Origin: Paragorgia papillata
Lineage: Eukaryota; Cnidaria; Anthozoa; Scleralcyonacea; Coralliidae
DNA: 64,000 nucleotides
Direction of reading: 5' to 3'
Assembly (NCBI GenBank): GCA_035771165.1
Contig: JAWNZC010000001.1
Location: 2,970,001 to 3,034,000 of the forward strand
Numbering within the stretch: position 1 is the first letter of the stretch; the number at the start of each line of letters is the position of its first letter. The notes under the pieces were generated by a model that searched no databases, was not told the origin of the DNA, and was given only the letters and a program-made list of their open reading frames with translations. Position numbers and translations under genes: made by a program. This document shows, piece by piece, positions 1-64,000 of this stretch.

Positions 1-35
1 GGTTAACGTACGTTTATTGTGTATTTTCTCTTCAG

Positions 36-157
36 ACTGCTTGCGAGACTTCTGGAATTGATAGCCAAAAATGTGTTGAAAGTTCACGTGGAAATTAAAA
101 GAGCTCATTTTTTTTGCACTCAGTGGAATAAAGATTACAACAGCAGCAACTAAAACA
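36..157 (+). pseudogene. exon 2 of small hydrophobic two-exon gene, frameshifted copy
   Basis: The window opens inside an intron that ends in a pyrimidine-rich acceptor (TTTTCTCTTCAG, ending at 35). The exon reads LLARLLELIAKN and continues to KRAHFF. Copies at 25301 and 56218 have seven T residues after GAGCTCA and stay open; this copy has eight, which shifts the frame. Exon 1 lies left of the window; intact versions are at 25038 and 55955. Function not recognised. Confidence 0.5.
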
Positions 158-199
158 GTGAGTAATGAAAATAATGTAGCTTCAAATATGTTGTAAAAT

Positions 200-471
200 A
201 ACATTAAATAAATACATGTAAATAGATAAAAAAAATAAAAAATGGATAAATAGATAAGTCATTAAATAAATACAGTAGATGGATAAATAGATAGATAAAT
301 AGATAAATTATCTAATAAATTAATTAAATAATAAATAAGTAAATGAATATATAAATAAGAAAATGCAAAAATTAATAAATAAATACATAAATAGATAAAA
401 AATACTGCATGAATAGATAAATAAATACAAACATAAATAGATAAATGTATAAGTAAATAAATACTGTATAA
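200..471. repeat. AT-rich TAAA/GATA microsatellite
   Basis: Degenerate runs of AAATAAATAGATA. The same block recurs at 25440, 48650 and 56370 at the same place in the higher-order repeat. Open frames here (poly Tyr/Ile/Leu on the minus strand) are a by-product of the repeat. Confidence 0.9.
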
Positions 472-972
472 GGGGCCATACACAAAATATGTGACGCTTC
501 GGGGAGTAGGGGGGGGGTTGAACCATCACATAATGTCACAAGGGGGGAGGGGGTATCACAAAGCACTGTCATGTGACAGAGAGGCTGAAATTAAACATGA
601 CATGTTAATGTTGATGATCATTTATTGTAGAGTAGCAAATCCTCATTCTATACCACGAACAATGATATATTGGAGCTAGCATGAAGTATTTACTGTGAAA
701 GTGAAGTGATCACTGACACTGTAGAGGTAATGAGTTTGTGGACACCAATGGCCTTATTGTCAATGAACGAGCAAGGAATGTAGTGATTAATGTAAATAGT
801 GTCCCTGTGAGAACGATGAAATAAAGGCTGATTAGTTTGGGGGGGGTGGGGGGTTGGCTCAGAGTCGTGTAATTTTTTATGGGGGGTAATGCCAACCATC
901 ACAGATTGCCACAGGGGGGTAGGGGGAGTCAAAAATCGGCAAAAAAGCGTCACATATTTTGTGTATGGCCCC
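472..972. mobile_element. PIF/Harbinger-like MITE, TAA target duplication
   Basis: Perfect 28-bp terminal inverted repeats begin GGGGCCATACACAAAATATG. A TAA duplication flanks the element. The paralogous site near 25738 reads CTGCATAAATAGG with a single TAA and no insert, which confirms boundaries and target duplication. A second copy is at 48921-49427. No transposase coding is seen inside. TWA-type 3-bp duplications are typical of PIF/Harbinger; assignment to that superfamily is inferred from duplication and TIR only. Confidence 0.85.
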
Positions 973-1315
973 TAAATAGATAAGTAAATAAATAGATAAA
1001 TAAACAAATAGATAAATAAATGAAACTACTTATACTATTAATTTTGACTATGTTCCTTTTGTTGTATATTTTTGAGGGGTTTTTTTGGTGTGCAAAAATT
1101 TAGAAAAAATTTTCAAAAGTCTTTTATTGGGCAGCAATTAGTCAGCAATAAATGTCATATTTTATACTGTACAATATATGATGTGAGGCATCTCGACCTT
1201 GGTATTTGCTCTGCTGAAGGTCTGAGTCAACAGGTTGACAGCTCAGCAATAAATTTCCACTTCTGTTATATGCAATTTGTCACCTTGCAAATATTCAAAT
1301 AATTAATAAAAAATT

Positions 1316-2507
1316 AATTGATTCAGGGTTCGAGATTAGAATTTTTTGTTGGTATCCAAGTAGGATACTAGCATTCTAAACTTGGTATCCTAACTGGAAA
1401 TTTGGTATCCTGATTTTTTTAGTATAAAAACATGCCTAAATTTCAATTATCAGATCATTCAGATGTCATGAACTTAGAACTGCACAATGCAAATACAAGT
1501 CATTAGTCAAGAGTCTTTCTTTTATTTTACAGCAATTTAATATTTACATAATATACATAACATAAATACATAATACATCGTGTATTAGATTTAGACTTTA
1601 AAATCCATTAAAATCTGACTCTTCTGATTCTGAACTTCCAGAGTTAAGTAGTTGCTGAGGCTCATCTAAGACTAATTCTATTTCAAACTCGAAACATTAC
1701 ACGCATCTTTTCAAACTCTTTTTCATGTAATACTTGTATTGCTCTTTCGGCGGGATTTGTTCCTGGCGGAGCAGAACAAGCCTTGGCATTCGCAACACAT
1801 TTACTATGTCCGTTACTTTGGCCATGTTTGCGTAGAGATTTGATGTGAAAGTTAGTACAGCCTAATTTCACAAATTTACTCAAACTATCAGCGTATTTAC
1901 TGTTCATACAAACACTACAAAACATTTTATTGTTGATCAATTTTACCCACGAAAATGCTTTTTGCCAGGCTGGATTGAACTTTGTTGTGTTTTTTTCTTA
2001 CTGGCTGTCGTTGACTCCACTGCCACAGTATCCGCTTCCATGGTGTTATCGACATGCTACCTATATCTTTATATTTATTTATTCATGTCTGATGTCATAA
2101 ATATTTCAGCAAATATTTTAATAATTTTATGAACAATCAACAATGTTCAAAATAAAAACGATCTTCCCACGTGCAGGCTCCGGGTACGTCATTGATCCCG
2201 GATGTGAAATACTCGTCTCCAGACTTCGTGCGCCAAAGCGAGCATTCGCCAATCGTTTCGAAATTAAATGAAAATATCAAAATGAAATATGTTATATTAT
2301 ATGACTTGTGTATTATATTCATGACTTAGTTAAGTTAGTTTATACTTAAGCCAGAGTTTTAGATATATTGTGGTAAATATTAGTGTTTAAGCACAAATTT
2401 CTTGGTATCCAAGTAGGATAGCAAGGTTTCAACATCTGGTATCCAAAATTAAAAACTGGTATTGTCAGGATACTAGGATACCGCAAATCTCGAACCCTGA
2501 ATTGATT
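1316..2507. mobile_element. non-autonomous hAT element with 8-bp target duplication
   Basis: The element proper is 1324-2499 (1176 bp). It has 14-bp perfect terminal inverted repeats CAGGGTTCGAGATT and is flanked on both sides by AATTGATT. Subterminal GGTATCC/GGATACC motifs are repeated at both ends, as is common where hAT transposase binds. The paralog at 26100-26107 has one AATTGATT (empty site). The paralog at 49771-49786 has two adjacent copies with one base changed, which looks like an excision scar. It retains only the first part of a transposase-type gene (1683-2041, minus). Confidence 0.9.
1683..2041 (-). pseudogene. hAT-associated zinc-finger N-terminal fragment (ZNF862-like)
   Basis: A minus-strand frame from an ATG at 2041 gives an N-terminal tail, then needs a one-base shift in an A-run near 2005 to continue through FNPAWQKAFSWVK and MFCSVCMNSKYADSL to GCTNFHIKSLRKHGQSNGH. 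The spacing CSVC...GCTNF...H...H matches the TTF/BED-like finger at the start of ZNF862/KIAA1586-type hAT-derived proteins. Coding stops after EKEFEKMR, where GTAATG could be a splice donor, and the catalytic RNase H-like region is absent. It lies wholly inside the 1324-2499 element and cannot make a transposase. Confidence 0.65.
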
Positions 2508-2509
2508 GA

Positions 2510-3308
2510 TATTGGAAATTGATATGAGATACATTTTTGTATCTGACTGCTGACCAGAAGGTTGTGGGTTTCAGTCTTGGTTTGAAACTCAGTATAATAC
2601 TGTAGCTTGAAGAACATTTCCACCAATTCTCATTGTATATATACATATTATATACATGTATATCATCATACTTGCACTTAGCAGTATGTATGTTATACAT
2701 CAAATTCAAGTAATATGTCTAAATCATCTGAGTCTGAGTACCTCAATAGTTAGAGCGTCTCACCGGTGTTCAGAAGCTATTTCTATTATTTCTGATATAA
2801 AAAATGTATTAATAACACCATAAATCCATAATAAGGAATTGGTATGGTAAATGTTGACATGACAAATCCGACAGAGCATTAAACGGTAAACATTTTAAGT
2901 TATAATTACACAATATGAGCGGCTGAACTGTATGAGCATTTTTAACTCAAGCTTAATATACGACTTATTCAATTCACACATCTACCTGTTCAGGTTTATC
3001 AACAATCTTTGATATATAAGCTGTTTAAGCTGAGAAAATTGATCTGAATGTTTATGTAAATCAGGACGAATTTGTATCCGATAATTTACAACACCTGATT
3101 AAACATTAATTTCTTTTAAATATTTTTCATTAATTATTAATGAATTGGATAATGTACATTACTGTACATGTATGATTGACATCTCAACAGATTTTAATTT
3201 GTCAAATGTGGCTTTTTCGTGCTTTCCCAACTTCTCGCGTGCACTCCGTAAATCGATGAGGCACGGCAAACCATGAACCATTTCTTAAGTCTGTCAAAAT
3301 CACATCTG
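2510..3308 (+). promoter_or_regulatory. class I leader of G1 with degenerate SINE head
   Basis: This block precedes all class I genes. It carries a tRNA-derived A-box-like stretch (CTCAATAGTTAGAGCGTCTC near 2742), an AT-rich core ATTAATTATTAATGAATTGG near 3130, and the leader ATG at 3273. In G2, G4, G7 and G8 the leader ends in CCG followed by the donor GTAAGAAG. Here the leader joins straight to coding sequence at 3308/3309. No clear TATA box was found; the start of transcription is not visible. Confidence 0.5.
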
Positions 3309-4676
3309 CTGAATATTCGTTGCGATTATTTCAACAGAGGCTGTCGTGAGCTTGTGCAGCTGGGTGATCTTGAACGTCACGTCAAAGATTGTGGGTTCAC
3401 TCCAGTGGTGTGTTCCAACGAAGGATGTCTTGTGGAGATCAACAAACGAGATCGAACTCACCACGAGACAGAAATTTGTGAGTTCAGAAAGGTGAAATGT
3501 CATACGTGCGCCGAAACGAGACAGGAGATGGATAAAGTCAAGACTAGCTTGATTGCTGTCCAGAACGAAATGGCGGAACTAAAAATGAATCACAAAACAA
3601 CACATGATAAGTTGGATGGAATGGAGATGAACTTGAAAGTAGTAAATGACAAGCTAGAGGACAATAAAAAGAATTTAACAGAAATGAAGGAACAGCTGGC
3701 AACACAACCAGAACAAATACGTGGCATTCAAAAGATGCAAGAGAAAATTATGAAAGAAATTGAAGAAACGAAAAGTGAGAGAGAGAAAGCGAAGCCCAAT
3801 GTAGTTATTGCAGGCCGTTATAAAGAGCACGAAACAGGAAATTCCACCGAAATCTTTAACTGGTCTAAGAAGTCGTGGACACAACTGCAACAAACCAAAG
3901 AACGTCGCGTCGGAGCATCTTCATTTGTTTATAAAAATCAAATTATTCTCACGGGGGGGTTTGCCGTTGATTTTTCTGATACTATGGAAAGTGTAAACAT
4001 CAGCCCGGATATGGATTCCGCACAATGGTTGGATTTTCCAGCCAATCTTCCTAGCAAGTTGCATGGACACAGCAGTGTAGTTTATAATGGACGGTTGATA
4101 GTAATAGGAGGGTTTGATGCTAGTGCATGTGAATACTCTGACAGTATTCATGAAGTTTCACTCAATCCTCCTCATACCAATAAGTTGTTAACTACAATGC
4201 CTGAAGCCATTCTGTTTCATGGTGCAAAATTATTCAACGACAAAATTTTTATAGCTGGGGGAAAGAAATCTGTAAACTCTAAAGATAGTGTTGATAGCGT
4301 CATAATGTACGATATTAACGAGAACGAATGTAAAGAAATGGCACCCCTTCCTTTTTCTGTGTCTGAAATGGCAACAGTAAGTTGGGGTGACAATGTAATT
4401 GTAATTGGCGGTGAAGACAAAGATGGTAAAGCGTTAAATACTGTTGTTATTTATAATGTTCAGTCAGAAAAGAGTCATATGTTACCTGCAATGAAGTATA
4501 AGAGGGAAGGATGTGCGGCGGTTGTTACTGGGAATGCCATTGTTGTAATGGGTGGGCAAGATGAGCGAAGAAACTTACTTAAGTCAGTTGAATCATTCAG
4601 TTTTGATCGCTATTCATGGGAAGAACTTCCCCCATTGAATGTAGCTCGATGGCGGGCTACTGCTGTAGCTTGGTAG
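3273..4676 (+). CDS. G1: RING-less TRAF-zinc-finger/coiled-coil/Kelch protein
   Basis: 467 aa. The first 12 residues (MNHFLSLSKSHL) come from the class I leader and run directly into LNIRCDYFNRGC, the point reached at residue 84 in the full-length genes, so the RING is gone while frame and ATG are kept (A at -3). Zinc-finger cysteines start at C17; the coiled coil follows, then six Kelch blades from about residue 178. Blade 1 has AGR in place of AGG, losing one Gly of the doublet. Blade-face residues differ from every other copy, for example FAVDF after the second GG and KKSVN after the fourth. Without a RING it should bind substrate but not ubiquitinate it, so a decoy or regulator role is possible (inference). 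The next downstream block is module C. Confidence 0.8.
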   Translation: MNHFLSLSKSHLLNIRCDYFNRGCRELVQLGDLERHVKDCGFTPVVCSNEGCLVEINKRDRTHHETEICEFRKVKCHTCAETRQEMDKVKTSLIAVQNEMAELKMNHKTTHDKLDGMEMNLKVVNDKLEDNKKNLTEMKEQLATQPEQIRGIQKMQEKIMKEIEETKSEREKAKPNVVIAGRYKEHETGNSTEIFNWSKKSWTQLQQTKERRVGASSFVYKNQIILTGGFAVDFSDTMESVNISPDMDSAQWLDFPANLPSKLHGHSSVVYNGRLIVIGGFDASACEYSDSIHEVSLNPPHTNKLLTTMPEAILFHGAKLFNDKIFIAGGKKSVNSKDSVDSVIMYDINENECKEMAPLPFSVSEMATVSWGDNVIVIGGEDKDGKALNTVVIYNVQSEKSHMLPAMKYKREGCAAVVTGNAIVVMGGQDERRNLLKSVESFSFDRYSWEELPPLNVARWRATAVAW

Positions 4677-4744
4677 ATATTTTAGAGTGTTATTATAAGA
4701 ACTAGTTTTACTCAATTTGTAAGATCAATTTTTTGTATTGTTTG

Positions 4745-4750
4745 AATAAA
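4745..4750 (+). terminator. poly(A) signal of G1
   Basis: AATAAA about 70 bp after the stop codon, in a 3' UTR shared almost base for base with the other copies. The same hexamer is at 12189 (G2), 17010 (G3), 39669 (G6), 52516 (G7) and 61275 (G8). G4 and G5 have AATGAA. Confidence 0.75.
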
Positions 4751-4769
4751 GTTTTTGTAAAAAATGGTC

Positions 4770-5330
4770 AAGTGAAGTGAGATGAGTATTATTTGTTGAT
4801 GTATATCTTTGGAGGGTTGCGCATGCGCTTTCTGCTGACGATGTGTATAAAAAGAAGCAACATGTCCATGGGTAGCCTGCGTGCAGACGCCCAATTTTTT
4901 ATCCTTCCTTGGAAAATTCGGCTCTGCGCGCCGTCGATAATCGTGTTCCAGATGATAACCAGTGAGGAACCTGTCGGGAAACTTAATCGTAGTAAAAATA
5001 TTAATGCCCAACATAAAACACGAAATATAGCCATAAATAAGAATAATACTTATTAAAAAAGATGAACTAACGTTTCGTTGCATTACGCCACATGATCAGA
5101 GTGAGATAAGATACAGTTCCCTAGTTGACAATGAATAAATTAAACGTACAGAAAAAAATTATTTGGGCGAGCCCCCTAGTTAGAGAATCAAGCGCGGCGT
5201 TGTCTTTAACCATAAATTATGGTCCCTTTTCCTTATACGTGTTACAAAGTAACTGGTTTGAAACCTATGGGTATAATGGCCACCATTTTAAATATTATTT
5301 TATGTGCATCTAAATGCGTGCTTAGGAGTC
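4770..5330 (+). repeat. module C, copy 1
   Basis: Begins GTCAAGTGAAGTGAGATGAG and contains GCGCATGCGC followed by TATAAAAAG (4846-4854), which looks like a promoter core or LTR-type TATA box, then GGTAGCCTGCGTGCAGACGC. Copies follow G3 (17040), the LINE after G6 (43076) and, degenerate, G8 (61300). No convincing protein is encoded. Confidence 0.6.
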
Positions 5331-5333
5331 AAA

Positions 5334-5725
5334 GAGTTAAGCATTGAGATAGGTATTTAGCCCCTTGGCTACCAGCGGTCTTCCCTTGACGAGTAAAATC
5401 GTCTGGCCTTAGCCAGAGTAAAATACTAAAGGTGCGTCTACATGCGCACTTAGGAGTCAAAGGGTTAAGCATTGAGGTAGGTATTTAACCCCTTGACTAC
5501 CAGGGGTCTTCCCTTGAAGAGTAAAATCGTCTGGCGTTAGCCAGAGTAAAATACTAAAGTTGCGTCTACATGCGTGTTTAGGAGTCAAAGAGTTAAACAT
5601 TGAGATAGGTATTTAACCCCTTGACTACCAGGGGTCTTCCCTTGAAGAGTAAAATCGTCTGGCGTTAGCCAGAGTAAAATACTAAATGTGCGTCTACATG
5701 CGTGCTTAGGAGTCGAAGGGTTAAA
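5334..5725. repeat. 128-bp tandem repeat, about three units
   Basis: Units start with CCCCTTGACTACCAGGGGTC, at about 5360, 5490 and 5617, and each contains GTCTGGCGTTAGCCAGAG. Two units are present at 43655-43890 and one partial unit at 19130-19205, always after module C. Confidence 0.85.
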
Positions 5726-5856
5726 CGAGATTGGTGTCAGATCCACATGAAATAATGCCTCTCTAGTGGTCACGAGTTGGAAGACCATTGACACGAATTT
5801 TGAAGCATGCAATAGCGGTCATATATTTGATTAATAACCAAGGCTTCTACTTTAAG

Positions 5857-6092
5857 GCCTTGTCCACACGTATCCGTTTTCGTTTGAAAACGCAACTTTT
5901 TTTCTCTGTTTTTAAAAAGAATCCTCGTTCACACGAGATCTGGAAAACAGCTTTTTTAAAAAGTTTCACTTTGGAGACCGTTTTCGAAAAAGTTCCGCTT
6001 TTCATACCCGTTCATCGTTTACGTGTGGACGGAAGTGCAACCGTGAAAAAAGTTGCGTTTTCAAATAAATCCGGATACGTGTTGACGGGGTC
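5857..6092. mobile_element. foldback MITE
   Basis: The left arm GGCCTTGTCCACACGTATCC...GAAAACGCAACTTTTTT is mirrored by the right arm AAAAAAGTTGCGTTTTC...GGATACGTGTTGACGGGG. Copies are at 19340-19575 and 44020-44285. No coding capacity. Confidence 0.7.
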
Positions 6093-7239
6093 TAAGACCG
6101 GTCATATGTAAACAAAAACTGAAATGCGAAAATTCAGACCAGTCCGAGTTTAGGCCGACCTTATGTAAACATTTTTTTTAAATAAACGTATCTGAAGTGT
6201 TGAAAATAGTGAAATTAATATAGTTTAATGTTGTTTTTCTCAGACGCCTTTTCATGTTGTGTTTTGGACACATTACTGTTAATGCTGCTAAAGGAAGATG
6301 TATAAGTGAAGAGAAAAGCCAAGAGGATAATGGATCAACCAGAAGTGATCCAAGAAATAATGAATGTGATGAAAACAGATTTTACTCTGATGAAGGGCTC
6401 CGCTCGAAACGTCAGTTTTTCGTTACTAAAAATTAATCTCAGCACTTCCCCACTTTTTAACTTTACTCTGTTCAAAACACTGCATACGCAACACTCTGCT
6501 TTTTTACACTCTCTGGGGTTTTTCATAAACCGACTTGCTATATGTCAACTCACGTTTTAAAACTGATAAATTTTATCTTGACACTTCAATTTCCTTTGCT
6601 GTCACTTTTATCTTCTGCAATGTCACTGATATCTTCTACTTTAGCTTCTCATAATTGGTTTTTGGTTTAGGTACTTGGACGAATTTCAAGAAGCAGTGGT
6701 CTGCAGAATCTACAACTGATGCTCTTAAGAATTTAGAGAACTTTACCGTTCAGTTGAACTCTGTCAAGGAATATGTTCAAAATCTTTGAAACGACAGAGA
6801 GGCTTTATAGGACGCGAACAAAAACGCATGAGTTTGTTTTTGGTGGAAATTTAAAAACGTAAAAGCTCGTTGGCCGGTCCTGTCAGAGCAATGGTACAAG
6901 AAATGACCGTCGGGAAGTCGATGGTTCGGCTGCGGTTGAAGGTCCAGTCAGTGTTCTAAACAAGGCTGATGTTGTTAGCTCAAGTATAGTCTGGTAGCTG
7001 TTGAGTCTTTCCAGGACGAAGAGGTACGAGTGGGTATCAGTGAGGATCTTGGTGGACTCTTGGGACACTTGGAGCGCGATCTGGATAGGCTGAAGACAGC
7101 TCTGAGTCAGCAGTGCATTGTGGGATACAAAATGAAGGAGCCAAATCTCAAAGAAGGTCAGTATCAATAAATGGTCTATTTACATGGGGATATGACGACC
7201 CTTCCAGAAGGGCTACCCTAAAGTAATGGTTACACGAAC

Positions 7240-7560
7240 TTATTGCCCTTCTTTGTTTGTTTACATGAGTCATAGAGTAACTCTGAGGGTAGGATCAGTC
7301 TGTCAGCTTGCTGGGGTAGACTAAGCGATAGAGCTATATTTTCGTCGTGTAAACGGTAGGTATGGATGGCACAAGCTGTTAGAGCGCTGCCTCTCACCGC
7401 CGAAGTTAAGCCTCGTCGAATTCGGGTAGTACTTAGTACTCAAATAGATGACCACATCAGCTTTATGTGAGCAGACTTGTTGGTTCTTTCCTGTGTCTCG
7501 GGGTTTTCGCCAGGTTCTCCGGTTTTCCTCCATCCACAAAATCAACACCATAATTTTCTC
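7240..7560 (-). repeat. SINE-like fragment
   Basis: On the minus strand it reads GAGACACAGGAAAGAACCAA and then GGCGGTGAGAGGCAGCGCTC. Related copies are at 20690-21010, 45345-45720 and, more diverged, 57340-57520. No A/B promoter boxes are clear. Confidence 0.45.
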
Positions 7561-7627
7561 ATGCAGTTAATTCTACGAACTAGTTCCATGAAGAGGCGAG
7601 GGCTATTGGGTTCTCAGTATCTAAATA

Positions 7628-7880
7628 CAGTGGAACCCCGCCATACGACCACCCCGTTAATACGACCACCTCGTTATTACGACCACTTTTTACTGGCCTG
7701 AATACATTCTAAGTAGTGTAATACTCCCCCGTTAATACGACCACCTCGTTATTACGACCACTTTTTACTGGCCTGAATACATTCTAAGTAGTGTAATACT
7801 CCCCCGTTAATACGACCACCCCGTTATTACGACCACATTTTTTTGGCCCGACGGTGGTCGTATTAACGAAGGTTCCACTG
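7628..7880. mobile_element. Tc/mariner-pogo-type MITE, TA target duplication
   Basis: Terminal repeats CAGTGGAACC...GGTTCCACTG, flanked by TA. The paralog near 21107 reads CTAAATACAATAGAAT without the insert, which fixes the ends. Inside is a 77-bp direct duplication of a CGTTAATACGACCACC-rich unit. Confidence 0.85.
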
Positions 7881-8339
7881 TACAATAGAATCGAATAGAA
7901 TATGTAACTCTACCCTAAATCAATAGCAGACCCTAAATGAAGCTCACATGATACATTTCTAGATCTCCAAAGCGTCCCTCAGAACGATGAGCGGGGGCGT
8001 TCCCAAAAAGGCCTCTTCCAGGGGGGTTCCTGTGGCATGCCCCCCGGAAGTTTTTGAAATTTAGAATCTCGGAAATGCCATTTCCTGCATTCTGAGGGGT
8101 GATTGTTAAGAACACTGAAGGTCATAAAATGTCATAAAAACTAGTTAAAATACAACACATTTCTGACTGTTTCGCTTTTGTGTCAGAACTCATCAGCTTG
8201 TTCACTTTCAAACATAATATGGAAAAATTTGTGAGGAACTATAAAAAGATTTTTCGTCACCACATAATCTTATCAAAATAAAAACTATTTAACTAATATA
8301 AAGATTTATCTATACCTGTTTATCTATATCTATGGTAAT

Positions 8340-8669
8340 AGCGAAATTTTCCTTTCATATCTTTATTATTGTTTTTTTATTTATTTAAAAACTTCGCCTC
8401 ATGACATTACAAATATTTAACAAAAATTACAGTACAAACAATCAAAACATAACAGGCAGGGTATCCGCAACAGCATTGCCAATTACAGTGGACCCGGATA
8501 AAAATTCTAAATTCTTAATCAACAACACAAAATATTAAAAACAGAATATTAAAAATATAAGTCCAAATTAAAAGCAAGTTATTCTATGATCAAGACTACG
8601 AGCAGTATTACATTTACTGCAGATAGTTTTAAAAGTTCTAGGATCGTCTACATTAAAACTAGTATTCTG
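8340..8669 (-). pseudogene. LINE 3' end, ORF2 C-terminal fragment
   Basis: Minus-strand codons from 8669 to the stop at 8568 read FNVDDPRTFKTICSKCN then ARSLDHRITCF. This parallels the C-terminus of the LINE at 41234 (FDPNDPRTWKTACVKCN), so it belongs to the same CR1/L2-like family. The 3' UTR runs on to about 8340 and ends in TTTATT repeats. Everything upstream in ORF2 is missing, replaced at 8670 by a foldback element. Confidence 0.7.
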
Positions 8670-8910
8670 GGGCCGGTTGTACGAAGCCCGGATAGCGCTA
8701 TTCACTGGATAGCGATTTTTTCAACCTTCGTAAAAATGGCCGAAGAGCTGTGTAACTACGGATCTGGAGCCCACAATAGATCTTAAAAACTTCAGTTTAT
8801 AAATACCAAATCCTAATCTGAGGTCATAACAATCAACGGCCAATTTTACGAAGGTTGAAAAAAATCGCTATCCAGTGGATAGCGCTATCCGGCCTTCGTA
8901 CAACCGGCCC
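8670..8910. mobile_element. foldback element with CTG target duplication
   Basis: About 80-bp arms start GGGCCGGTTGTACGAAG and end in the inverse, flanked by CTG on both sides. A second copy lies in opposite orientation at 28933-29172, flanked by CAG. A CWG 3-bp duplication is therefore seen twice. No coding. Confidence 0.85.
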
Positions 8911-8989
8911 CTGGACAGTAAAGTAATAATTTAAAAGAAAAGATTTAAAAACGCCCAAGCTGTCCATAGTCCATTTATTGCTTTAATTA

Positions 8990-9425
8990 TTCCATGTCAA
9001 TTTATTGCTTTATTCTTTGTTCATTTCTTTCGGTACTTCAGCAAAAAGGAAATTTACCTGGGGCAAAAAGGGACTTTTACTGGGGGGGGGGGCAAATTCA
9101 ATTCGTGGGGGTGCTCAATGGGGGACTGGGGGGGCTTGGCCCAAAGCCCCAAACACAGAAATATAGACCCTGGAAATGACGTACTCTGCACTTATTAAAA
9201 GGGTCTATTAGCAAATTTATACGATGGATAGGACTTATCCACCAAGATGTTACAGTACCCAGAATTTGAACAACCGAACTCTGTTTGCTCGATATTTTTT
9301 TCCTATTCATTTGTTGTGCATGATTCCCCCCCCCCCCCCTCCATTTTACCTGTACACGAATTTTTTTTGGTATTTGCCCAACCCCAACACCCCCCCCCCC
9401 CTCTCAAAAATATAATGGTCCGTCC
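8990..9425. repeat. G-run / C-run low-complexity block
   Basis: Runs of ten or more G near 9081 and of C near 9328 and 9391 sit in roughly mirrored surroundings. Several G-tracts are close enough to form a quadruplex. No gene seen. Confidence 0.6.
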
Positions 9426-9488
9426 CTTTCAATTCACACATCTACCTGTTCAGGTTTATCAACAATCTTTGATATATAAGTTGTTTAA

Positions 9489-9987
9489 GGCCTGCGCTAA
9501 ACGTCGCACAATAGAATTTAATTGTTTGAATTTTATTCGACACACGAATTAAATTCGTCTCGGCAATTAAATTCGTCAGACGGATAATGCGACGATAATG
9601 CGTGTTCGATTACACGACGAATTATCGTCGCGTCGAATTAAATGTTTCGCTTCTGTCTGTGACATGTTTTCAAGAAGTCGTTTTCAGGATCAACGAGTCC
9701 AAGTAAAAACAATTAAATGCGACTAAGATTCGACGTTTAACTCGACGTCGCATTCACGTCGCATTACCGACGAAGTTAATTCGAATTAAATTCGTCTATA
9801 GAGCGTTTTCACTCACGCGATTGGTGGCCCCATGGGGGTGGTGAAACAATACGAAATATTTGAATAAGAAAGAGCTAATTCCCATACCGTACACCAATAT
9901 GGCCGCCATTTCATTGTTTTGGTACACCAATATGGCCGCCGTGACGTCAGATGAAAACGCTCTATAGTGCGACGTTTAGCGCAGGCC
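9489..9987. mobile_element. MITE with TAA duplication, containing a nested MITE
   Basis: Terminal repeats GGCCTGCGCTAAACGTCGCA...inverse, flanked by TAA (9486-9488, 9988-9990). The other leaders read GTTTAAGCTGAG at this place, an empty site. The interior is rich in GAATTAAATTCG palindromes. A second element (9801-9962) sits inside the right half. Confidence 0.85.
9801..9962. mobile_element. nested MITE with TATA duplication
   Basis: Terminal repeats GAGCGTTTTCA...TGAAAACGCTC, flanked by TATA on each side (9797-9800, 9963-9966). It inserted after the host MITE was in place. Confidence 0.75.
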
Positions 9988-10509
9988 TAAGTTGCGAAAA
10001 TTGATTGGATTGTTTATGTAAATCAGGACGAATTTCTATCCGATTTATAACACCTGATTAAACATTCCTTTCTTTTGAATATTTTTCGTTAATTATTAAT
10101 GAATTGGATAATGTACATTACTGTACATGTATGACACCTCAACATCTTTTAATTTGTTAAATGCGCTTTTTTCCTGCTCTCCCAACTTCTCACGTGCATC
10201 CATAACTCGATGAGGCACGCCAAACCATGATCAACCATTTCATATAAAGTCTGTCAAAATCACATCCGGTAAGAAGTCGACGTCACGACCTTTTAATCAC
10301 GAGACTCTTCTGTATTGAATTTCAATCAGATTATTCTTGTCTCGCAGAGGTAAAGTGAAAGTCAAATAGCCTGTCGAAATATTCGTTGCAGTAGGTTTGT
10401 TCACCTAAACGAGTAATTCAGTGAACGATATTCTTTTAATTAGTAACACAGAGTCGCAATGTAAGCAAGAGAACCTGGCTTTGTTATTTAAAAGCCAAAA
10501 GAAGTTAAG

Positions 10510-12120
10510 ATGGCATCATATGAGCAAGGTTACGAGGACGACCTGTTTGAAAGTCCGGTTAGTCAAAACTTTCACTGTCCAATTTGTCTCAACGTGTTCA
10601 AAGAACCAGTCATGTGCCAGAGAAACCAGCACTTTTTCTGTCGGTCTTGCATCACTCGACATCTGGAGAACTCGCCGACATGTCCTTCCTGTATGGAAGA
10701 ACTCGCATTGGAAACCTTAACTCAAGCTCCACGAATCTTGACGGGGTGTCTGTCTGAGCTGAATATTCGTTGCGATTATTTCAACAGAGGCTGTCGTGAG
10801 CTCGTGCAGCTGGGAGATCTTGAAAGTCACGTCAAGAATTGTGGGTTCACTCCAGCGGTGTGTTCCAACGAAGGATGTCTTGTGGAGATCAACAAACGAG
10901 ATCGAACTCAGCACGAGACAGAAATTTGTGAGTTCAGAAAAGTGAAATGCCATACCTGCGCCGAGACGAGACAGGACATGAGTAAAGTACAGAACGAAAT
11001 AGCGGAACTAAAAATGAATCTGAAGACAACACATGATAAGCTGGATGGAATGGAGATGAACTTGAAAGTAGTAAATGACAAGTTTGACAAAGTAGAGGAC
11101 AATTTAACAGAAATCAAGGAACAGCTGGCTGAACTGGCAACACTACCAGAACAAATACGTGATATTCACACGGTGCAAGAGAAAATGATGAAAGAAAGTG
11201 AAGGAATGAAAACTGAGAGAGAGAAAGTGAAGCCTAATGTAGTCATTGCAGGCGGTTATAAAGAGCAGAGGGCGGGAAATTTCGCCGAAATGTTCAACTG
11301 GTCTAAGAAGTCGTGGACACAACTGCAACAAACCAAAGAACGTCGCGCAGGAGCATCTTCATTTGTTTATACAAATCAAATTACTCTCACGGGGGGGTGG
11401 AATGCAGGCTTGAGTAATTCTGATACCATGGAAAGTGTAAACATCAGCCCGGATATGGATTCCATGCAATGGTTTGGTTTTCCTGCCAAACTTCCTGGCA
11501 AGTTGCAAGGACACAGCAGTGTAGTTTATAATGGACGGTTGATAGTAATAGGAGGGTATGATGGCAGTGAACGTAAATACTCTGACAGTATTCATGAAGT
11601 TTCACTCAATCCTCCTTATACCAATAAGTTGTTAACTAGAATGCAAGAACCCGGAAAGTTTTGTGGTTCAGAATTACTGAACGACAAAATTTTGATTGTT
11701 GGAGGAAGTAGAATCTTTAGCTCTGAAGATAGTGTTGATAGCGTCTTAATGTACGATATTAACAAGAACGAATGTAAAGAAATGGCGCCACTTCCTTTTG
11801 CTGTGTCTTTAATGGCAACAGTAAGTTGGGGTGACAATATAGTTGTAATAGGCGGTGCTGACAAAGATGGTAAAGTGTTAAATACTGTTGTTATTTATAA
11901 TGTTCAGTCAGAAAAGAGTCATATGTTACCTGCAATGAAATATAAGAGGAAAGGATGTGCGGCGGTTGTTACTGGGAATGCCATTGTTGTAATGGGTGGG
12001 CGAGATGAGCGAGGGAAGTACCTTAAGTCAGTTGAATCATTCAGTTTTGATCGCTATTCATGGGAAGACCTTCCCCCAATGAATGTAGCTCGAGTATTTG
12101 CTACTGCTGTTGCTTGGTAG
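10510..12120 (+). CDS. G2: RING/TRAF-zinc-finger/coiled-coil/Kelch E3 ligase
   Basis: 536 aa, used here as the reference member. RING ligands: C23, C26, C36, H41, C44, C47, C58, C61, with an unusual four-residue C36-H41 gap. TRAF-type zinc fingers: C88-x6-C95-x11-H107-x3-C111 and C118-x4-C123-x11-H135-x4-C140, then a C147/C150 pair. Coiled coil about 152-240. Kelch blades start at VVIAGG (about 243) and show six GG doublets; the last strand ATAVAW closes the ring with the first. RING plus Kelch predicts cytosolic ubiquitin transfer to propeller-bound substrates. The start ATG has A at -3 and G at +4 and is conserved in all RING-containing copies. Blade-face residues unique here include Q before GHS, L before MATVSW and VF in the closing strand. 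Confidence 0.92.
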   Translation: MASYEQGYEDDLFESPVSQNFHCPICLNVFKEPVMCQRNQHFFCRSCITRHLENSPTCPSCMEELALETLTQAPRILTGCLSELNIRCDYFNRGCRELVQLGDLESHVKNCGFTPAVCSNEGCLVEINKRDRTQHETEICEFRKVKCHTCAETRQDMSKVQNEIAELKMNLKTTHDKLDGMEMNLKVVNDKFDKVEDNLTEIKEQLAELATLPEQIRDIHTVQEKMMKESEGMKTEREKVKPNVVIAGGYKEQRAGNFAEMFNWSKKSWTQLQQTKERRAGASSFVYTNQITLTGGWNAGLSNSDTMESVNISPDMDSMQWFGFPAKLPGKLQGHSSVVYNGRLIVIGGYDGSERKYSDSIHEVSLNPPYTNKLLTRMQEPGKFCGSELLNDKILIVGGSRIFSSEDSVDSVLMYDINKNECKEMAPLPFAVSLMATVSWGDNIVVIGGADKDGKVLNTVVIYNVQSEKSHMLPAMKYKRKGCAAVVTGNAIVVMGGRDERGKYLKSVESFSFDRYSWEDLPPMNVARVFATAVAW

Positions 12121-12234
12121 ATATTTTAGAGTGTTATTATAAGAACTAGTTTTACTCAATTTGTAAGATCAATTTTTTGTATTGTTTGAATAAAGTTTTT
12201 TGTAAAAAATGGTCAAGTGAAGTGAGATGAGTAT

Positions 12235-13420
12235 TTTTTATGCATTTCTTTGGCGTATGTTCATATTCTGGTTACTATGTGTGTAGAAAGGAAGCAAGGT
12301 TATAATAAGTCTATGTCTTAGATTGTTGTGGTCGGGCCTACATGAAGTACCTGGGTTATTTTGGGCATGAACTTGCAACCGGAAGCAACTTGTCCACGAA
12401 TAGTCTGAGCAGGGTCTTTTCTCCGCTACGTCAACTCATTTTCCGCAGTGGAGGTTAAATGCCCTGTGTACGATGTTGTACCCCCACGTATCAAATACGC
12501 GTATTGACCATGCATATCCCTTGCGTCCAACAGGGTAGCAGCGGACTCAATGACAGTGTTTCTTGGTAGGTTTAATCATTTAAATACCGATGATCTTTGT
12601 TTTTGCTTAAATCAATTGTTTCAGAACTAATATATACTTATCTAAGCGTTACAAAGCGGTAAAAATCTTGACTAAAAAGACTTTTTATATACATTTTTTA
12701 AAGTAATAATTGCTCGGTTGAAATTGGCGCGAAAATGGTGAAATTCACAATGATGTACTTAAAACATGAAAATAAATATTTACACTTAGCTAGAGGATAA
12801 ACTAAAATAAACAAAAAGTGGCTGGTTAATTAACGTTCATGAATACGCTGGTCAATAACACTATCCTATATTATATAATACCTTACTAAATCAATTCATG
12901 GCTATTTGTTTGGCAAATTATTGATCACGTAATATTGAATAGAATTTCTTTTGCACTGCGTACGTCATTCAGCGTGTATTTTTGTACTATATACGTTTTG
13001 TTCCATTGCACGGTTCGGGTCTGCATTAAATTTATTCAATCGTTCTAAAACTTTATTAAAACTTAATTATAAAACATTCTAAAACCTTACTAAATCAATA
13101 ACGAGGATCTATTTTGCTCTTATATAAAACAAGTAATAAATTTTTGCATTTGTGCAGTGGAAAGAATATTTTCATTCGGGGAAAGATGAAATGTTACATT
13201 CAGCTCGGCTATCGTCTTGTACAATGAAACTTTTTATCTTTTATTCTCACCATTGCCTTCATAAACATTCATTATTTTTTTAATTTTATGGCAAGGGTTA
13301 CTTCCTGTAAAATCACGCACTGTGATTGGTTGCTGACGTGACAAGATGTTTCCGTAATGCCGGCGAGCATTATTTAAAGTGTTAATGCCCTACGATCGCA
13401 AACAAACAAAAAATCCAAAA
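12235..13420 (+). repeat. module D, copy 1
   Basis: Begins GCATTTCTTTGGCGTATGTTC. Copies follow G4 (31860), G5 (36180) and G7 (52560, truncated); a piece sits at 63800-63955. It contains GATCACGTAATATTGAATAG, then GCGTACGTCATTC followed by TACTATATACG. No protein is encoded before the small ORF at 13423. Confidence 0.6.
13318..13380 (+). promoter_or_regulatory. promoter-like boxes of module D
   Basis: ATTGG (inverted CCAAT) and TGACGTG lie within 15 bp, followed by TATTTAAA at 13371-13378 and an ATG 45 bp later. The same order is kept at 33373-33431; at 36893-36950 the last box is TATTTCAA. Arrangement is seen; promoter function is inferred. Confidence 0.4.
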
Positions 13421-13422
13421 AA

Positions 13423-13479
13423 ATGAGCTTTAAGAAACTTTTATTGCCGCAAAACGACGAAAATAAACGAAATAGATGA
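13423..13479 (+). CDS. small ORF of module D, shortened copy
   Basis: 18 aa starting MSFKKLLLPQND, stopping at TGA where the other copies have GAGATGAC and continue. The LINE at 13497 cuts the region just after it. Longer versions are at 33475 and 36997. No known family. Confidence 0.3.
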   Translation: MSFKKLLLPQNDENKRNR

Positions 13480-13496
13480 CGCTGAAGATTATATGT

Positions 13497-14450
13497 AGTA
13501 AAAGTAGTAGTAAAAACTTTATTTATACACGCTAACCTCATCAACTGTGTAGTTGGTTTCCATGAGGGGCGTGTGGCAAATTTATCTAATAATACATTAA
13601 AACGTTATTGGGTTCCTAACTAACTAATTACATTCTTTTTAGGTTCTTAACTTAATTATAGTAAAAATGTAAAAACAGGCTAAGGTATGAACTAAAATGT
13701 AATATATAATGGGAAGATATTTGATAATAAGACTAAAATTATAATATTATTATTTACACAAGAACTTAGAAAGAGTGAGCAGCAATGTTTCTTTTGAATT
13801 CAGGCAGTGACTCGCATTCTCGTATTTTAGTAGGTAACGAGTTCCAAATGATTGCTCCATCATAGCTGAAGCTCTTTTTTAGATTATTGGTACGAGGCTG
13901 TGGCAACTGAAGTGAAGAACTAACTTCCCTTAAATTGTAATTAGTTATATCACGTTTATTAGTGAATAGATCTGTAAGAGATTGAGGTCCAAAATTATTT
14001 AATACTTTAAACATTAATTTTGCTTTATTCTTTTTTCGTTGAGCCTCGAGAGTTTCCCAACCAAATGAACTCAGTGCTACGACATGACTGACTTCATTAC
14101 TCATATTCATAAGAACTCTTGCTGATCGGTTGTGTAGTTTTTGTAATCTTTTGGCTTGGCATAAACCAAACACATCCCAAACCTCACAACAGTAATCAAA
14201 ATGTGGTTGAACCAAGGCAAAATAAACTGAAAGTAACGTATCTTTGTCAACAAAATCCCTCAACTGTCTTATAGCTCCAATTCCTGACGTTATCTTCTTG
14301 CAAATTTTATCGGTATTTGCATTCCAGGACAAATGCTGATCAATAACGACCCCAAGTACCTTACTTTCAAAAACCTGTTTAATTGGTTTTTGTTCAATAC
14401 AAATTTTATGATAATGAACATCATATGATTGTGGTACTTTGCGAGCTTGG
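13497..14450 (-). pseudogene. 5'-truncated LINE, reverse-transcriptase C-terminal region
   Basis: The minus-strand frame is open from about 14448 to the stop at 13766 and includes KVLGVVIDQHLSWNANTDK, LVQPHFDYCCEVWD and RLQKLHNRSARVL, all hallmarks of the region after the palm in CR1/L2/jockey-like ORF2. The catalytic YVDD/FADD part is missing. The 3' end has a TAC-rich tail (AGTAGTAGTAAAAAC on the plus strand). It inserted between the module D small ORF and the sequence GTGGTACTTTGCGAGC. Confidence 0.8.
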
Positions 14451-14535
14451 TGTACGTTTGCGAGCTTGGTGTGATGTAACAGACGTTTGTTTTACGTTCA
14501 TCAAGCTAAATTACTCAGAAAAGATTTCTGATCCT

Positions 14536-14606
14536 CAGACAGGGTCTGAACCTGCAACCTTATCATGACCAGTTAGAAGCTCTAACCATTTAGCCACTGA
14601 GGCTTA
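14536..14606 (-). repeat. tRNA-derived SINE head
   Basis: The minus strand reads AGCCTCAGTGGCTAAATGG (A-box-like) and GGTTGCAGGTTCAGACCCTG (B-box-like) at tRNA spacing. A better preserved copy is at 33655-33725, a partly deleted one at 37185-37230. Too degenerate for a functional tRNA. Confidence 0.6.
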
Positions 14607-14799
14607 GATGGAAAGCTAAGGTTGCAAATTCATAGTCATATGTGCTCCTAAGTGGTAGCGTTTGCATATGAGATGTATTGTACGTATACATGTAGTGGAT
14701 GTGGTACGTTTGCAAGGTTGGTGTAATGTGACAGACGTTTGTTGGACATTCGTCAATTATCAAAGTAAATTTTAGTATCCAGATGAGAAAAAACATCAG

Positions 14800-15295
14800 A
14801 AAATAACGCTAGTCTGGCATCTTGACGAAGTTAAAGGAAGCAGACACCAGGAAACATGATTGATTTAATAATAAAAAGAAGTGTCTTATAATAAACTACT
14901 TAATAAACCTCGACCGTTCGTTCGACACGGCGGCCTTAAACGTATTAATCTCACTACCGCTTCGTTATTACACCTGCAAGGCCCCAGTTTGATATTTTAC
15001 CGTAAAGACCTCACTATCGCTTATTAAGAAGTTATTATTTGCGGTAAGAAGTCGACGTCAGGACCTGTTAACCACCAAATTGTTTTGTATTTAATTTTGG
15101 TTAGATATTCAGATTATTTTTGTCTCACAGAGGTAAAGCGAAAGTCAAATAGCGTGCGGTCGGAATCTTCGTTGCAGTAGGTCTGTTGATCTAAACCAGT
15201 CATTCAGTAAACGATATTATTTTAATTAGTTACACAGAGTTGCAATGTAAGCAAGAGAAGCTGGCTTTGTTATTTAAAAGCCAAAAGAAATTAAG
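14800..15295 (+). promoter_or_regulatory. class II leader and 5' UTR of G3
   Basis: Contains TTGACGAAGTTAAAGGAAGC and repeated CCTCACTATCGCTTATT motifs. The leader ends TTTGCG|GTAAGAAG (donor at 15044); a candidate acceptor TCTCACAG ends at 15130 (87-bp intron). Upstream sequence is unrelated to class I leaders, but the sequence after the donor is homologous. Confidence 0.5.
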
Positions 15296-16939
15296 ATGGC
15301 ATCATATGATCAAGGTTACGAGGACGACCGGTTTGAAAGTCCGGTTAGTCAAAACTTTCACTGTCCAATTTGTCTCAACGTGTTCAAAGAACCAGTCATG
15401 TGCCAGAGAAACCAGCACTTTTTCTGTTGGGCTTGCATCACGCGACATCTGGAGAACTCGCCGACATGTCCTTCCTGTATCGAAGAACTCACATTGGAAA
15501 CCTTAACTCAAGCTCCACGACTCTTGACGGGGTGTCTGTCTGAGTTGAATATTCGTTGTGATTATTTCAACAGAGGCTGTCGTGAGCTTGTGCAGCTGGG
15601 AGATCTTGAAAGTCACGTCAAAGATTGTGGGTTCACTCCAGTGGTGTGTTCCAACGAAGGATGTCTTGTGGAGATCAACAAACGAGATCGAACTCACCAC
15701 GAGACAGAAATTTGTGAGTTCAGAAAAGTGAAATGCCATACCTGCGCCGAGACGAGACAGGAGATGGATAAAGTCAAGACGAATTTGATGGCAGTACAGA
15801 ACGAAATAGCGGAACTTAATATGAATCAGAAGACAACACATGAAAAGCTGGATAAGCTGGATGGAATGGAGAGGAACTTGAAAGTAGTAAATGACAAGCT
15901 TGACAAGATGGAGGACATTAATAAGTCAAATTTAGCAGAAATCAAGGAACAGCTGGCAACACTACCAGAACAAATACGTGGTATTCAAATGGTGCAAGAG
16001 AAAATTATGAAAGAAATTGAAGGAACGAAAACTGAGAGAGAGAAAGCGAAGCTTAATGTAGTCATTGCAGGCGGTTATAAGGAGCAGGGAGCAGGAAATT
16101 CGGCCGAAATGTTTAAGTCGTCTAAGAAATCCTGGACACAACTGCAACAAACCAAAGAATATCGCGCAGGAGCATCTTCATTTGTTTATAAAAATCAAAT
16201 TACTCTCACTGGGGGATGGAATGCAGGCTTTGGTCATTCTGATACCATGGAAAGTGTAAACATCAGCCCAGATATGGATTCCACTCAATGGTTTGGTCTT
16301 CCTGCTAAACTTCCTAGCAAGTTGGAAGGACACAGCAGTGTAGTTTATAATGGACGGTTGATAGTAATAGGAGGGTATGATGGCAGTAAAGGTAAATACT
16401 CTGACAGTATTCATGAAGTTTCACTCAATCCTCCTTATACCAATAAGTTGTTAACTAGAATGCAAGAACCCAGAAAGTTTCATGGCGCAGAATTATTCAA
16501 CGACAAAATTTTTATAGCTGGAGGAAGTAGAACCATGGGCTCTACAGGTATTGTTGATAGCGTCATGATGTACGATATTAACAAGAATGAATGTAAACAG
16601 ATGCCGCCACTTCCTTTTGTTGTGTCTGAAATGGCAACAGTAAGTTGGGGTGACAATGTAATTGTAATAGGCGGTGTTGACAAAGATGGTGAAGCGTTAA
16701 ATACTGTTGTTATTTATAATGTTCAGTCAGAAAAGAGTCATTTGTTACCTGCAATGAAATATAAGAGGGGTGCATGTTCGGCAGTTGTTACTGGGAATGC
16801 CATTGTTGTAATGGGTGGGCTAGATGAGCGAGGAAACTGTCTTAAGTCAGTTGAATCATTCAGTTTTGATCGCTATTCATGGGAAGAACTTCCCCCATTG
16901 AATGACGCTCGATGGCGGGCTACTGCTGTAGCGTGGTAG
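15296..16939 (+). CDS. G3: RING/TRAF-zinc-finger/coiled-coil/Kelch E3 ligase
   Basis: 547 aa with all RING and TRAF-finger ligands present. The RING has CWAC where the other copies have CRSC. The coiled coil is longer than in G2 through an extra KLDKLDG repeat and an added DKMEDINKS stretch. Blade 1 carries FKSSKKSW in place of FNWSKKSW. Blade-face residues: Y in EYRAG, WNAGFGH after the second GG, E before GHS, TMGSTG after the fourth GG, and GAC in the sixth blade where the others have a charged residue or Gly followed by GC. It is flanked by a class II leader and module C. Inferred role as for G2, with a distinct substrate face. Confidence 0.92.
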   Translation: MASYDQGYEDDRFESPVSQNFHCPICLNVFKEPVMCQRNQHFFCWACITRHLENSPTCPSCIEELTLETLTQAPRLLTGCLSELNIRCDYFNRGCRELVQLGDLESHVKDCGFTPVVCSNEGCLVEINKRDRTHHETEICEFRKVKCHTCAETRQEMDKVKTNLMAVQNEIAELNMNQKTTHEKLDKLDGMERNLKVVNDKLDKMEDINKSNLAEIKEQLATLPEQIRGIQMVQEKIMKEIEGTKTEREKAKLNVVIAGGYKEQGAGNSAEMFKSSKKSWTQLQQTKEYRAGASSFVYKNQITLTGGWNAGFGHSDTMESVNISPDMDSTQWFGLPAKLPSKLEGHSSVVYNGRLIVIGGYDGSKGKYSDSIHEVSLNPPYTNKLLTRMQEPRKFHGAELFNDKIFIAGGSRTMGSTGIVDSVMMYDINKNECKQMPPLPFVVSEMATVSWGDNVIVIGGVDKDGEALNTVVIYNVQSEKSHLLPAMKYKRGACSAVVTGNAIVVMGGLDERGNCLKSVESFSFDRYSWEELPPLNDARWRATAVAW

Positions 16940-17039
16940 ATATTTTAGAGTGTTATTATACGAACTAATTTTACTCAATTTGTCAACAATCAACTTTTTG
17001 TATTGTTTGAATAAAGTTTTTGTAAAAAATGTCAAGTGA

Positions 17040-17595
17040 AGTGAGATGAGTATTATTTGTTGATGTATATCTTTGGAGGGTTGCGCATGCGCTTTCTGCT
17101 GATGATGTATATAAAAAGAAGCAACTTGTCCACGGGTGACGGGTAGCCTGCGTGCAGACGCCCAATTTTTTATCCTTCGTTGGAAAATTCGGCTCTGCGC
17201 GCCGTCGATAATCGTGTTCCAGATGATAACCAGTGAGGAACCTCACGGGAAACTTAATCGTTTAGTAAAAATATTAATGCCCAACATAAAACACGAAATA
17301 TAGCCATAAATATGAATAATACTTATTAAGAAAATGAACTAACGTTTCGTTGCATTGCGCCACATGATCAGACTGAGATACTGATACAGTTGACAATGAA
17401 TAAATTAAACGTACAGAAAAACATTATTGGGGCGAGCCCCCTAGTTAGGGAATCAAGTGCAGCGCTGTCTGTAACCATAAATTATGTATACGTCCACGGA
17501 ATTCCTACTCGCCCTTTTCCTTACATGTTACAAAGTGGTTTGGAACCTATGGGTAATAATAGCCACCGCTTTAAATATTCTTTTATGTGCATCTA
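17040..17595 (+). repeat. module C, copy 2
   Basis: Homologous to 4770-5330, with an extra GACGGGTA near 17137 and a short insertion near 17490. TATAAAAAG is at 17110. Confidence 0.6.
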
Positions 17596-17599
17596 AGGC

Positions 17600-18050
17600 T
17601 ACGTTTACACGGTAGCGGACAAATCCGAGACCGGTCTCGAATTCGTCCTATTTCGCCGTGTAAACAGGCGGAACCGTACTAATTCGGGATCGGTTTCGAA
17701 TTCGTCCTATTTCGTCGTGTAAACAGGCGGAACCGTACTAATTCGGGATCGGTTTCGAATTCGTCCTATTTCGTCGTGTAAACAGGTGGAACCGTACTAA
17801 TTCGAGACCGGTCTCGAATTCGTCCTATTTCGCCGTGTAAACAGGCGGAACCGTACTAATTCGAGAACGGTTTCGAATTCGTCCTATTTCGCCGTGTAAC
17901 CAGGCGGAACCGTACTAATTCGAGACAGGTCTCCGATTCGTCCTATTTCGCCGTGTAAACAGTGTGGAACCGTACTAATTCGAGACCGGCTCCGAATTCG
18001 TCCTATTTCGCCGTGTAAACAGTGTGGAACCGTACTAATTTGAGACTATT
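17600..18050. repeat. 60-bp minisatellite with GAGACCGGTCTC palindromes
   Basis: About seven units, each with TTCGTCCTATTTCGCCGTG and GGAACCGTACTAATTCG. Spacing of CGTCCTATTT is about 58-61 bp (17643 to 18000). A GC-rich island in AT-rich DNA, with no long open frame. Confidence 0.88.
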
Positions 18051-18109
18051 ATGAAAGTTGTCTATTATTAGTAGATGTTTGTGAGAGCCTTTTTGTTTAA
18101 AAGGTGTTA

Positions 18110-19125
18110 GTTTAAAATTACTTCAACGACCAAGATTGTGTCTAGGGTCTTTTCTCCGGTACTATCACTCAACTTTCGCCGTACAGATAAAATGTCCTGG
18201 GTACAAAGTTGTACCCCAGTGTCCCCTAGTGTGCCGCAAAGTAGAGACGGACTCAATGGCAAGTGTTTCTTTGTAGGTTTAACCCATTTAAATACTGATG
18301 CTCTTTGCTTTTGCTTAACTCTATTGTTTCAGAACTGAAATAATTTGATCCAAGTGTTACAAAAGGAAATCTTTATTAAAAATAATTTTTAAACACTTTT
18401 AAAGATGTTTTGAAAGTCGGTTGGAATTGGCGGGAAAATGGTGAAATTCACAATTGTCAATGACTTAAAACATGAAAAAGAAATATTTACACTTAGCTAG
18501 GGGATAAACTAAAATAAATAAAAAGTGACTGGTGAACGTTCAATCATACGCTATCCTATATTATGTAATAAAAGAAATCTTAAATCTATTGTTTCAGAAT
18601 TATACTGTAAGGTGGTGTTTCCGTGTTTACATGAGAGCGGCTCGAACTCACGCCGGCTGAGTGTCGCTGTAGGTCGGATGTAGTGTTTTTACAGTGGTCA
18701 AGGTTAAAGGGGATGACTCATGCGGACCATTCCTGTCCTTTCCGCGGCTTTTCCAAAAGATGTCGTCAGATTTGTTTTCCCAAATTTGTCGTCAAGCTTC
18801 AGTGAGTCTGGAGATTTTAGCAATCTTCTGGATAACCTCACTACAACAAAAACCCTAGTCAGAAATCTGGTGACCGAAAAACAAAATCTGGAAAAACAAA
18901 ATTGACAAGATATTTCGGACTGACCGGGACTGACCGGGTCCCTTCGAGTCTCGACCATTTTAACCTCGCGACCAAACGTTTTGAAGCCGGTCTTACTTCC
19001 GCCTTGTTTTCCATGTAATTTGTAAACTTAATCGAAGTCTAATACGGACGGATTCGGACCACGAAAAGAAGCTTTTTAACCGACGTAATAAGCATTCTTT
19101 CACTTCTCAAACTCAATACGTTGTT
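18110..19125. other. intergenic, module E remnant
   Basis: 18120-18560 matches parts of 12400-12810, 32040-32480 and 61740-62060 (TCTAGGGTCTTTTCTCCGGT, then TGGCGGGAAAATGGTGAAATTC). 18600-19125 has no match elsewhere in the window; a short plus-strand frame at 18720-18905 has no domain features and is not called. Confidence 0.5.
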
Positions 19126-19339
19126 TTAACCCCTTGACTACCAGGCGTATTCCCTTGACGAGTAAAGGTGCGTCTACATGCGCACTTAGGAGGCAAAAGG
19201 TTAAACGAGATTGGTGTCAAATCCACATGAAATTCAAATAATGCCTCTCTAGTGGTCACGAGCTGGAAGACCATTGACGCGAATTTTGAAGCATGCAATA
19301 GCGGTCATATTTGATTAATAACCAAGGCTTATACTTTAA

Positions 19340-19575
19340 GGCCTTGTTCACACGTCTCCGTTTTCGTTTGAAAACGCAACTTTTTTTCTCCGTTTTTAAA
19401 AAGATTCCGTGTTCACACGAGAATAGGGAAACAGCGGTTTTTAAAAAGTTTCACTTTGGAGACCGTCCTCGAAAAGTTCCGTTTTTTATGACCGTTTCAT
19501 CGTTTACGTGTGGACGGAAGTGAATCCGTGAAAAAAAGTTGTGTTTTCAAAGAAATCCGGAAATCCGGATATGTA
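19340..19575. mobile_element. foldback MITE, copy 2
   Basis: Arms as at 5857 (GGCCTTGTTCACACG ... AAATCCGGAAATCCGG). The right end is shortened and carries a duplicated AAATCCGG. Confidence 0.6.
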
Positions 19576-19717
19576 AACAAAAACTTAAATGCGAAAATTC
19601 AGGTCGGTCCGAGTTTAGGCTGGCCTTATGTAAACATTTTTTTAAATAAACTAATCTGAAGTGTTGAAAATAGTGAAATTAATATAGTTTAATGTTGATT
19701 TTTTCAGACGCCTTTTC

Positions 19718-21650
19718 ATGTTGTGTTTTGGACACATTACTGTTACTACTGCTAAAGGAAGATGTATAAATGAAGAGAAAAGTCAAGAGGATGATGGATC
19801 AACCAGAAGTAAGCCAAGAAATAGTGAGTGTGATGAAAACACATTTTACTCTGATGAAGGGCTCCGCTCGAAGCGTCAGTTTTTCGTTACTAAAAATTAA
19901 TCTCAGCACTTCCCCGCTTTTTAACTTTACTCTGTTCAAAACACTGCATACGCAACACTCTGCTTTTTTACACTCTCTGGGGTTTTTCATAAACCGACTT
20001 GCTATATGTCAACTCACGTTTTAAAACAGATAAATTTTATCTTGACACTTTAATTTCCTTTGCTGTCACTTTTATCTTCTGTAATGGATCTACTTTAGCT
20101 TCTAATAATTGGTTTTTGGTTTAGGTACTTGGACGAATTTCAAAAAGCAGTTGTCTGCGGAATCTGCAACTGATGCTCTGAAGAATTTAGAGAAATTTAC
20201 CGCTCAGTTGGAAGGAATGTATTCAAAATCTTTGAAACGACAGAGAAGCTTTACAGGCTGCGAACAAAAACGCACGAGTTTGTTTTTGGTGGAAATTTAA
20301 AAAACGTAAAAGCTCGTTGGCTAGTCCTATCAAAACTTGATTGTTTTAGGATGTGGATGCGTACATTCATGCGTACATTCAAGAAATGACCATCGGGGAT
20401 GTCGATGTTTCGGTTGTGCTTGAATCTTCAATCAGTGTTCTAAACAAGGTTGATCTTGTTATCTCAAGTAGTCTGCTAGCTGTTGAGTCTTTCGAGGACG
20501 AAGAGGTACAAGTGGGTATCAGTGAGGATCTTGGTGGACTTTTGGGACACTCGGATCGTGAACTGGATAGGCTGAAGACAGCTCTGAATTAGCAGTGCAT
20601 TGTGGGATACAAAATGGAGGAGCCAAATCCCAAGGAAGGTCAGTATTAATAAATGGTCTGTTTACATGGGGATAGGACGACCCTTCCAGAATGGCTACCC
20701 TAAATAATGTTTACCCGAAATTATTGCCCTTCTTTCTCTGTTTACATGAGTCATAGAGTAGCTCTGGGGGTAGGATCAGTCTATCAGCTTGCTGGGGTAG
20801 ACTAAGCGATAGAGTTATATTTTCGTCGTGTAAACGGTAGATATGGATAGCACAAGCTGTTAGCGCGCTGCCTCTCACCGCCGAAGTTAAGCCCCATCGA
20901 ATTCGGTTAGTACTTAGTACTCAAATAGATGACCACTTCAGCTTTATGTGAGCAGACTTGTTGGCTCTTTCCTGTGCCTCGTTTTTTTTCTCGTCAGATT
21001 CTCCGGTTTTCCTCCATGTACAAGATCAACACCATAATTTTCTCTTGCAGTTAATTCTACGAACTAGTTCCATGAAGAGGCGAGGGTTATTGGGTTCTCA
21101 GTATCTAAATACAATAGAATATAACTCTACCCAAAAACAATAGTGGACTCTAAATGAAGCATCATATGATACATTTCTAGATCTCCAAAGCGTCCTTCAA
21201 AATGATTCTCCGACGGACGTTGAGAAACGAAGCAGGGCAGCGAAGGAACTCGGACAATATACGATTGATCTGCAGCAAAAACTGGACGAGAGCGAGGCTA
21301 TCAGAAGCGACTTGCACAGAACTATTTCCATAGCAACCGACATGGCCACGGAGGAAAGACAAAAATGCGCGGATTTGATGCGCACAAAAGCGGCGCTAGA
21401 GAAATAAATGCTCAAACTCGCCAAGGAGAACCGCGATTTGCGCGACGGCCTGGAGACGTTATCGCGCGTGCGCAAACGACGTAACTCGCGTTCGCAAAGC
21501 TTGAGTCGCGCGAGTCCCACGATTGATAGTCGTGATGGCGATGTGTCCGTGTCGTATCTGCCGAGAGCAAAGTGTCAGAATTATTCGGAAAGCGAATTCT
21601 CGCATCTCGATAGCCCGGTTACTGAAACTAATAGTTATAGCCATATTTAA
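19718..21650 (+). pseudogene. coiled-coil protein pseudogene, copy 2 (longest)
   Basis: The most complete copy. Pieces: 19718-19900; 20134-20300 (TWTNFKKQLSAESATDAL); 20349-20592 (IQEMTIGDVDVSVVLESS ... EDLGGLLGHSDRELDRL); and a final region 21143-21650. The last reads DTFLDLQSVLQND, then LQQKLDESE and TDMATEERQKCADLMRTK, an in-frame TAA at 21406, and then ENRDLRDGLETLS, an Arg/Ser-rich stretch and a stop. Heptad-like leucines suggest a coiled-coil protein ending in a basic tail. The in-frame stop and mismatched phases mark it as broken. A fragment of the last exon at 53168 differs by a one-base indel. Family not recognised. Confidence 0.5.
20690..21010 (-). repeat. SINE-like fragment, copy 2
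   Basis: Homologous to 7240-7560. It lies inside the pseudogene span, between its third piece and its last exon. Confidence 0.45.
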
Positions 21651-21724
21651 GTGATTTATTCGAATTGTAGTTATCTAAAGCGATCCGCAATTTTGCTTTA
21701 ATAATTAGGCATCATTTGATTCTT

Positions 21725-22470
21725 GCTGTACAAGCTGTCGTTAAGGCCTCTACACGTGCGATTTTTGATGCGATAAATATCGCCAACTTCTGGTTTAGAT
21801 GCATGGTAAACAATAAGATAGTTCGTAATCTCGACTGCGCGTATCAAAATGACGTTCATTTACACTTCTGAATTCACTAATACTAAATTCCTCAGCCTGA
21901 TGTTATGAATTGAAGTAAGTTTTATCCCGACGGAGAACGCGTTATTTTGATGCGCAGTCGAGATTACGAACTCGCTTATTGCGAATGAGCAGAAAAGCGA
22001 GGAAGATGAAACCACGACACAATCCGCTGACTGTTTTTCTACTTAACATGCATCTAAATCAGAAATTGGCAATATTTATCACATTAAGACTCGTACGCGT
22101 AAACGAGCGTTTAGATGTTAACTCAGAACAATTTGAGCTTTAGGCCCCAGTTACACTATACCAGATTGCTTGCGTAAAGTACTCAACTTCTTTCGTGTTC
22201 AACTAACGTCAAACGTATGCACGGAGCTTTATGTTTTATTTGTTAAGTGTAACTGAGGATTTCGACGGGATTCGAACCCGCAACCTTCTCACTCGTTCCC
22301 AGGTATATAAAATACCGTAAACAACCTCGGTCTGTCACCTGAGTTCTAGTGGCTCAATGGTTAGTGCGTCTGGCTAGCATTCGGAAGGTCGAGGTTCGAG
22401 TTCCTTCTAGAGCTCAGAGCTTTCTGAGTTTTAACACTCTAATGACAGCTTGTACAGCAAGAACTAACAA
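21725..22470. repeat. compound inverted repeat with nested MITE and tRNA-like heads
   Basis: The outer arms CTTGCTGTACAAGCTGTCG (21724) and GACAGCTTGTACAGCAAG (22445) are inverse copies. Inside, 21745-22110 is a foldback (GTGCGATTTTTGATGCG ... mirrored). Then two head-to-head tRNA-like motifs follow: minus GGTTGCGGGTTCGAATCCCG near 22265-22290, and plus TGGCTCAATGGTTAGTGCG with GAGGTTCGAGTTCC at 22350-22410. 45815-46040 holds the same tRNA-like pair without the left arm. Confidence 0.65.
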
Positions 22471-23415
22471 AACATTACAAATCCCGAGCTGAAAGTACCA
22501 TGCGAACGTACTAAAAACGAAATTTCTTATGATTTAGACTGTCGAGTTTCTACCTTTTCGACGTTTGGATGTGAATTTATTAAAAAGTCGAGGATTTCTT
22601 TAAATTATGAAGATATATAATTTGTTGTCACTATATATATTGTATATTTATCACAGGTTAACTTTTCTATAGCCTCTAAATCAGGTCTGTATAGCAACGG
22701 ACCAGCAACAGACTAGAAAATGTTAAAACCAACATATTTGTAAATGTTAAGGTGCCTCGATACGTAAACGCTTAAAAATGTATTTTTTTTCTGTTCAAAA
22801 CATTTACCAGTGTAATCGTCTATGTCTAATAATTCTACTAGTTCGTTGAATGTTTACAAGGTGACAAATTAGTATAGGTAATCGCATGGGGCCGAGGAAA
22901 ATTAAGGTTTAATTTCACGAGTCTTTTCAAAATTTTACAAAATTGCCAGAGTCGCGAAGCGACGAGGCTAATTTGTATAATTTTGAAAACACGAGTGAAA
23001 GTAAACCTTAATTTTACGAGAACTCGTGTGATTAGCTATTAATAATATAGCGGGCAAAATTATTCAAGAGCTATATATGTTTCACGGTCGGTGCTCGTGG
23101 AAAAGTGGAAAAGTTCGTAAATTTTCTAGTGTATTCATTTTCACTAATAGTTTACACTTCTTCAATAGTTTAAATTAGTTCAAAGTAAACAAAAAAGCAT
23201 TTTCAGACCGAAATCCTTGCAGATTTGTTGAAAAAAAATCAGTCCTTGAGGTTCACTATTGCTAAGTAACAAAGCGACCAAATCACATGCAAATACTGCT
23301 GTTGATCAGGGAACCAATCAAGTGCAAGTAATATTTCCCTGAATTACAAAAAAATTACATTGCCCTCTTCATTAGCCAATCATATTCGAGTAATTCTGCC
23401 CTCTATATTATTATA
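22470..23415. other. intergenic with a 130-bp palindrome
   Basis: No gene seen. 22893-23020 is an imperfect palindrome centred on GAGTCGCGAAGCGACGAG, with AAAATTAAGGTTT at its ends. The 22500-22720 part matches 46090-46270. Confidence 0.5.
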
Positions 23416-23418
23416 ATA

Positions 23419-23715
23419 GTAAGCGAGAATTTGTGGTAACAACGTTTATTATTTAGCTTTCGACTTGTTGACTCAGGCGTTCATCAGACTAAATGTTACC
23501 ATCGTGTTGGCTTACTGTATATTGGGTTGTTTTGTATATATGACGTGAGCCAATGACGATGTTGGAATTTGCCATGGGAATTTGCTTAACCCAGTGAACT
23601 GCTTAACATTGTACTCAGGGTCTTGTTGGCATTTGGTTTCATGAAGGCCTATAAGTCAACAGGTCGAAAGCTTAGCAGTTAAATAATAAGCGTGGTGTTA
23701 CCACAAATTTTTACA
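23419..23715. repeat. inverted repeat with hammerhead-like cores, copy 1
   Basis: Both arms carry GTGGTAAC ... GAAAGCTTAGC-type sequence in opposite orientation. The left arm read on the minus strand contains CTGATGA, a spacer with GTCAACAAGTC, then GAAA: the two conserved blocks of a hammerhead ribozyme in order. Copy 2 is at 46404-46707. Confidence 0.6.
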
Positions 23716-23774
23716 TACTATTTCATTGTCCTTTATATAGCCTTAATGTCAGTATACGCGCTTTACTTTACTTC

Positions 23775-23916
23775 ACTTGTACTCCACTCTATTCTACCCA
23801 CTCCACTCTTCTCCACTCCACTCTACTCCACCCTACTCCACTCCACTCCACTCCACTCTACTTCACTCTACTCTACTCCACTCCACTCCACTCCACTCCA
23901 CTCCACTCCACTTTAT
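23775..23916. repeat. ACTCC pentanucleotide satellite
   Basis: About 140 bp of ACTCC/ACTCT repeats; a longer counterpart is at 46755-47060. Long frames with repeated His-Ser-Thr-Pro are repeat artefacts. Confidence 0.9.
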
Positions 23917-23919
23917 AGT

Positions 23920-24900
23920 ATGGACATGTATAGAGTCCAGATGAGCAACGAGGAATCACCGGTGGAAAAGGTGATGGATATCGTGGTGCCAGCATGGTAT
24001 TCAAAACGATATTTTGACCGTTCGTGGACCAATACAGGAATGGCGTACAAAATGGAAATGTAACATTTGAGCTGACCGGCGTACCCCACTTGAGAACAAC
24101 AGCGGAAGAGAAGAAGAAGAAAACGCTAAGAGGCGTACGCATGGTGAAGCGTGCACCTGTTGAAAAGTGCACGTAACCTGACCCAAAAGGTGGGGAGGGA
24201 GGGGGTCAGCAGGTCCGAAGAATTCGTCATAAATCCCTTCAAATCAACTCAACGAGGTACAAAACATGAAACAGCAATATATTGACAAAGTAAGGAGATT
24301 TTCTTCGCACTATGTTGAGATTTAAAACAAATAAGCGTTTGTTTGTTTGTTTGTTTGTTTGTTTGTTTGTCCGTCCTTACCTCAGGCTACGGGCAACTAC
24401 CCCATACTAAGAAGGTTTCTGACTGGTTTAAATCACCTAAGGAGCATGGGGACGAATTGACAATGTGATTGGTTAAAGCCAGTCAGAAAAAAACGTTTAC
24501 CACTTTTTCACTTTGCTTTATACAAAATACTGCCTACGCAGCACTCTACTTTTTTCACTCTTGTTCATATTAAGCACTCTCCCCTTTCCTTCGAGTAAGG
24601 CGTATTTGGTAGGTCCTAAGAATGACAGTCAAACCGGATGTTCTCTTGCATGGCTTAGCAATATTGCGCCGCAACATTGCAATATTGATTGTCAATTTGG
24701 CTTGAGCAACTTGCAAACGTCTCGTGAAGATTCGTCATGCAAATGGTAGTTTAAGTAAAGATTATTGAATTGAATTTCGGAAATAAATATTCCCGAAACG
24801 TTTTCAAGTTGCTCACGGCAACTTGTCAATCAATGTTGCGTGGGAATATTGCAATGTAGCGCACAAGAGAACACGTGACGTCACCCAAAAATTGTTTCGT
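23920..24900. other. intergenic after the ACTCC satellite
   Basis: Parallel to 47060-48110. Contains a short GTTT run at 24336-24370 and TTTCACTTTGCTTTATACAA near 24508, which resembles 6465-6500. No gene supported. Confidence 0.5.
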
Positions 24901-25037
24901 CAGCAGTTGCTTTGTTTTTGTATTGCGGGCTCAATAGGTTTTATTTTGCTGCAGTGTTGAAGTTGAAGCACGTTCTTCTTGAGTTGTGCAATGTCTTTAT
25001 TTTTCTCTTTCCTTTGCATTGGATGTCTTTTGTGACA

Positions 25038-25421
25038 ATGTATGCACTCTACGTCTTTTATTTTGCTCTATTCTCTTTGTCTGCCTTTATTCTTTACCTT
25101 GTTTGTGGAAGGTAAGTACTGTAGAAGAGAAATTAACTTAAACTTTAATAGTTTCTCGTCCATTTATTTTGTCACCTATGAACGCTCACAATCGTTTTCT
25201 TTCGGATTACTGGTAGCCTATGTTTTGCTAACCGTATCTTTTTTATCTTTTGACTTAATTCAAGTGGTTAAGGTACGTTTATTGTGTATTTTCTCTTCAG
25301 ACTGCTTGCGAGACTTCTGGAATTGATAGCCAAAAATGTGTTCAAAGTTCACGTGGAAATTAAAAGAGCTCATTTTTTTGCACTCAGTGGAATAAAGATC
25401 TCAACAGCAGCAACTAAAATT
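25038..25421 (+). pseudogene. two-exon small hydrophobic protein fragment, copy at 25 kb
   Basis: Exon 1 (25038-25111) encodes MYALYVFYFALFSLSAFILY then LVCG and ends at a strong donor AG|GTAAGT. Exon 2 (25301-25421) follows TTTTCTCTTCAG and continues in phase: RLLARLLELIAKNVFKVHVE, then KRAHFFALSGIKIS and TAATKI, then GTGAGT as the next donor. Exon 1 would be a signal anchor or a transmembrane helix. The HFFALSG...TAATKI stretch faintly recalls the C-terminal helix of gustatory-receptor-like proteins, but this is weak. No further exon was found before the AT-rich repeat, so this is a partial or broken gene carried by the duplication. Confidence 0.45.
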
Positions 25422-25439
25422 GTGAGTATGAAAATAATG

Positions 25440-25780
25440 CAGCTTTAAATATGTTGTTAAATAACATTTAATAAATAAATAAATAAATAGGTAAAGAAGT
25501 AAAGAAGTAAATAAATAAATAAAGATACAATACAAGGAGATAAATAGATATTAAAGTCATTAAATAAATAAATAAATGCAGTAGATGGATAAATAGATAG
25601 ATAAATAGATTAATATATTATAAAATAAATTAATTAAATAATAAATACATGTAAATAAATGAATATATAAATAAATAAATATTAAATACGTACAGTTATT
25701 ACATAAATAGATAAATGTATAAGTAGATAAATACTGCATAAATAGGTAAATTAATAAATAGATAAATAAATAAATGAAAC
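25440..25780. repeat. AT-rich TAAA/GATA microsatellite
   Basis: Counterpart of 200-471 without the MITE. The empty MITE site is at about 25738-25740. Confidence 0.9.
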
Positions 25781-26099
25781 TACTTATACTATAAACTTTG
25801 ACTATATTTCATATGTTGTATTTTGAGGTTCTTTTCTTTTGGTGTGCAAAAAATGTCAGTGAGAACATTTTTTCAAAAGACTTTTATTTGGCAGCAATTA
25901 TAGTCAGCAATAAATGTCATGTTTTATAGTATAGTATATGATGTGAGTCACCTCAACCTTGGTATTTGCTCTGCTGAAGGTCTGAGTCAACAGGTTGAAA
26001 GCTCAGCAATAAATCATAAATGTGGTATTTCCACAAATTTCCACTTCTATTTTATACTATTTGTTGCCTTGCAAACATTCAAATAATTAATCAAAAATT

Positions 26100-26107
26100 A
26101 ATTGATT
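26100..26107. other. empty hAT target site
   Basis: A single AATTGATT in sequence homologous to the flanks of the element at 1324-2499, showing the state before insertion. Confidence 0.8.
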
Positions 26108-26109
26108 GT

Positions 26110-27765
26110 TATTGGAAAATGATATGAGATATATTTTTGGGACTGTTTATCTGTTAATGATTGATTATCAATCAGCTAAGTCTTTGTTGTACTCTTTTGT
26201 ACGGGTTGTTTGTACTGTAGTCACATCCGTTGGTTCATACAATACATAAATGAGCTCCATTATTTACAAATCAGAAGCCGTTGTGCGTTCACATGCATGG
26301 TAGCGCACCAAAAATGCGAAACGGGAATAATCTGAAAGCAACTACAGTAGATGGTGCGAAATGAATGGTGCATGCTAGTGATTTTTTAAATCACTTTATT
26401 CAGCTTGGTGTCCAGGCTATTTTTTCTCTAAAAAAATAACTAAAACTGTTCTCCGTGCTATGTAATGTTGAAAATTAACGATGATGATGATCTGAGCAGC
26501 AACAACTACAATGACCAGAGCAGCACCGCTCTCAGCGACAATCTGACTATGTTGATGGTGATCCTGTTGGCAACGATTTGATTACAGTGAGCTAAACTAT
26601 CTCTCAGATCATGTAAAAAAGTGTAGTACTGTGTAGGTAGTGTTTATTATGAAAAATCAAAATGCAGTGAAATAATTTTGTTTATGATTTTGGAAGTTCA
26701 CCAACTTTTACATCTGTCATGTATTTTGGTCAGGCAACCGAAAACTATTCATTGTTTTCTAAATCTTAAAATCAGTGTCCAAATAAAACTACACGTATTA
26801 ACCATTAAATTATGTTTTGCAAACTATTTATTGTGTTGTGAAAGCGTTGCACGCCATCGCACACCTGCCACAACTAGGTCAGCCGAGGCGTGCTAACCTC
26901 ACCACACCTGTGTTTTTTCTCAGTGATAGGCCTGCCCATTGCTGCCTAGGATGTCTAAACTGTGTTCTTGTTTGTGTCACCACTGTGCGGGACAGTTGTC
27001 TGGATATGGAAAAAAGATGGACCATGGTGGCCCCTGATTTACATTTTTAACAAATACTGGTGTACAATGATTTTAAATTGAACTAAAAATGTACTGGGGG
27101 TAAATAGTATTGCCTTAGTTTTCTTTTTTCAATTATGTGTGGAAGTGATGTTGATAAACTGAGTTTTAATGCAAAAACTACAACCACTTGACCAAAAACT
27201 TTTAGAAAACACAAATTAAAAATACAACAGCTTCTTCAAATACATCATTTTACGTGAAAAACTGAGTTAAGAGAAGTTACTGGCTCAAATTTACTTGATT
27301 CGAAACTTATGGCAAAACGCAAAAATTTTGATTGTTGATATGTCACTTGTGAGTGTTACATACGAGAAATACGCCACTCGGTTCCCGGATGTAGTGAAAT
27401 ATGGATTCTACGAGTGTTTTAGTTGCTAGTAAAATACTCTTCTCCATTTAATAAATACACTTATTTAATAAAACATTGTTTTGCAATCCTTAATGATTAA
27501 ATTACTGTATTGCAATATAACTAGATCTGTACTTGCTAATAATCAATATTAAGTTCTTATCATGGTCCATAATGACTTAATATCTTCTGGTCTAAATTTA
27601 GTGTGCTAAAATTTTTTTGATGAATATTAAGTAAATATTTTAACCCATCTGAGTTGAGTCCCGGGGGGCTTATATACATACAAGATATTGTGTTAGTAAT
27701 ATTAAACATTTATTGACTTTATTTCAATATAACACAAGGTTAACATATAAATGAGCATAAGATAC
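26110..27765. other. intergenic, single-copy in this window
   Basis: No repeat partner in the window, apart from a short piece near 27465-27600 that resembles 57035-57100. Short frames at 26678-27050 lack domain features. No gene, RNA or element could be supported. Confidence 0.5.
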
Positions 27766-27769
27766 TATA

Positions 27770-28890
27770 TACGGGTGGGCTTATATATGGGTGGGCTTAT
27801 ATACATGGGTGGGCTTATATTAAGAATGGTGAGGGTGTTAGTAAATTGGTGGGCTGATACATGGGTGGTCTTATATTCAGAATGGTGAGGGTGTTAGTAA
27901 ATTGATGGGCTTTATATACATGGGTGGGCTTATATTCGGAATGGTGAGGGTGTTAGTAAATTGGTGGGCTGATACATGGGTGGTCTTATATTCAGAATGG
28001 TGAGGGTGTTAGTAAATTGATGGGCTTTATATACATGGGTGGGCTTATATTCAGAATGGTGAGGGTGTTAGTAAATTGGTGGGCTTTATATACATGGGTG
28101 GGCTTATATTCAAAATGGTGAGGGTGTTAGTAAATTGGTGGGCTTATACATGGGTGGGCTTATATTCAGAATGGTGAGGGTGTTAGTAAATTGGTGGGCT
28201 TATACATGGGTGGGCTTATATTCAGAATGGTGAGGGTGTTAGTAAATTGGTGGGCTTTATATACATGGGTGGGCTTATATTCAGAATGGTGAGGGTGTTA
28301 GTAAATTGGTGGGCTGATACATGGGTGGTCTTATATTCAGAATGGTGAGGGTGTTAGTAAATTGATGGGCTTTATATACATGGGTGGGCTTATATTCGGA
28401 ATGGTGAGGATGTTAGTAAATTGGTGGGCTTATACATGGGTGGGCTTATATTCGGAATGGTGAGGGTGTTAGTAAATTGGTGGACTGATACATGGGTGGG
28501 CTTATATTCGGAATGGTGAGGGTGTTAGTAAATTGGTGGACTGATACATGGGTGGGCTTATATTCAGAATGGTGAGAGTGTTAGTAAATTGGTGGGCTTT
28601 ATATACATGGGTGGGCTTATATTCGGAATGGTGAGGGTGTTAGTAAATTGGTGGGCTGATACATGGGTGGTCTTATATTCAAAATGGTGAGGGTGTTAGT
28701 AAATTGGTGGGCTGATACATGGGTGGTCTTATATTCAAAATGGTGAGGGTGTTAGTAAATTGGTGGGCTGATACATGGGTGGGCTTATATTCAGAATGGT
28801 GAGGGTGTTAGTAAATTGGTGGGCTGATACATGGGTGGGCTTATATTCAGAATGGTGAGGGTGTTAGTAAATTGGGGGGCTTATATTCGG
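27770..28890. repeat. 56-59 bp minisatellite array
   Basis: About 19 units of GGGCTTATATTCAGAATGG + TGAGGGTGTTAGTAAATTGG + a variable joint. The joint has two main forms, GCTGATACATGGGTGG and GCTTTATATACATGGGTGG, which alternate in blocks, so there is a higher-order pattern. It ends just before the foldback at 28933. Confidence 0.95.
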
Positions 28891-28932
28891 AGGTTTACTT
28901 TATTCCCAGCTATGCCCCTGACTGGTGACCAG

Positions 28933-29172
28933 GGGCCGGTTGTACGAAGGCCGGATAGCGCTATCCACTGGATAGCGATTTTTTCAACCTTCGTAAAATT
29001 GGCCGTTGATTGTTATGACCTCAGATTAGGATTTGGTATTTTTAAACTGAAGTTTTTAAGATCTATTGTGGGCTCCAGATCCGTAGTTTCACAGCTCTTC
29101 GGCCATTTTTACGAAGGTTGAAAAAATCGCTATCCAGTGAATAGCGCTATCCGGGCTTCGTACAACCGGCCC
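28933..29172. mobile_element. foldback element with CAG target duplication
   Basis: Reverse-orientation partner of 8670-8910. CAG flanks both ends. Leaders at 2552 and 49831 read GCTGACCAGAAGGTTG without it, an empty-site proof. Confidence 0.85.
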
Positions 29173-30123
29173 CAGAAGGTTGTGGATTTCAGTCTTGGTT
29201 TGAAACTCAGTATAATACTGTAGCTTGAAGAACATTTCCACCAATTCTCATTGTATATATATAGCAGTATGTATAATGTCATACATCAAATTCAAGTAAT
29301 ATGTCTAAATCATCTGAGTCTGAGTATCTCAATAATTAGAGCGTCTCACCGGTGATCAGAAACTTGTGAGTTACTTCTATTATTTCTGATATAAGAAATG
29401 TATTAATAACAATAAAGAATTGGTAATAATGGTAAATGCTGACATGACAAATCCGACAGAGCGTTAAACGTTAAACATTTTAAGTAATATACACAATACA
29501 AGCGGCCGAACTGAATTAGCATTTACACACGGGCCGAATATACGACTTATCCAATTCACACATCTACCTGTTCAGCTTTATCAACAATCTTTGAAATATA
29601 AGCTGTTTAAGCTGAGAAAATTGATCTGAATGTTTATGTAAATCAGGATGAATTTGTATCCGATTTACAACACCCGATTAAACATTCATTTCGTTTGAAT
29701 ATTTTTCATTAATTATTAATGAATTGGGTAATGTACATTACTGTACATATATGTCACCTCAACAGATTTTAATTTGTTAAATGTGCTTTTTTCCTGCTCT
29801 CCCAACTTCTCGCGTGCATCCATAACTCGATGAGGGACGCCAAGCCATGAACGATTTCTTAAGGCTGTCAAAATCACATCCGGTAAGAAGTCGACGTCAC
29901 GACCTTTTAATCACGAGATTCTTCTGTATTTAATTTCAATCAGATTATTCTTGTCTCGCAGAGGTGAAGTGAAAGTCAAATAGCGTGTCGCAATCTTCAT
30001 TACAGTAGGTCTGTTGATCTAAACGACTCATTCAGTGAACGATATTCTTTTAATTAGTAACACAGAGTTGCAATGTAAGCAAGAGAACCTGGCTTTGTTA
30101 TTTAAAAGCCAAAAGAAGTTCAG
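29173..30123 (+). promoter_or_regulatory. class I leader and 5' UTR of G4
   Basis: SINE-head remnant near 29320-29365 (TAATTAGAGCGTCTCACCGG), an AT-rich core near 29705, and the leader ATG at 29847 giving MNDFLRLSKSHP up to the donor GTAAGAAG at 29883. The acceptor TTGTCTCGCAG ends at 29961 (79-bp intron). After that splice the leader frame stops at once (AGG TGA), making a 13-codon upstream ORF. Confidence 0.5.
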
Positions 30124-31755
30124 ATGGCATCATATGACCAAGGTTACGAAGACGACCGGTTTGAAAGTCCGGTTAGTCAAAACTTTCACTGTCCAATTTG
30201 TCTCAACGTGTTCAAAGAACCAGTCATGTGCCAGAGAAACCAGCACTTTTTCTGTCGGTCTTGCATCACGCGACATCTGGAGAACTCGCCGACATGTCCT
30301 TCCTGTATCGAAGAACTCACATTGGAAACCTTAACTCAAGCTCCACGAATCTTGACGGGGTGTCTGTCTGAGTTGAATATTCGTTGTGATTATTTCAACA
30401 GAGGCTGTCGTGAGCTTGTGCAGCTGGGAAATCTTGAAAGTCACGTCAAAGATTGTGGGTTCACTCCAGTGGTGTGTTCCAACGAAGGATGTCTTGTGGA
30501 GATCAACAAACGAGATCGAACTCACCACGAGACAGAAATTTGTGAATTCAGAAAAGTGAAATGTCATACCTGCGCCGAGACGAGACAGGAGATGGATAAA
30601 GTCAAGACGAATTTGATGACAGTGCAGAACGAAATAGCGGAACTGAAAATGAATCAGAAGACAACACATGATAAGCTGGATAAGCTGGATGGAATGGAAA
30701 TTAACTTGAAAGTAGTAAATGACAAGCTTGACGACAATAAGAAGAATTTAACAGAAATGAAGGAACACCTGGCAACACTACCAGATCAAATACGTGGTAT
30801 TCAAACGGTGCAAGAGAAAATGATGAAAGAAATTGAAGGAACGAAAAGTGTGAGCGAGAAAGCGAAGCCTAATGTAGTCATTGCAGGCGGTTATAAAGAG
30901 CACGAAGCAGGAAATTCCGCTGAAATCTTCAGCTGGTCTAAGAAGTCGTGGACACAACTGCAACAAACCAAAGAATATCGCGCAGGAGCATCTTCATTTG
31001 TTTATGAAAATCAAATTATTCTCACGGGGGGGTTCACCAACACTTTTTCTGATACTATGGAAAGTGTAAACATCAGCCCGGATATGGATTCCGCACAATG
31101 GTCGCATTTTCCAGCCAAACTTCCTAGCAAGTTGTATGGACATAGTACTGTAGTTTATAATGGACGGTTGATAGTAATGGGAGGTTTTGATCACGGTGAA
31201 GGTAAAGACTCCGACAGTATTCATGAAGTTTCACTCAATCCTCCTTATACCAATAAGTTGTTAACTAGAATGCAAGAACCCAATCTGTATCACGGCGCAG
31301 AATTATTCAACGACAAAATTTTTATTGTTGGAGGAAGTACAACCATTTTCTCTGAATATAGTGATTGTGTTGATAGCGTCAAGTTGTATGATATTAACAA
31401 GAACCAATGTAAAGCAATGGCGCCACTTCCTTCTGCTGTGTCTCAAATGGCAACAGTAAGTTGGGGTGACAATGTAATTGTAATAGGTGGTGTTGGCAAA
31501 GATGGTAACGTGTTAAATACTGTTGTTATTTATAATGTTCAGTCAGAAAAGAGTCATATGTTACCTGCAATGAAATATAAGAGGAGAGGATGTGCAGCGG
31601 TTGTTACTGGGAATGCCATTGTTGTAATGGGTGGGCAAGATGAGCGAGGAAACTTACTTAAGTCAGTTGAATCATTCAGTTTTGATCGCTATTCATGGGA
31701 AGAACTTCCCGCAATGAATGTAGCTCGATGGCGGGCTGCTGCTGTAGCTTGGTAG
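30124..31755 (+). CDS. G4: RING/TRAF-zinc-finger/coiled-coil/Kelch E3 ligase
   Basis: 543 aa, intact. Finger ligands are as in G2. The coiled coil has the doubled DKLDKLDG and DDNKKNLTE. Differences concentrate on the propeller: Y in EYRAG; FTNTF after the second GG; WSHF and Y before GHS; FDHGEGKD after the third GG; STTIFSEYSD after the fourth, two residues longer than elsewhere; Q before MATVSW; VGKDGN in blade 5. The blade 3 entry WSHFPAKLP and HSTV are shared only with G6. The poly(A) hexamer is AATGAA at 31824 in place of AATAAA. Confidence 0.92.
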   Translation: MASYDQGYEDDRFESPVSQNFHCPICLNVFKEPVMCQRNQHFFCRSCITRHLENSPTCPSCIEELTLETLTQAPRILTGCLSELNIRCDYFNRGCRELVQLGNLESHVKDCGFTPVVCSNEGCLVEINKRDRTHHETEICEFRKVKCHTCAETRQEMDKVKTNLMTVQNEIAELKMNQKTTHDKLDKLDGMEINLKVVNDKLDDNKKNLTEMKEHLATLPDQIRGIQTVQEKMMKEIEGTKSVSEKAKPNVVIAGGYKEHEAGNSAEIFSWSKKSWTQLQQTKEYRAGASSFVYENQIILTGGFTNTFSDTMESVNISPDMDSAQWSHFPAKLPSKLYGHSTVVYNGRLIVMGGFDHGEGKDSDSIHEVSLNPPYTNKLLTRMQEPNLYHGAELFNDKIFIVGGSTTIFSEYSDCVDSVKLYDINKNQCKAMAPLPSAVSQMATVSWGDNVIVIGGVGKDGNVLNTVVIYNVQSEKSHMLPAMKYKRRGCAAVVTGNAIVVMGGQDERGNLLKSVESFSFDRYSWEELPAMNVARWRAAAVAW

Positions 31756-32735
31756 ATATTTTAGAGTGTTATTATAAGAACTAGTTTTTCTCAATTTGTA
31801 AGATCAATTTTTTGTATTGTTTGAATGAAGTTTTTGTAAAAATGGTCAAGTGAAGTGAGATGGGTATTTTTTATGCATTTCTTTGGCGTATGTTCATTCT
31901 GGTTACTATATGTGTAGAAAGGAAGCAAGGTTGTAAGTCCATGTCTTAGATGCACCAATTCCTTGGTTAGGGTTAGCGTTTGTGCTGTGGTCAGGCCTAC
32001 ATGAAGTTCCTGGGTTATTTTGGACATGAACCTAGGTAGGGTCTCTTCTCCGCTACGTCAACTCATTTTCCCTAGTGGAGGTTAAATGCCCTGTGTACGA
32101 TGTTGTACCCCCCGCCTTTTAGTTTAACGACAATCACACGATGTCAAATACGCGTATTGACCATGTCCCTTGCGTCCAACAGGGTAGCAACGGACTCAAT
32201 GACAGTGTTTCTTTGTAGTTTTAACCATTTAAATACTGATTATCTTTGTTTTTCCTTAAATCTATTGTTTTAGAACTAAAATAAACTGATTTAAGTGTTA
32301 CAAAAGGGGTAAAAATCTTGATTAAAAAGACTTTTCAAACACATTTTTTGAAAGTAATAATTATTGCTGGGTTGAAATTGGCGCGAGAATTGTGAAATTC
32401 ACAATTGTCTACTTAAAACATGAAAAATAGATATTCACATGCACTTAGAGGATTAGCTAGAATATACAAAAAGTGACTGGTTAACGTTCACAATACACTA
32501 GTCAATAACACTATCTTATATTATATTATATAATACCTTACTAAATCATCGCCATTTGATTGGCAAATTATTGATCACGTGATATTGAATAGAATTTCTA
32601 TTGCACTGCGTACGTCATTCACCGTGCATTTTTGTACTATATATTAATATATATACGTTTTGTTTCATTGCACGGTTCGGTGTGCGTGTTAAATTCAATC
32701 GTTCTAAAACCTTAAAACCTTATAAAACATTCTAA

Positions 32736-33126
32736 GGGCCTGTTTATATGATCCCGGTGTACCGGGACGTCCCGGTGTACCGGGATCTCGGCTTGTAGAT
32801 AATTTACTGTTATTTTCGCGGTTGCGTTTATATAGAGACCGGGACAGATTTTTCCCCATATAAACGCGACATCCCGGTACACCGGGATGAAGTTTACTGA
32901 ACTACAACGCTTGTAACTTTGAATATTACGGTCAGAATTTCGTCCAAACGGTCTGGTCTAGAGACAAAACACTGAATAAAAGTGAAATAACTTCTAACAT
33001 AGTAGAATTAGGGTGAGTTTTTGCCTTTTTGTCCATTTCCTTAAATTCTCGCGCTTTTTGACCCGGGATGAAATTCATCCCGGCAACCGGGACATCCCGG
33101 TACACCGGGATCATATAAACAGGCCC
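32736..33126. mobile_element. PIF/Harbinger-like MITE, TAA target duplication
   Basis: Terminal repeats GGGCCTGTTTATATGATCCC, extended by several TCCCGGTGTACCGGGA palindromes, flanked by TAA. The module D copy at 36641 reads ACATTCTAAGACC with no insert. Nothing coding inside; a short minus frame across it is not a gene. Confidence 0.85.
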
Positions 33127-33372
33127 TAAGACCTTACTAAATCAATAACGAGGATCTATTTTGGTCTTATATAAAACAAATAATAAGTTCTTGCATTTGT
33201 GCAATGGAAAAAATATTTTCATTCGGGGAAAGATGAAATGTTACGTTCAGCTCGGCTATCGTCTTGTTCAATGAAACATTTTATCTTATGAAGATATTCT
33301 TACCATTGCATTCATAAACATTCACTATTTTTTATTATATGGCAAGGGTTACTTTCCGTAAAATCACGCACT

Positions 33373-33431
33373 GTGATTGGTTGCTGACGTGCCAAGATTT
33401 TTCCGTATAATGCCCGCTAGTATTATTTAAA
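33373..33431 (+). promoter_or_regulatory. promoter-like boxes of module D, copy 2
   Basis: GTGATTGGTTGCTGACGTG followed by TATTTAAA at 33424-33431, 44 bp before the ATG at 33475. The spacing matches copy 1. Confidence 0.4.
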
Positions 33432-33474
33432 GTGTTAATGCCCTACGATCGGAAACAAACAAAAAATCAAAAAA

Positions 33475-33603
33475 ATGAGCTTTAAGAAACTTTTCTTGCC
33501 GCAAAACGACGTAAATAAACGAAATAGAGATGACAATGAACATTATATGATAAGTTGTACGTATACATGTAGTGCTTGTGGTACGTTTGCGAGCTTCGTG
33601 TAA
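33475..33603 (+). CDS. small cysteine-containing ORF of module D
   Basis: 42 aa: a basic MSFKKLFLPQNDVNKRNR start, an acidic DDNEHY, then CTYTCSACG and a short tail. Just after SACG the sequence GTACGT could be a splice donor, so this may be exon 1 of a longer transcript running towards G5. The 36997 copy differs by a single inserted A after GTGGTA. Family not recognised. Confidence 0.35.
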   Translation: MSFKKLFLPQNDVNKRNRDDNEHYMISCTYTCSACGTFASFV

Positions 33604-33654
33604 TGACAGGTTTGTTGGACGTTCATCAAGCTAAATTACTCAGAAAAGATTTCC

Positions 33655-33726
33655 TGAACCCCAGACAGGGTTTGAACCTGCAACCTTCTAATGACCGGTT
33701 AGACGCTCTAACCATTGAGCCACTGA
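33655..33726 (-). repeat. tRNA-derived SINE head
   Basis: Minus strand: CTCAGTGGCTCAATGGTTAG (A box) and GGTTGCAGGTTCAAACCCTG (B box) at tRNA spacing. The best preserved of the three module D copies. Confidence 0.65.
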
Positions 33727-33929
33727 GGCTTAGATAGAAAGCTAAAGTTGCAAATTCGTAGTCATATGTGCTCCTAAGTGGTAGCGTTTGCATATGTGAT
33801 ATAAGTTGTGCGTATACATGTAGTGCATGTGGTACGTTTGCAAGCTTGGTGTAATGGAACAGACGTTTGTTGGACGTTCGTCAATTATCAAAATAAATTT
33901 TAGTATCCAGACGAGAAAAAAACAGCAGA

Positions 33930-34451
33930 AGATAACGCTAGTCTGGCATCTTGACGAAGTTAAAGGAAGCAGAGACCAGGAAATACATGATTGATTTTAT
34001 AGTAATAAAAAGAAGTGTGTTATAATAAACTACTGAATCCTCGACCGTTTGGTCGTTACAGTAAAATATTAAACCTCGGCGGCTTGAACGTATTAACCTC
34101 GCTATCGCTTGGTCATTACAGCTGCAAGGCCCCAGTTTGATATTTGAACGTAAAGACCTCACTATCACTTATTATGAATTTTTTTATTTGCGGTAAGAAG
34201 TCGACGTCAGGACCTGTTAACCACCAGATTGTTTTGCATTTAATTTCGGTTAGATAGGCCTCCTATTCAGATTATTCTTGTCTCGCAGAGGAAAAGTGAT
34301 AGTCAAATAGTGTGTCGAAATCTTCGTTACAGTAGGTCTGTTGATCTAAACGAGTCATTCAGTGAACGATATTCTTTTAATTAGTAACACAGAGTTGCAA
34401 TGTAAGCAAGAGAACCTGGCTTTGTTATTTAAAAGCCAAAAAGAAGTTCAG
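33930..34451 (+). promoter_or_regulatory. class II leader and 5' UTR of G5
   Basis: Same leader as G3 and G6; donor TTTGCG|GTAAGAAG at 34193, candidate acceptor TCTCGCAG ending at 34288. One extra A before the start codon (GCCAAAAAGAAG) places a long upstream frame in phase with the CDS, but that frame has no ATG, so it is not taken as the start. Confidence 0.5.
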
Positions 34452-36071
34452 ATGGCATCATATGAGCAAGGTTACGAGGACGACCGGTTTGAAAGTCCGG
34501 TTAGTCAAAACTTTCACTGTCCAATTTGTCTCAACGTGTTCAAAGAACCAGTCATGTGCCAGAGAAACCAGCACTTTTTCTGTCGGTCTTGCATCACGCG
34601 ACATCTGGAGAACTCGCCGACATGTCCTTCCTGTATGGAAGAACTCACATTGGAAACCTTAACTCAAGCTCCACGACTCTTGACGGGGTGTCTGTCTGAG
34701 TTGAATATTCGTTGCGATTATTTGAACAGAGGCTGTCGTGAGCTTGTGCAGCTGGGATATCTTGAACGTCACGTCAAAGATTGTGGGTTCACTCCAGTGG
34801 TGTGTTCCAACGAAGGATGTCTTGTGGAGATCAACAAACGAGATCGAACTCATCACGAGACAGAAATTTGTGTGTTCAGAAAAGTGAAATGTCATACCTG
34901 CGCCGAGACGAGACAGGAGATGGATAAAGTACAGAGCGAAATAGCGGAACTAAAAATGAATCACAAGACAACACATGATAAGCTGGATAAGCTGGATGGA
35001 ATGGAGCTGAACTGGAAAGTAGTAAATGACAAGCTTGACAAAATGGAGGACATTAATGGGAAGAATTTAACAGAAATCAAGGAACAGCTGACAACACTAC
35101 CAGAACAAATACGTGGTATTCAAACGGTGCAAGAGAAAATGATGAAAGAAATTGAAGGAACGAAAACTGACAGAGAGAAACCGAAGCCCAATGTAGTCAT
35201 TGCAGGCGGTTGTGAGGAGTGCGAAGCAGGAAATTCCGCCGAACTGTTTAACTGGTCTAAGAAGTCGTGGACGCAACTAAAACAAACCAAAGAAGATCGC
35301 GTAGGAGCATCTTCATTTGTTTATAAAAATCAAATTACTCTCACGGGGGGACACAGTGGCTTTGGTTATTCTGATACCATGGAAAGTGTAAACATCAGCG
35401 CGGATATGGATTCCACGCAATGGTTTGGTTTTCCTGCCAAACTTCCTAGCAAGTTGCATGGACACAGCAGTGTAGTTTATAATGGGCGGTTGATAGTAAT
35501 AGGAGGGTATGATGACAGTGAACGTAACTACTCTGACAGTATTCATGAAGTTTCACTCAATCCTCCTTATACCAATAAGTTGTTAACTAGAATGCAAGAA
35601 CCCACAAAGTTTCATGGTGCAGAATTATTCGACGACAAAATTTTTATTGGTGGAGGAAGTAAAACATATCACTCTAAAGATAGTGTTGATAGCGTCGTAA
35701 TGTACGATATTAAAAAGAACGAATGTAAAGCAATGGCGCCACTTCCTTTTGCTGTGTCTGAAATGGCAACAGTAAGTTGGGGTGACAATGTAATTGTGCT
35801 AGGTGGTGTTGACAAAGATGGTAAAGCGTTAAATACTGTTGTTATTTATAATGTTCAGACAGAAAAGAGTCATATGTTACCTGCAATGAAATATAAGAGG
35901 AAAGGATGTGCTGCGGTTGTTACTGGGAATGCCATTGTTGTAATGGGTGGGCGAGATGAGCAAGGAAACTACCTTAAGTCAGTTGAATCATTCAGTTTTG
36001 ATCGCTATTCATGGGAAGAACTTCCTGCAATGAATGAAGCCCGATCGCGGGCTACTGCTGTAGCTTGGTAG
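34452..36071 (+). CDS. G5: RING/TRAF-zinc-finger/coiled-coil/Kelch E3 ligase
   Basis: 539 aa from the conserved MASYEQGYEDD start. RING and TRAF-finger ligands are complete; the first TRAF finger has YLNRGC where the others have YFNRGC. Blade 1 begins GGCEECEAGNS, a Cys-containing form shared with G6 and G8. Blade 2 is HSGFGY, blade 3 YDDSERN, blade 4 reads IGGGSKTYHS with an added Gly, and the closing strand has NEARSR. The WFGFPAKLP entry groups it with G2 and G3, so the gene is a mosaic. Poly(A) hexamer AATGAA. Confidence 0.92.
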   Translation: MASYEQGYEDDRFESPVSQNFHCPICLNVFKEPVMCQRNQHFFCRSCITRHLENSPTCPSCMEELTLETLTQAPRLLTGCLSELNIRCDYLNRGCRELVQLGYLERHVKDCGFTPVVCSNEGCLVEINKRDRTHHETEICVFRKVKCHTCAETRQEMDKVQSEIAELKMNHKTTHDKLDKLDGMELNWKVVNDKLDKMEDINGKNLTEIKEQLTTLPEQIRGIQTVQEKMMKEIEGTKTDREKPKPNVVIAGGCEECEAGNSAELFNWSKKSWTQLKQTKEDRVGASSFVYKNQITLTGGHSGFGYSDTMESVNISADMDSTQWFGFPAKLPSKLHGHSSVVYNGRLIVIGGYDDSERNYSDSIHEVSLNPPYTNKLLTRMQEPTKFHGAELFDDKIFIGGGSKTYHSKDSVDSVVMYDIKKNECKAMAPLPFAVSEMATVSWGDNVIVLGGVDKDGKALNTVVIYNVQTEKSHMLPAMKYKRKGCAAVVTGNAIVVMGGRDEQGNYLKSVESFSFDRYSWEELPAMNEARSRATAVAW

Positions 36072-36179
36072 ATATTTTAGAGTGTTATTATAAGAACTAG
36101 TTTTACTCAATTTGTAAGATCAATTTTTTGTGTTGTTTGAATGAAGTTTTTGTAGAAATGGGCAAGTGAAGTGAGATGA

Positions 36180-36996
36180 GTATTTTTTGTGCATTTCTTT
36201 GGCGTATGTTCATTCTGGTTACTATATGTGTAGAAAGGAAGCAAGGTTATAAGTCCATGTCTTAGATGCACCAATTCCTGGGTTAGGGTTAGCGTTTGTG
36301 CTGTGGTCGGGCCTACATGAAATTCCTGGGTTATTTTGGACATGAACCTAGGTAGGGTCTTTTCTCCGCTACGTCAACTCATTTTCCCCAGTGGAGGTTA
36401 AATGCCCTGTGTACGATGTTGTAATACAGTAGTCAATAACACTATCTTATATTATATAATGCCTTACTAAATCATCGCCATTTGATTGGCAAATTATTGA
36501 TCACGTGATATTGAATAGAATTTCTATGGCACTGCGTACGTCATTCACCGTGCATTTTTGTACTATATATATATAGGTTTTGTTTCATTGCACGGTTCGG
36601 TGTGCGTGTTAAATTCAATCGTTCTAAAACATTATAAAACATTCTAAGACCTAACTAAACCAATAACGAGGATCTATTTTGGTCTTTTATAAAACAAATA
36701 ATAAATTCTTGCATTTGTGCAATGGAAAGAATATTTTCATTCGGGAAATATGAAATGTTACGTTCAGCTCGGCTATCGTCTTGTTCATGCAATGAAATAT
36801 TTTATCTTATGAAGATATTCTTACCATTGCATTTCTAAACATTCACTATTTTTTTATTATATGGCAAGGGTTACTGTCCGTAAAATCACGCACTGTGATT
36901 GGTTGCTGACGTGCCAAGATTTTTCCGTATAATGTCCGCTAGTATTATTTCAAGTGTTAATGCCCTACGATCGGAAACAAACAAAAAATTTTAAAA
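36180..36996 (+). repeat. module D, copy 3
   Basis: Shortest module D before a class II gene. GCGTACGTCATTC near 36534 is followed 25 bp later by TATATATATA, a CRE-plus-TATA arrangement. The later TATTTAAA box is changed to TATTTCAA (36893-36950 region). Confidence 0.55.
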
Positions 36997-37161
36997 ATGA
37001 GCTTTAAGAAACTTTTCTTGCCGCAAAACGACGTAAATAAACGAAATAGAGATGACGATGAACATTATATGATAAGTTGTACGTATACATGTAGTGCTTG
37101 TGGTAACGTTTGCGAGCTTGGTGTAATGGAACAGACGTTTGTTGGACGTTCGTCAAGCTAA
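36997..37161 (+). CDS. small cysteine-containing ORF of module D, longer form
   Basis: 54 aa. Same start as 33475 (MSFKKLFLPQND), then DDDEHYMISC and CSACGNVCELG, ending VGRSSS. An inserted A after GTGGT moves the frame into the following sequence. Conserved start in three copies, variable end; it could be noise in a duplicated leader. Confidence 0.35.
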   Translation: MSFKKLFLPQNDVNKRNRDDDEHYMISCTYTCSACGNVCELGVMEQTFVGRSSS

Positions 37162-37439
37162 ATTACTCAGAAAAGATTTCTGATCCCCAGACAGGGTTTG
37201 AACCTGCAAGCTTCTAAGGACCGGTTAGATGGAAAGCTAAGGTTGCAAATTCATAGTCATATGTGCTCCTATAAGTGGTAGCGTTCGCATATGAGATGTA
37301 GTTCAAGTGATATGATAAGTTGTACGTATTCATGTAGTGCATGTGGTACGTTTGCAAGTTTGCTGTAATGTAACAGACGTTTGGTGGACGTTCGTCAATT
37401 ATCAAAGTAAATTTTAGCATCCAGACGAGAAAAAACAAC

Positions 37440-37954
37440 AGAAAATAACGCTAGTCTGGCATCTTGACGAAGTTAAAGGAAGCAGAGACCAGAAAAGACA
37501 TGATTGATTTTATAGTAATAAAAAGAAGTGTCTTATAATAAACTACTCAAACCTCGACCGTTTGGTCGTTACGGTAAAATATTAAACCTCGGCGGCCTTG
37601 AACGTATTAACCTCGCTATCGCTTGGTCATTAGAGCTGCAAGGCCCCAGTTTGATATTTTAACGTAAAGACCTCACTATCGCTTATTATGAAGTTATTAT
37701 TTGCGGTAAGAAGTCGACGTCAGGACCTGTTAACCGCCAGATTGTTTTGTATTTAATTTCGGTTAGATATTCAAATTATTTTTCTCTCACACAGGTATAG
37801 TGAAAGTCAAATAGCGTGTCGAAATCTTCGTTACAGTAGGTCTGTTGATCTAAACGAGTCATTCAGTCAACGATATTCTTTTAATTAGTAACGCAGAGTT
37901 GCAATGTGAGCAAGAGAACCTGGCTTTGTTATTTAAAAGCCAAAAGAAGTTAAG
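37440..37954 (+). promoter_or_regulatory. class II leader and 5' UTR of G6
   Basis: Leader ends with ATGAAGTTATTATTTGCG|GT (donor at 37706); candidate acceptor CTCACACAG ends at 37794 (89-bp intron). The ATG of that leader would be an upstream ORF start. Confidence 0.5.
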
Positions 37955-39598
37955 ATGGCATCATATGAGCAAGGTTACGAGGACGACCGATTTGAAAGTC
38001 CGGTTAGTCAAAACTTTCATTGTCGAATTTGTCTCAACGTGTTCAAAGAACCAGTCATGTGCCAGAGAAACCAGCACTTTTTCTGTCGGTCTTGCATCAC
38101 GCGACATCTGGAGAACTCGCCGACATGTCCTTCCTGCATTGAAGAACTCACATTGCAAACATTAACTCAAGCTCCACGAATCTTGACGGGGTGTCTGTCT
38201 GAGTTGAATATTCGTTGTGATTATTTCAACAGAGGCTGTCGTGAGCTTGTGCAGTTGGGAGATCTTGAAAGTCACGTCAAGGATTGTGGGTTCACTCCAG
38301 TGGTGTGTTCCAACGAAGGATGTCTTGTGGAGATCAACCAACGAGATCGAACTCAGCACGAGACAGAAATTTGTGAGTTCAGAAAGGTGAAATGTCATAC
38401 CTGCGCCGAGACGAGACAGCAGATGGATAAAGTCCATACGAATTTGATGGCAGTACAGAACGAAATTGCGGAAGTTAAAATGAATCAGAAGACTACACTT
38501 GAAAAGCTGGATAAACTGGATGGAATGGAAATGAACTTGAAAGTAGTAAATGGCAAGCTTGAGGACAATAAGAAGAATTTAACAGAAATGAAGGAACAGC
38601 TGGCTGAACTGGCTGCACTACCAGATCAAATACGTGGTATTCAAACGATGCAAGAGAAGATTGTGAAAGAAATTGAAGGAACGAAAACTGACAGAGAGAA
38701 AGAGAAGCCTAATGTAGTCATTGCAGGAGGTTGTGAAAAGTGCGAAGCAGGAGCAGGAAATTCCGCCGAACTGTTTAACTGGTCTAAGAAGTCGTGGACA
38801 CAACTGCAACAAACCAAAGAACGTCGCGTAGGAGCATCTTCATTTGTTTATAAAAATCAAAGTATTCTCACGGGGGGGTTCACCGTCAATGATTTTTCTG
38901 ATACTATGGAAAGTGTAAACATCAGCCCGGATATGGATTCCGCACAGTGGTCGCATTTTCCAGCCAAACTTCCTGGCAAGTTGTCTGGACATAGTACTGT
39001 AGTTTATAATGCACGGTTGATAGTAATGAGAGGTTTTGATGGCAGTGAGGATAAATACTCTGTCAGTATTCATGAAGTTTCACTCAATCCTCCTTATACC
39101 AATAAGTTGTTAACTAGGATGCAAGAACCCAATCTGTATCACGGCGCAGAATTATTCAACGACAAACTTTTGATTGTTGGAGGAAGTAGAACCATTTTCT
39201 CTAACGATAGTGTTGATAGCGTCGTAATGTACGATATTAACAAGAACGAATGCAAAGAAATGGCGCCACTTCCTTTTGCTGTGTCTCAAATGGCAACATT
39301 AAGTTGGGGTGACAATGTAATTGTAATAGGCGGTGTTGAAAAAGATGCTAAAGTGTTAAATACTGTTGTTATTTATAATGTTCAGTCAGAAAAGAGTCAT
39401 ATGTTACCTGCAATGAAATATAAGAGGAGAGGGTGTGCAGCGGTTGTTACTGGGAATGCCATTGTTGTAATGGGTGGGCGAGATGAGCAAGGAAACGACC
39501 TTAAGTCAGTTGAATCATTCAGTTTTGATCGCTATTCATGGGAGGAACTTCCCTCAATGAATGTAGCTCGATGGCGTGCTACTGCTGTAGCTTGGTAG
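37955..39598 (+). CDS. G6: RING/TRAF-zinc-finger/coiled-coil/Kelch E3 ligase
   Basis: 547 aa. The RING opens HCRIC where other copies have HCPIC. Blade 1 has CEKCEAGAGNS, with an AG duplication shared only with G8. Blade 3 has two departures from the propeller consensus: VYNARL for VYNGRL and MRGFDG for IGGYDG, so a Gly of the doublet is lost; SVS replaces SDS. Blade 5 is VEKDAK. These changes may weaken folding, yet the frame is fully open. The 3' UTR is followed not by a module but by non-array DNA and a LINE. Confidence 0.9.
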   Translation: MASYEQGYEDDRFESPVSQNFHCRICLNVFKEPVMCQRNQHFFCRSCITRHLENSPTCPSCIEELTLQTLTQAPRILTGCLSELNIRCDYFNRGCRELVQLGDLESHVKDCGFTPVVCSNEGCLVEINQRDRTQHETEICEFRKVKCHTCAETRQQMDKVHTNLMAVQNEIAEVKMNQKTTLEKLDKLDGMEMNLKVVNGKLEDNKKNLTEMKEQLAELAALPDQIRGIQTMQEKIVKEIEGTKTDREKEKPNVVIAGGCEKCEAGAGNSAELFNWSKKSWTQLQQTKERRVGASSFVYKNQSILTGGFTVNDFSDTMESVNISPDMDSAQWSHFPAKLPGKLSGHSTVVYNARLIVMRGFDGSEDKYSVSIHEVSLNPPYTNKLLTRMQEPNLYHGAELFNDKLLIVGGSRTIFSNDSVDSVVMYDINKNECKEMAPLPFAVSQMATLSWGDNVIVIGGVEKDAKVLNTVVIYNVQSEKSHMLPAMKYKRRGCAAVVTGNAIVVMGGRDEQGNDLKSVESFSFDRYSWEELPSMNVARWRATAVAW

Positions 39599-39689
39599 AT
39601 ATTTTAGACTTGTGTATTATAAGAACTAATTTTACTGAATTTGTAAGATCAATTTTTTGTATTATTTGAATAAATTTATGTTAAAAATA

Positions 39690-41034
39690 GGCACGCCCAG
39701 GCGTGCATGTATCTACTGCATTTAATGTATATAGCTACTATGGTAAAAACAATGATGCAACTGTGTACTTGTAACAACCTTGTATCCATAGCTGAACAAG
39801 AATATTGAAAAAATTGATGGAATTGTATAGTTGCAACAACCTTGTATTCAGATCTAGAGCTGAACAAGATTTTTAACAAAATTGTTTATGCTCACAGGCC
39901 ATGCTGTGTTTTAACTTTAATAAAGAACTCACTCAACTCAGACTCTCAGAGTAAACCCAGCAAGGCACAGAAGGCTAAGCACTAACAACTCTACTCATAT
40001 CTGGCATGATTTCCAAGCCCGGACAGGTGCATGGTTACCCATTCAAATACTAACTCAATCCAATTAAGATTCACTCCGGTCCTCAGTGATGAGAGGCTGT
40101 GCACTAATAGCTTGATTATTAAAGCTATGGTACTAAAAGCTATAGTCCTAAAGTATGGTAGTAAAGCTTTAAATAGGTCAATCAACAATTTGTCAAACAA
40201 TAATGCAATCTAGTTAGAAGGTAAAGAAAATCGTTTGAGATAACAAGCATGTCGAGTGTTACTGCTGTAAAATTTATTTAATAATACTGAATGAAACAGA
40301 TGTCCAGCAAATACTTCAAATTATGTCATCAAAATTATAAGAGCAACCATACATTAACTGTTCTTCAAAACATATGCTGATATGGATACATGCAGTAAAA
40401 GGCACAATAAATGCACATTCATAACACAGATTTTTCATGACATTGACAACTGCAGTATACAATTTTACTCCATTAATACTGTATATAGACTTGCCAGTTC
40501 ACGCTCTCAACATACTAAGCCTGCCACTGACATTTGACTATTTGTCATCTACATCGACAATATGCTATTTAATAGCATATTTCGCTCGTGGACTACCATA
40601 GGTTTGAGCATTGTTGCTTGACCATGAAGCTAACTTTGTTTTCTTAGAAGAAGGTCATCCATTTCTGTTCGGCAACGCAGTCTTGTCAGTTTTCGAAGCT
40701 CGGTCAGACATGTTGGCCATATAAATTGCTTCGTCTGAATATGAAATCGTCCACGCAACGACCCGATTATTTTGCTTTCAAAAACTTTTATCATCATTCC
40801 AACAACGTCTAGTACATCACAATTAAGAATTGCCTAAGATTCATACTTAAATTACTTACTAAATTTGTAAAAACTTGACCTTGTTGAATATCCCACTCCT
40901 TGAATCTCTCTCCATGCTGTCAACAATAACCTTTGAAATACTTGGTGTACAATAGTTATTTTGGCCTCGGTGGTCTGTCGTGAGTCAATCGTTTTATTCT
41001 CTGTTTTCATTGGCTCCGAAGGTATTCTTTTGTT
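39690..41034. other. non-array insert between G6 and the LINE
   Basis: Starts close to the poly(A) site of G6 (AGGCACGCCCAGGCGTGC palindrome). 39900-40110 resembles the SINE-like fragments (AACAACTCTACTCATATC, GATGAGAGGCTGTGCAC). No gene supported. Confidence 0.45.
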
Positions 41035-41233
41035 AACTTAACTTAACTTAACTTAACTTAACTTAACTTAACTTAACTTAACTTAACTTAACTTAACTTA
41101 ACTTAACTTAACTTAACTTAACTTAACTTAACTTAACTTAACTTAACTTAACTTAACTTAACTTAACTTAACTTAACTTAACTTAACTTAACTTAACTTA
41201 ACTTAACTTAACTTAACTTAACTTAACTTAACA
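41035..41233. repeat. (TTAAC)n pentanucleotide array
   Basis: About 40 almost perfect units of AACTT/TTAAC, ending abruptly at the LINE coding sequence. Confidence 0.95.
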
Positions 41234-42677
41234 GCGCGACAGCATAATATCTATCCACGTTAGATTCCATCTACAAGAGATCGTTAATCACTGTCAGCAT
41301 GGTTTTACTCCCGGGAAATCCTGCACTACTCAACTTATCCAAGTTGTAGATTCAATTGGTAAACTTCTCGATCAAGGAGAGCAGATAGATGTGGTTTATC
41401 TTGATATGTCTAAGGTATTCGATAAAGTGAACCACAATAAAATGATCGATAAACTCCGTAGTTTTGGATTCAACGATGGCCTGCTATCTTGGTTCCAATC
41501 TTATCTTCACCATCGTCGACAACAAGTCACAGTGTTAGGATCAACATCTCCGTCTAGGCCGGTGACGTCTGGAGTACCACACGGATCTATCTTGGGCCCA
41601 ATCCTGTTCCTACTTTACGTCAATGATCTACCCGACGCAATATCCTCGTCTACAATTGCGACTTTTGCTGACGATACCAAATTGTTCAAGTGCATATCGT
41701 GTGAAGCAGACAACACTCTCTTGCAAGAAGATCTGAACAATATAAATGACTGGTCCTCGTCTTCTGATCTTCTGTTTAATCAGACTAAATGTAAAGTTCA
41801 GACAATATCTCGGAAAAGAAAACCAATTATGACCTCGTACTCCATGGGCAACACGCAGCTCGACCACTGTATCCAAGAACGAGACCTTGGAGTGTGGATC
41901 TCGTCTGATTTATCGTGGAAGAAGCAGGTTGAATCACAGCGTACGAAAGCCAACCAGATCTTGGGGTACGTGAAGAGAACAACAAAAAGCGTAAAATCTC
42001 TTACCACAAGACGAACAATCTATCTGGCAATTGTTCGTGCTCATCTTGGTTACGCGACGCAAGTTTGGGCGCCTCAAACTGTAGAGCTCATTAAGAACAT
42101 TGAACGGGTTCAGCGACGCGCAACTAAATATATTCTCCACCTACCATTTAACCGCGACGTCTCATACAAAGACAGATTAATTCAAACTAATCTAATCCCA
42201 GTAACTTACTGGCATGAGTACTTGGACATGGTATTTTTCTTCAAAATTCTCAATAAACTTATTTATTTGGACAAGACCTCCTTACCGAAACCAAAGACAT
42301 CTCAGAGACTGACACGATCTTCCAGTAAAATGGTTGGTACAACCTTTGAAGAGCGACTGTGCAGAACATCAACGTACAGCAGATCATACTTGATACGATC
42401 AACACGGATATGGAACGCGCTACCAAAGGAAATACCCCGTAACACACCTTCTCTTGCTACTTTTAAAACCATACTGAAAGAATACTACTACTCCGCTCTT
42501 TGCTCAACATTCGACCCTAACGACCCACGTACATGGAAGACAGCCTGTGTTAAGTGTAATTGTGCTCGTAGTCTATTAGTTTCCCCTTCTTGTTGTTTTT
42601 AAACCTCGCCCAATTTATTATTTATTTATTTATTTAATTATTTATTTATTTATCTATTTATTGATTTATTTATCTAT

Positions 42678-42709
<32 letters not shown>

Positions 42710-43075
42710 TTAATTAATTAATTGTTTATTTATTTATTTTCTTTATTTAAATAATTAATTAATTAATTCACAGCTTTCTTTTGGGGCGTGTGTGTGTGTG
42801 TGTGTGTGTGTGTGGGGGGGGGGGGGGGTGTTAGCGTTCTTTTTCTTTTATCTTTTACTTTAGATTCATTGTTTTTGTATTATCTTGTGCATGTGTATTT
42901 CCGTTCACTGTTAAACTTGTATGTTGTTATAATATTTGTAACAAAGGATCCGCAGTAATTGGCTTTAGCTGTTGCGGTATTCCTGCCTTGTATTACTTTT
43001 GTTGGAACAAATTGTATATATAATTAATGATATTATCAGGGCAAAGTTAAATAAAATAAAATAAAATAAATAAAA
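41234..43075 (+). pseudogene. 5'-truncated CR1/L2-like LINE with reverse transcriptase
   Basis: The frame is open from about 41241 to the stop at 42600-42602. It shows QHGFTPGKSCTTQL, VYLDMSKVFDKVNH, SGVPHGSILGPILFLLYVND, the catalytic FADD in TFADDTKLF, and C-terminal VWAPQ, ERVQRRATKYI and CVKCNCARSL. The endonuclease and the start of the RT are missing; the fragment begins at the TTAAC array. The 3' part has TTTATT runs, a TG run and a final TAAAA-type tail at 43045-43075, then module C resumes. Only ORF2 C-terminal functions could remain, so it is not autonomous. Confidence 0.85.
42612..42832. repeat. TTTA/TTAA microsatellite, TG run and G run
   Basis: TTTATTTATTTA runs to 42765, then (TG)n from 42787 and a run of 13 or more G to about 42828, all in the LINE 3' UTR. 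Confidence 0.9.
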
Positions 43076-43610
43076 ATGTCAAGTGAATTGACGTGAGATG
43101 AGTATTATTTGTTGATGCATATCTTTGGAGGGTTGCGCATGCGCTTTCTGCTGACAATGAGTGTATAAAAAGAAGCAACTTGTCCACGGGTAGCCTGCGT
43201 GCAGACGCCCAATTTTTTATCCTTCCTTGGAAAATTCGGCTCTGCGCGCCGTCGATAATCGTGTTCCAGATTATAACCAGTGAGGAACCTGACGGGAAAC
43301 TTAATCGTAGTAAAAATATTAATGCCCAACATAAATAAGAATAATACTTATTAAGAAAATGAACTAACGTTTCGTTCATTGCGCCACATGATCAGAGTGA
43401 GATAAGATACAGTTCCCTAGTTGACAATGAATAAATTAAACGTACAGAAAAAAATTATTGGGGTGAGCTCCCTGGTTAGAGAATCAAGCGCGGCGTTGTC
43501 TTTAACCATAAATTATGGTCCCTTTTCCTTATACGTGTTACAAAGTAACTGGTTTGAAACCTATGGGTATAATGGCCACCATTTTAAATATTATTTTATG
43601 TGCATCTAAA
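43076..43610 (+). repeat. module C, copy 3
   Basis: Close match to 4770-5330, directly after the LINE tail. It is the block that follows a Kelch 3' UTR elsewhere. Confidence 0.6.
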
Positions 43611-43611
43611 T

Positions 43612-43895
43612 GCGTGCTTAGGAGTCAAAGGGTTGAACATTGAGATAGGTATTTAACCCCTTGACTACCAGGGGTCTTCCCTTGAAGAGTAAAATTATCT
43701 AGCCTTAGTCAGAGTAAAATACTAAAGGTGCGTCTACATGCGTGCTTAGGAATCAAAGGGTTAAGCATTGAGATAGGTATTTAACCCCTTGACTACCAGG
43801 GGTCTTCCCTTGACGAGTAAAATCATCTTGGCGTTAGCCAGAGTAAAATACTAAAGGTGCGTCTACATGCGTGCTTAGGAGTCAAAGCGTTAAGC
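43612..43895. repeat. 128-bp tandem repeat, about two units
   Basis: Units at about 43657 and 43785; see 5334-5725. Confidence 0.85.
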
Positions 43896-44019
43896 GAGAT
43901 TGGTGTCAAATCCACATGAAATAATGCCTCTCTGATGGTCACGAGCTGGAAGACCATTGACACGAATTTTGAAGCAATAGCGGTCATGGTTAGTTAATAA
44001 CCTGCAAGCCTTACTTGAA

Positions 44020-44285
44020 GGCCTTGTCCACACGTCTCCTTTTTCGTTTGTAAACGCAATTTTTCCCCTTAGAAAAACAGAATAGAAAAACAGCGTTTTT
44101 GAAAAGTTCCCCTTCGGAGACCATCCTCGAAAAGTTCCGTTTTTCATACTCGAAAAGTTCCGTTTTTCATACTCGAAAAGTTCCGTTTTTCCTTTTCCGT
44201 TGTTCATCGTTTACGTGTGGACGGAAGTGGATCCGTGAAAAGTTGCGTTTTCAAGGAAATCCGGATACGTGTTGACGGGATCTAA
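44020..44285. mobile_element. foldback MITE, copy 3
   Basis: Arms as at 5857. The interior has a 25-bp unit ACTCGAAAAGTTCCGTTTTTC repeated in tandem near 44125-44190. Confidence 0.6.
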
Positions 44286-44451
44286 AACCGGTCATATGTA
44301 AACAAAAACTTAAATGCGAAAATTCAGACCGGTCCTTATTTAAACATTTATGTAAACATTTATGTAAACATTTTTTTAAATAAACTTATCTGAAGTGTTG
44401 AAAGTAGTGAAATTAATATAGTTTAATGTTGTTTTTCTCAGACGCCTTTTC

Positions 44452-45330
44452 ATGTTGTGTTTTGGACACATTACTGTTACTGCTGCTAAAGGTAGATGTA
44501 TAAGTGAAGAGAAAAGCCAAGAGGATAATGGATCAACCAGAAGTAAGCCAAGAAATAGTGAGTGTGATGAAAACACATTTTATTCTGGTGAAGGGCTCCG
44601 CTTGAAACGTCCGTTTTTCGTTACTAAAATTAATCTCAGCAATTCCCGCTTTTTAACTTTACTCTGTTCAAAACACTGTATACGCAACACTCTACTTTTT
44701 ACACTCTCTGGGGTTTTTCATAAACCGACTTGCTATATGTCAACTCACGTTTTAAAACAGATAAATTTTGTCTTGACACTTTAATTTCCTTTGCTGTCAC
44801 TTTTATCTTCTGCAATGGATCTAGTTTAGCTTCTAATAATTGGTTTTTGGTTTAGGTACTTGGACGAATTTCAAGAAGCAATTGTCTTCGGAATCTACAA
44901 CTGATGCTCTGAAGAATTTAGAGAAATTTACCGCTCAGTTGAACTCTGTCAAGGAATGTGTTCAAAATCTTTGAAACGACAGAGAGGCTTTACAGGCCGC
45001 GAACAAAAACGCATGAGTTCGTTTTTGGTGGAAATTTTAAAAACGTAAAAGCTCATTAGGCAGTCCTGTCAGGGCGATGATACAAGAAATGACTGTCGGG
45101 GACGTCGATGGTTCGGCTGCATGTGGTTGAAGGTCCAGTCATTGTTCTAAACAAGGATGATGTTGTTAGCCCAAGTATAGTCTGCTAGGTGTTGAATCTT
45201 TCTGTTGGACTCTTGGGAGTTGGGACACTTGGAGCGTGAACTGGATAGCCTGAAGATGGCTCTGAGTTAACAGTGCATTGTGGGATATAAAGTGAAGGAG
45301 CCAAATTTCAAGGGAGGTCAGTATCAATGA
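44452..45330 (+). pseudogene. coiled-coil protein pseudogene, copy 3
   Basis: Same pieces as at 6254 and 19718: EEKSQEDNGSTRS; GTWTNFKKQLSSESTTDALK; NDREALQAANKNA after an in-frame TGA. It has a large deletion in the EDLGGLLG piece (near 45200), and the last exon is absent; the sequence jumps to the tRNA-like pair at 45815. Confidence 0.4.
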
Positions 45331-45344
45331 ATGGTCTGTTTACA

Positions 45345-45720
45345 TGGGGAAAGGACGACCCTTCCAGAACGGCTACCCTAAAGTAATGGTTACCCGAACT
45401 TATTGCCCTTCTTTCTTTGTTTACATGAGTCATAGAGTAACTCTGGGGGTAGGATCAGTCTATCAGCTTGCTGGGGTAGACCAAGCGATAGAGCTATATT
45501 TTCGTCGTGTAAACGGTAGGTATGGATGGCCCAAGCTGTTAGCGCGCTGCCTCTCACCGCCGAAGTTAAGCCCCGTCGAATTCGGTTAGTACTTAGTACT
45601 CAAATAGATGACCACATCAGCTTTATGTGAGCATACTTGTTGGTTCTTTCCTGTGTCTCGGGGGTTTTCGCCAGGTTCTCCGGTTTTCCTCCCTCCACAA
45701 AATCAACACCATAATTATCT
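45345..45720 (-). repeat. SINE-like fragment, copy 3
   Basis: Homologous to 7240-7560 and 20690-21010. Confidence 0.45.
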
Positions 45721-45814
45721 CATGCAGTTAATTCTACGATCTAGTTTCATCAAGAGACGAGGGCTATTGGGTTCTCAGTATCTAAATACTGAATATATAA
45801 CTCTACCCTAAACC

Positions 45815-46040
45815 AGCTTTATGTTTTATTTGTTAAGTGTAACTGGGGATTTCGACGGGACTCGAACCCGCAACCTTCTCACTCGTTCCCAGGTATATAA
45901 AATACCGTAAACAACCTCGGTCTGCCATCTGAGTTCTTGTGGCTCAATGGTTAGTGCGTCTGGCTAGCATTTGGAAGATCGAGGTTCGAGTTCCTTCTAG
46001 AGCTCAGAGCTTTCTGAGTTTTAACACTCTATAAACGACA
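45815..46040. repeat. head-to-head tRNA-like SINE motifs
   Basis: Minus-strand GGTTGCGGGTTCGAGTCCCG and plus-strand TGGCTCAATGGTTAGTGCG with GAGGTTCGAGTTCC, as at 22255-22440 but without the left outer arm. Confidence 0.6.
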
Positions 46041-46403
46041 GCTTGTACTTCAAGAACTAACAAAACATTACATGGCCAAGCTGAGAGTACCATACCATAC
46101 GAACGTACAAAAAACTGTCGAGTTTCTACCTTTTCGACGTTTGGATGTGAATTTATTAAAAAGTCGAGGATTTCTTTAAATTATGAAGATATATTTATCA
46201 CAGGTTAAGTTTTCTATAGCCTCTAAATCAGGTCTCTATAGCAACGGACCAGCAACAGACTGAGAAAATGTTAAAACCAGCATATTTGTGAATGTTAACG
46301 TAAAGGCTATAAAGAATTATTTTTTTTCTTCAAAATGTTTAGCATTGTAGATTTGTGCCTAATTCTAGTTTCTTGAATGTTTGTAAAGTGACAAATTGTA
46401 ATA

Positions 46404-46707
46404 GTAAGCGAGAATTTGTGGTAACACCACGTTTATTATTTATTGCTTAGCTTTCGACCTGTTGATTCAGTCCTTCATCAGAGTAAATGTTAACATCGTG
46501 TTGGCTCACTTTTATACTGGGTTGTTTTGTATATATGACGTGAGCTAATGACGATGTTGGAATTTGCCTTGGGAATTTTCTCAAGCCAGTGAACTGCTTC
46601 ACTTCGTACTCAGAGTCTTGTTGGCGTTTGCTTTGATGATGGCCTGAGTCAACAGGTCGAAAGCTTAGCAGTTAAATAATAAGCGTGGTGTTACCAAAAA
46701 ATTTTAC
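46404..46707. repeat. inverted repeat with hammerhead-like cores, copy 2
   Basis: The left arm on the minus strand has CTGATGA, a GGACTG...CAGGTC spacer and GAAA. The right arm on the plus strand has TTGATGA, a GGCCTG...CAGGTC stem and GAAA. Both arms carry GTGGTAACACCACG-type ends. Confidence 0.6.
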
Positions 46708-46754
46708 ATACTATTTCATTGTCCTTTGTATAGCCTTCATGTTAGTGCATGCAC

Positions 46755-47060
46755 TTGACTTCACTTCACTTGTACTTTACTCCACTCTACTTTACTCTAC
46801 TTCACTTCACTCTGCTCCACCCTACTCCATTCTATTCCACTCCACTCCACTCTACTCCACCCTACTCCATTCTACTCCACTCCATTCTACTCCACTCCAC
46901 TCTACTTCACCCTACTCCATTCTACTCCACTCCACACCATTCTACTCCACTCCTCTCTACTCCACCCTACTCCATTCTTTTCCACTCCACTCTACTCCAC
47001 TCCACTCTGCTTAATCCACTCTACTTCACTCTACTTAATTCACTTCATTTCTTTCCACGG
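46755..47060. repeat. ACTCC satellite, long copy
   Basis: About 300 bp of degenerate ACTCC/ACTCT units. Overlapping long frames in two phases are repeat artefacts. Confidence 0.9.
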
Positions 47061-47064
47061 CACT

Positions 47065-48110
47065 CTACTTTCCTTTGCTTTCGTTTTGCAATGAAATTTA
47101 GTTTAGTATGGGCATGCCAAGATTCAAGAGGAGGAACAAGGAGGTACCAGTGAAAAAGGTGTTGGATTCGTTGGATATGGTGCTAGAAGGAAAGCGGAAC
47201 CGAAGATCAAGGAAGAGATGCCAGGAGAGTGTTTAAAACGATGTAGGCAGTTTATGAAACAACATAGGAATGGCGTACAAAATGGAAATGTAATAATTGA
47301 GCAGCGAACCCCATTTGGGAACAACAGCGGAAGAGAAGTAGAAGAAAACACACGATGGTGCACGTGACGTCACTCAAAATCGAGCTTGAACCGAAATGAT
47401 CTACTTACAGTCGGCCCAATCTCAAGATTATGACATTTTGACGGCAATATTTGTGAATAAAATCTACTTGTCAGTATGATTTCGTGTCTCATGTTTTGTA
47501 CCTCGTTGGATCGGTTTGAAGCGATTTGTGGCCTTTTTCTGTGTACGGAGGGAACAACAGTTACGAAGAACTCGTCATAAATTGCTTCAAATCCATTCAA
47601 CGATGTACAAAACATGAGACGACAATATATTGACAAGATAAGTAGATTTTATTCGCACAATGTTGAGATTTACAGCGACAATTAAACACAAACAGACATA
47701 GTTGATGAACAGTAACTTTTTAAGCTACGTTCAAAAAAACTCTAAGCCAGAGTAGCGTTAAACTATGTTTGATTCTTCACCTGGCTGCGTTAGGAATTTA
47801 TTTGTTAAATAAATACAAGTCCGTTTGTTTGTTTGTTTGTTTGTTTGTTTGTTTGTTTGTTTGTTTGTTTGTTTGTTTGTTTGTTTGTTTGTTTGTTTGT
47901 TTGTTTGTTTGTTTGTTTGTTTGTTTGTTTGTTTGTTTGGCCTTACCCTATGCTACGGGAAACTGCCCATATTAAGAAGGTTCTGATTGGTTTAATCACC
48001 TAACGAGCTTGGGAACGAATTGGTAATTGGCAATGTGATTGGTTATAGCGAATCAGAAAAGTCGTTTACCACTTATGGCTTGCTTTGTTTTTGAATTGCG
48101 GGCTCAATAA
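47065..48110. other. intergenic with foldback and GTTT run
   Basis: 47400-47660 is an imperfect foldback (CATGTTTTGTACCTCG ... TGTACAAAACATG). 47821-47939 is a (GTTT)n run of about 30 units. No gene supported; the poly Leu/Phe/Val/Cys frame over the run is not real. Confidence 0.6.
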
Positions 48111-48215
48111 GGCTCAATAGGTTTTATTGCAGTGTTGAAGTTGAAGCACGTTCTTCTTGGGTTGTGTAATGTATTTATTTTTCTCTTTCCTTCGCGTTAT
48201 ATGTTTTTTATGACA

Positions 48216-48606
48216 ATGTATGCACTCTACGTCTTTTATTTTGTTCTATTTTCTGTGTCTTCCTTTATTCTTTACCTTGTTTGTGGAAGGTAAGTACTGT
48301 AGAAGAGAAATTAACTTAAAACTTTAATAGTTTCTCGTCCATTTATTTTGTCACCTATGAACGCTCAGAATCGTTTTCTTTCGGATTACTAGTAGCCTAT
48401 GTTTTGCTAACCGTATCTTTTTGATCTTTTGACTTAATTCAAGTGGTTAACGTACGTTTATTGTGTATTTTCTCTTCAGACTGCTTGCGAGACTTCTGGA
48501 ATTGATAGCCAAAAATGTGTTGAAAGTTCACGTGGAAATTAAAAGAGCTCATTTTTTTTGCACTAAGTGGAATAAAGATTACAACATGACAGCAGCAACT
48601 AAAACA
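48216..48606 (+). pseudogene. two-exon small hydrophobic protein fragment, copy at 48 kb
   Basis: Exon 1 48216-48289 (MYALYVFYFVLF..., donor GTAAGT), exon 2 48480-48606. As at position 36, eight T residues after GAGCTCA shift the frame within exon 2, and ACATGAC is added near 48585. Shares the T8 allele with the copy at the window start, in line with the large duplication. Confidence 0.45.
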
Positions 48607-48649
48607 GTGAGTAATGAAAATAATGTAGCTTCAAATATGTTGTAAAATA

Positions 48650-48920
48650 ACATTAAATAAATACATGTAAATAGATAAAAAAAATAATAAATGGATAAAT
48701 AGATAAGTCATTAAATAAATACAGTAGATGGATAAATAGATAGATAAATAGATAAATTATCTAATAAATTAATTAAATAATAAATAAGTAAATGAATATA
48801 TAAATAAGAAAATGCAAAAATTAATAAATAAATACATAAATAGATAAAAAATACTGCATGAATAGATAAATAAATACAAACATAAATAGATAAATGTATA
48901 AGTAAATAAATACTGTATAA
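48650..48920. repeat. AT-rich TAAA/GATA microsatellite
   Basis: Near-identical to 200-471. Confidence 0.9.
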
Positions 48921-49427
48921 GGGGCCATACACAAAATATGTGACGCTTCGGGGAGTAGGGGGGGGGGGTTGAACAATCACATAATGTCACAAGGGGGGAG
49001 GGGGTATCACAAAGCACTGTCATGTGACAGAGAGGCTGAAATTAAACATGACATGTTAATGTTGATGATAATTTATTGTAGAGTAGCAAATCCTCATTCT
49101 ATACCAGGAACAATGATATATTGGAGCTAGCATGAAGTATTTACTGTGAAAGTGAAGTGATCACTGACACTGTAGAGGTAATGAGTTTGTGGACACCAAT
49201 GGCCTTATTGTCAATGAACGAGCAAGGAATGTAGTGATTAATGTAAATAGTGTCCCTGTGAGAACGATGAAATAAAGGCTGATTAGTTTTGGGGGGGGGG
49301 GGGGGGGTTGGCTCAGAGTCGTGTAATTTTTGATGGGGGGTAATGCCAACCGTCACAGATTGCCACAGGGGGGTAGGGGGAGTCAAAAATCGGCAAAAAA
49401 AGCATCACATATTTTGTGTATGGCCCC
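48921..49427. mobile_element. PIF/Harbinger-like MITE, copy 2
   Basis: Same element and same TAA site as 472-972, so it was carried by duplication, not inserted twice. The internal G run has grown to about 17. Confidence 0.85.
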
Positions 49428-49770
49428 TAAATAGATAAGTAAATAAATAGATAAATAAACAAATAGATAAATAAATGAAACTACTTATACTATTAATTTT
49501 GACTATGTTCCTTTTGTTGTATATTTTTGAGGGTTTTTTTTGGTGTGCAAAAATTTAGAAAATTTTTTCAAAAGTCTTTTATTGGGCAGCAATTAGTCAG
49601 CAATAAATGTCATATTTTATACTGTACAATATATGATGTGAGGCATCTCGACCTTGGTATTTGCTCTGCTGAAGGTCTGAGTCAACAGGTTGACAGCTCA
49701 GCAATAAATTTCCACTTCTGTTATATGCAATTTGTCACCTTGCAAATATTCAAATAATTAATAAAAAATT

Positions 49771-49786
49771 AATTGATAAATTGATT
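49771..49786. other. hAT excision footprint
   Basis: AATTGATA followed directly by AATTGATT. These are both target duplications of the 1324-2499 insertion with the element gone and the last base of the left copy changed from T to A, the usual hAT scar. Confidence 0.8.
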
Positions 49787-49789
49787 GAT

Positions 49790-50828
49790 ATTGGAAATTG
49801 ATATGAGATACATTTTTGTATCTGACTGCTGACCAGAAGGTTGTGGATTTCAGTCTTGGTTTGAAACTCAGTATAATACTGTAGCTTGAAGAACATTTCC
49901 ACCAATTCTCATTGTATATATACATATTATATACATGTATATCATCATACTTGCACTTAGCAGTATGTATGTTATACATCAAATTCAAGTAATATGTCTA
50001 AATCATCTGAGTCTGAGTACCTCAATAGTTAGAGCGTCTCACCGGTGTTCAGAAGCTATTTCTATTATTTCTGATATAAAAAATGTATTAATAACACCAT
50101 AAATCCATAATAAGGAATTGGTATGGTAAATGTTGACATGACAAATCCGACAGAGCATTAAACGGTAAACATTTTAAGTTATAATTACACAATATGAGCG
50201 GCTGAACTGTATGAGCATTTTTAACTCAAGCTTAATATACGACTTATTCTATTCACACATCTACCTGTTCAGGTTTATCAACAATCTTTGATATATAAGC
50301 TGTTTAAGCTGAGAAAATTGATCTGAATGTTTATGTAAATCAGGACGAATTTGTATCCGATAATTTACAACACCTGATTAAACATTAATTTCTTTTAAAT
50401 ATTTTTCATTAATTATTAATGAATTGGATAATGTACATTACTGTACATGTATGATTGACATCTCAACAGATTTTAATTTGTCAAATGTGGCTTTTTCGTG
50501 CTTTCCCAACTTCTCGCGTGCACTCCGTAACTCGATGAGGCACGGCAAACCATGAACCATTTCTTAAGTCTGTCAAAATCACATCCGGTAAGAAGTCGAC
50601 GTCACGACCTTTTAATCACGAGACTCTTCTGTATTTAGTTTCAATCAGATTATTCTTGTCTCGCAGAGGTAAAGTGAAAGTCAAATAGCGTGTCGAAATC
50701 TTCGTTACAGAAGGTCTGTTGATCTAAACGAGTCATTCAGTGAACGATATTCTTTTAATTAGTAACACAGAGTTGCAATGTAAGCAAGAGAACCTGGCTT
50801 TGGTATTTAAAAGCCAAAAGAAGTTAAG
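49790..50828 (+). promoter_or_regulatory. class I leader and 5' UTR of G7
   Basis: Near-identical to 2510-3308. Leader ATG at 50552 (MNHFLSLSKSHP), donor GTAAGAAG at 50588, acceptor TTGTCTCGCAG ending at 50666 (79-bp intron). A splice from the same donor to the AG at 51076-51077 would join the leader ATG in frame to LNIRCDYF and skip the RING. Confidence 0.55.
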
Positions 50829-52447
50829 ATGGCATCATATGATCAAGGTTATGAGGACGACCGGTTTGAAAGTCCGGTTAGTCAAAACTTTCACTGTCCA
50901 ATTTGTCTCAACGTGTTCAAAGAACCAGTCATGTGCCAGAGAAACCAGCACTTTTTCTGTCGGTCTTGCATCACGCGACATCTGGAGAACTCGCCGACAT
51001 GTCCTTCCTGTATGGAAGAACTCACATTGGAAACATTAACTCAAGCTCCACGAATCTTGACGGGGTGTCTGTCTGAGCTGAATATTCGTTGTGATTATTT
51101 CAACAGAGGCTGTCGTGAGCTTGTGCAGCTGGGAGATCTTGAAAGTCACGTCAAAGATTGTGGGTTCACTCCAGTGGTGTGTTCCAACGAAGGATGTCTT
51201 GTAGAGATCAACAAACGAGATCGAACTCACCACGAGACAGAAATGTGTGAGTTCAGAAAGGTGAAATGTCATACCTGCGCCGAGACGAGACAGGAGATGG
51301 ATAAAGTACAGACGAATTTGATGGCAGTACAGAAGGAAATAGCGGAACTGAAAATGAATCAGAAGACAACACATGATAAGCTGGATAAGCTGGATGGAAT
51401 GGAGATGAACTTGAAAGTAGTAAATGACAAGCTTGAGGACAATAAAAAGAATTTGGCGGAAATGAAGGAAAAGCTGGCAACACTACCAGATCAAATACGT
51501 GGTATTCAAACAATGCAAGAGAAAATGATGGAAGAAACGAAAACTGAGAGAGAGAAAGCGAAACCTAATGTAGTCATTGCAGGCGGTTTTAATAAGCACG
51601 AAACGGGAAATTCCGCCGAATCTTTCAACTGGTCTAAGAAGTCGTGGACACAACTGCAACAAACCAAAGAACATCGCACAGGAGTATCTTCATTTGTTTA
51701 TAAAAAACAAATTATTCTCACGGGGGGTTCGCTGGCAATGGTTTTTCTGATACCATGGAAAGTGTAAACATCAGCCCGGATATGGATTCCACACAATGGT
51801 TGGATTTTCCAGCCAAACTTCCTGGCAAGTTGTATGGACACAGCAGTGTAGTTTATAATGGACGGTTGATAGTAATAGGAGGGTATGATGTCAGTGAACG
51901 TAAAGACTCTGACAGTATTCATGAAGTTTCACTCAATCCTCCTTATACCAATAAGATGTTAACTAGAATGCAAGAACCCATTGTGTATCATGGTGCAGAA
52001 TTATTCAACGACAAAATTTTTATTGTTGGAGGAAGTAGAATCATTGACTCTAAAGATAGTGTTGATAGTGTGGTAATGTACGATATTAACAAGAATGAAT
52101 GTAAAGAAATGGCACCACTTCCTTTTGCTGTGTCTAAAATGGCAACAGTAAGTTGGGGTGATAATGTAATTGTAATAGGCGGTGTTGACAAAGATGGTGA
52201 AGAGTTAAATACTGTTGTTATTTATAATGTTCAGACAGAAAAGAGTCATATGTTACCTGCAATGAAATATAAGAGGGGAGGATGTGCGGCGGTTGTTACT
52301 GGGAATGCCATTGTTGTAATGGGTGGGCTAGATGAGCAACGAAACTTACTTAAGTCAGTTGAATCATTCAGTTTTGATCGCTATTCATGGGAGGAACTTC
52401 CCCCAATGAATGACGCCCGATGGTTGGCTACTGCTGTAGCTTGGTAG
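50829..52447 (+). pseudogene. G7: RING/TRAF/Kelch gene with frameshift in blade 2
   Basis: Frame 1 (50829-51767) encodes the RING, both TRAF fingers, the coiled coil and blade 1, then runs out after 312 aa. Frame 2 (from 51755 to 52447) encodes the rest of the propeller. The break is at the G tract 51722-51727: six G here where G1, G4, G6 and G8 have seven, at the codons for the Thr-Gly-Gly of blade 2. The coiled coil lacks a short KEIEG segment. Either a one-base loss inactivated the propeller, or this is a homopolymer sequencing error. The translated 312-aa product would keep ligase domains but lose substrate binding. Confidence 0.8.
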
Positions 52448-52544
52448 ATATTTTAGAGTGTTATTATAAGAACTAGTTTTACTCAATTTGTAAGATCAAT
52501 TTTTTGTATTGTTTGAATAAAGTTTTTGTAAAAAATGGTCAAGT

Positions 52545-53165
52545 GAAGTGAGATGAGTATTTTTTTATGCATTTCTTTGCCGTATGTTCATTCTGGTTAC
52601 TATATGTGTAGAAAGGAAGCAAGGTTATAAGTCCATGTCTTAGATGCACCAATTCCTGGGTTAGTGTTAGCGTTTGTGTTGTGGTCAGGCCTACATGAAG
52701 TACCAGGTTTATTTTGAACATGAATCAACCGGAAGCAACTTGTGCACGAATAACCTGCCCAACCCACGTAACCGGGTTGGTTGTCTAAAGTGGCACTAAA
52801 ACGAAAAAATCGTGAATCTAGTATTGATACCAGTAAACTATAATTTCCAAATGAGGAATACCGGCGTTTTCAGTTTCTCAAAATATTGTCTCGTTCTCGA
52901 GATATTTAAGTTTCTGAAACATGTAAATTAGACGCCTCGTGACGTCATTTACTCACACAGGTTAAAATAAGATTTACAAAATGAGTAATATATCGCACAA
53001 GTATAGTTATCATAAAAGTGCACTCCACTGTGCGCATCGTGTTGTTGCTGCGGAAACCGTTCAGAAACACGATCATTTTTACAAAAAAATTAAAATATTA
53101 ATTTTATGTTTCTTTTCAAAATAATATGATAATTGAAACATTAGAAATACAATATCTGTGGGTCT
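52545..53165 (+). repeat. module D fragment and unassigned DNA
   Basis: 52560-52770 matches the start of module D. 52780-53165 has no match in the window and no gene. Confidence 0.5.
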
Positions 53166-53167
53166 AT

Positions 53168-53399
53168 GATTTATCAGTATCTAAATACAATAGAATATAA
53201 CTCTACCCAAAAACAATAGTGGGCTCTAAATGAAGCATCGTATGATACATTTCTAGATCTCGAACCACATCCTTCAAAACGATTCTCCGATGGACGTTGA
53301 GAAACGAAGCAGGGAAGCGAAGGAACTCGGACAATATACCATTGATCTGCAGCAAAAACTGGACGAGAGCGAGGACAATCAGAAGCGACTTACACAGAA
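53168..53399 (+). pseudogene. coiled-coil pseudogene, last-exon fragment
   Basis: Homologous to 21100-21325; reads DVEKRSREAKELGQY, then LDESEDNQKRLTQN. One base more than the 21-kb copy at GAGGACAATCAG, so the two copies differ in frame after this point. It ends abruptly at the LINE fragment. Confidence 0.45.
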
Positions 53400-53696
53400 C
53401 TAAAGCTTTAAATAATCAGTACGTGGCATTGGGATGGATAATTTATTTTCAAAATTCCTTAAATTATAATTGCTAGCTGCTTTAGTAAATAATTCCTGTA
53501 GATAATTTGGAGTCCTATTATACATAAAGATTGCTTTATGCTTCTTACGTCTAATAACCAACTTGTCCCCATGGAGTTTCTCAAGAACAGAATCAGAGGA
53601 AATCTCATATGTAGATTTAGTAATTACTCTCGCTGCTCGATTTTGTAATTTTTGTAGTTTATTACTTGATTGTTTAGTTAGAGCAACCCAAACTTC
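53400..53696 (-). pseudogene. LINE ORF2 C-terminal fragment
   Basis: Minus-strand frame of about 97 codons ending at a stop at 53400-53402. It reads EVWVALTKQSSNKLQKLQNR, then AARVITKSTYEI, RRKKHKAIFMYN and a terminal SIPMPRTDYLKL. QNRAARVIT is the conserved box after the RT thumb in CR1/L2-like ORF2. A different family member from the LINE that starts at 53743. Confidence 0.7.
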
Positions 53697-53742
53697 TTGA
53701 GTTGCGCAATGTCTTTATTTTTCTCTTTCCTTCGCGTTGTAG

Positions 53743-55932
53743 ATAGATAGATAGATAGATAGATAGTTTAATAATTCTAAAAAAATTACAGCCAAAACTG
53801 AGCTGAATTAGATTAAGAATTTACAATGACATGCAATATATGTATCAAAAACTAATAACATACTGAACTAATTATAACTAAGACAAAAATTATATACAAT
53901 TACTATAAAAAAAGCTTTTCTGAAGTCTATTGGTTTTACAAACAGGGACATGATATTTACGTGTATTTCTGAGCTTGAAATTACATTTATTTAACTTCGG
54001 TAAAAATTTATGTAATTTATGTTCTGGGTTTTTACTAATTTCCTGAAAAACTTTAGTTGACTGTGACTGTCTACGATTATACGCTGTTTCTAAATTTGCA
54101 AGTTCTAATGCATTATAATAGTGAACGAAAGGGTGGATAATTCTCATGGCTCGCTTCTGTAAAGATTCAAGTTCATCTGACAGGTAGTTGGGCAATGAAT
54201 TATGATAGACTGGGCAGGCGTATTCCATGATGGGACGGATGCATATAGTATAAAAGGTTACAAGTTCCTTCGTTGCAATACCCGCTCTCTTCAGTTGTTT
54301 GAGGAAGTAGAGTCTTGTAGATACCTTTCGTGATATTTCAGTTACGTGACAGTTCCATTTCAGGTCGTTCGAAATGTTCAATCCGAGTAACTTGACACAT
54401 ACTACTTCCTCAATTGCTTTCTCATTGATAATAATTGGATTGAGATCTGCAGCGGTCTTAGCAAACGAGATTCGCATTTCTTTACATTTACTTTCATTTA
54501 ATTGGAGCTTGTTCTCGCTCGATTTAGTTACGAGTTCGTTGACAGCGTCTTGAATCCTACTTGCCTGGTGCTTTACGACTGACTCTGCAATTGTCGTATC
54601 ATCCACATATTTCCATAACTCTATATTTGTAACATCAATATCGTCAATCATTAAGATGAACAGCCACGGACCCAGTTTAGTCCCTTGAGGGACCCCTGCT
54701 GGTATGTCTCCCCATTCGGATTTACAGTCCTGACCGAGTTTAACTCTTTGCTTGCGATTTTTAAGAAAGTCTAAAATCCAGCACAAGATGGAGTACGGTA
54801 AGTCGAGGACCGTCAGTTTGGTGGCAAGGATTCGATGATCTATCAAATCAAAAGCTTTCTTATAGTCAAACAATACGGACCCTTACTGTAGAACCAGTTC
54901 CGTCAGTGTGTTTGGTCCATGAGTGCACCATGCTGAGTAAAGCTTGCGTGGTAGAAGATTTAGGAATACAACCAAATTGACTTTCACTGATCTTTTCCAT
55001 AACTGCTGGTCGCATATGGACCTCCACAACAAACTCCTCAGCTACTTTGGATAGCACTGGTGTCAATGATATTGGACGTAAGTCTTTATTAACATCTTTG
55101 ATCTGCTTCTGTTTAGGAATAGGTACTATATCAGCTGTTTTCCATGATGGAGGGAGACGTCCTTCACTAAAGGAACAGTTGATGATATCTGTCATAGGGC
55201 CCACCAATAGATCTACATTCTCTTTAATCAGCCAAGCTGGTATGCCATCTGGGCCGGTGGCCTTCTTTGGATTGAGAAAGGAGAGCTTCATAAAGACGCT
55301 GTCAGCTGAGACTGCGTATGGTACAGCAGATGGATCGTCTTGCTGAGGTTCGTAGTCGTTCGGCAGGGGTTCGAAGATACTCATTGGTGATAAAAAAGCC
55401 TCGTTGATTGTTTTAGCTAAATCCGCTCCATCAGGAATTCCATCAAGGTGTTGAAGGAGATTTGCGAGGTCAATTTTACTTGATGACACAGAAGATAGGC
55501 CGCTGAGTTTCTTGACTTCACTCCACCAAGATGATGGTTTTAGAATCTTTCAATTGAGCTACTTTGGTGTCGTAGTATTTCGCTCTACAAGCCTTGCGTT
55601 CGCGGTTCACGCGGTTCCTGAGAAGACGAAACACTAGCAAGTTTCCTTGCGAGAGAGCCCTTTGGCGGCGTCTAATGAGGTCTTTCAAAATTGGATTAAT
55701 CCAAGGTGGTTCACCGGGGTATATGGTTTTAGATCGTAAGGGCAATACAAACTCCATCCCCACTTGAACAATTTTTTCAAAGACTGAAACTTTTTCGGCG
55801 CAGGTGTCAACTGCATCAATATGTGCGTTAACATCAACTTCCTGGAGATACGCACGTATCGCAAGACGATTACTTGGTCTCAGATCTCTTGATTTAATAG
55901 TACGGCGCTGTTCTGGGAGTTGAGATCAGTCC
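53743..55932 (-). pseudogene. LINE with reverse transcriptase, two frameshifts
   Basis: Minus strand, 5'-truncated. From 55930 the linker before the RT reads RPSNRLAIRAYLQEVD to WINPILKDLIRRRQ. A one-base shift in an A run near 55535 leads to the second frame (55489-54866: KKATGPDGIPAWLIKE, DLRPISLTPVLSKV, SQFGCIPKSSTTQAL). A second shift near 54870 leads to the third (54873-53890: LFDYKKAFDLIDH, AGVPQGTKLGPWLFILMIDD, catalytic YVDD in WKYVDDTTI, ESLQKRAMRII). The tail is a GATA run (53741-53767). Flanking GTTGTA at both ends may be the target duplication; it interrupts the exon 1 upstream region found intact at 48195. Confidence 0.85.
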
Positions 55933-55954
55933 CTGTTGTACGTCTTTTATGACA

Positions 55955-56338
55955 ATGTATGCACTCTACGTCTTTTATTTTGTCCTATTCTCTGTGTCTG
56001 CCTTTATTCTTTACCTTGTTTGTGGAAGGTAAGTACTGTAGAAGAGAAATTAACTCAAACTTTAATAGTTTCTCGTCCATTTATTTTGTCACCTATGAAC
56101 GTTCAGAATCGTTTTCTTTCGGATTACTAGTAGCCTGTGTTTTGCTAACCGTATCTTTTTTATCTTTTGACTTAATTCAAGTGGTTAACGTACGTTTATT
56201 GTGTATTTTCTCTTCAGACTGCTTGCGAGACTTCTGGAATTGATAGCCAAAAATGTGTTCAAAGTTCACGTGGAAATTAAAAGAGCTCATTTTTTTGCAC
56301 TCAGTGGAATAAAGATTACAACAGCAGCAACTAAAATT
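55955..56338 (+). pseudogene. two-exon small hydrophobic protein fragment, copy at 56 kb
   Basis: Exon 1 55955-56028 (MYALYVFYFVLFSVSAFILY, donor GTAAGT); exon 2 56218-56338, with the open T7 allele, ending FFALSGIKITTAATKI at a GTGAGT donor. With 25038 the only copies with both exons in phase. Any downstream exons would lie beyond the AT-rich repeat, and none was found. The LINE insertion ends 22 bp upstream of its ATG. Confidence 0.45.
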
Positions 56339-56369
56339 GTGAGTATGAAAATAATTCAACTTTAAATAA

Positions 56370-56630
56370 GTTGTAAATAAATACATAGATAAATAAATAA
56401 ATAAATAAGTAAATAAATACATAAATAAATAAATAAATAAATAAGTAAATAAATACATAAATAAGTAAATAAATTACTAAATATAAATAAATAAATAAGT
56501 AGATAAATAAATAGTATAAATAAATAGATAAATAGATAGATGAATGAATAAATAAATAGATAAGTACATATAAATAGATAAATAAATAAATTAATAAATA
56601 TAAAAAATAAATCAATGAAACTACTTAAAC
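56370..56630. repeat. AT-rich TAAA microsatellite
   Basis: Purer TAAA/TAAG form of the block at 200, 25440 and 48650. Confidence 0.9.
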
Positions 56631-56639
56631 TATTAAACA

Positions 56640-57710
56640 GGAAAAAACTATAGGCTAGCTACCATACAGATAAACATTTCTGGTTTGCCAAACATCGAAA
56701 GTGGTGTTAAACATGATATTTTAATGCCAAAAGAAGAAGACTGCTAAAATTGCTGTGGAGTGTCATCTTTTAATGCATTTGCTGTGTCCATATGCTTTTG
56801 GAAATTCCAGGCTTGTCATACATCACATCAAGCTTACAAGCTTCATATAAATTATGCTAGGCAGAAAAATAGTACAACCTTTGTCTTGTTGCAGCTTTTG
56901 TCCATTAAAATTTTCCTCTAGTATAATTCTTGTCTATTAAAATTGTTAGGAAGTTGAGAATATTGTATTACAAAGCAAATGGGGATTCCAGGGTGCCACG
57001 TGAGTACTGTACTATTGTACTAAGTACTAGAACATTGTTTTGCAATCCTTAATGATGAAATTAATGCAGTGTATCTGTATGTGCTAATAATTTTTAGTAC
57101 AAACCAACTATAGTGGACTAATTACAATAAATGCGGCATTCTGATTGGCTGAGCTACTCACTGTCTATTGGTGATAGACCACTAGTAGCGAAAGAGTCAA
57201 GTTCTGTTTTAAATGCCAAATAACACATTTTGCTGAAGTTTCAGTTTGTTTCTTTAAAATAATAGTTGATGGTTTGAAGTTAGTTAGTTGGTCAACTGCA
57301 TTCAGAGGCAGCCAGAAGGCTCCTCTTTTGTTAGCTACTACCCTAAGGCAGGGGTGGGCACCACTCTTATCTCTGATGGTGTTGATCTGGTGAAAAACCC
57401 ACGAGGCACAGGAGAGAATCAACAACTCTACTCACATGAAGTCACTCATCCCAGTACTAACCCCAGTCAACTGGACTTAACTTCATTGGTGAGAGGCAGC
57501 ATGCTAACAACTTGTGAAAACTTAAGTAACTAAAATTACTGTACTGCATCTGTATGTATTAATAATCTTTAGTGTATGGTCAATCAGAATGCAGATGCCT
57601 CATATAATATGCTGCATATAATATGCTGCATTCTGATTGATCAAATTTTATTAGCCTAGCTTTCCTGCCACTAAGCTGGCTCATTGTTGGAGTGTTAATT
57701 ATTAATTAAG
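56640..57710. other. intergenic, mostly single-copy
   Basis: 57340-57520 is a diverged SINE-like fragment (ACGAGGCACAGGAGAGAATC, GGTGAGAGGCAGC). ATAATATGCTGCAT is duplicated at 57606-57630. No gene supported. Confidence 0.5.
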
Positions 57711-57711
57711 A

Positions 57712-57775
57712 AATAGTGCATGGTTTGGCGTGCTCTATCGAGTTATGAATGCACACGGGAAGTTCGGAGAGTACG
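57712..57775 (-). repeat. inverted copy of the class I leader exon
   Basis: The minus strand reads CTCTCCGAACTTCCCGTGTG ... ACTCGATAGAGCACGCC AAACCATG, matching the leader just before the G2/G8 ATG. A forward copy, split by the hAT MITE, is at 57824-58323. Confidence 0.6.
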
Positions 57776-57844
57776 TGTAGAGTTGGTCGAGGTGTAGCTG
57801 AGAACAACTCTATATTTTTGAGTGCTCTCCAACTTCCCAAGTGC

Positions 57845-58275
57845 CAGCGCCGGATTTAGGACTGTGGAGGCCCCTGGGCGGTCACTGACCAGCACAATAT
57901 ATCAATTATATTTCTGAATGTATGCTAAGAGACCTATCAGTATATTTTCCCCAGAATTACGCTTTCGTCGGTAAAGACACGAGATAATTTTGCTTTACGA
58001 ACTAATACAACTTCAAAGTCACAATTCCCACACTGAATCAGGTTTACAATAACAACTTGTCAACTCCATCCATCAATCTATCATAATCGTCATAGTATAC
58101 ACTTTTGGAAGTGACCCTATATATCATCCATATATCTTTTGTCTTGTTTTTGACCCATATTTTGGGCTCTATTTTTTCAACTTTCAAGACATTTTGTGGA
58201 GGCCCCCCCTTAAACACTATTTTGTGGGGGCCTCTGGGCGACCGCCCAGTCCACCCTGTCCTAAATCCGGCACTG
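57845..58275. mobile_element. hAT-type MITE with 8-bp target duplication
   Basis: Ends CAGCGCCGGATTTAGGAC and GTCCTAAATCCGGCACTG; CCAAGTGC directly flanks both sides (57837-57844, 58276-58283). GGGCGACCGCCC-type palindromes are next to the arms. It splits a leader-exon copy. Confidence 0.85.
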
Positions 58276-58324
58276 CCAAGTGCATCCAGAACTCAACGTA
58301 GCATGCCAAACCATGAACCATTTC

Positions 58325-58920
58325 TTTTATAACAGAGAATCAGACATAAGACAATGGAAAACAATATTTATTTTGCTGATTAAAAATGAGTTTCTCACTA
58401 CATTTGAAATTGCCATGCTCCATCAAGTTATGCAGCACGCATGGTAACCAATCAGAAACGCCGTTGTAGTACATCTATGTTGTAAGTTGTTATGGTCTAA
58501 ATTTAGTATACTAAAAAAAGTCCATATTTTTAACCCATCTGAAAGTGAGTCCTCAATAGTAGCTCAATAGTTGGTGATTTCACTGGAAATGAGAAGGTTG
58601 TAAGTTTGAGTTGAAGTTTGTTGGAAACTCGGGAAAATTTTCTGAGTATACTATAATATTAGCTTGAAGAACATGTTCTACCAATCCTCAAACTTGCACT
58701 AGTGTAAACACAAGTTCTTTTTAAATTAACAACATGCATTGATTCATATAGCATTATACTTGCAAATAGCATTATATAATGTTATATGATCCTTCCAACT
58801 CAATACCTATTGCACGTTCAAACCACCTGAGCCGCAGTAGCTCAAAAGTTAGAGCATCTCACCAGCAATAAGAAGGTTGTGTGCTATTTAGATTATTTTA
58901 GTTGTCAAAACGCCATAATA
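58325..58920. repeat. SINE-head remnants before the G8 leader
   Basis: GCCGCAGTAGCTCAAAAGTTAG (58834) and GTAGCTCAATAGTTGGTG (58559) are A-box-like. The bodies resemble 2552-2640. No gene. Confidence 0.5.
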
Positions 58921-58959
58921 AGAATAAACCTTAAATATTTTAAGGTACACAGTCCGAAC

Positions 58960-59574
58960 GGCCAAACTGTATGAGCATTTATAACGCAAGTGGAATATAT
59001 GACTTATCCAATTCACACATCTACCTGTTCAGCTTTATCAACAATCTTTGAAGTATAAGATGTTTAACCTGAGAAAATTGATCGGAATGTTTATCTAAAT
59101 CAGGACGAATTTCTATCCGATTTGCAACACCTGATTAAACATTCATTTAAATATTTTCATTAATTATTAATGAATTGGATAATGTACATTACTGTACATG
59201 TATGACACCTCAACAGATTTTAATTTCTTAAATTCGTTTTTTTTGTGCTCTCCCAACTTCTCGCGTGCATCCATAACTCGATGAGGCACGCCAAACCATG
59301 AGCCATTTCTTACGTCTGTCAAAATCACATCCGGTAAGAAGTCGACGTCACGACCTTTTAATCACGAGACTCTTCTGTATTTAATTTCAATCAGATTATT
59401 CTTGTCTGGCAGAGGTAAAGTGAAAGTCAAATAGCGTGTCGAAATCTTCGTTGCAGTAGGTCTGTTGATCTAAACGAGTCATTCAGTGAACGATATTCTT
59501 TTAATTAGTAACCCAGAGTTGCAATGTAAGCAAGAGAACCTAGCTTTGTTATTTAAAAGCCAAAAGAAGTTAAG
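58960..59574 (+). promoter_or_regulatory. class I leader and 5' UTR of G8
   Basis: Leader ATG at 59298 (MSHFLRLSKSHP), donor GTAAGAAG at 59334, acceptor TTGTCTGGCAG ending at 59412 (79-bp intron). The first Kozak-like ATG after the intron is the G8 start. Confidence 0.5.
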
Positions 59575-61197
59575 ATGGCATCGTATGATCTAGGTTACGA
59601 GGACGACCGGTTTGAAAGTCCGGTTAGTCAAAACTTTCACTGTCCAATTTGTCTCAACGTGTTCAAAGAACCAGTCATGTGCCAGAGAAACCAGCACTTT
59701 TTCTGTCGGTCTTGCATCACGCGACATCTGGAGAACTCGCCGACATGTCCTTCCTGTATCGAAGAACTCACATTGGAAACCTTAACTCAAGCTCCAAGAA
59801 TCGTGACGGGGTGTCTGTCTGAGCTGAATATTCGTTGTGATTATTTCAACAGAGGCTGTCGTGAGCTTGTGCAGCTGGGAGATCTTGAAAGTCACGTCAA
59901 AGATTGTGGGTTTACTCCAGTGGTGTGTTCCAACGAAGGATGTCTTGTGGAGATCAACAAACGAGATCGAACTCACCACGAGACAGAAATTTGTGAGTTC
60001 AGAAAAGAGAAATGCCATACTTGCGCCGAGACGAGACAGCAGATGGATAAAGTACAGAACGAAATTGCGGAACTTAAAATGAATCAGAAGACTAAACTTG
60101 AAAAGCTGGATAAACTGGATGGAATGGAAATGAACTTGAAAGTAGTAAATAACAAGCTTGAGGACAATAAGAAGAATTTAACAGAAATGAAGGAACAGCT
60201 GGCTGAACTGGCAACACTACCAGATCAAATACGTGGTATTCAAACGATGCAAGAGAAGATTGTGAAAGAAATTGAAGGAACGAAAACTGACAGAGAGAAA
60301 GAGGAGCCTAATGTAGTCATTGCAGGCGGTTGTGAAGAGTGCGAAGCAGGAGCAGGAAATTCCGCCGAACTGTTTAACTGGTCTAAGAAGTCGTGGACAC
60401 AACTGCAACAAACCAAAGAACGTCGCGAAGGAGCATCTTCATTTGTTTATAAAAAACAAATTATTCTCACGGGGGGGTTCACCGACAATGATTTTTCTGA
60501 TACTATGGAAAGTGTAAACATCAGCCCGGATATGGATTCCACACAATGGTTGGATTTTCCAGTCAAACTTCCTAGCAAGTTGTGTGGACACAGCAGTGTA
60601 GTTTATAATGGACGGTTGATAGTGATAGGAGGGTATGATGGCAGTGAAAGTAAATACTCTGACAGTATTCATGAAGTTTCACTCAATCCTCCTTTTACCA
60701 ATAAGCTGTTAACTAGAATGCAAGAACGCAATCTGTATCACGGTGCAGAATTATTCAACGACAAAATTTTTATTGTTGGAGGAAGTAGAACCGTTGACTC
60801 TGCAGATAGTGTTGATAGCGTCATGATGTACGATATTAACAAGAAGGAATGTAAAGAAATGGCGCCACTTCCTTTTGCTGTGTCTCAAATGGCAACAGTA
60901 AGTTGGGGTGGCAATGTAATTGTAATAGGTGGTGTTGACAAAGATGGTAAAGTGTTAAATACTGTTGTTATTTATAATGTCCAGTCAGAAAAGAGTCATA
61001 TGTTACCTGCAATGAAATATAAGCGGAAAGGATGTGCGGCGGTTGTTACTGGGGATGCCATTGTTGTAATGGGTGGACTAGATGAGCGAGGAAACGTACT
61101 TAAGTCAGTTGAATCATTCAGTTTTGATCGTTATTCATGGGAAGAACTTCCCACAGTGAATGACCCCCGATGGTTGGCTACAGCTGTAGCTTGGTAG
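59575..61197 (+). CDS. G8: RING/TRAF-zinc-finger/coiled-coil/Kelch E3 ligase
   Basis: 540 aa, intact. N-terminus MASYDLGYEDD. TRAF-finger end reads RKEKCHTC where others have RKVKCHTC. The linker before blade 1 is EKEEPN. Blades 1 and 2 (CEECEAGAGNS, FTDNDF) resemble G6; WLDF matches G7 and G1; blade 3 (YDGSESK, C before GHS) is its own; the blade 4 entry MQERNLYHG is like G4/G6. The closing strand has NDPRWL. The 3' UTR diverges from the others after TTTTTGTAT, with an added A-run before AATAAA at 61275. Confidence 0.92.
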   Translation: MASYDLGYEDDRFESPVSQNFHCPICLNVFKEPVMCQRNQHFFCRSCITRHLENSPTCPSCIEELTLETLTQAPRIVTGCLSELNIRCDYFNRGCRELVQLGDLESHVKDCGFTPVVCSNEGCLVEINKRDRTHHETEICEFRKEKCHTCAETRQQMDKVQNEIAELKMNQKTKLEKLDKLDGMEMNLKVVNNKLEDNKKNLTEMKEQLAELATLPDQIRGIQTMQEKIVKEIEGTKTDREKEEPNVVIAGGCEECEAGAGNSAELFNWSKKSWTQLQQTKERREGASSFVYKKQIILTGGFTDNDFSDTMESVNISPDMDSTQWLDFPVKLPSKLCGHSSVVYNGRLIVIGGYDGSESKYSDSIHEVSLNPPFTNKLLTRMQERNLYHGAELFNDKIFIVGGSRTVDSADSVDSVMMYDINKKECKEMAPLPFAVSQMATVSWGGNVIVIGGVDKDGKVLNTVVIYNVQSEKSHMLPAMKYKRKGCAAVVTGDAIVVMGGLDERGNVLKSVESFSFDRYSWEELPTVNDPRWLATAVAW

Positions 61198-61299
61198 ATA
61201 TTTTAGAGTGTTATTATAAGAACTAGTTTTACTCAATTTGTAAGATCAATTTTTTGTATAATGAAAAAAAAATGAATAAAGCTTATGTAAAAAATGTCA

Positions 61300-62525
61300 A
61301 GTGACGAGAGATAAGTATTTTTTGTTGATGCATATCTTTGAAGAGTTGCGCATGTGCATTCTGCTGGCGATATTTGTAAAATGAAGCAACTTGTCCACGA
61401 GTAGCCTTCGTGAAGACGCCCGGTTTTTTATCCTTCCTCGAAGAAATCAGGCCTGTGCCGTCGATGATCGTGTTCCGGATCATATAACTATTGTGGAACC
61501 AGTTGGGAAACGTAATGATGTTAAAATATTAATGCCTATAGCATAGAACACGAAATAAAGCCATAAAATAAGAATAGCATTTATTAAAAAAATGAACTAA
61601 CGTTTCGTCGCAATCTTGAAACATGATCAGTGTGAGATAAAATACAGTAAACAGTGAATACATTTGGCATACAGGAAAGCATTATATTACATTTAGAAAG
61701 TAAACGATTTGAATCAAAAGGAGCGTTTGTTTAAAATCACTTCAACGACCGAGATTGTGTCTAGGGTCTTTTCTCTGGTACTCCCACCCAACTTTCGCCG
61801 TGGAGGTTAAATGCCCGGGGTACGAGTTTGTAACCCTCACCTTCCTGTTCAACGAGAGACGCACAATTTCAAATACGCGTCTCAACCATGTTTCTAGCAT
61901 GCAACAAGGTAGCGACGGACCCAATAACAGTGTGTCTTTTTTTTGTATTCCTAACCATTTTAACACTGATGCTCTTTGTTTTTGCTTAAATCTATTGTTT
62001 CAGAACTAAAATCATTTTATCTAAGCGTTACAAAAAGGAAATGTCTTGATCAAAAACAATATTTATCAAAACAATTTTAAAGATTTTTTTAAAAGTCTGA
62101 TTTGTTTAAAGTTAAAAAAACTGCTATCAATATGGGCCCTGTAAATAAACGTGAAATGAAAAAAAATCACAAAAATTAAACCTAAACCTAACACTAATAA
62201 GTTCATACTACAAGCAGTAGCTATAAGGAGTAATAATACATCATTGACGCATATATAACGGTAAATTGCACAATTATTCAACCAAAATTGTTAAGGATAC
62301 AATTCCCACATGCATGCATACCGACATATCAATATCTAGCATTAAAAATATTTGCACCTTTATAAGAAGGCTCTATTAGTTAATTCCAAGTTTACCCGAT
62401 TTATATTTAAGAAATAGAAAATGGCCGCCCGTTTTTATATAGCCTGATATGAACACGGTAATTGACCAATCACAGCATGCGTAAGACGTAACCTATTTTA
62501 TGTATAGTTTTGTACTCTGTCTTGT
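61300..62525 (+). repeat. module C and module E, diverged copies
   Basis: 61300-61640 is a degraded module C (the TATA box is lost: TTGTAAAATG). 61740-62060 is module E (TCTAGGGTCTTTTCTCTGGT). 62060-62525 has no match; no gene. Confidence 0.5.
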
Positions 62526-62526
62526 T

Positions 62527-63575
62527 AGACGGCCGGCCAAGGCTTCAAAATATTACTTTTGATGGCATTTTTTGTTACAAGCAGGCAACCATGCAAATCG
62601 TATCGGATAGTGCATACTTTGAAGGTGAGAGAGGGGTTGCCATCTGTAATTATTGATTTATATACTAAAATATAGAGCTTTTTGAAAGTACAATGTGATG
62701 GATGGGATATCTGTAAAGAGCTGTCTAATATACGTTTGTGTTTTATTTGAATTGCTAAATTCAGAATGCATCCAATCAGCGTGCGCGACGTTCTGATTAT
62801 TCTAATTCGCATAACTCACAGTCATACACAAACAAGAAACATGGCGCAAATTCACCTAAATATAACACTTCGAAGAACAGCCATAACAAGCAGCCAACTT
62901 TTTGTTACAAGCAGGCAACCACCATAGAAATGCAGCTTAGACATTGATCAAGATGACTAGATGGGTTGCCTTTCGTGTATCACAAAATAGCACTGTTGAA
63001 CCGCCAGAACCGGTGAGTTAAATGTCTAAGGAACAATATAAGTAACACTACACTGTAGTGCAAGAGCTCAGTCTTATGACAGTAGATACATGGCGGTATC
63101 GGCAAATTATCAAAATAAAACGAAGTAATTTATGAATATGAGACTTTCCTGTAGCTGCCAGATCTAATAAATTTCTGATTCTTTGCAAGCTTATGTTGTT
63201 GTAGCTTTTCTTCGAAGTGTTATATTTAGGTGTATTCACGTCATATTTTTTGTTTGTTTATGATTGTGAGTTATGGGAATTAGTTTAATCAGAACTTCAC
63301 GCACGCTGATTGGATACATTCTGAAGTGAGCCATTCAAAATAGAACACCAACGTAGTCTGCATGAATCCACAGAAATCCCATCCATTCCAATGTGTTTTT
63401 AAAAAACCATAAATTTTAGTATATAAATTCAAAATTACGGCTGGCAACCCCCCTCACGTTCAAAGTATATACTATCCGATACGATCTGGCATGGTTGCCT
63501 GTTTGTAACAAAAAATGCCATCAACGGTGTTTTTGAGACACTTTTATCGAGGTTGGCCGCCCGTCTATGTACCGT
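62527..63575. mobile_element. long-arm foldback element
   Basis: Arms of about 370 bp. The left begins GACGGCCGGCCAAGGC and runs through TTTTTGTTACAAGCAGGCAA; the right ends TTGGCCGCCCGTC. The GTTACAAGCAGGCAACCA motif recurs in the spacer at 62903. Inner frames on either strand lack domains. Confidence 0.7.
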
Positions 63576-63779
63576 AATGATGAATATCACTACATTTGTC
63601 TTGAAAATAACTGAGAATAATTTGGGATATTCCATTCATATATTTAATTACTAACTTAATAGTGTTGTGGTCCTCGCGTCTTTTCCCTAGAGACTTCAAC
63701 CCCAAATGTTCAATAATTCCATCACTTGTCATATTCTTGGATTTCAGCATTACAATTCTTCCAGCTCTTCGTTGTGTGA

Positions 63780-63955
63780 TCTTTTTTGAATTTTTTAATT
63801 ACTACGCGTTTTGTTCCATTTCATGGTTCGGGTCTGCATTTAATTTATCCAATCGTTCTAAAACTTTATTAAACTTAATTAGAAAACGTTCTAAAACCTT
63901 ACTAAATCTGGTAACGAGGATCTATTTTGGTCTTATATAAAACAAATAATGAATA
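63780..63955 (+). repeat. module D fragment
   Basis: Matches 13000-13145 and 33140-33190 (GGTTCGGGTCTGCATT, ACGAGGATCTATTTTGGTC) and stops where a Kelch coding piece begins. Confidence 0.6.
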
Positions 63956-63962
63956 TATATGA

Positions 63963-64000
63963 AATGAAATATAAGAGGAGAGGATGTGCGGCGGTTGTTA
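63963..64000 (+). pseudogene. G9: Kelch gene fragment running off the window
   Basis: AATGAAATATAAGAGGAGAG then GATGTGCGGCGGTTGTTA equals the blade 6 entry (MKYKRRGCAAVV) of G4 and G6. RING, zinc fingers, coiled coil and five blades are absent; module D DNA abuts it. Confidence 0.6.

What the first reader, a model, noticed from the sequence alone, without database searches (positions are those of the whole stretch)
3273..61197. Array of RING/TRAF/Kelch ligases with hypervariability confined to the ligand-binding face of the propeller
In all eight genes the propeller backbone is nearly constant, while the same two spots in each blade vary: the residue just before the inner strand and the residues 1-7 after the GG doublet. 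Before GHS in blade 3 the eight genes have H, Q, E, Y, H, S, Y, C (codons cat, caa, gaa, tat, cat, tct, tat, tgt), between an invariant ttg and gga. Before MATVSW: E, L, E, Q, E, Q, K, Q. Before the blade 6 strand: E, K, G, R, K, R, G, K. Position 6 after the third GG: C, R, G, G, R, D, R, S. Established knowledge: in human KEAP1 the equivalent positions (S508, S555, S602 before the strand; Y334, R483, Y525, Q530, Y572 after GG) contact substrate. Inference: the cluster is a diversified substrate-recognition repertoire joined to one conserved ubiquitin-ligase module, plausibly an innate-immune or self/non-self system.
Basis: partly seen in the sequence, partly recalled or inferred. Interest (0 to 1): 0.92.

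Follow-up and report, generated by a model that had tools for sequence, protein, structure and literature searches.

The report
Coral ubiquitin-ligase array with hypervariable face
A large cluster of closely related genes, probably from a soft coral, encodes ubiquitin-tagging proteins whose engine stays constant while the surface that should grip the target has been driven to change, a pattern known from immune recognition genes of other animals.

Summary
Eight same-strand copies of a RING + TRAF-type zinc finger + Kelch gene lie at 3273-61197; six are intact, g1 lacks the RING, g7 is frameshifted. The four residue lists are exact. On an AlphaFold2 model substrate-face loops have pN/pS 1.01, against 0.41 (opposite face) and 0.43 (strands). 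At 18 positions set by KEAP1 register it is 3.16. A codon model with one tree per blade gives 2dlnL 55.6, null maximum 7.85 in 60 simulations; 15 of 16 selected sites are on that face. The array continues beyond the window: 82 matches in the host genome, 79 of 978 candidates scored. Thirteen intact neighbours outside the window repeat the result (ratio 2.35; 25 of 27 sites); of nine gene groups tested, five are significant. Among 117 outside relatives, the 30 most variable propeller sites are all on that face. Positive selection on the target-binding face is well supported; an immune, finTRIM-like role is the best inference but untested; surface allorecognition is unlikely. All 20 named relatives listed are octocorals.

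The parts
3273..4676 (+). g1: N-terminally truncated copy; zinc fingers, coiled coil and Kelch kept, RING (residues 1-83) absent; ORF begins in sequence equivalent to the leader of other copies
10510..12120 (+). g2: intact RING-TRAF zinc finger-coiled coil-Kelch gene, one coding exon
15296..16939 (+). g3: intact copy, reference for the model (547 aa). RING 15362-15478, TRAF-type zinc fingers 15548-15730, coiled coil about 15755-16045, six-blade Kelch 16052-16936
30124..31755 (+). g4: intact copy
34452..36071 (+). g5: intact copy
37955..39598 (+). g6: intact copy; 96-98% identical to g8 over residues 170-325, then 86-95%
50829..52447 (+). g7: copy interrupted by a 1-nt frameshift in a G run near 51720, at the GG of blade 2; pseudogene or sequencing error
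59575..61197 (+). g8: intact copy
16325..16327 (+). Example hypervariable codon (g3 residue 344, KEAP1 N414 register; H,Q,E,Y,H,S,Y,C in g1-g8)
50588..50666 (+). Putative leader intron of g7 (GTAAG donor, CAG acceptor), similar in g2-g8; motif reading only, no transcript seen
43072..43609 (+). Remnant of the 3' flank of a lost copy (83% identical to the g3 flank), no coding part found

Best explanation
This is part of a large, tandem, birth-and-death family of TRAF-like RING E3 ubiquitin ligases in which a six-blade Kelch propeller takes the place of the TRAF/MATH domain. RING, zinc fingers and coiled coil form the constant engine (E2 recruitment and oligomerisation, inferred from fold). Loops on one propeller face bind the target, as in KEAP1 and KLHL12. 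Copies arise by duplication and recombination of DNA segments and are driven apart at the target-contact positions by positive selection. The targets are most likely fast-evolving foreign proteins (viral or microbial) inside the cell, which the ligase marks with ubiquitin, as TRIM5alpha and finTRIMs are thought to do. Shown: anatomy, face-specific positive selection, recombination, recurrence elsewhere in the genome and in other corals. Inferred: ligase activity, target binding, foreign targets.
For: RING and Kelch models pass Pfam cut-offs in the 3 full-length copies scanned. Residues 4-152 match TRAF6 RING-zinc-finger structures (5vo0, E 8.1e-11). The propeller model matches KLHL12 and KEAP1 (TM-score on target 0.93). 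7 of 8 RING zinc ligands are invariant in 123 sequences, the eighth is kept in 122. Face pN/pS 1.01 vs 0.41 and 0.43. KEAP1-register sites 3.16, bootstrap P 0.0003; 3.99 with the six intact genes, 2.85 with four disjoint pairs. Per-blade-tree test 2dlnL 55.6 vs null maximum 7.85 in 60. Independent codon data: 13 intact neighbours outside the window 2.35 (0 of 2000 bootstraps at or below 1), 2dlnL 89.4 vs null maximum 3.85 in 30. 117 relatives; 14 of 14 contig sets (11, 3). Zinc fingers 0.18, RING without g1 0.37. Recombination: 0 of 1000 permutations as low as observed.
Against: Nothing here shows expression, ligase activity, a target or induction by infection. Of nine gene groups tested outside the window the KEAP1-register ratio exceeds 1 in eight but is significant (bootstrap P below 0.05) in five; the most diverged group gives 1.00, with synonymous sites near saturation. 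In group E the model sites, only 60 on the face, so there the confinement is looser. Strand site 424 is called selected. In the D. gigantea set the two faces hardly differ (0.42 vs 0.40). Positive selection also fits other conflicts. No conflict-free Kelch paralogue family was run as a control.
Confidence: 0.6

Rival explanations
1. Endogenous substrate receptors: copies diversified to degrade different host proteins (like KLHL paralogues), with no pathogen involved.
For: Kelch faces of KLHL paralogues bind host proteins (established knowledge); fold match to KLHL12 and KEAP1.
Against: Divergence is recent (propeller dS about 0.14) and pN is three times pS at contact positions. All 69 full-length copies examined in this genome have different 18-residue signatures. 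Stable host targets would predict conserved faces between orthologues, which was not tested.
Confidence: 0.22
2. Relaxed constraint or decaying duplicates: loops vary because they matter least.
For: Two of eight window copies are damaged; loops are generally freer than strands.
Against: Opposite-face loops are as conserved as strands (0.41 vs 0.43); contact positions exceed 1 also with damaged copies left out and in independent copies; core pN 0.280 exceeds total divergence of the flanks, 0.081 and 0.102, though flanks may be constrained.
Confidence: 0.04
3. Locally targeted mutation or conversion from donor cassettes (as in antigenic variation) makes the variability, rather than selection.
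For: Copies are mosaics; Nei-Gojobori pS is higher at the 54 core sites than in the rest of the propeller (0.170 vs 0.120), likewise in cluster A. In group D same-residue codon differences are also higher in the core (0.129 vs 0.074).
Against: Counting only codon pairs that keep the amino acid, core and backbone are close in clusters A (0.073 vs 0.067), C (0.092 vs 0.078) and E (0.053 vs 0.051) and the core is lower in B (0.022 vs 0.041). No library of propeller cassettes was seen in the window.
Confidence: 0.06
4. Conflict with transposable elements, or gamete/mating conflict, drives the diversification instead of microbes.
For: Reverse transcriptase ORFs lie between the copies; both conflicts can produce positive selection (established knowledge).
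Against: No link was tested; transposons between genes are ordinary in such genomes.
Confidence: 0.08

Closest known systems
finTRIM (ftr) family of teleost fish
   Same: Large clustered RING-ligase family; B30.2 recognition domain under positive selection in variable loops, congruent with TRIM5alpha; recombination detected (PMC2657112, passages seen).
   Different: RING-B-box-coiled coil-B30.2, vertebrate; here TRAF-type zinc fingers and a Kelch propeller, cnidarian.
TRAF6 and other TRAF proteins
   Same: RING then TRAF-type zinc fingers, aligning with TRAF6 structures over residues 4-152.
   Different: The C-terminal MATH domain is replaced by Kelch.
KEAP1 / KLHL12 (BTB-Kelch CUL3 adaptors)
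   Same: Six-blade Kelch propeller with BC and DA loops on one face.
   Different: Those recruit CUL3 through BTB/BACK (established knowledge); here the RING is in the same chain.
C. elegans F-box and MATH gene expansions
   Same: Expanded ubiquitin-ligase adaptors, reported to have positively selected substrate-binding domains, many induced by infection (PMC5392922, passages seen, citing earlier work).
   Different: Cullin adaptors, not RING ligases; other recognition domains.

Membership tests
RING-type E3 ubiquitin ligase | C3HC4 zinc ligands in canonical spacing | tested here: met
   C23, C26, C36, C44, C47, C58, C61 in 123 of 123 and H41 in 122 of 123 aligned proteins; RING models above Pfam cut-off in the 3 full-length proteins scanned. 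g1 lacks it.
RING-type E3 ubiquitin ligase | Ubiquitin transfer activity | not testable with these tools
   needs biochemistry
TRAF family | RING followed by TRAF-type zinc fingers | tested here: met
   TRAF6 match over residues 4-152. The Pfam zf-TRAF model is listed for only 2 of 4 proteins, below its cut-off.
TRAF family | Coiled coil | tested here: inconclusive
   helices 150-176 and 225-242 in a low-confidence part of the model; no coiled-coil prediction was run
TRAF family | C-terminal MATH (TRAF-C) domain | tested here: not met
   C terminus is Kelch; TRAF-like, not a TRAF
TRIM / finTRIM | B-box after the RING | tested here: not met
   no B-box model among the Pfam families listed for 4 proteins at E 0.001
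TRIM / finTRIM | B30.2 recognition domain | tested here: not met
   Kelch propeller
BTB-Kelch (KLHL) | BTB and BACK domains | tested here: not met
   none among the Pfam families listed
BTB-Kelch (KLHL) | Six-blade Kelch propeller | tested here: met
Works like finTRIM/TRIM5alpha | dN/dS above 1 concentrated on the ligand-binding face | tested here: met
   (weaker in some groups)
Works like finTRIM/TRIM5alpha | Binds and restricts a pathogen | not testable with these tools
   no expression or binding data

The most novel reading that the evidence does not exclude
Octocorals carry a germline-encoded intracellular repertoire of ready-made degraders: one constant TRAF-type ligase joined to scores, perhaps hundreds, of propellers (82 matches in this genome with 79 of 978 candidates scored) whose binding face is rich in Ser, Arg, Tyr and Lys, rather like an antibody surface, and differs in all 69 copies examined. 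They recognise foreign proteins and send them to the proteasome or raise a TRAF-like alarm, with RING-less copies as decoys or regulators. It would be a further scaffold, beside B30.2 and MATH/F-box, independently recruited for this job.
Probability: 0.4. Interest if true: 0.86.

Novelty: new variant of a known kind. Interest (0 to 1): 0.75.

Why it matters
If right, the strategy of TRIM5alpha and finTRIM (fixed ubiquitin ligase, selected recognition surface) arose separately on a Kelch propeller in corals, and the residues to test are named here. Relatives are labelled in databases with unrelated names (KEAP1, NRDP1, RING finger 151-like, influenza virus NS1A-binding protein-like, kinase), so the family may have gone unnoticed. 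The propeller is also a natural example of what protein designers do with Kelch scaffolds: varied loops on a fixed core.

Tried and rejected
Decay of duplicates was rejected. False signal from recombination was considered: mosaicism is real, so the codon test was repeated with one tree per blade and a parametric null, and tree-free pair counts were used. A MAFFT alignment of KEAP1 to g3 was misaligned in several blades, so KEAP1 positions were mapped by register from the GG doublets. The 18 positions were fixed from KEAP1 but after the window pattern had been seen; the copies outside the window are the independent test. The circular-shift test is weak (6 of 294 shifts reach the observed value), as expected for a six-fold repeat. 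A RING ratio of 0.46 wrongly included spurious g1 columns; the value without g1 is 0.37. The KEAP1 contact list is recalled; an interaction table in PMC12863475 (passages) includes Arg415, Arg483, Ser508, Tyr525, Ser555, Ala556, Tyr572 and Gly603, with no occurrence of Tyr334 or Ser602. A viral-contig scan gave no relative. Only the best 120 of 1245 and of 1069 hits were listed, so the taxonomic limit of the family is unknown. Three of the 120 (P0017, P0052, P0104) were left out of alignment A1, which held 117 outside and 6 window proteins. Of the ten paper searches, eight aimed at this family and two at analogues; none listed a description of it, but one search listed 20 of 57 papers and the library lacks most subscription journals. 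My idea that the g1 junction is a spliced one is weakened by two other RING-less copies with different junctions.
Full report
What is there. The window (64 kb, no Ns, GC 34-41% in 4-kb blocks) holds eight same-strand copies of one gene, g1-g8, each with one coding exon, between 3273 and 61197. The six intact copies encode 536-547 residues: a C3HC4 RING, TRAF-type zinc fingers, a probable coiled coil and a six-blade Kelch propeller. g1 lacks residues 1-83 including the RING; g7 carries a frameshift in a G run near 51720. Similarity between copies extends into the leader and 3' flank, in some pairs for several hundred bases or more, so segmental duplication is likelier than retroposition (inference). 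A 3'-flank remnant at 43072-43609 and a 41-base coding match at 63960-64000 are traces of further copies.

The rest of the genome. The window is C1:2970001-3034000 of a 617.9-Mb assembly. The g3 protein gives 82 matches there at E 0.001, with only 79 of 978 first-look candidates scored, so this is a lower bound. The window's array continues to about 3.206 Mb; other clusters lie on C1 near 2.04, 3.44-3.51, 3.88-3.90, 5.28-5.35, 5.54-5.63 and 5.83-5.85 Mb, and more diverged copies on C21, C149, C156 and C421. Repeated attempts to count the family with a diverged copy did not complete.

Host. The first three database relatives are 61-63% identical. Of 218 listed proteins in three searches, 20 carry an organism name, all from Paramuricea clavata or Dendronephthya gigantea, both Octocorallia. 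The host is therefore probably an octocoral; the species is not identified. The 1245 matches include any Kelch proteins that pass; only 120 were seen.

Structure. An AlphaFold2 model of g3 on a 123-sequence alignment has mean pLDDT 83.8; ten-residue blocks from residue 251 average 87-98. The best Foldseek matches include designed Kelch proteins, KLHL12 and KEAP1. Strands of the model define BC and DA loops (the face that binds targets in KEAP1 and KLHL proteins, established knowledge) and AB and CD loops (opposite face).

Where variation lies. By Nei-Gojobori counts over all pairs, BC+DA loops have pN 0.151, pS 0.150; AB+CD loops 0.049, 0.121; strands 0.046, 0.107. The hottest register is three residues before strand A (mean 0.94 non-synonymous differences per codon pair) and positions +1 to +7 after GG (0.49-0.82), falling to 0.11 at +8. 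Zinc fingers 84-153 have pN/pS 0.18, RING 9-83 without g1 0.37.

Selection in the window. At 18 positions fixed by KEAP1 register (GG+1, GG+6, and 15 before the first G of GG or its C-terminal equivalent) pN is 0.314, pS 0.099, ratio 3.16 (bootstrap P 0.0003); at 54 core positions 1.65 (P 0.0022); in the rest of the propeller 0.43. With the six intact genes: 3.99, 1.64, 0.44; with four disjoint pairs: 2.85, 1.50, 0.43. A codon mixture model written here gives 2dlnL 109 on one tree. These are home-made implementations, not PAML or HyPhy; in the simulations trees were held fixed and two branch scales tried.

Independent codon test. Of 70 loci then in hand, 69 are full length and open and one (L031) was dropped. 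Thirteen intact neighbours of the same array outside the window give 2.35 at the 18 positions (0 of 2000 bootstraps at or below 1), 0.39 on the opposite face and 0.50 in strands. Groups B to I give 3.13, 2.65, 1.55, 2.97, 1.44, 1.49, 1.25 and 1.00; bootstrap P is below 0.05 in B, C, E and G, above in D, F, H and I; group I is near saturation (pS 0.51). Opposite-face ratios are 0.10-0.61 in the nine groups. The per-blade-tree test gives 2dlnL 89.4 for the thirteen (25 of 27 sites on the face; null maximum 3.85 in 30), 22.8 for B (15 of 16; 4.82 in 20), 39.2 for C (9 of 9; 5.72 in 20) and 64.5 for E (60 of 94; 3.39 in 20); the other groups were not run. In B and E the best branch scale lay at the edge of the grid tried, and E probably overcalls sites. 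Codon differences that keep the amino acid are about as frequent in the core as in the backbone in A, C and E, rarer in B and more frequent in D, which speaks mostly against targeted mutation.

Replication in other corals. In 117 outside proteins the 30 most variable propeller positions are all in BC or DA loops (background 45%); window and outside variability correlate (Spearman 0.48 over the propeller, 0.62 within the face). In 11 of 11 sets of 3-8 proteins sharing a contig length the face differs more than the opposite face (summed: core 52%, opposite face 11%, RING and zinc fingers 5%), and in 3 of 3 further sets, hardly so in the D. gigantea set (0.42 vs 0.40). The window shows 49%, 11% and 4%. 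There are 121 distinct 18-residue signatures among 123 aligned proteins and 69 among 69 genome copies.

Reading. The constant half looks like a working TRAF-type RING ligase; the variable face sits where KEAP1 holds its target. Fast change driven by selection at contact residues in a tandem family with birth, loss and recombination is what finTRIMs show in their B30.2 domain (PMC2657112, passages) and what is reported for nematode F-box and MATH adaptors (PMC5392922, passages). Recognition and ubiquitination of fast-changing foreign proteins inside the cell is the likeliest function; that step is inference. The absence of a signal peptide or membrane span in g3 speaks against surface allorecognition.

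Membership. By tested features it is a RING ligase with a TRAF-like N terminus; it is not a TRAF (no MATH), not a TRIM (no B-box, no B30.2 found) and not a KLHL (no BTB/BACK found). It works like finTRIM without being one.

Noticed in passing
3273-3330; L071 (C1:3063400-3065410); L072 (C1:3457100-3459110): Three RING-less copies with an otherwise open frame (g1 467 residues, L071 frame 467, L072 frame 465) have three different junctions, each joining near residues 84-91: the RING seems to have been lost independently at least three times while zinc fingers and Kelch were kept. Possible decoys or regulators.
   Followed up: partly
2500-3306 and 49779-50585: g1 upstream is 99.6% identical to g7 upstream, then jumps 491 bases from the putative leader splice donor to codon 84.
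   Followed up: partly
50552-50666 and equivalents in g2-g8: Leaders of g2-g8 share a GTAAG donor and a CAG acceptor about 80 bases apart; two different upstream sequences occur, one in g2, g4, g7, g8 and one in g3, g5, g6.
   Followed up: partly
63960-64000: 41 bases matching the coding region near g3 residue 485, with no match upstream: a truncated further copy may follow.
   Followed up: no
13766-14491 (-), 41232-42602 (+), 53890-55549 (-): Retrotransposon-like ORFs between the copies; Pfam reverse transcriptase in those at 41232-42602 and 53890-54882, no Pfam match in the other two pieces.
   Followed up: partly
14531-14603 (-), 33656-33729 (-), 22343-22415 (+), 45933-46005 (+): tRNA or tRNA-like genes; those at 14531 and 33656 lie upstream of g3 and g5 inside the duplicated stretch.
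   Followed up: no
27790-28885, 17622-18046, 41033-41232, 5304-5724 and 43600-43895: Tandem arrays: 56-base unit x19, 59-base unit x7, TTAAC x40 (100% matches) abutting a reverse transcriptase ORF, and a 128-base unit in two places.
   Followed up: no
1-1322 and 48445-49777: 98% identical blocks upstream of g1 and g7, with about 1.2 kb at 1323-2499 present only in the g1 flank: a recent segmental duplication.
   Followed up: no
RING part of g2-g8: Synonymous divergence in the RING (pS 0.047) is less than half that of the propeller (0.129), as if gene conversion kept the 5' end alike; in clusters C to E of the genome the RING is not lower.
   Followed up: partly
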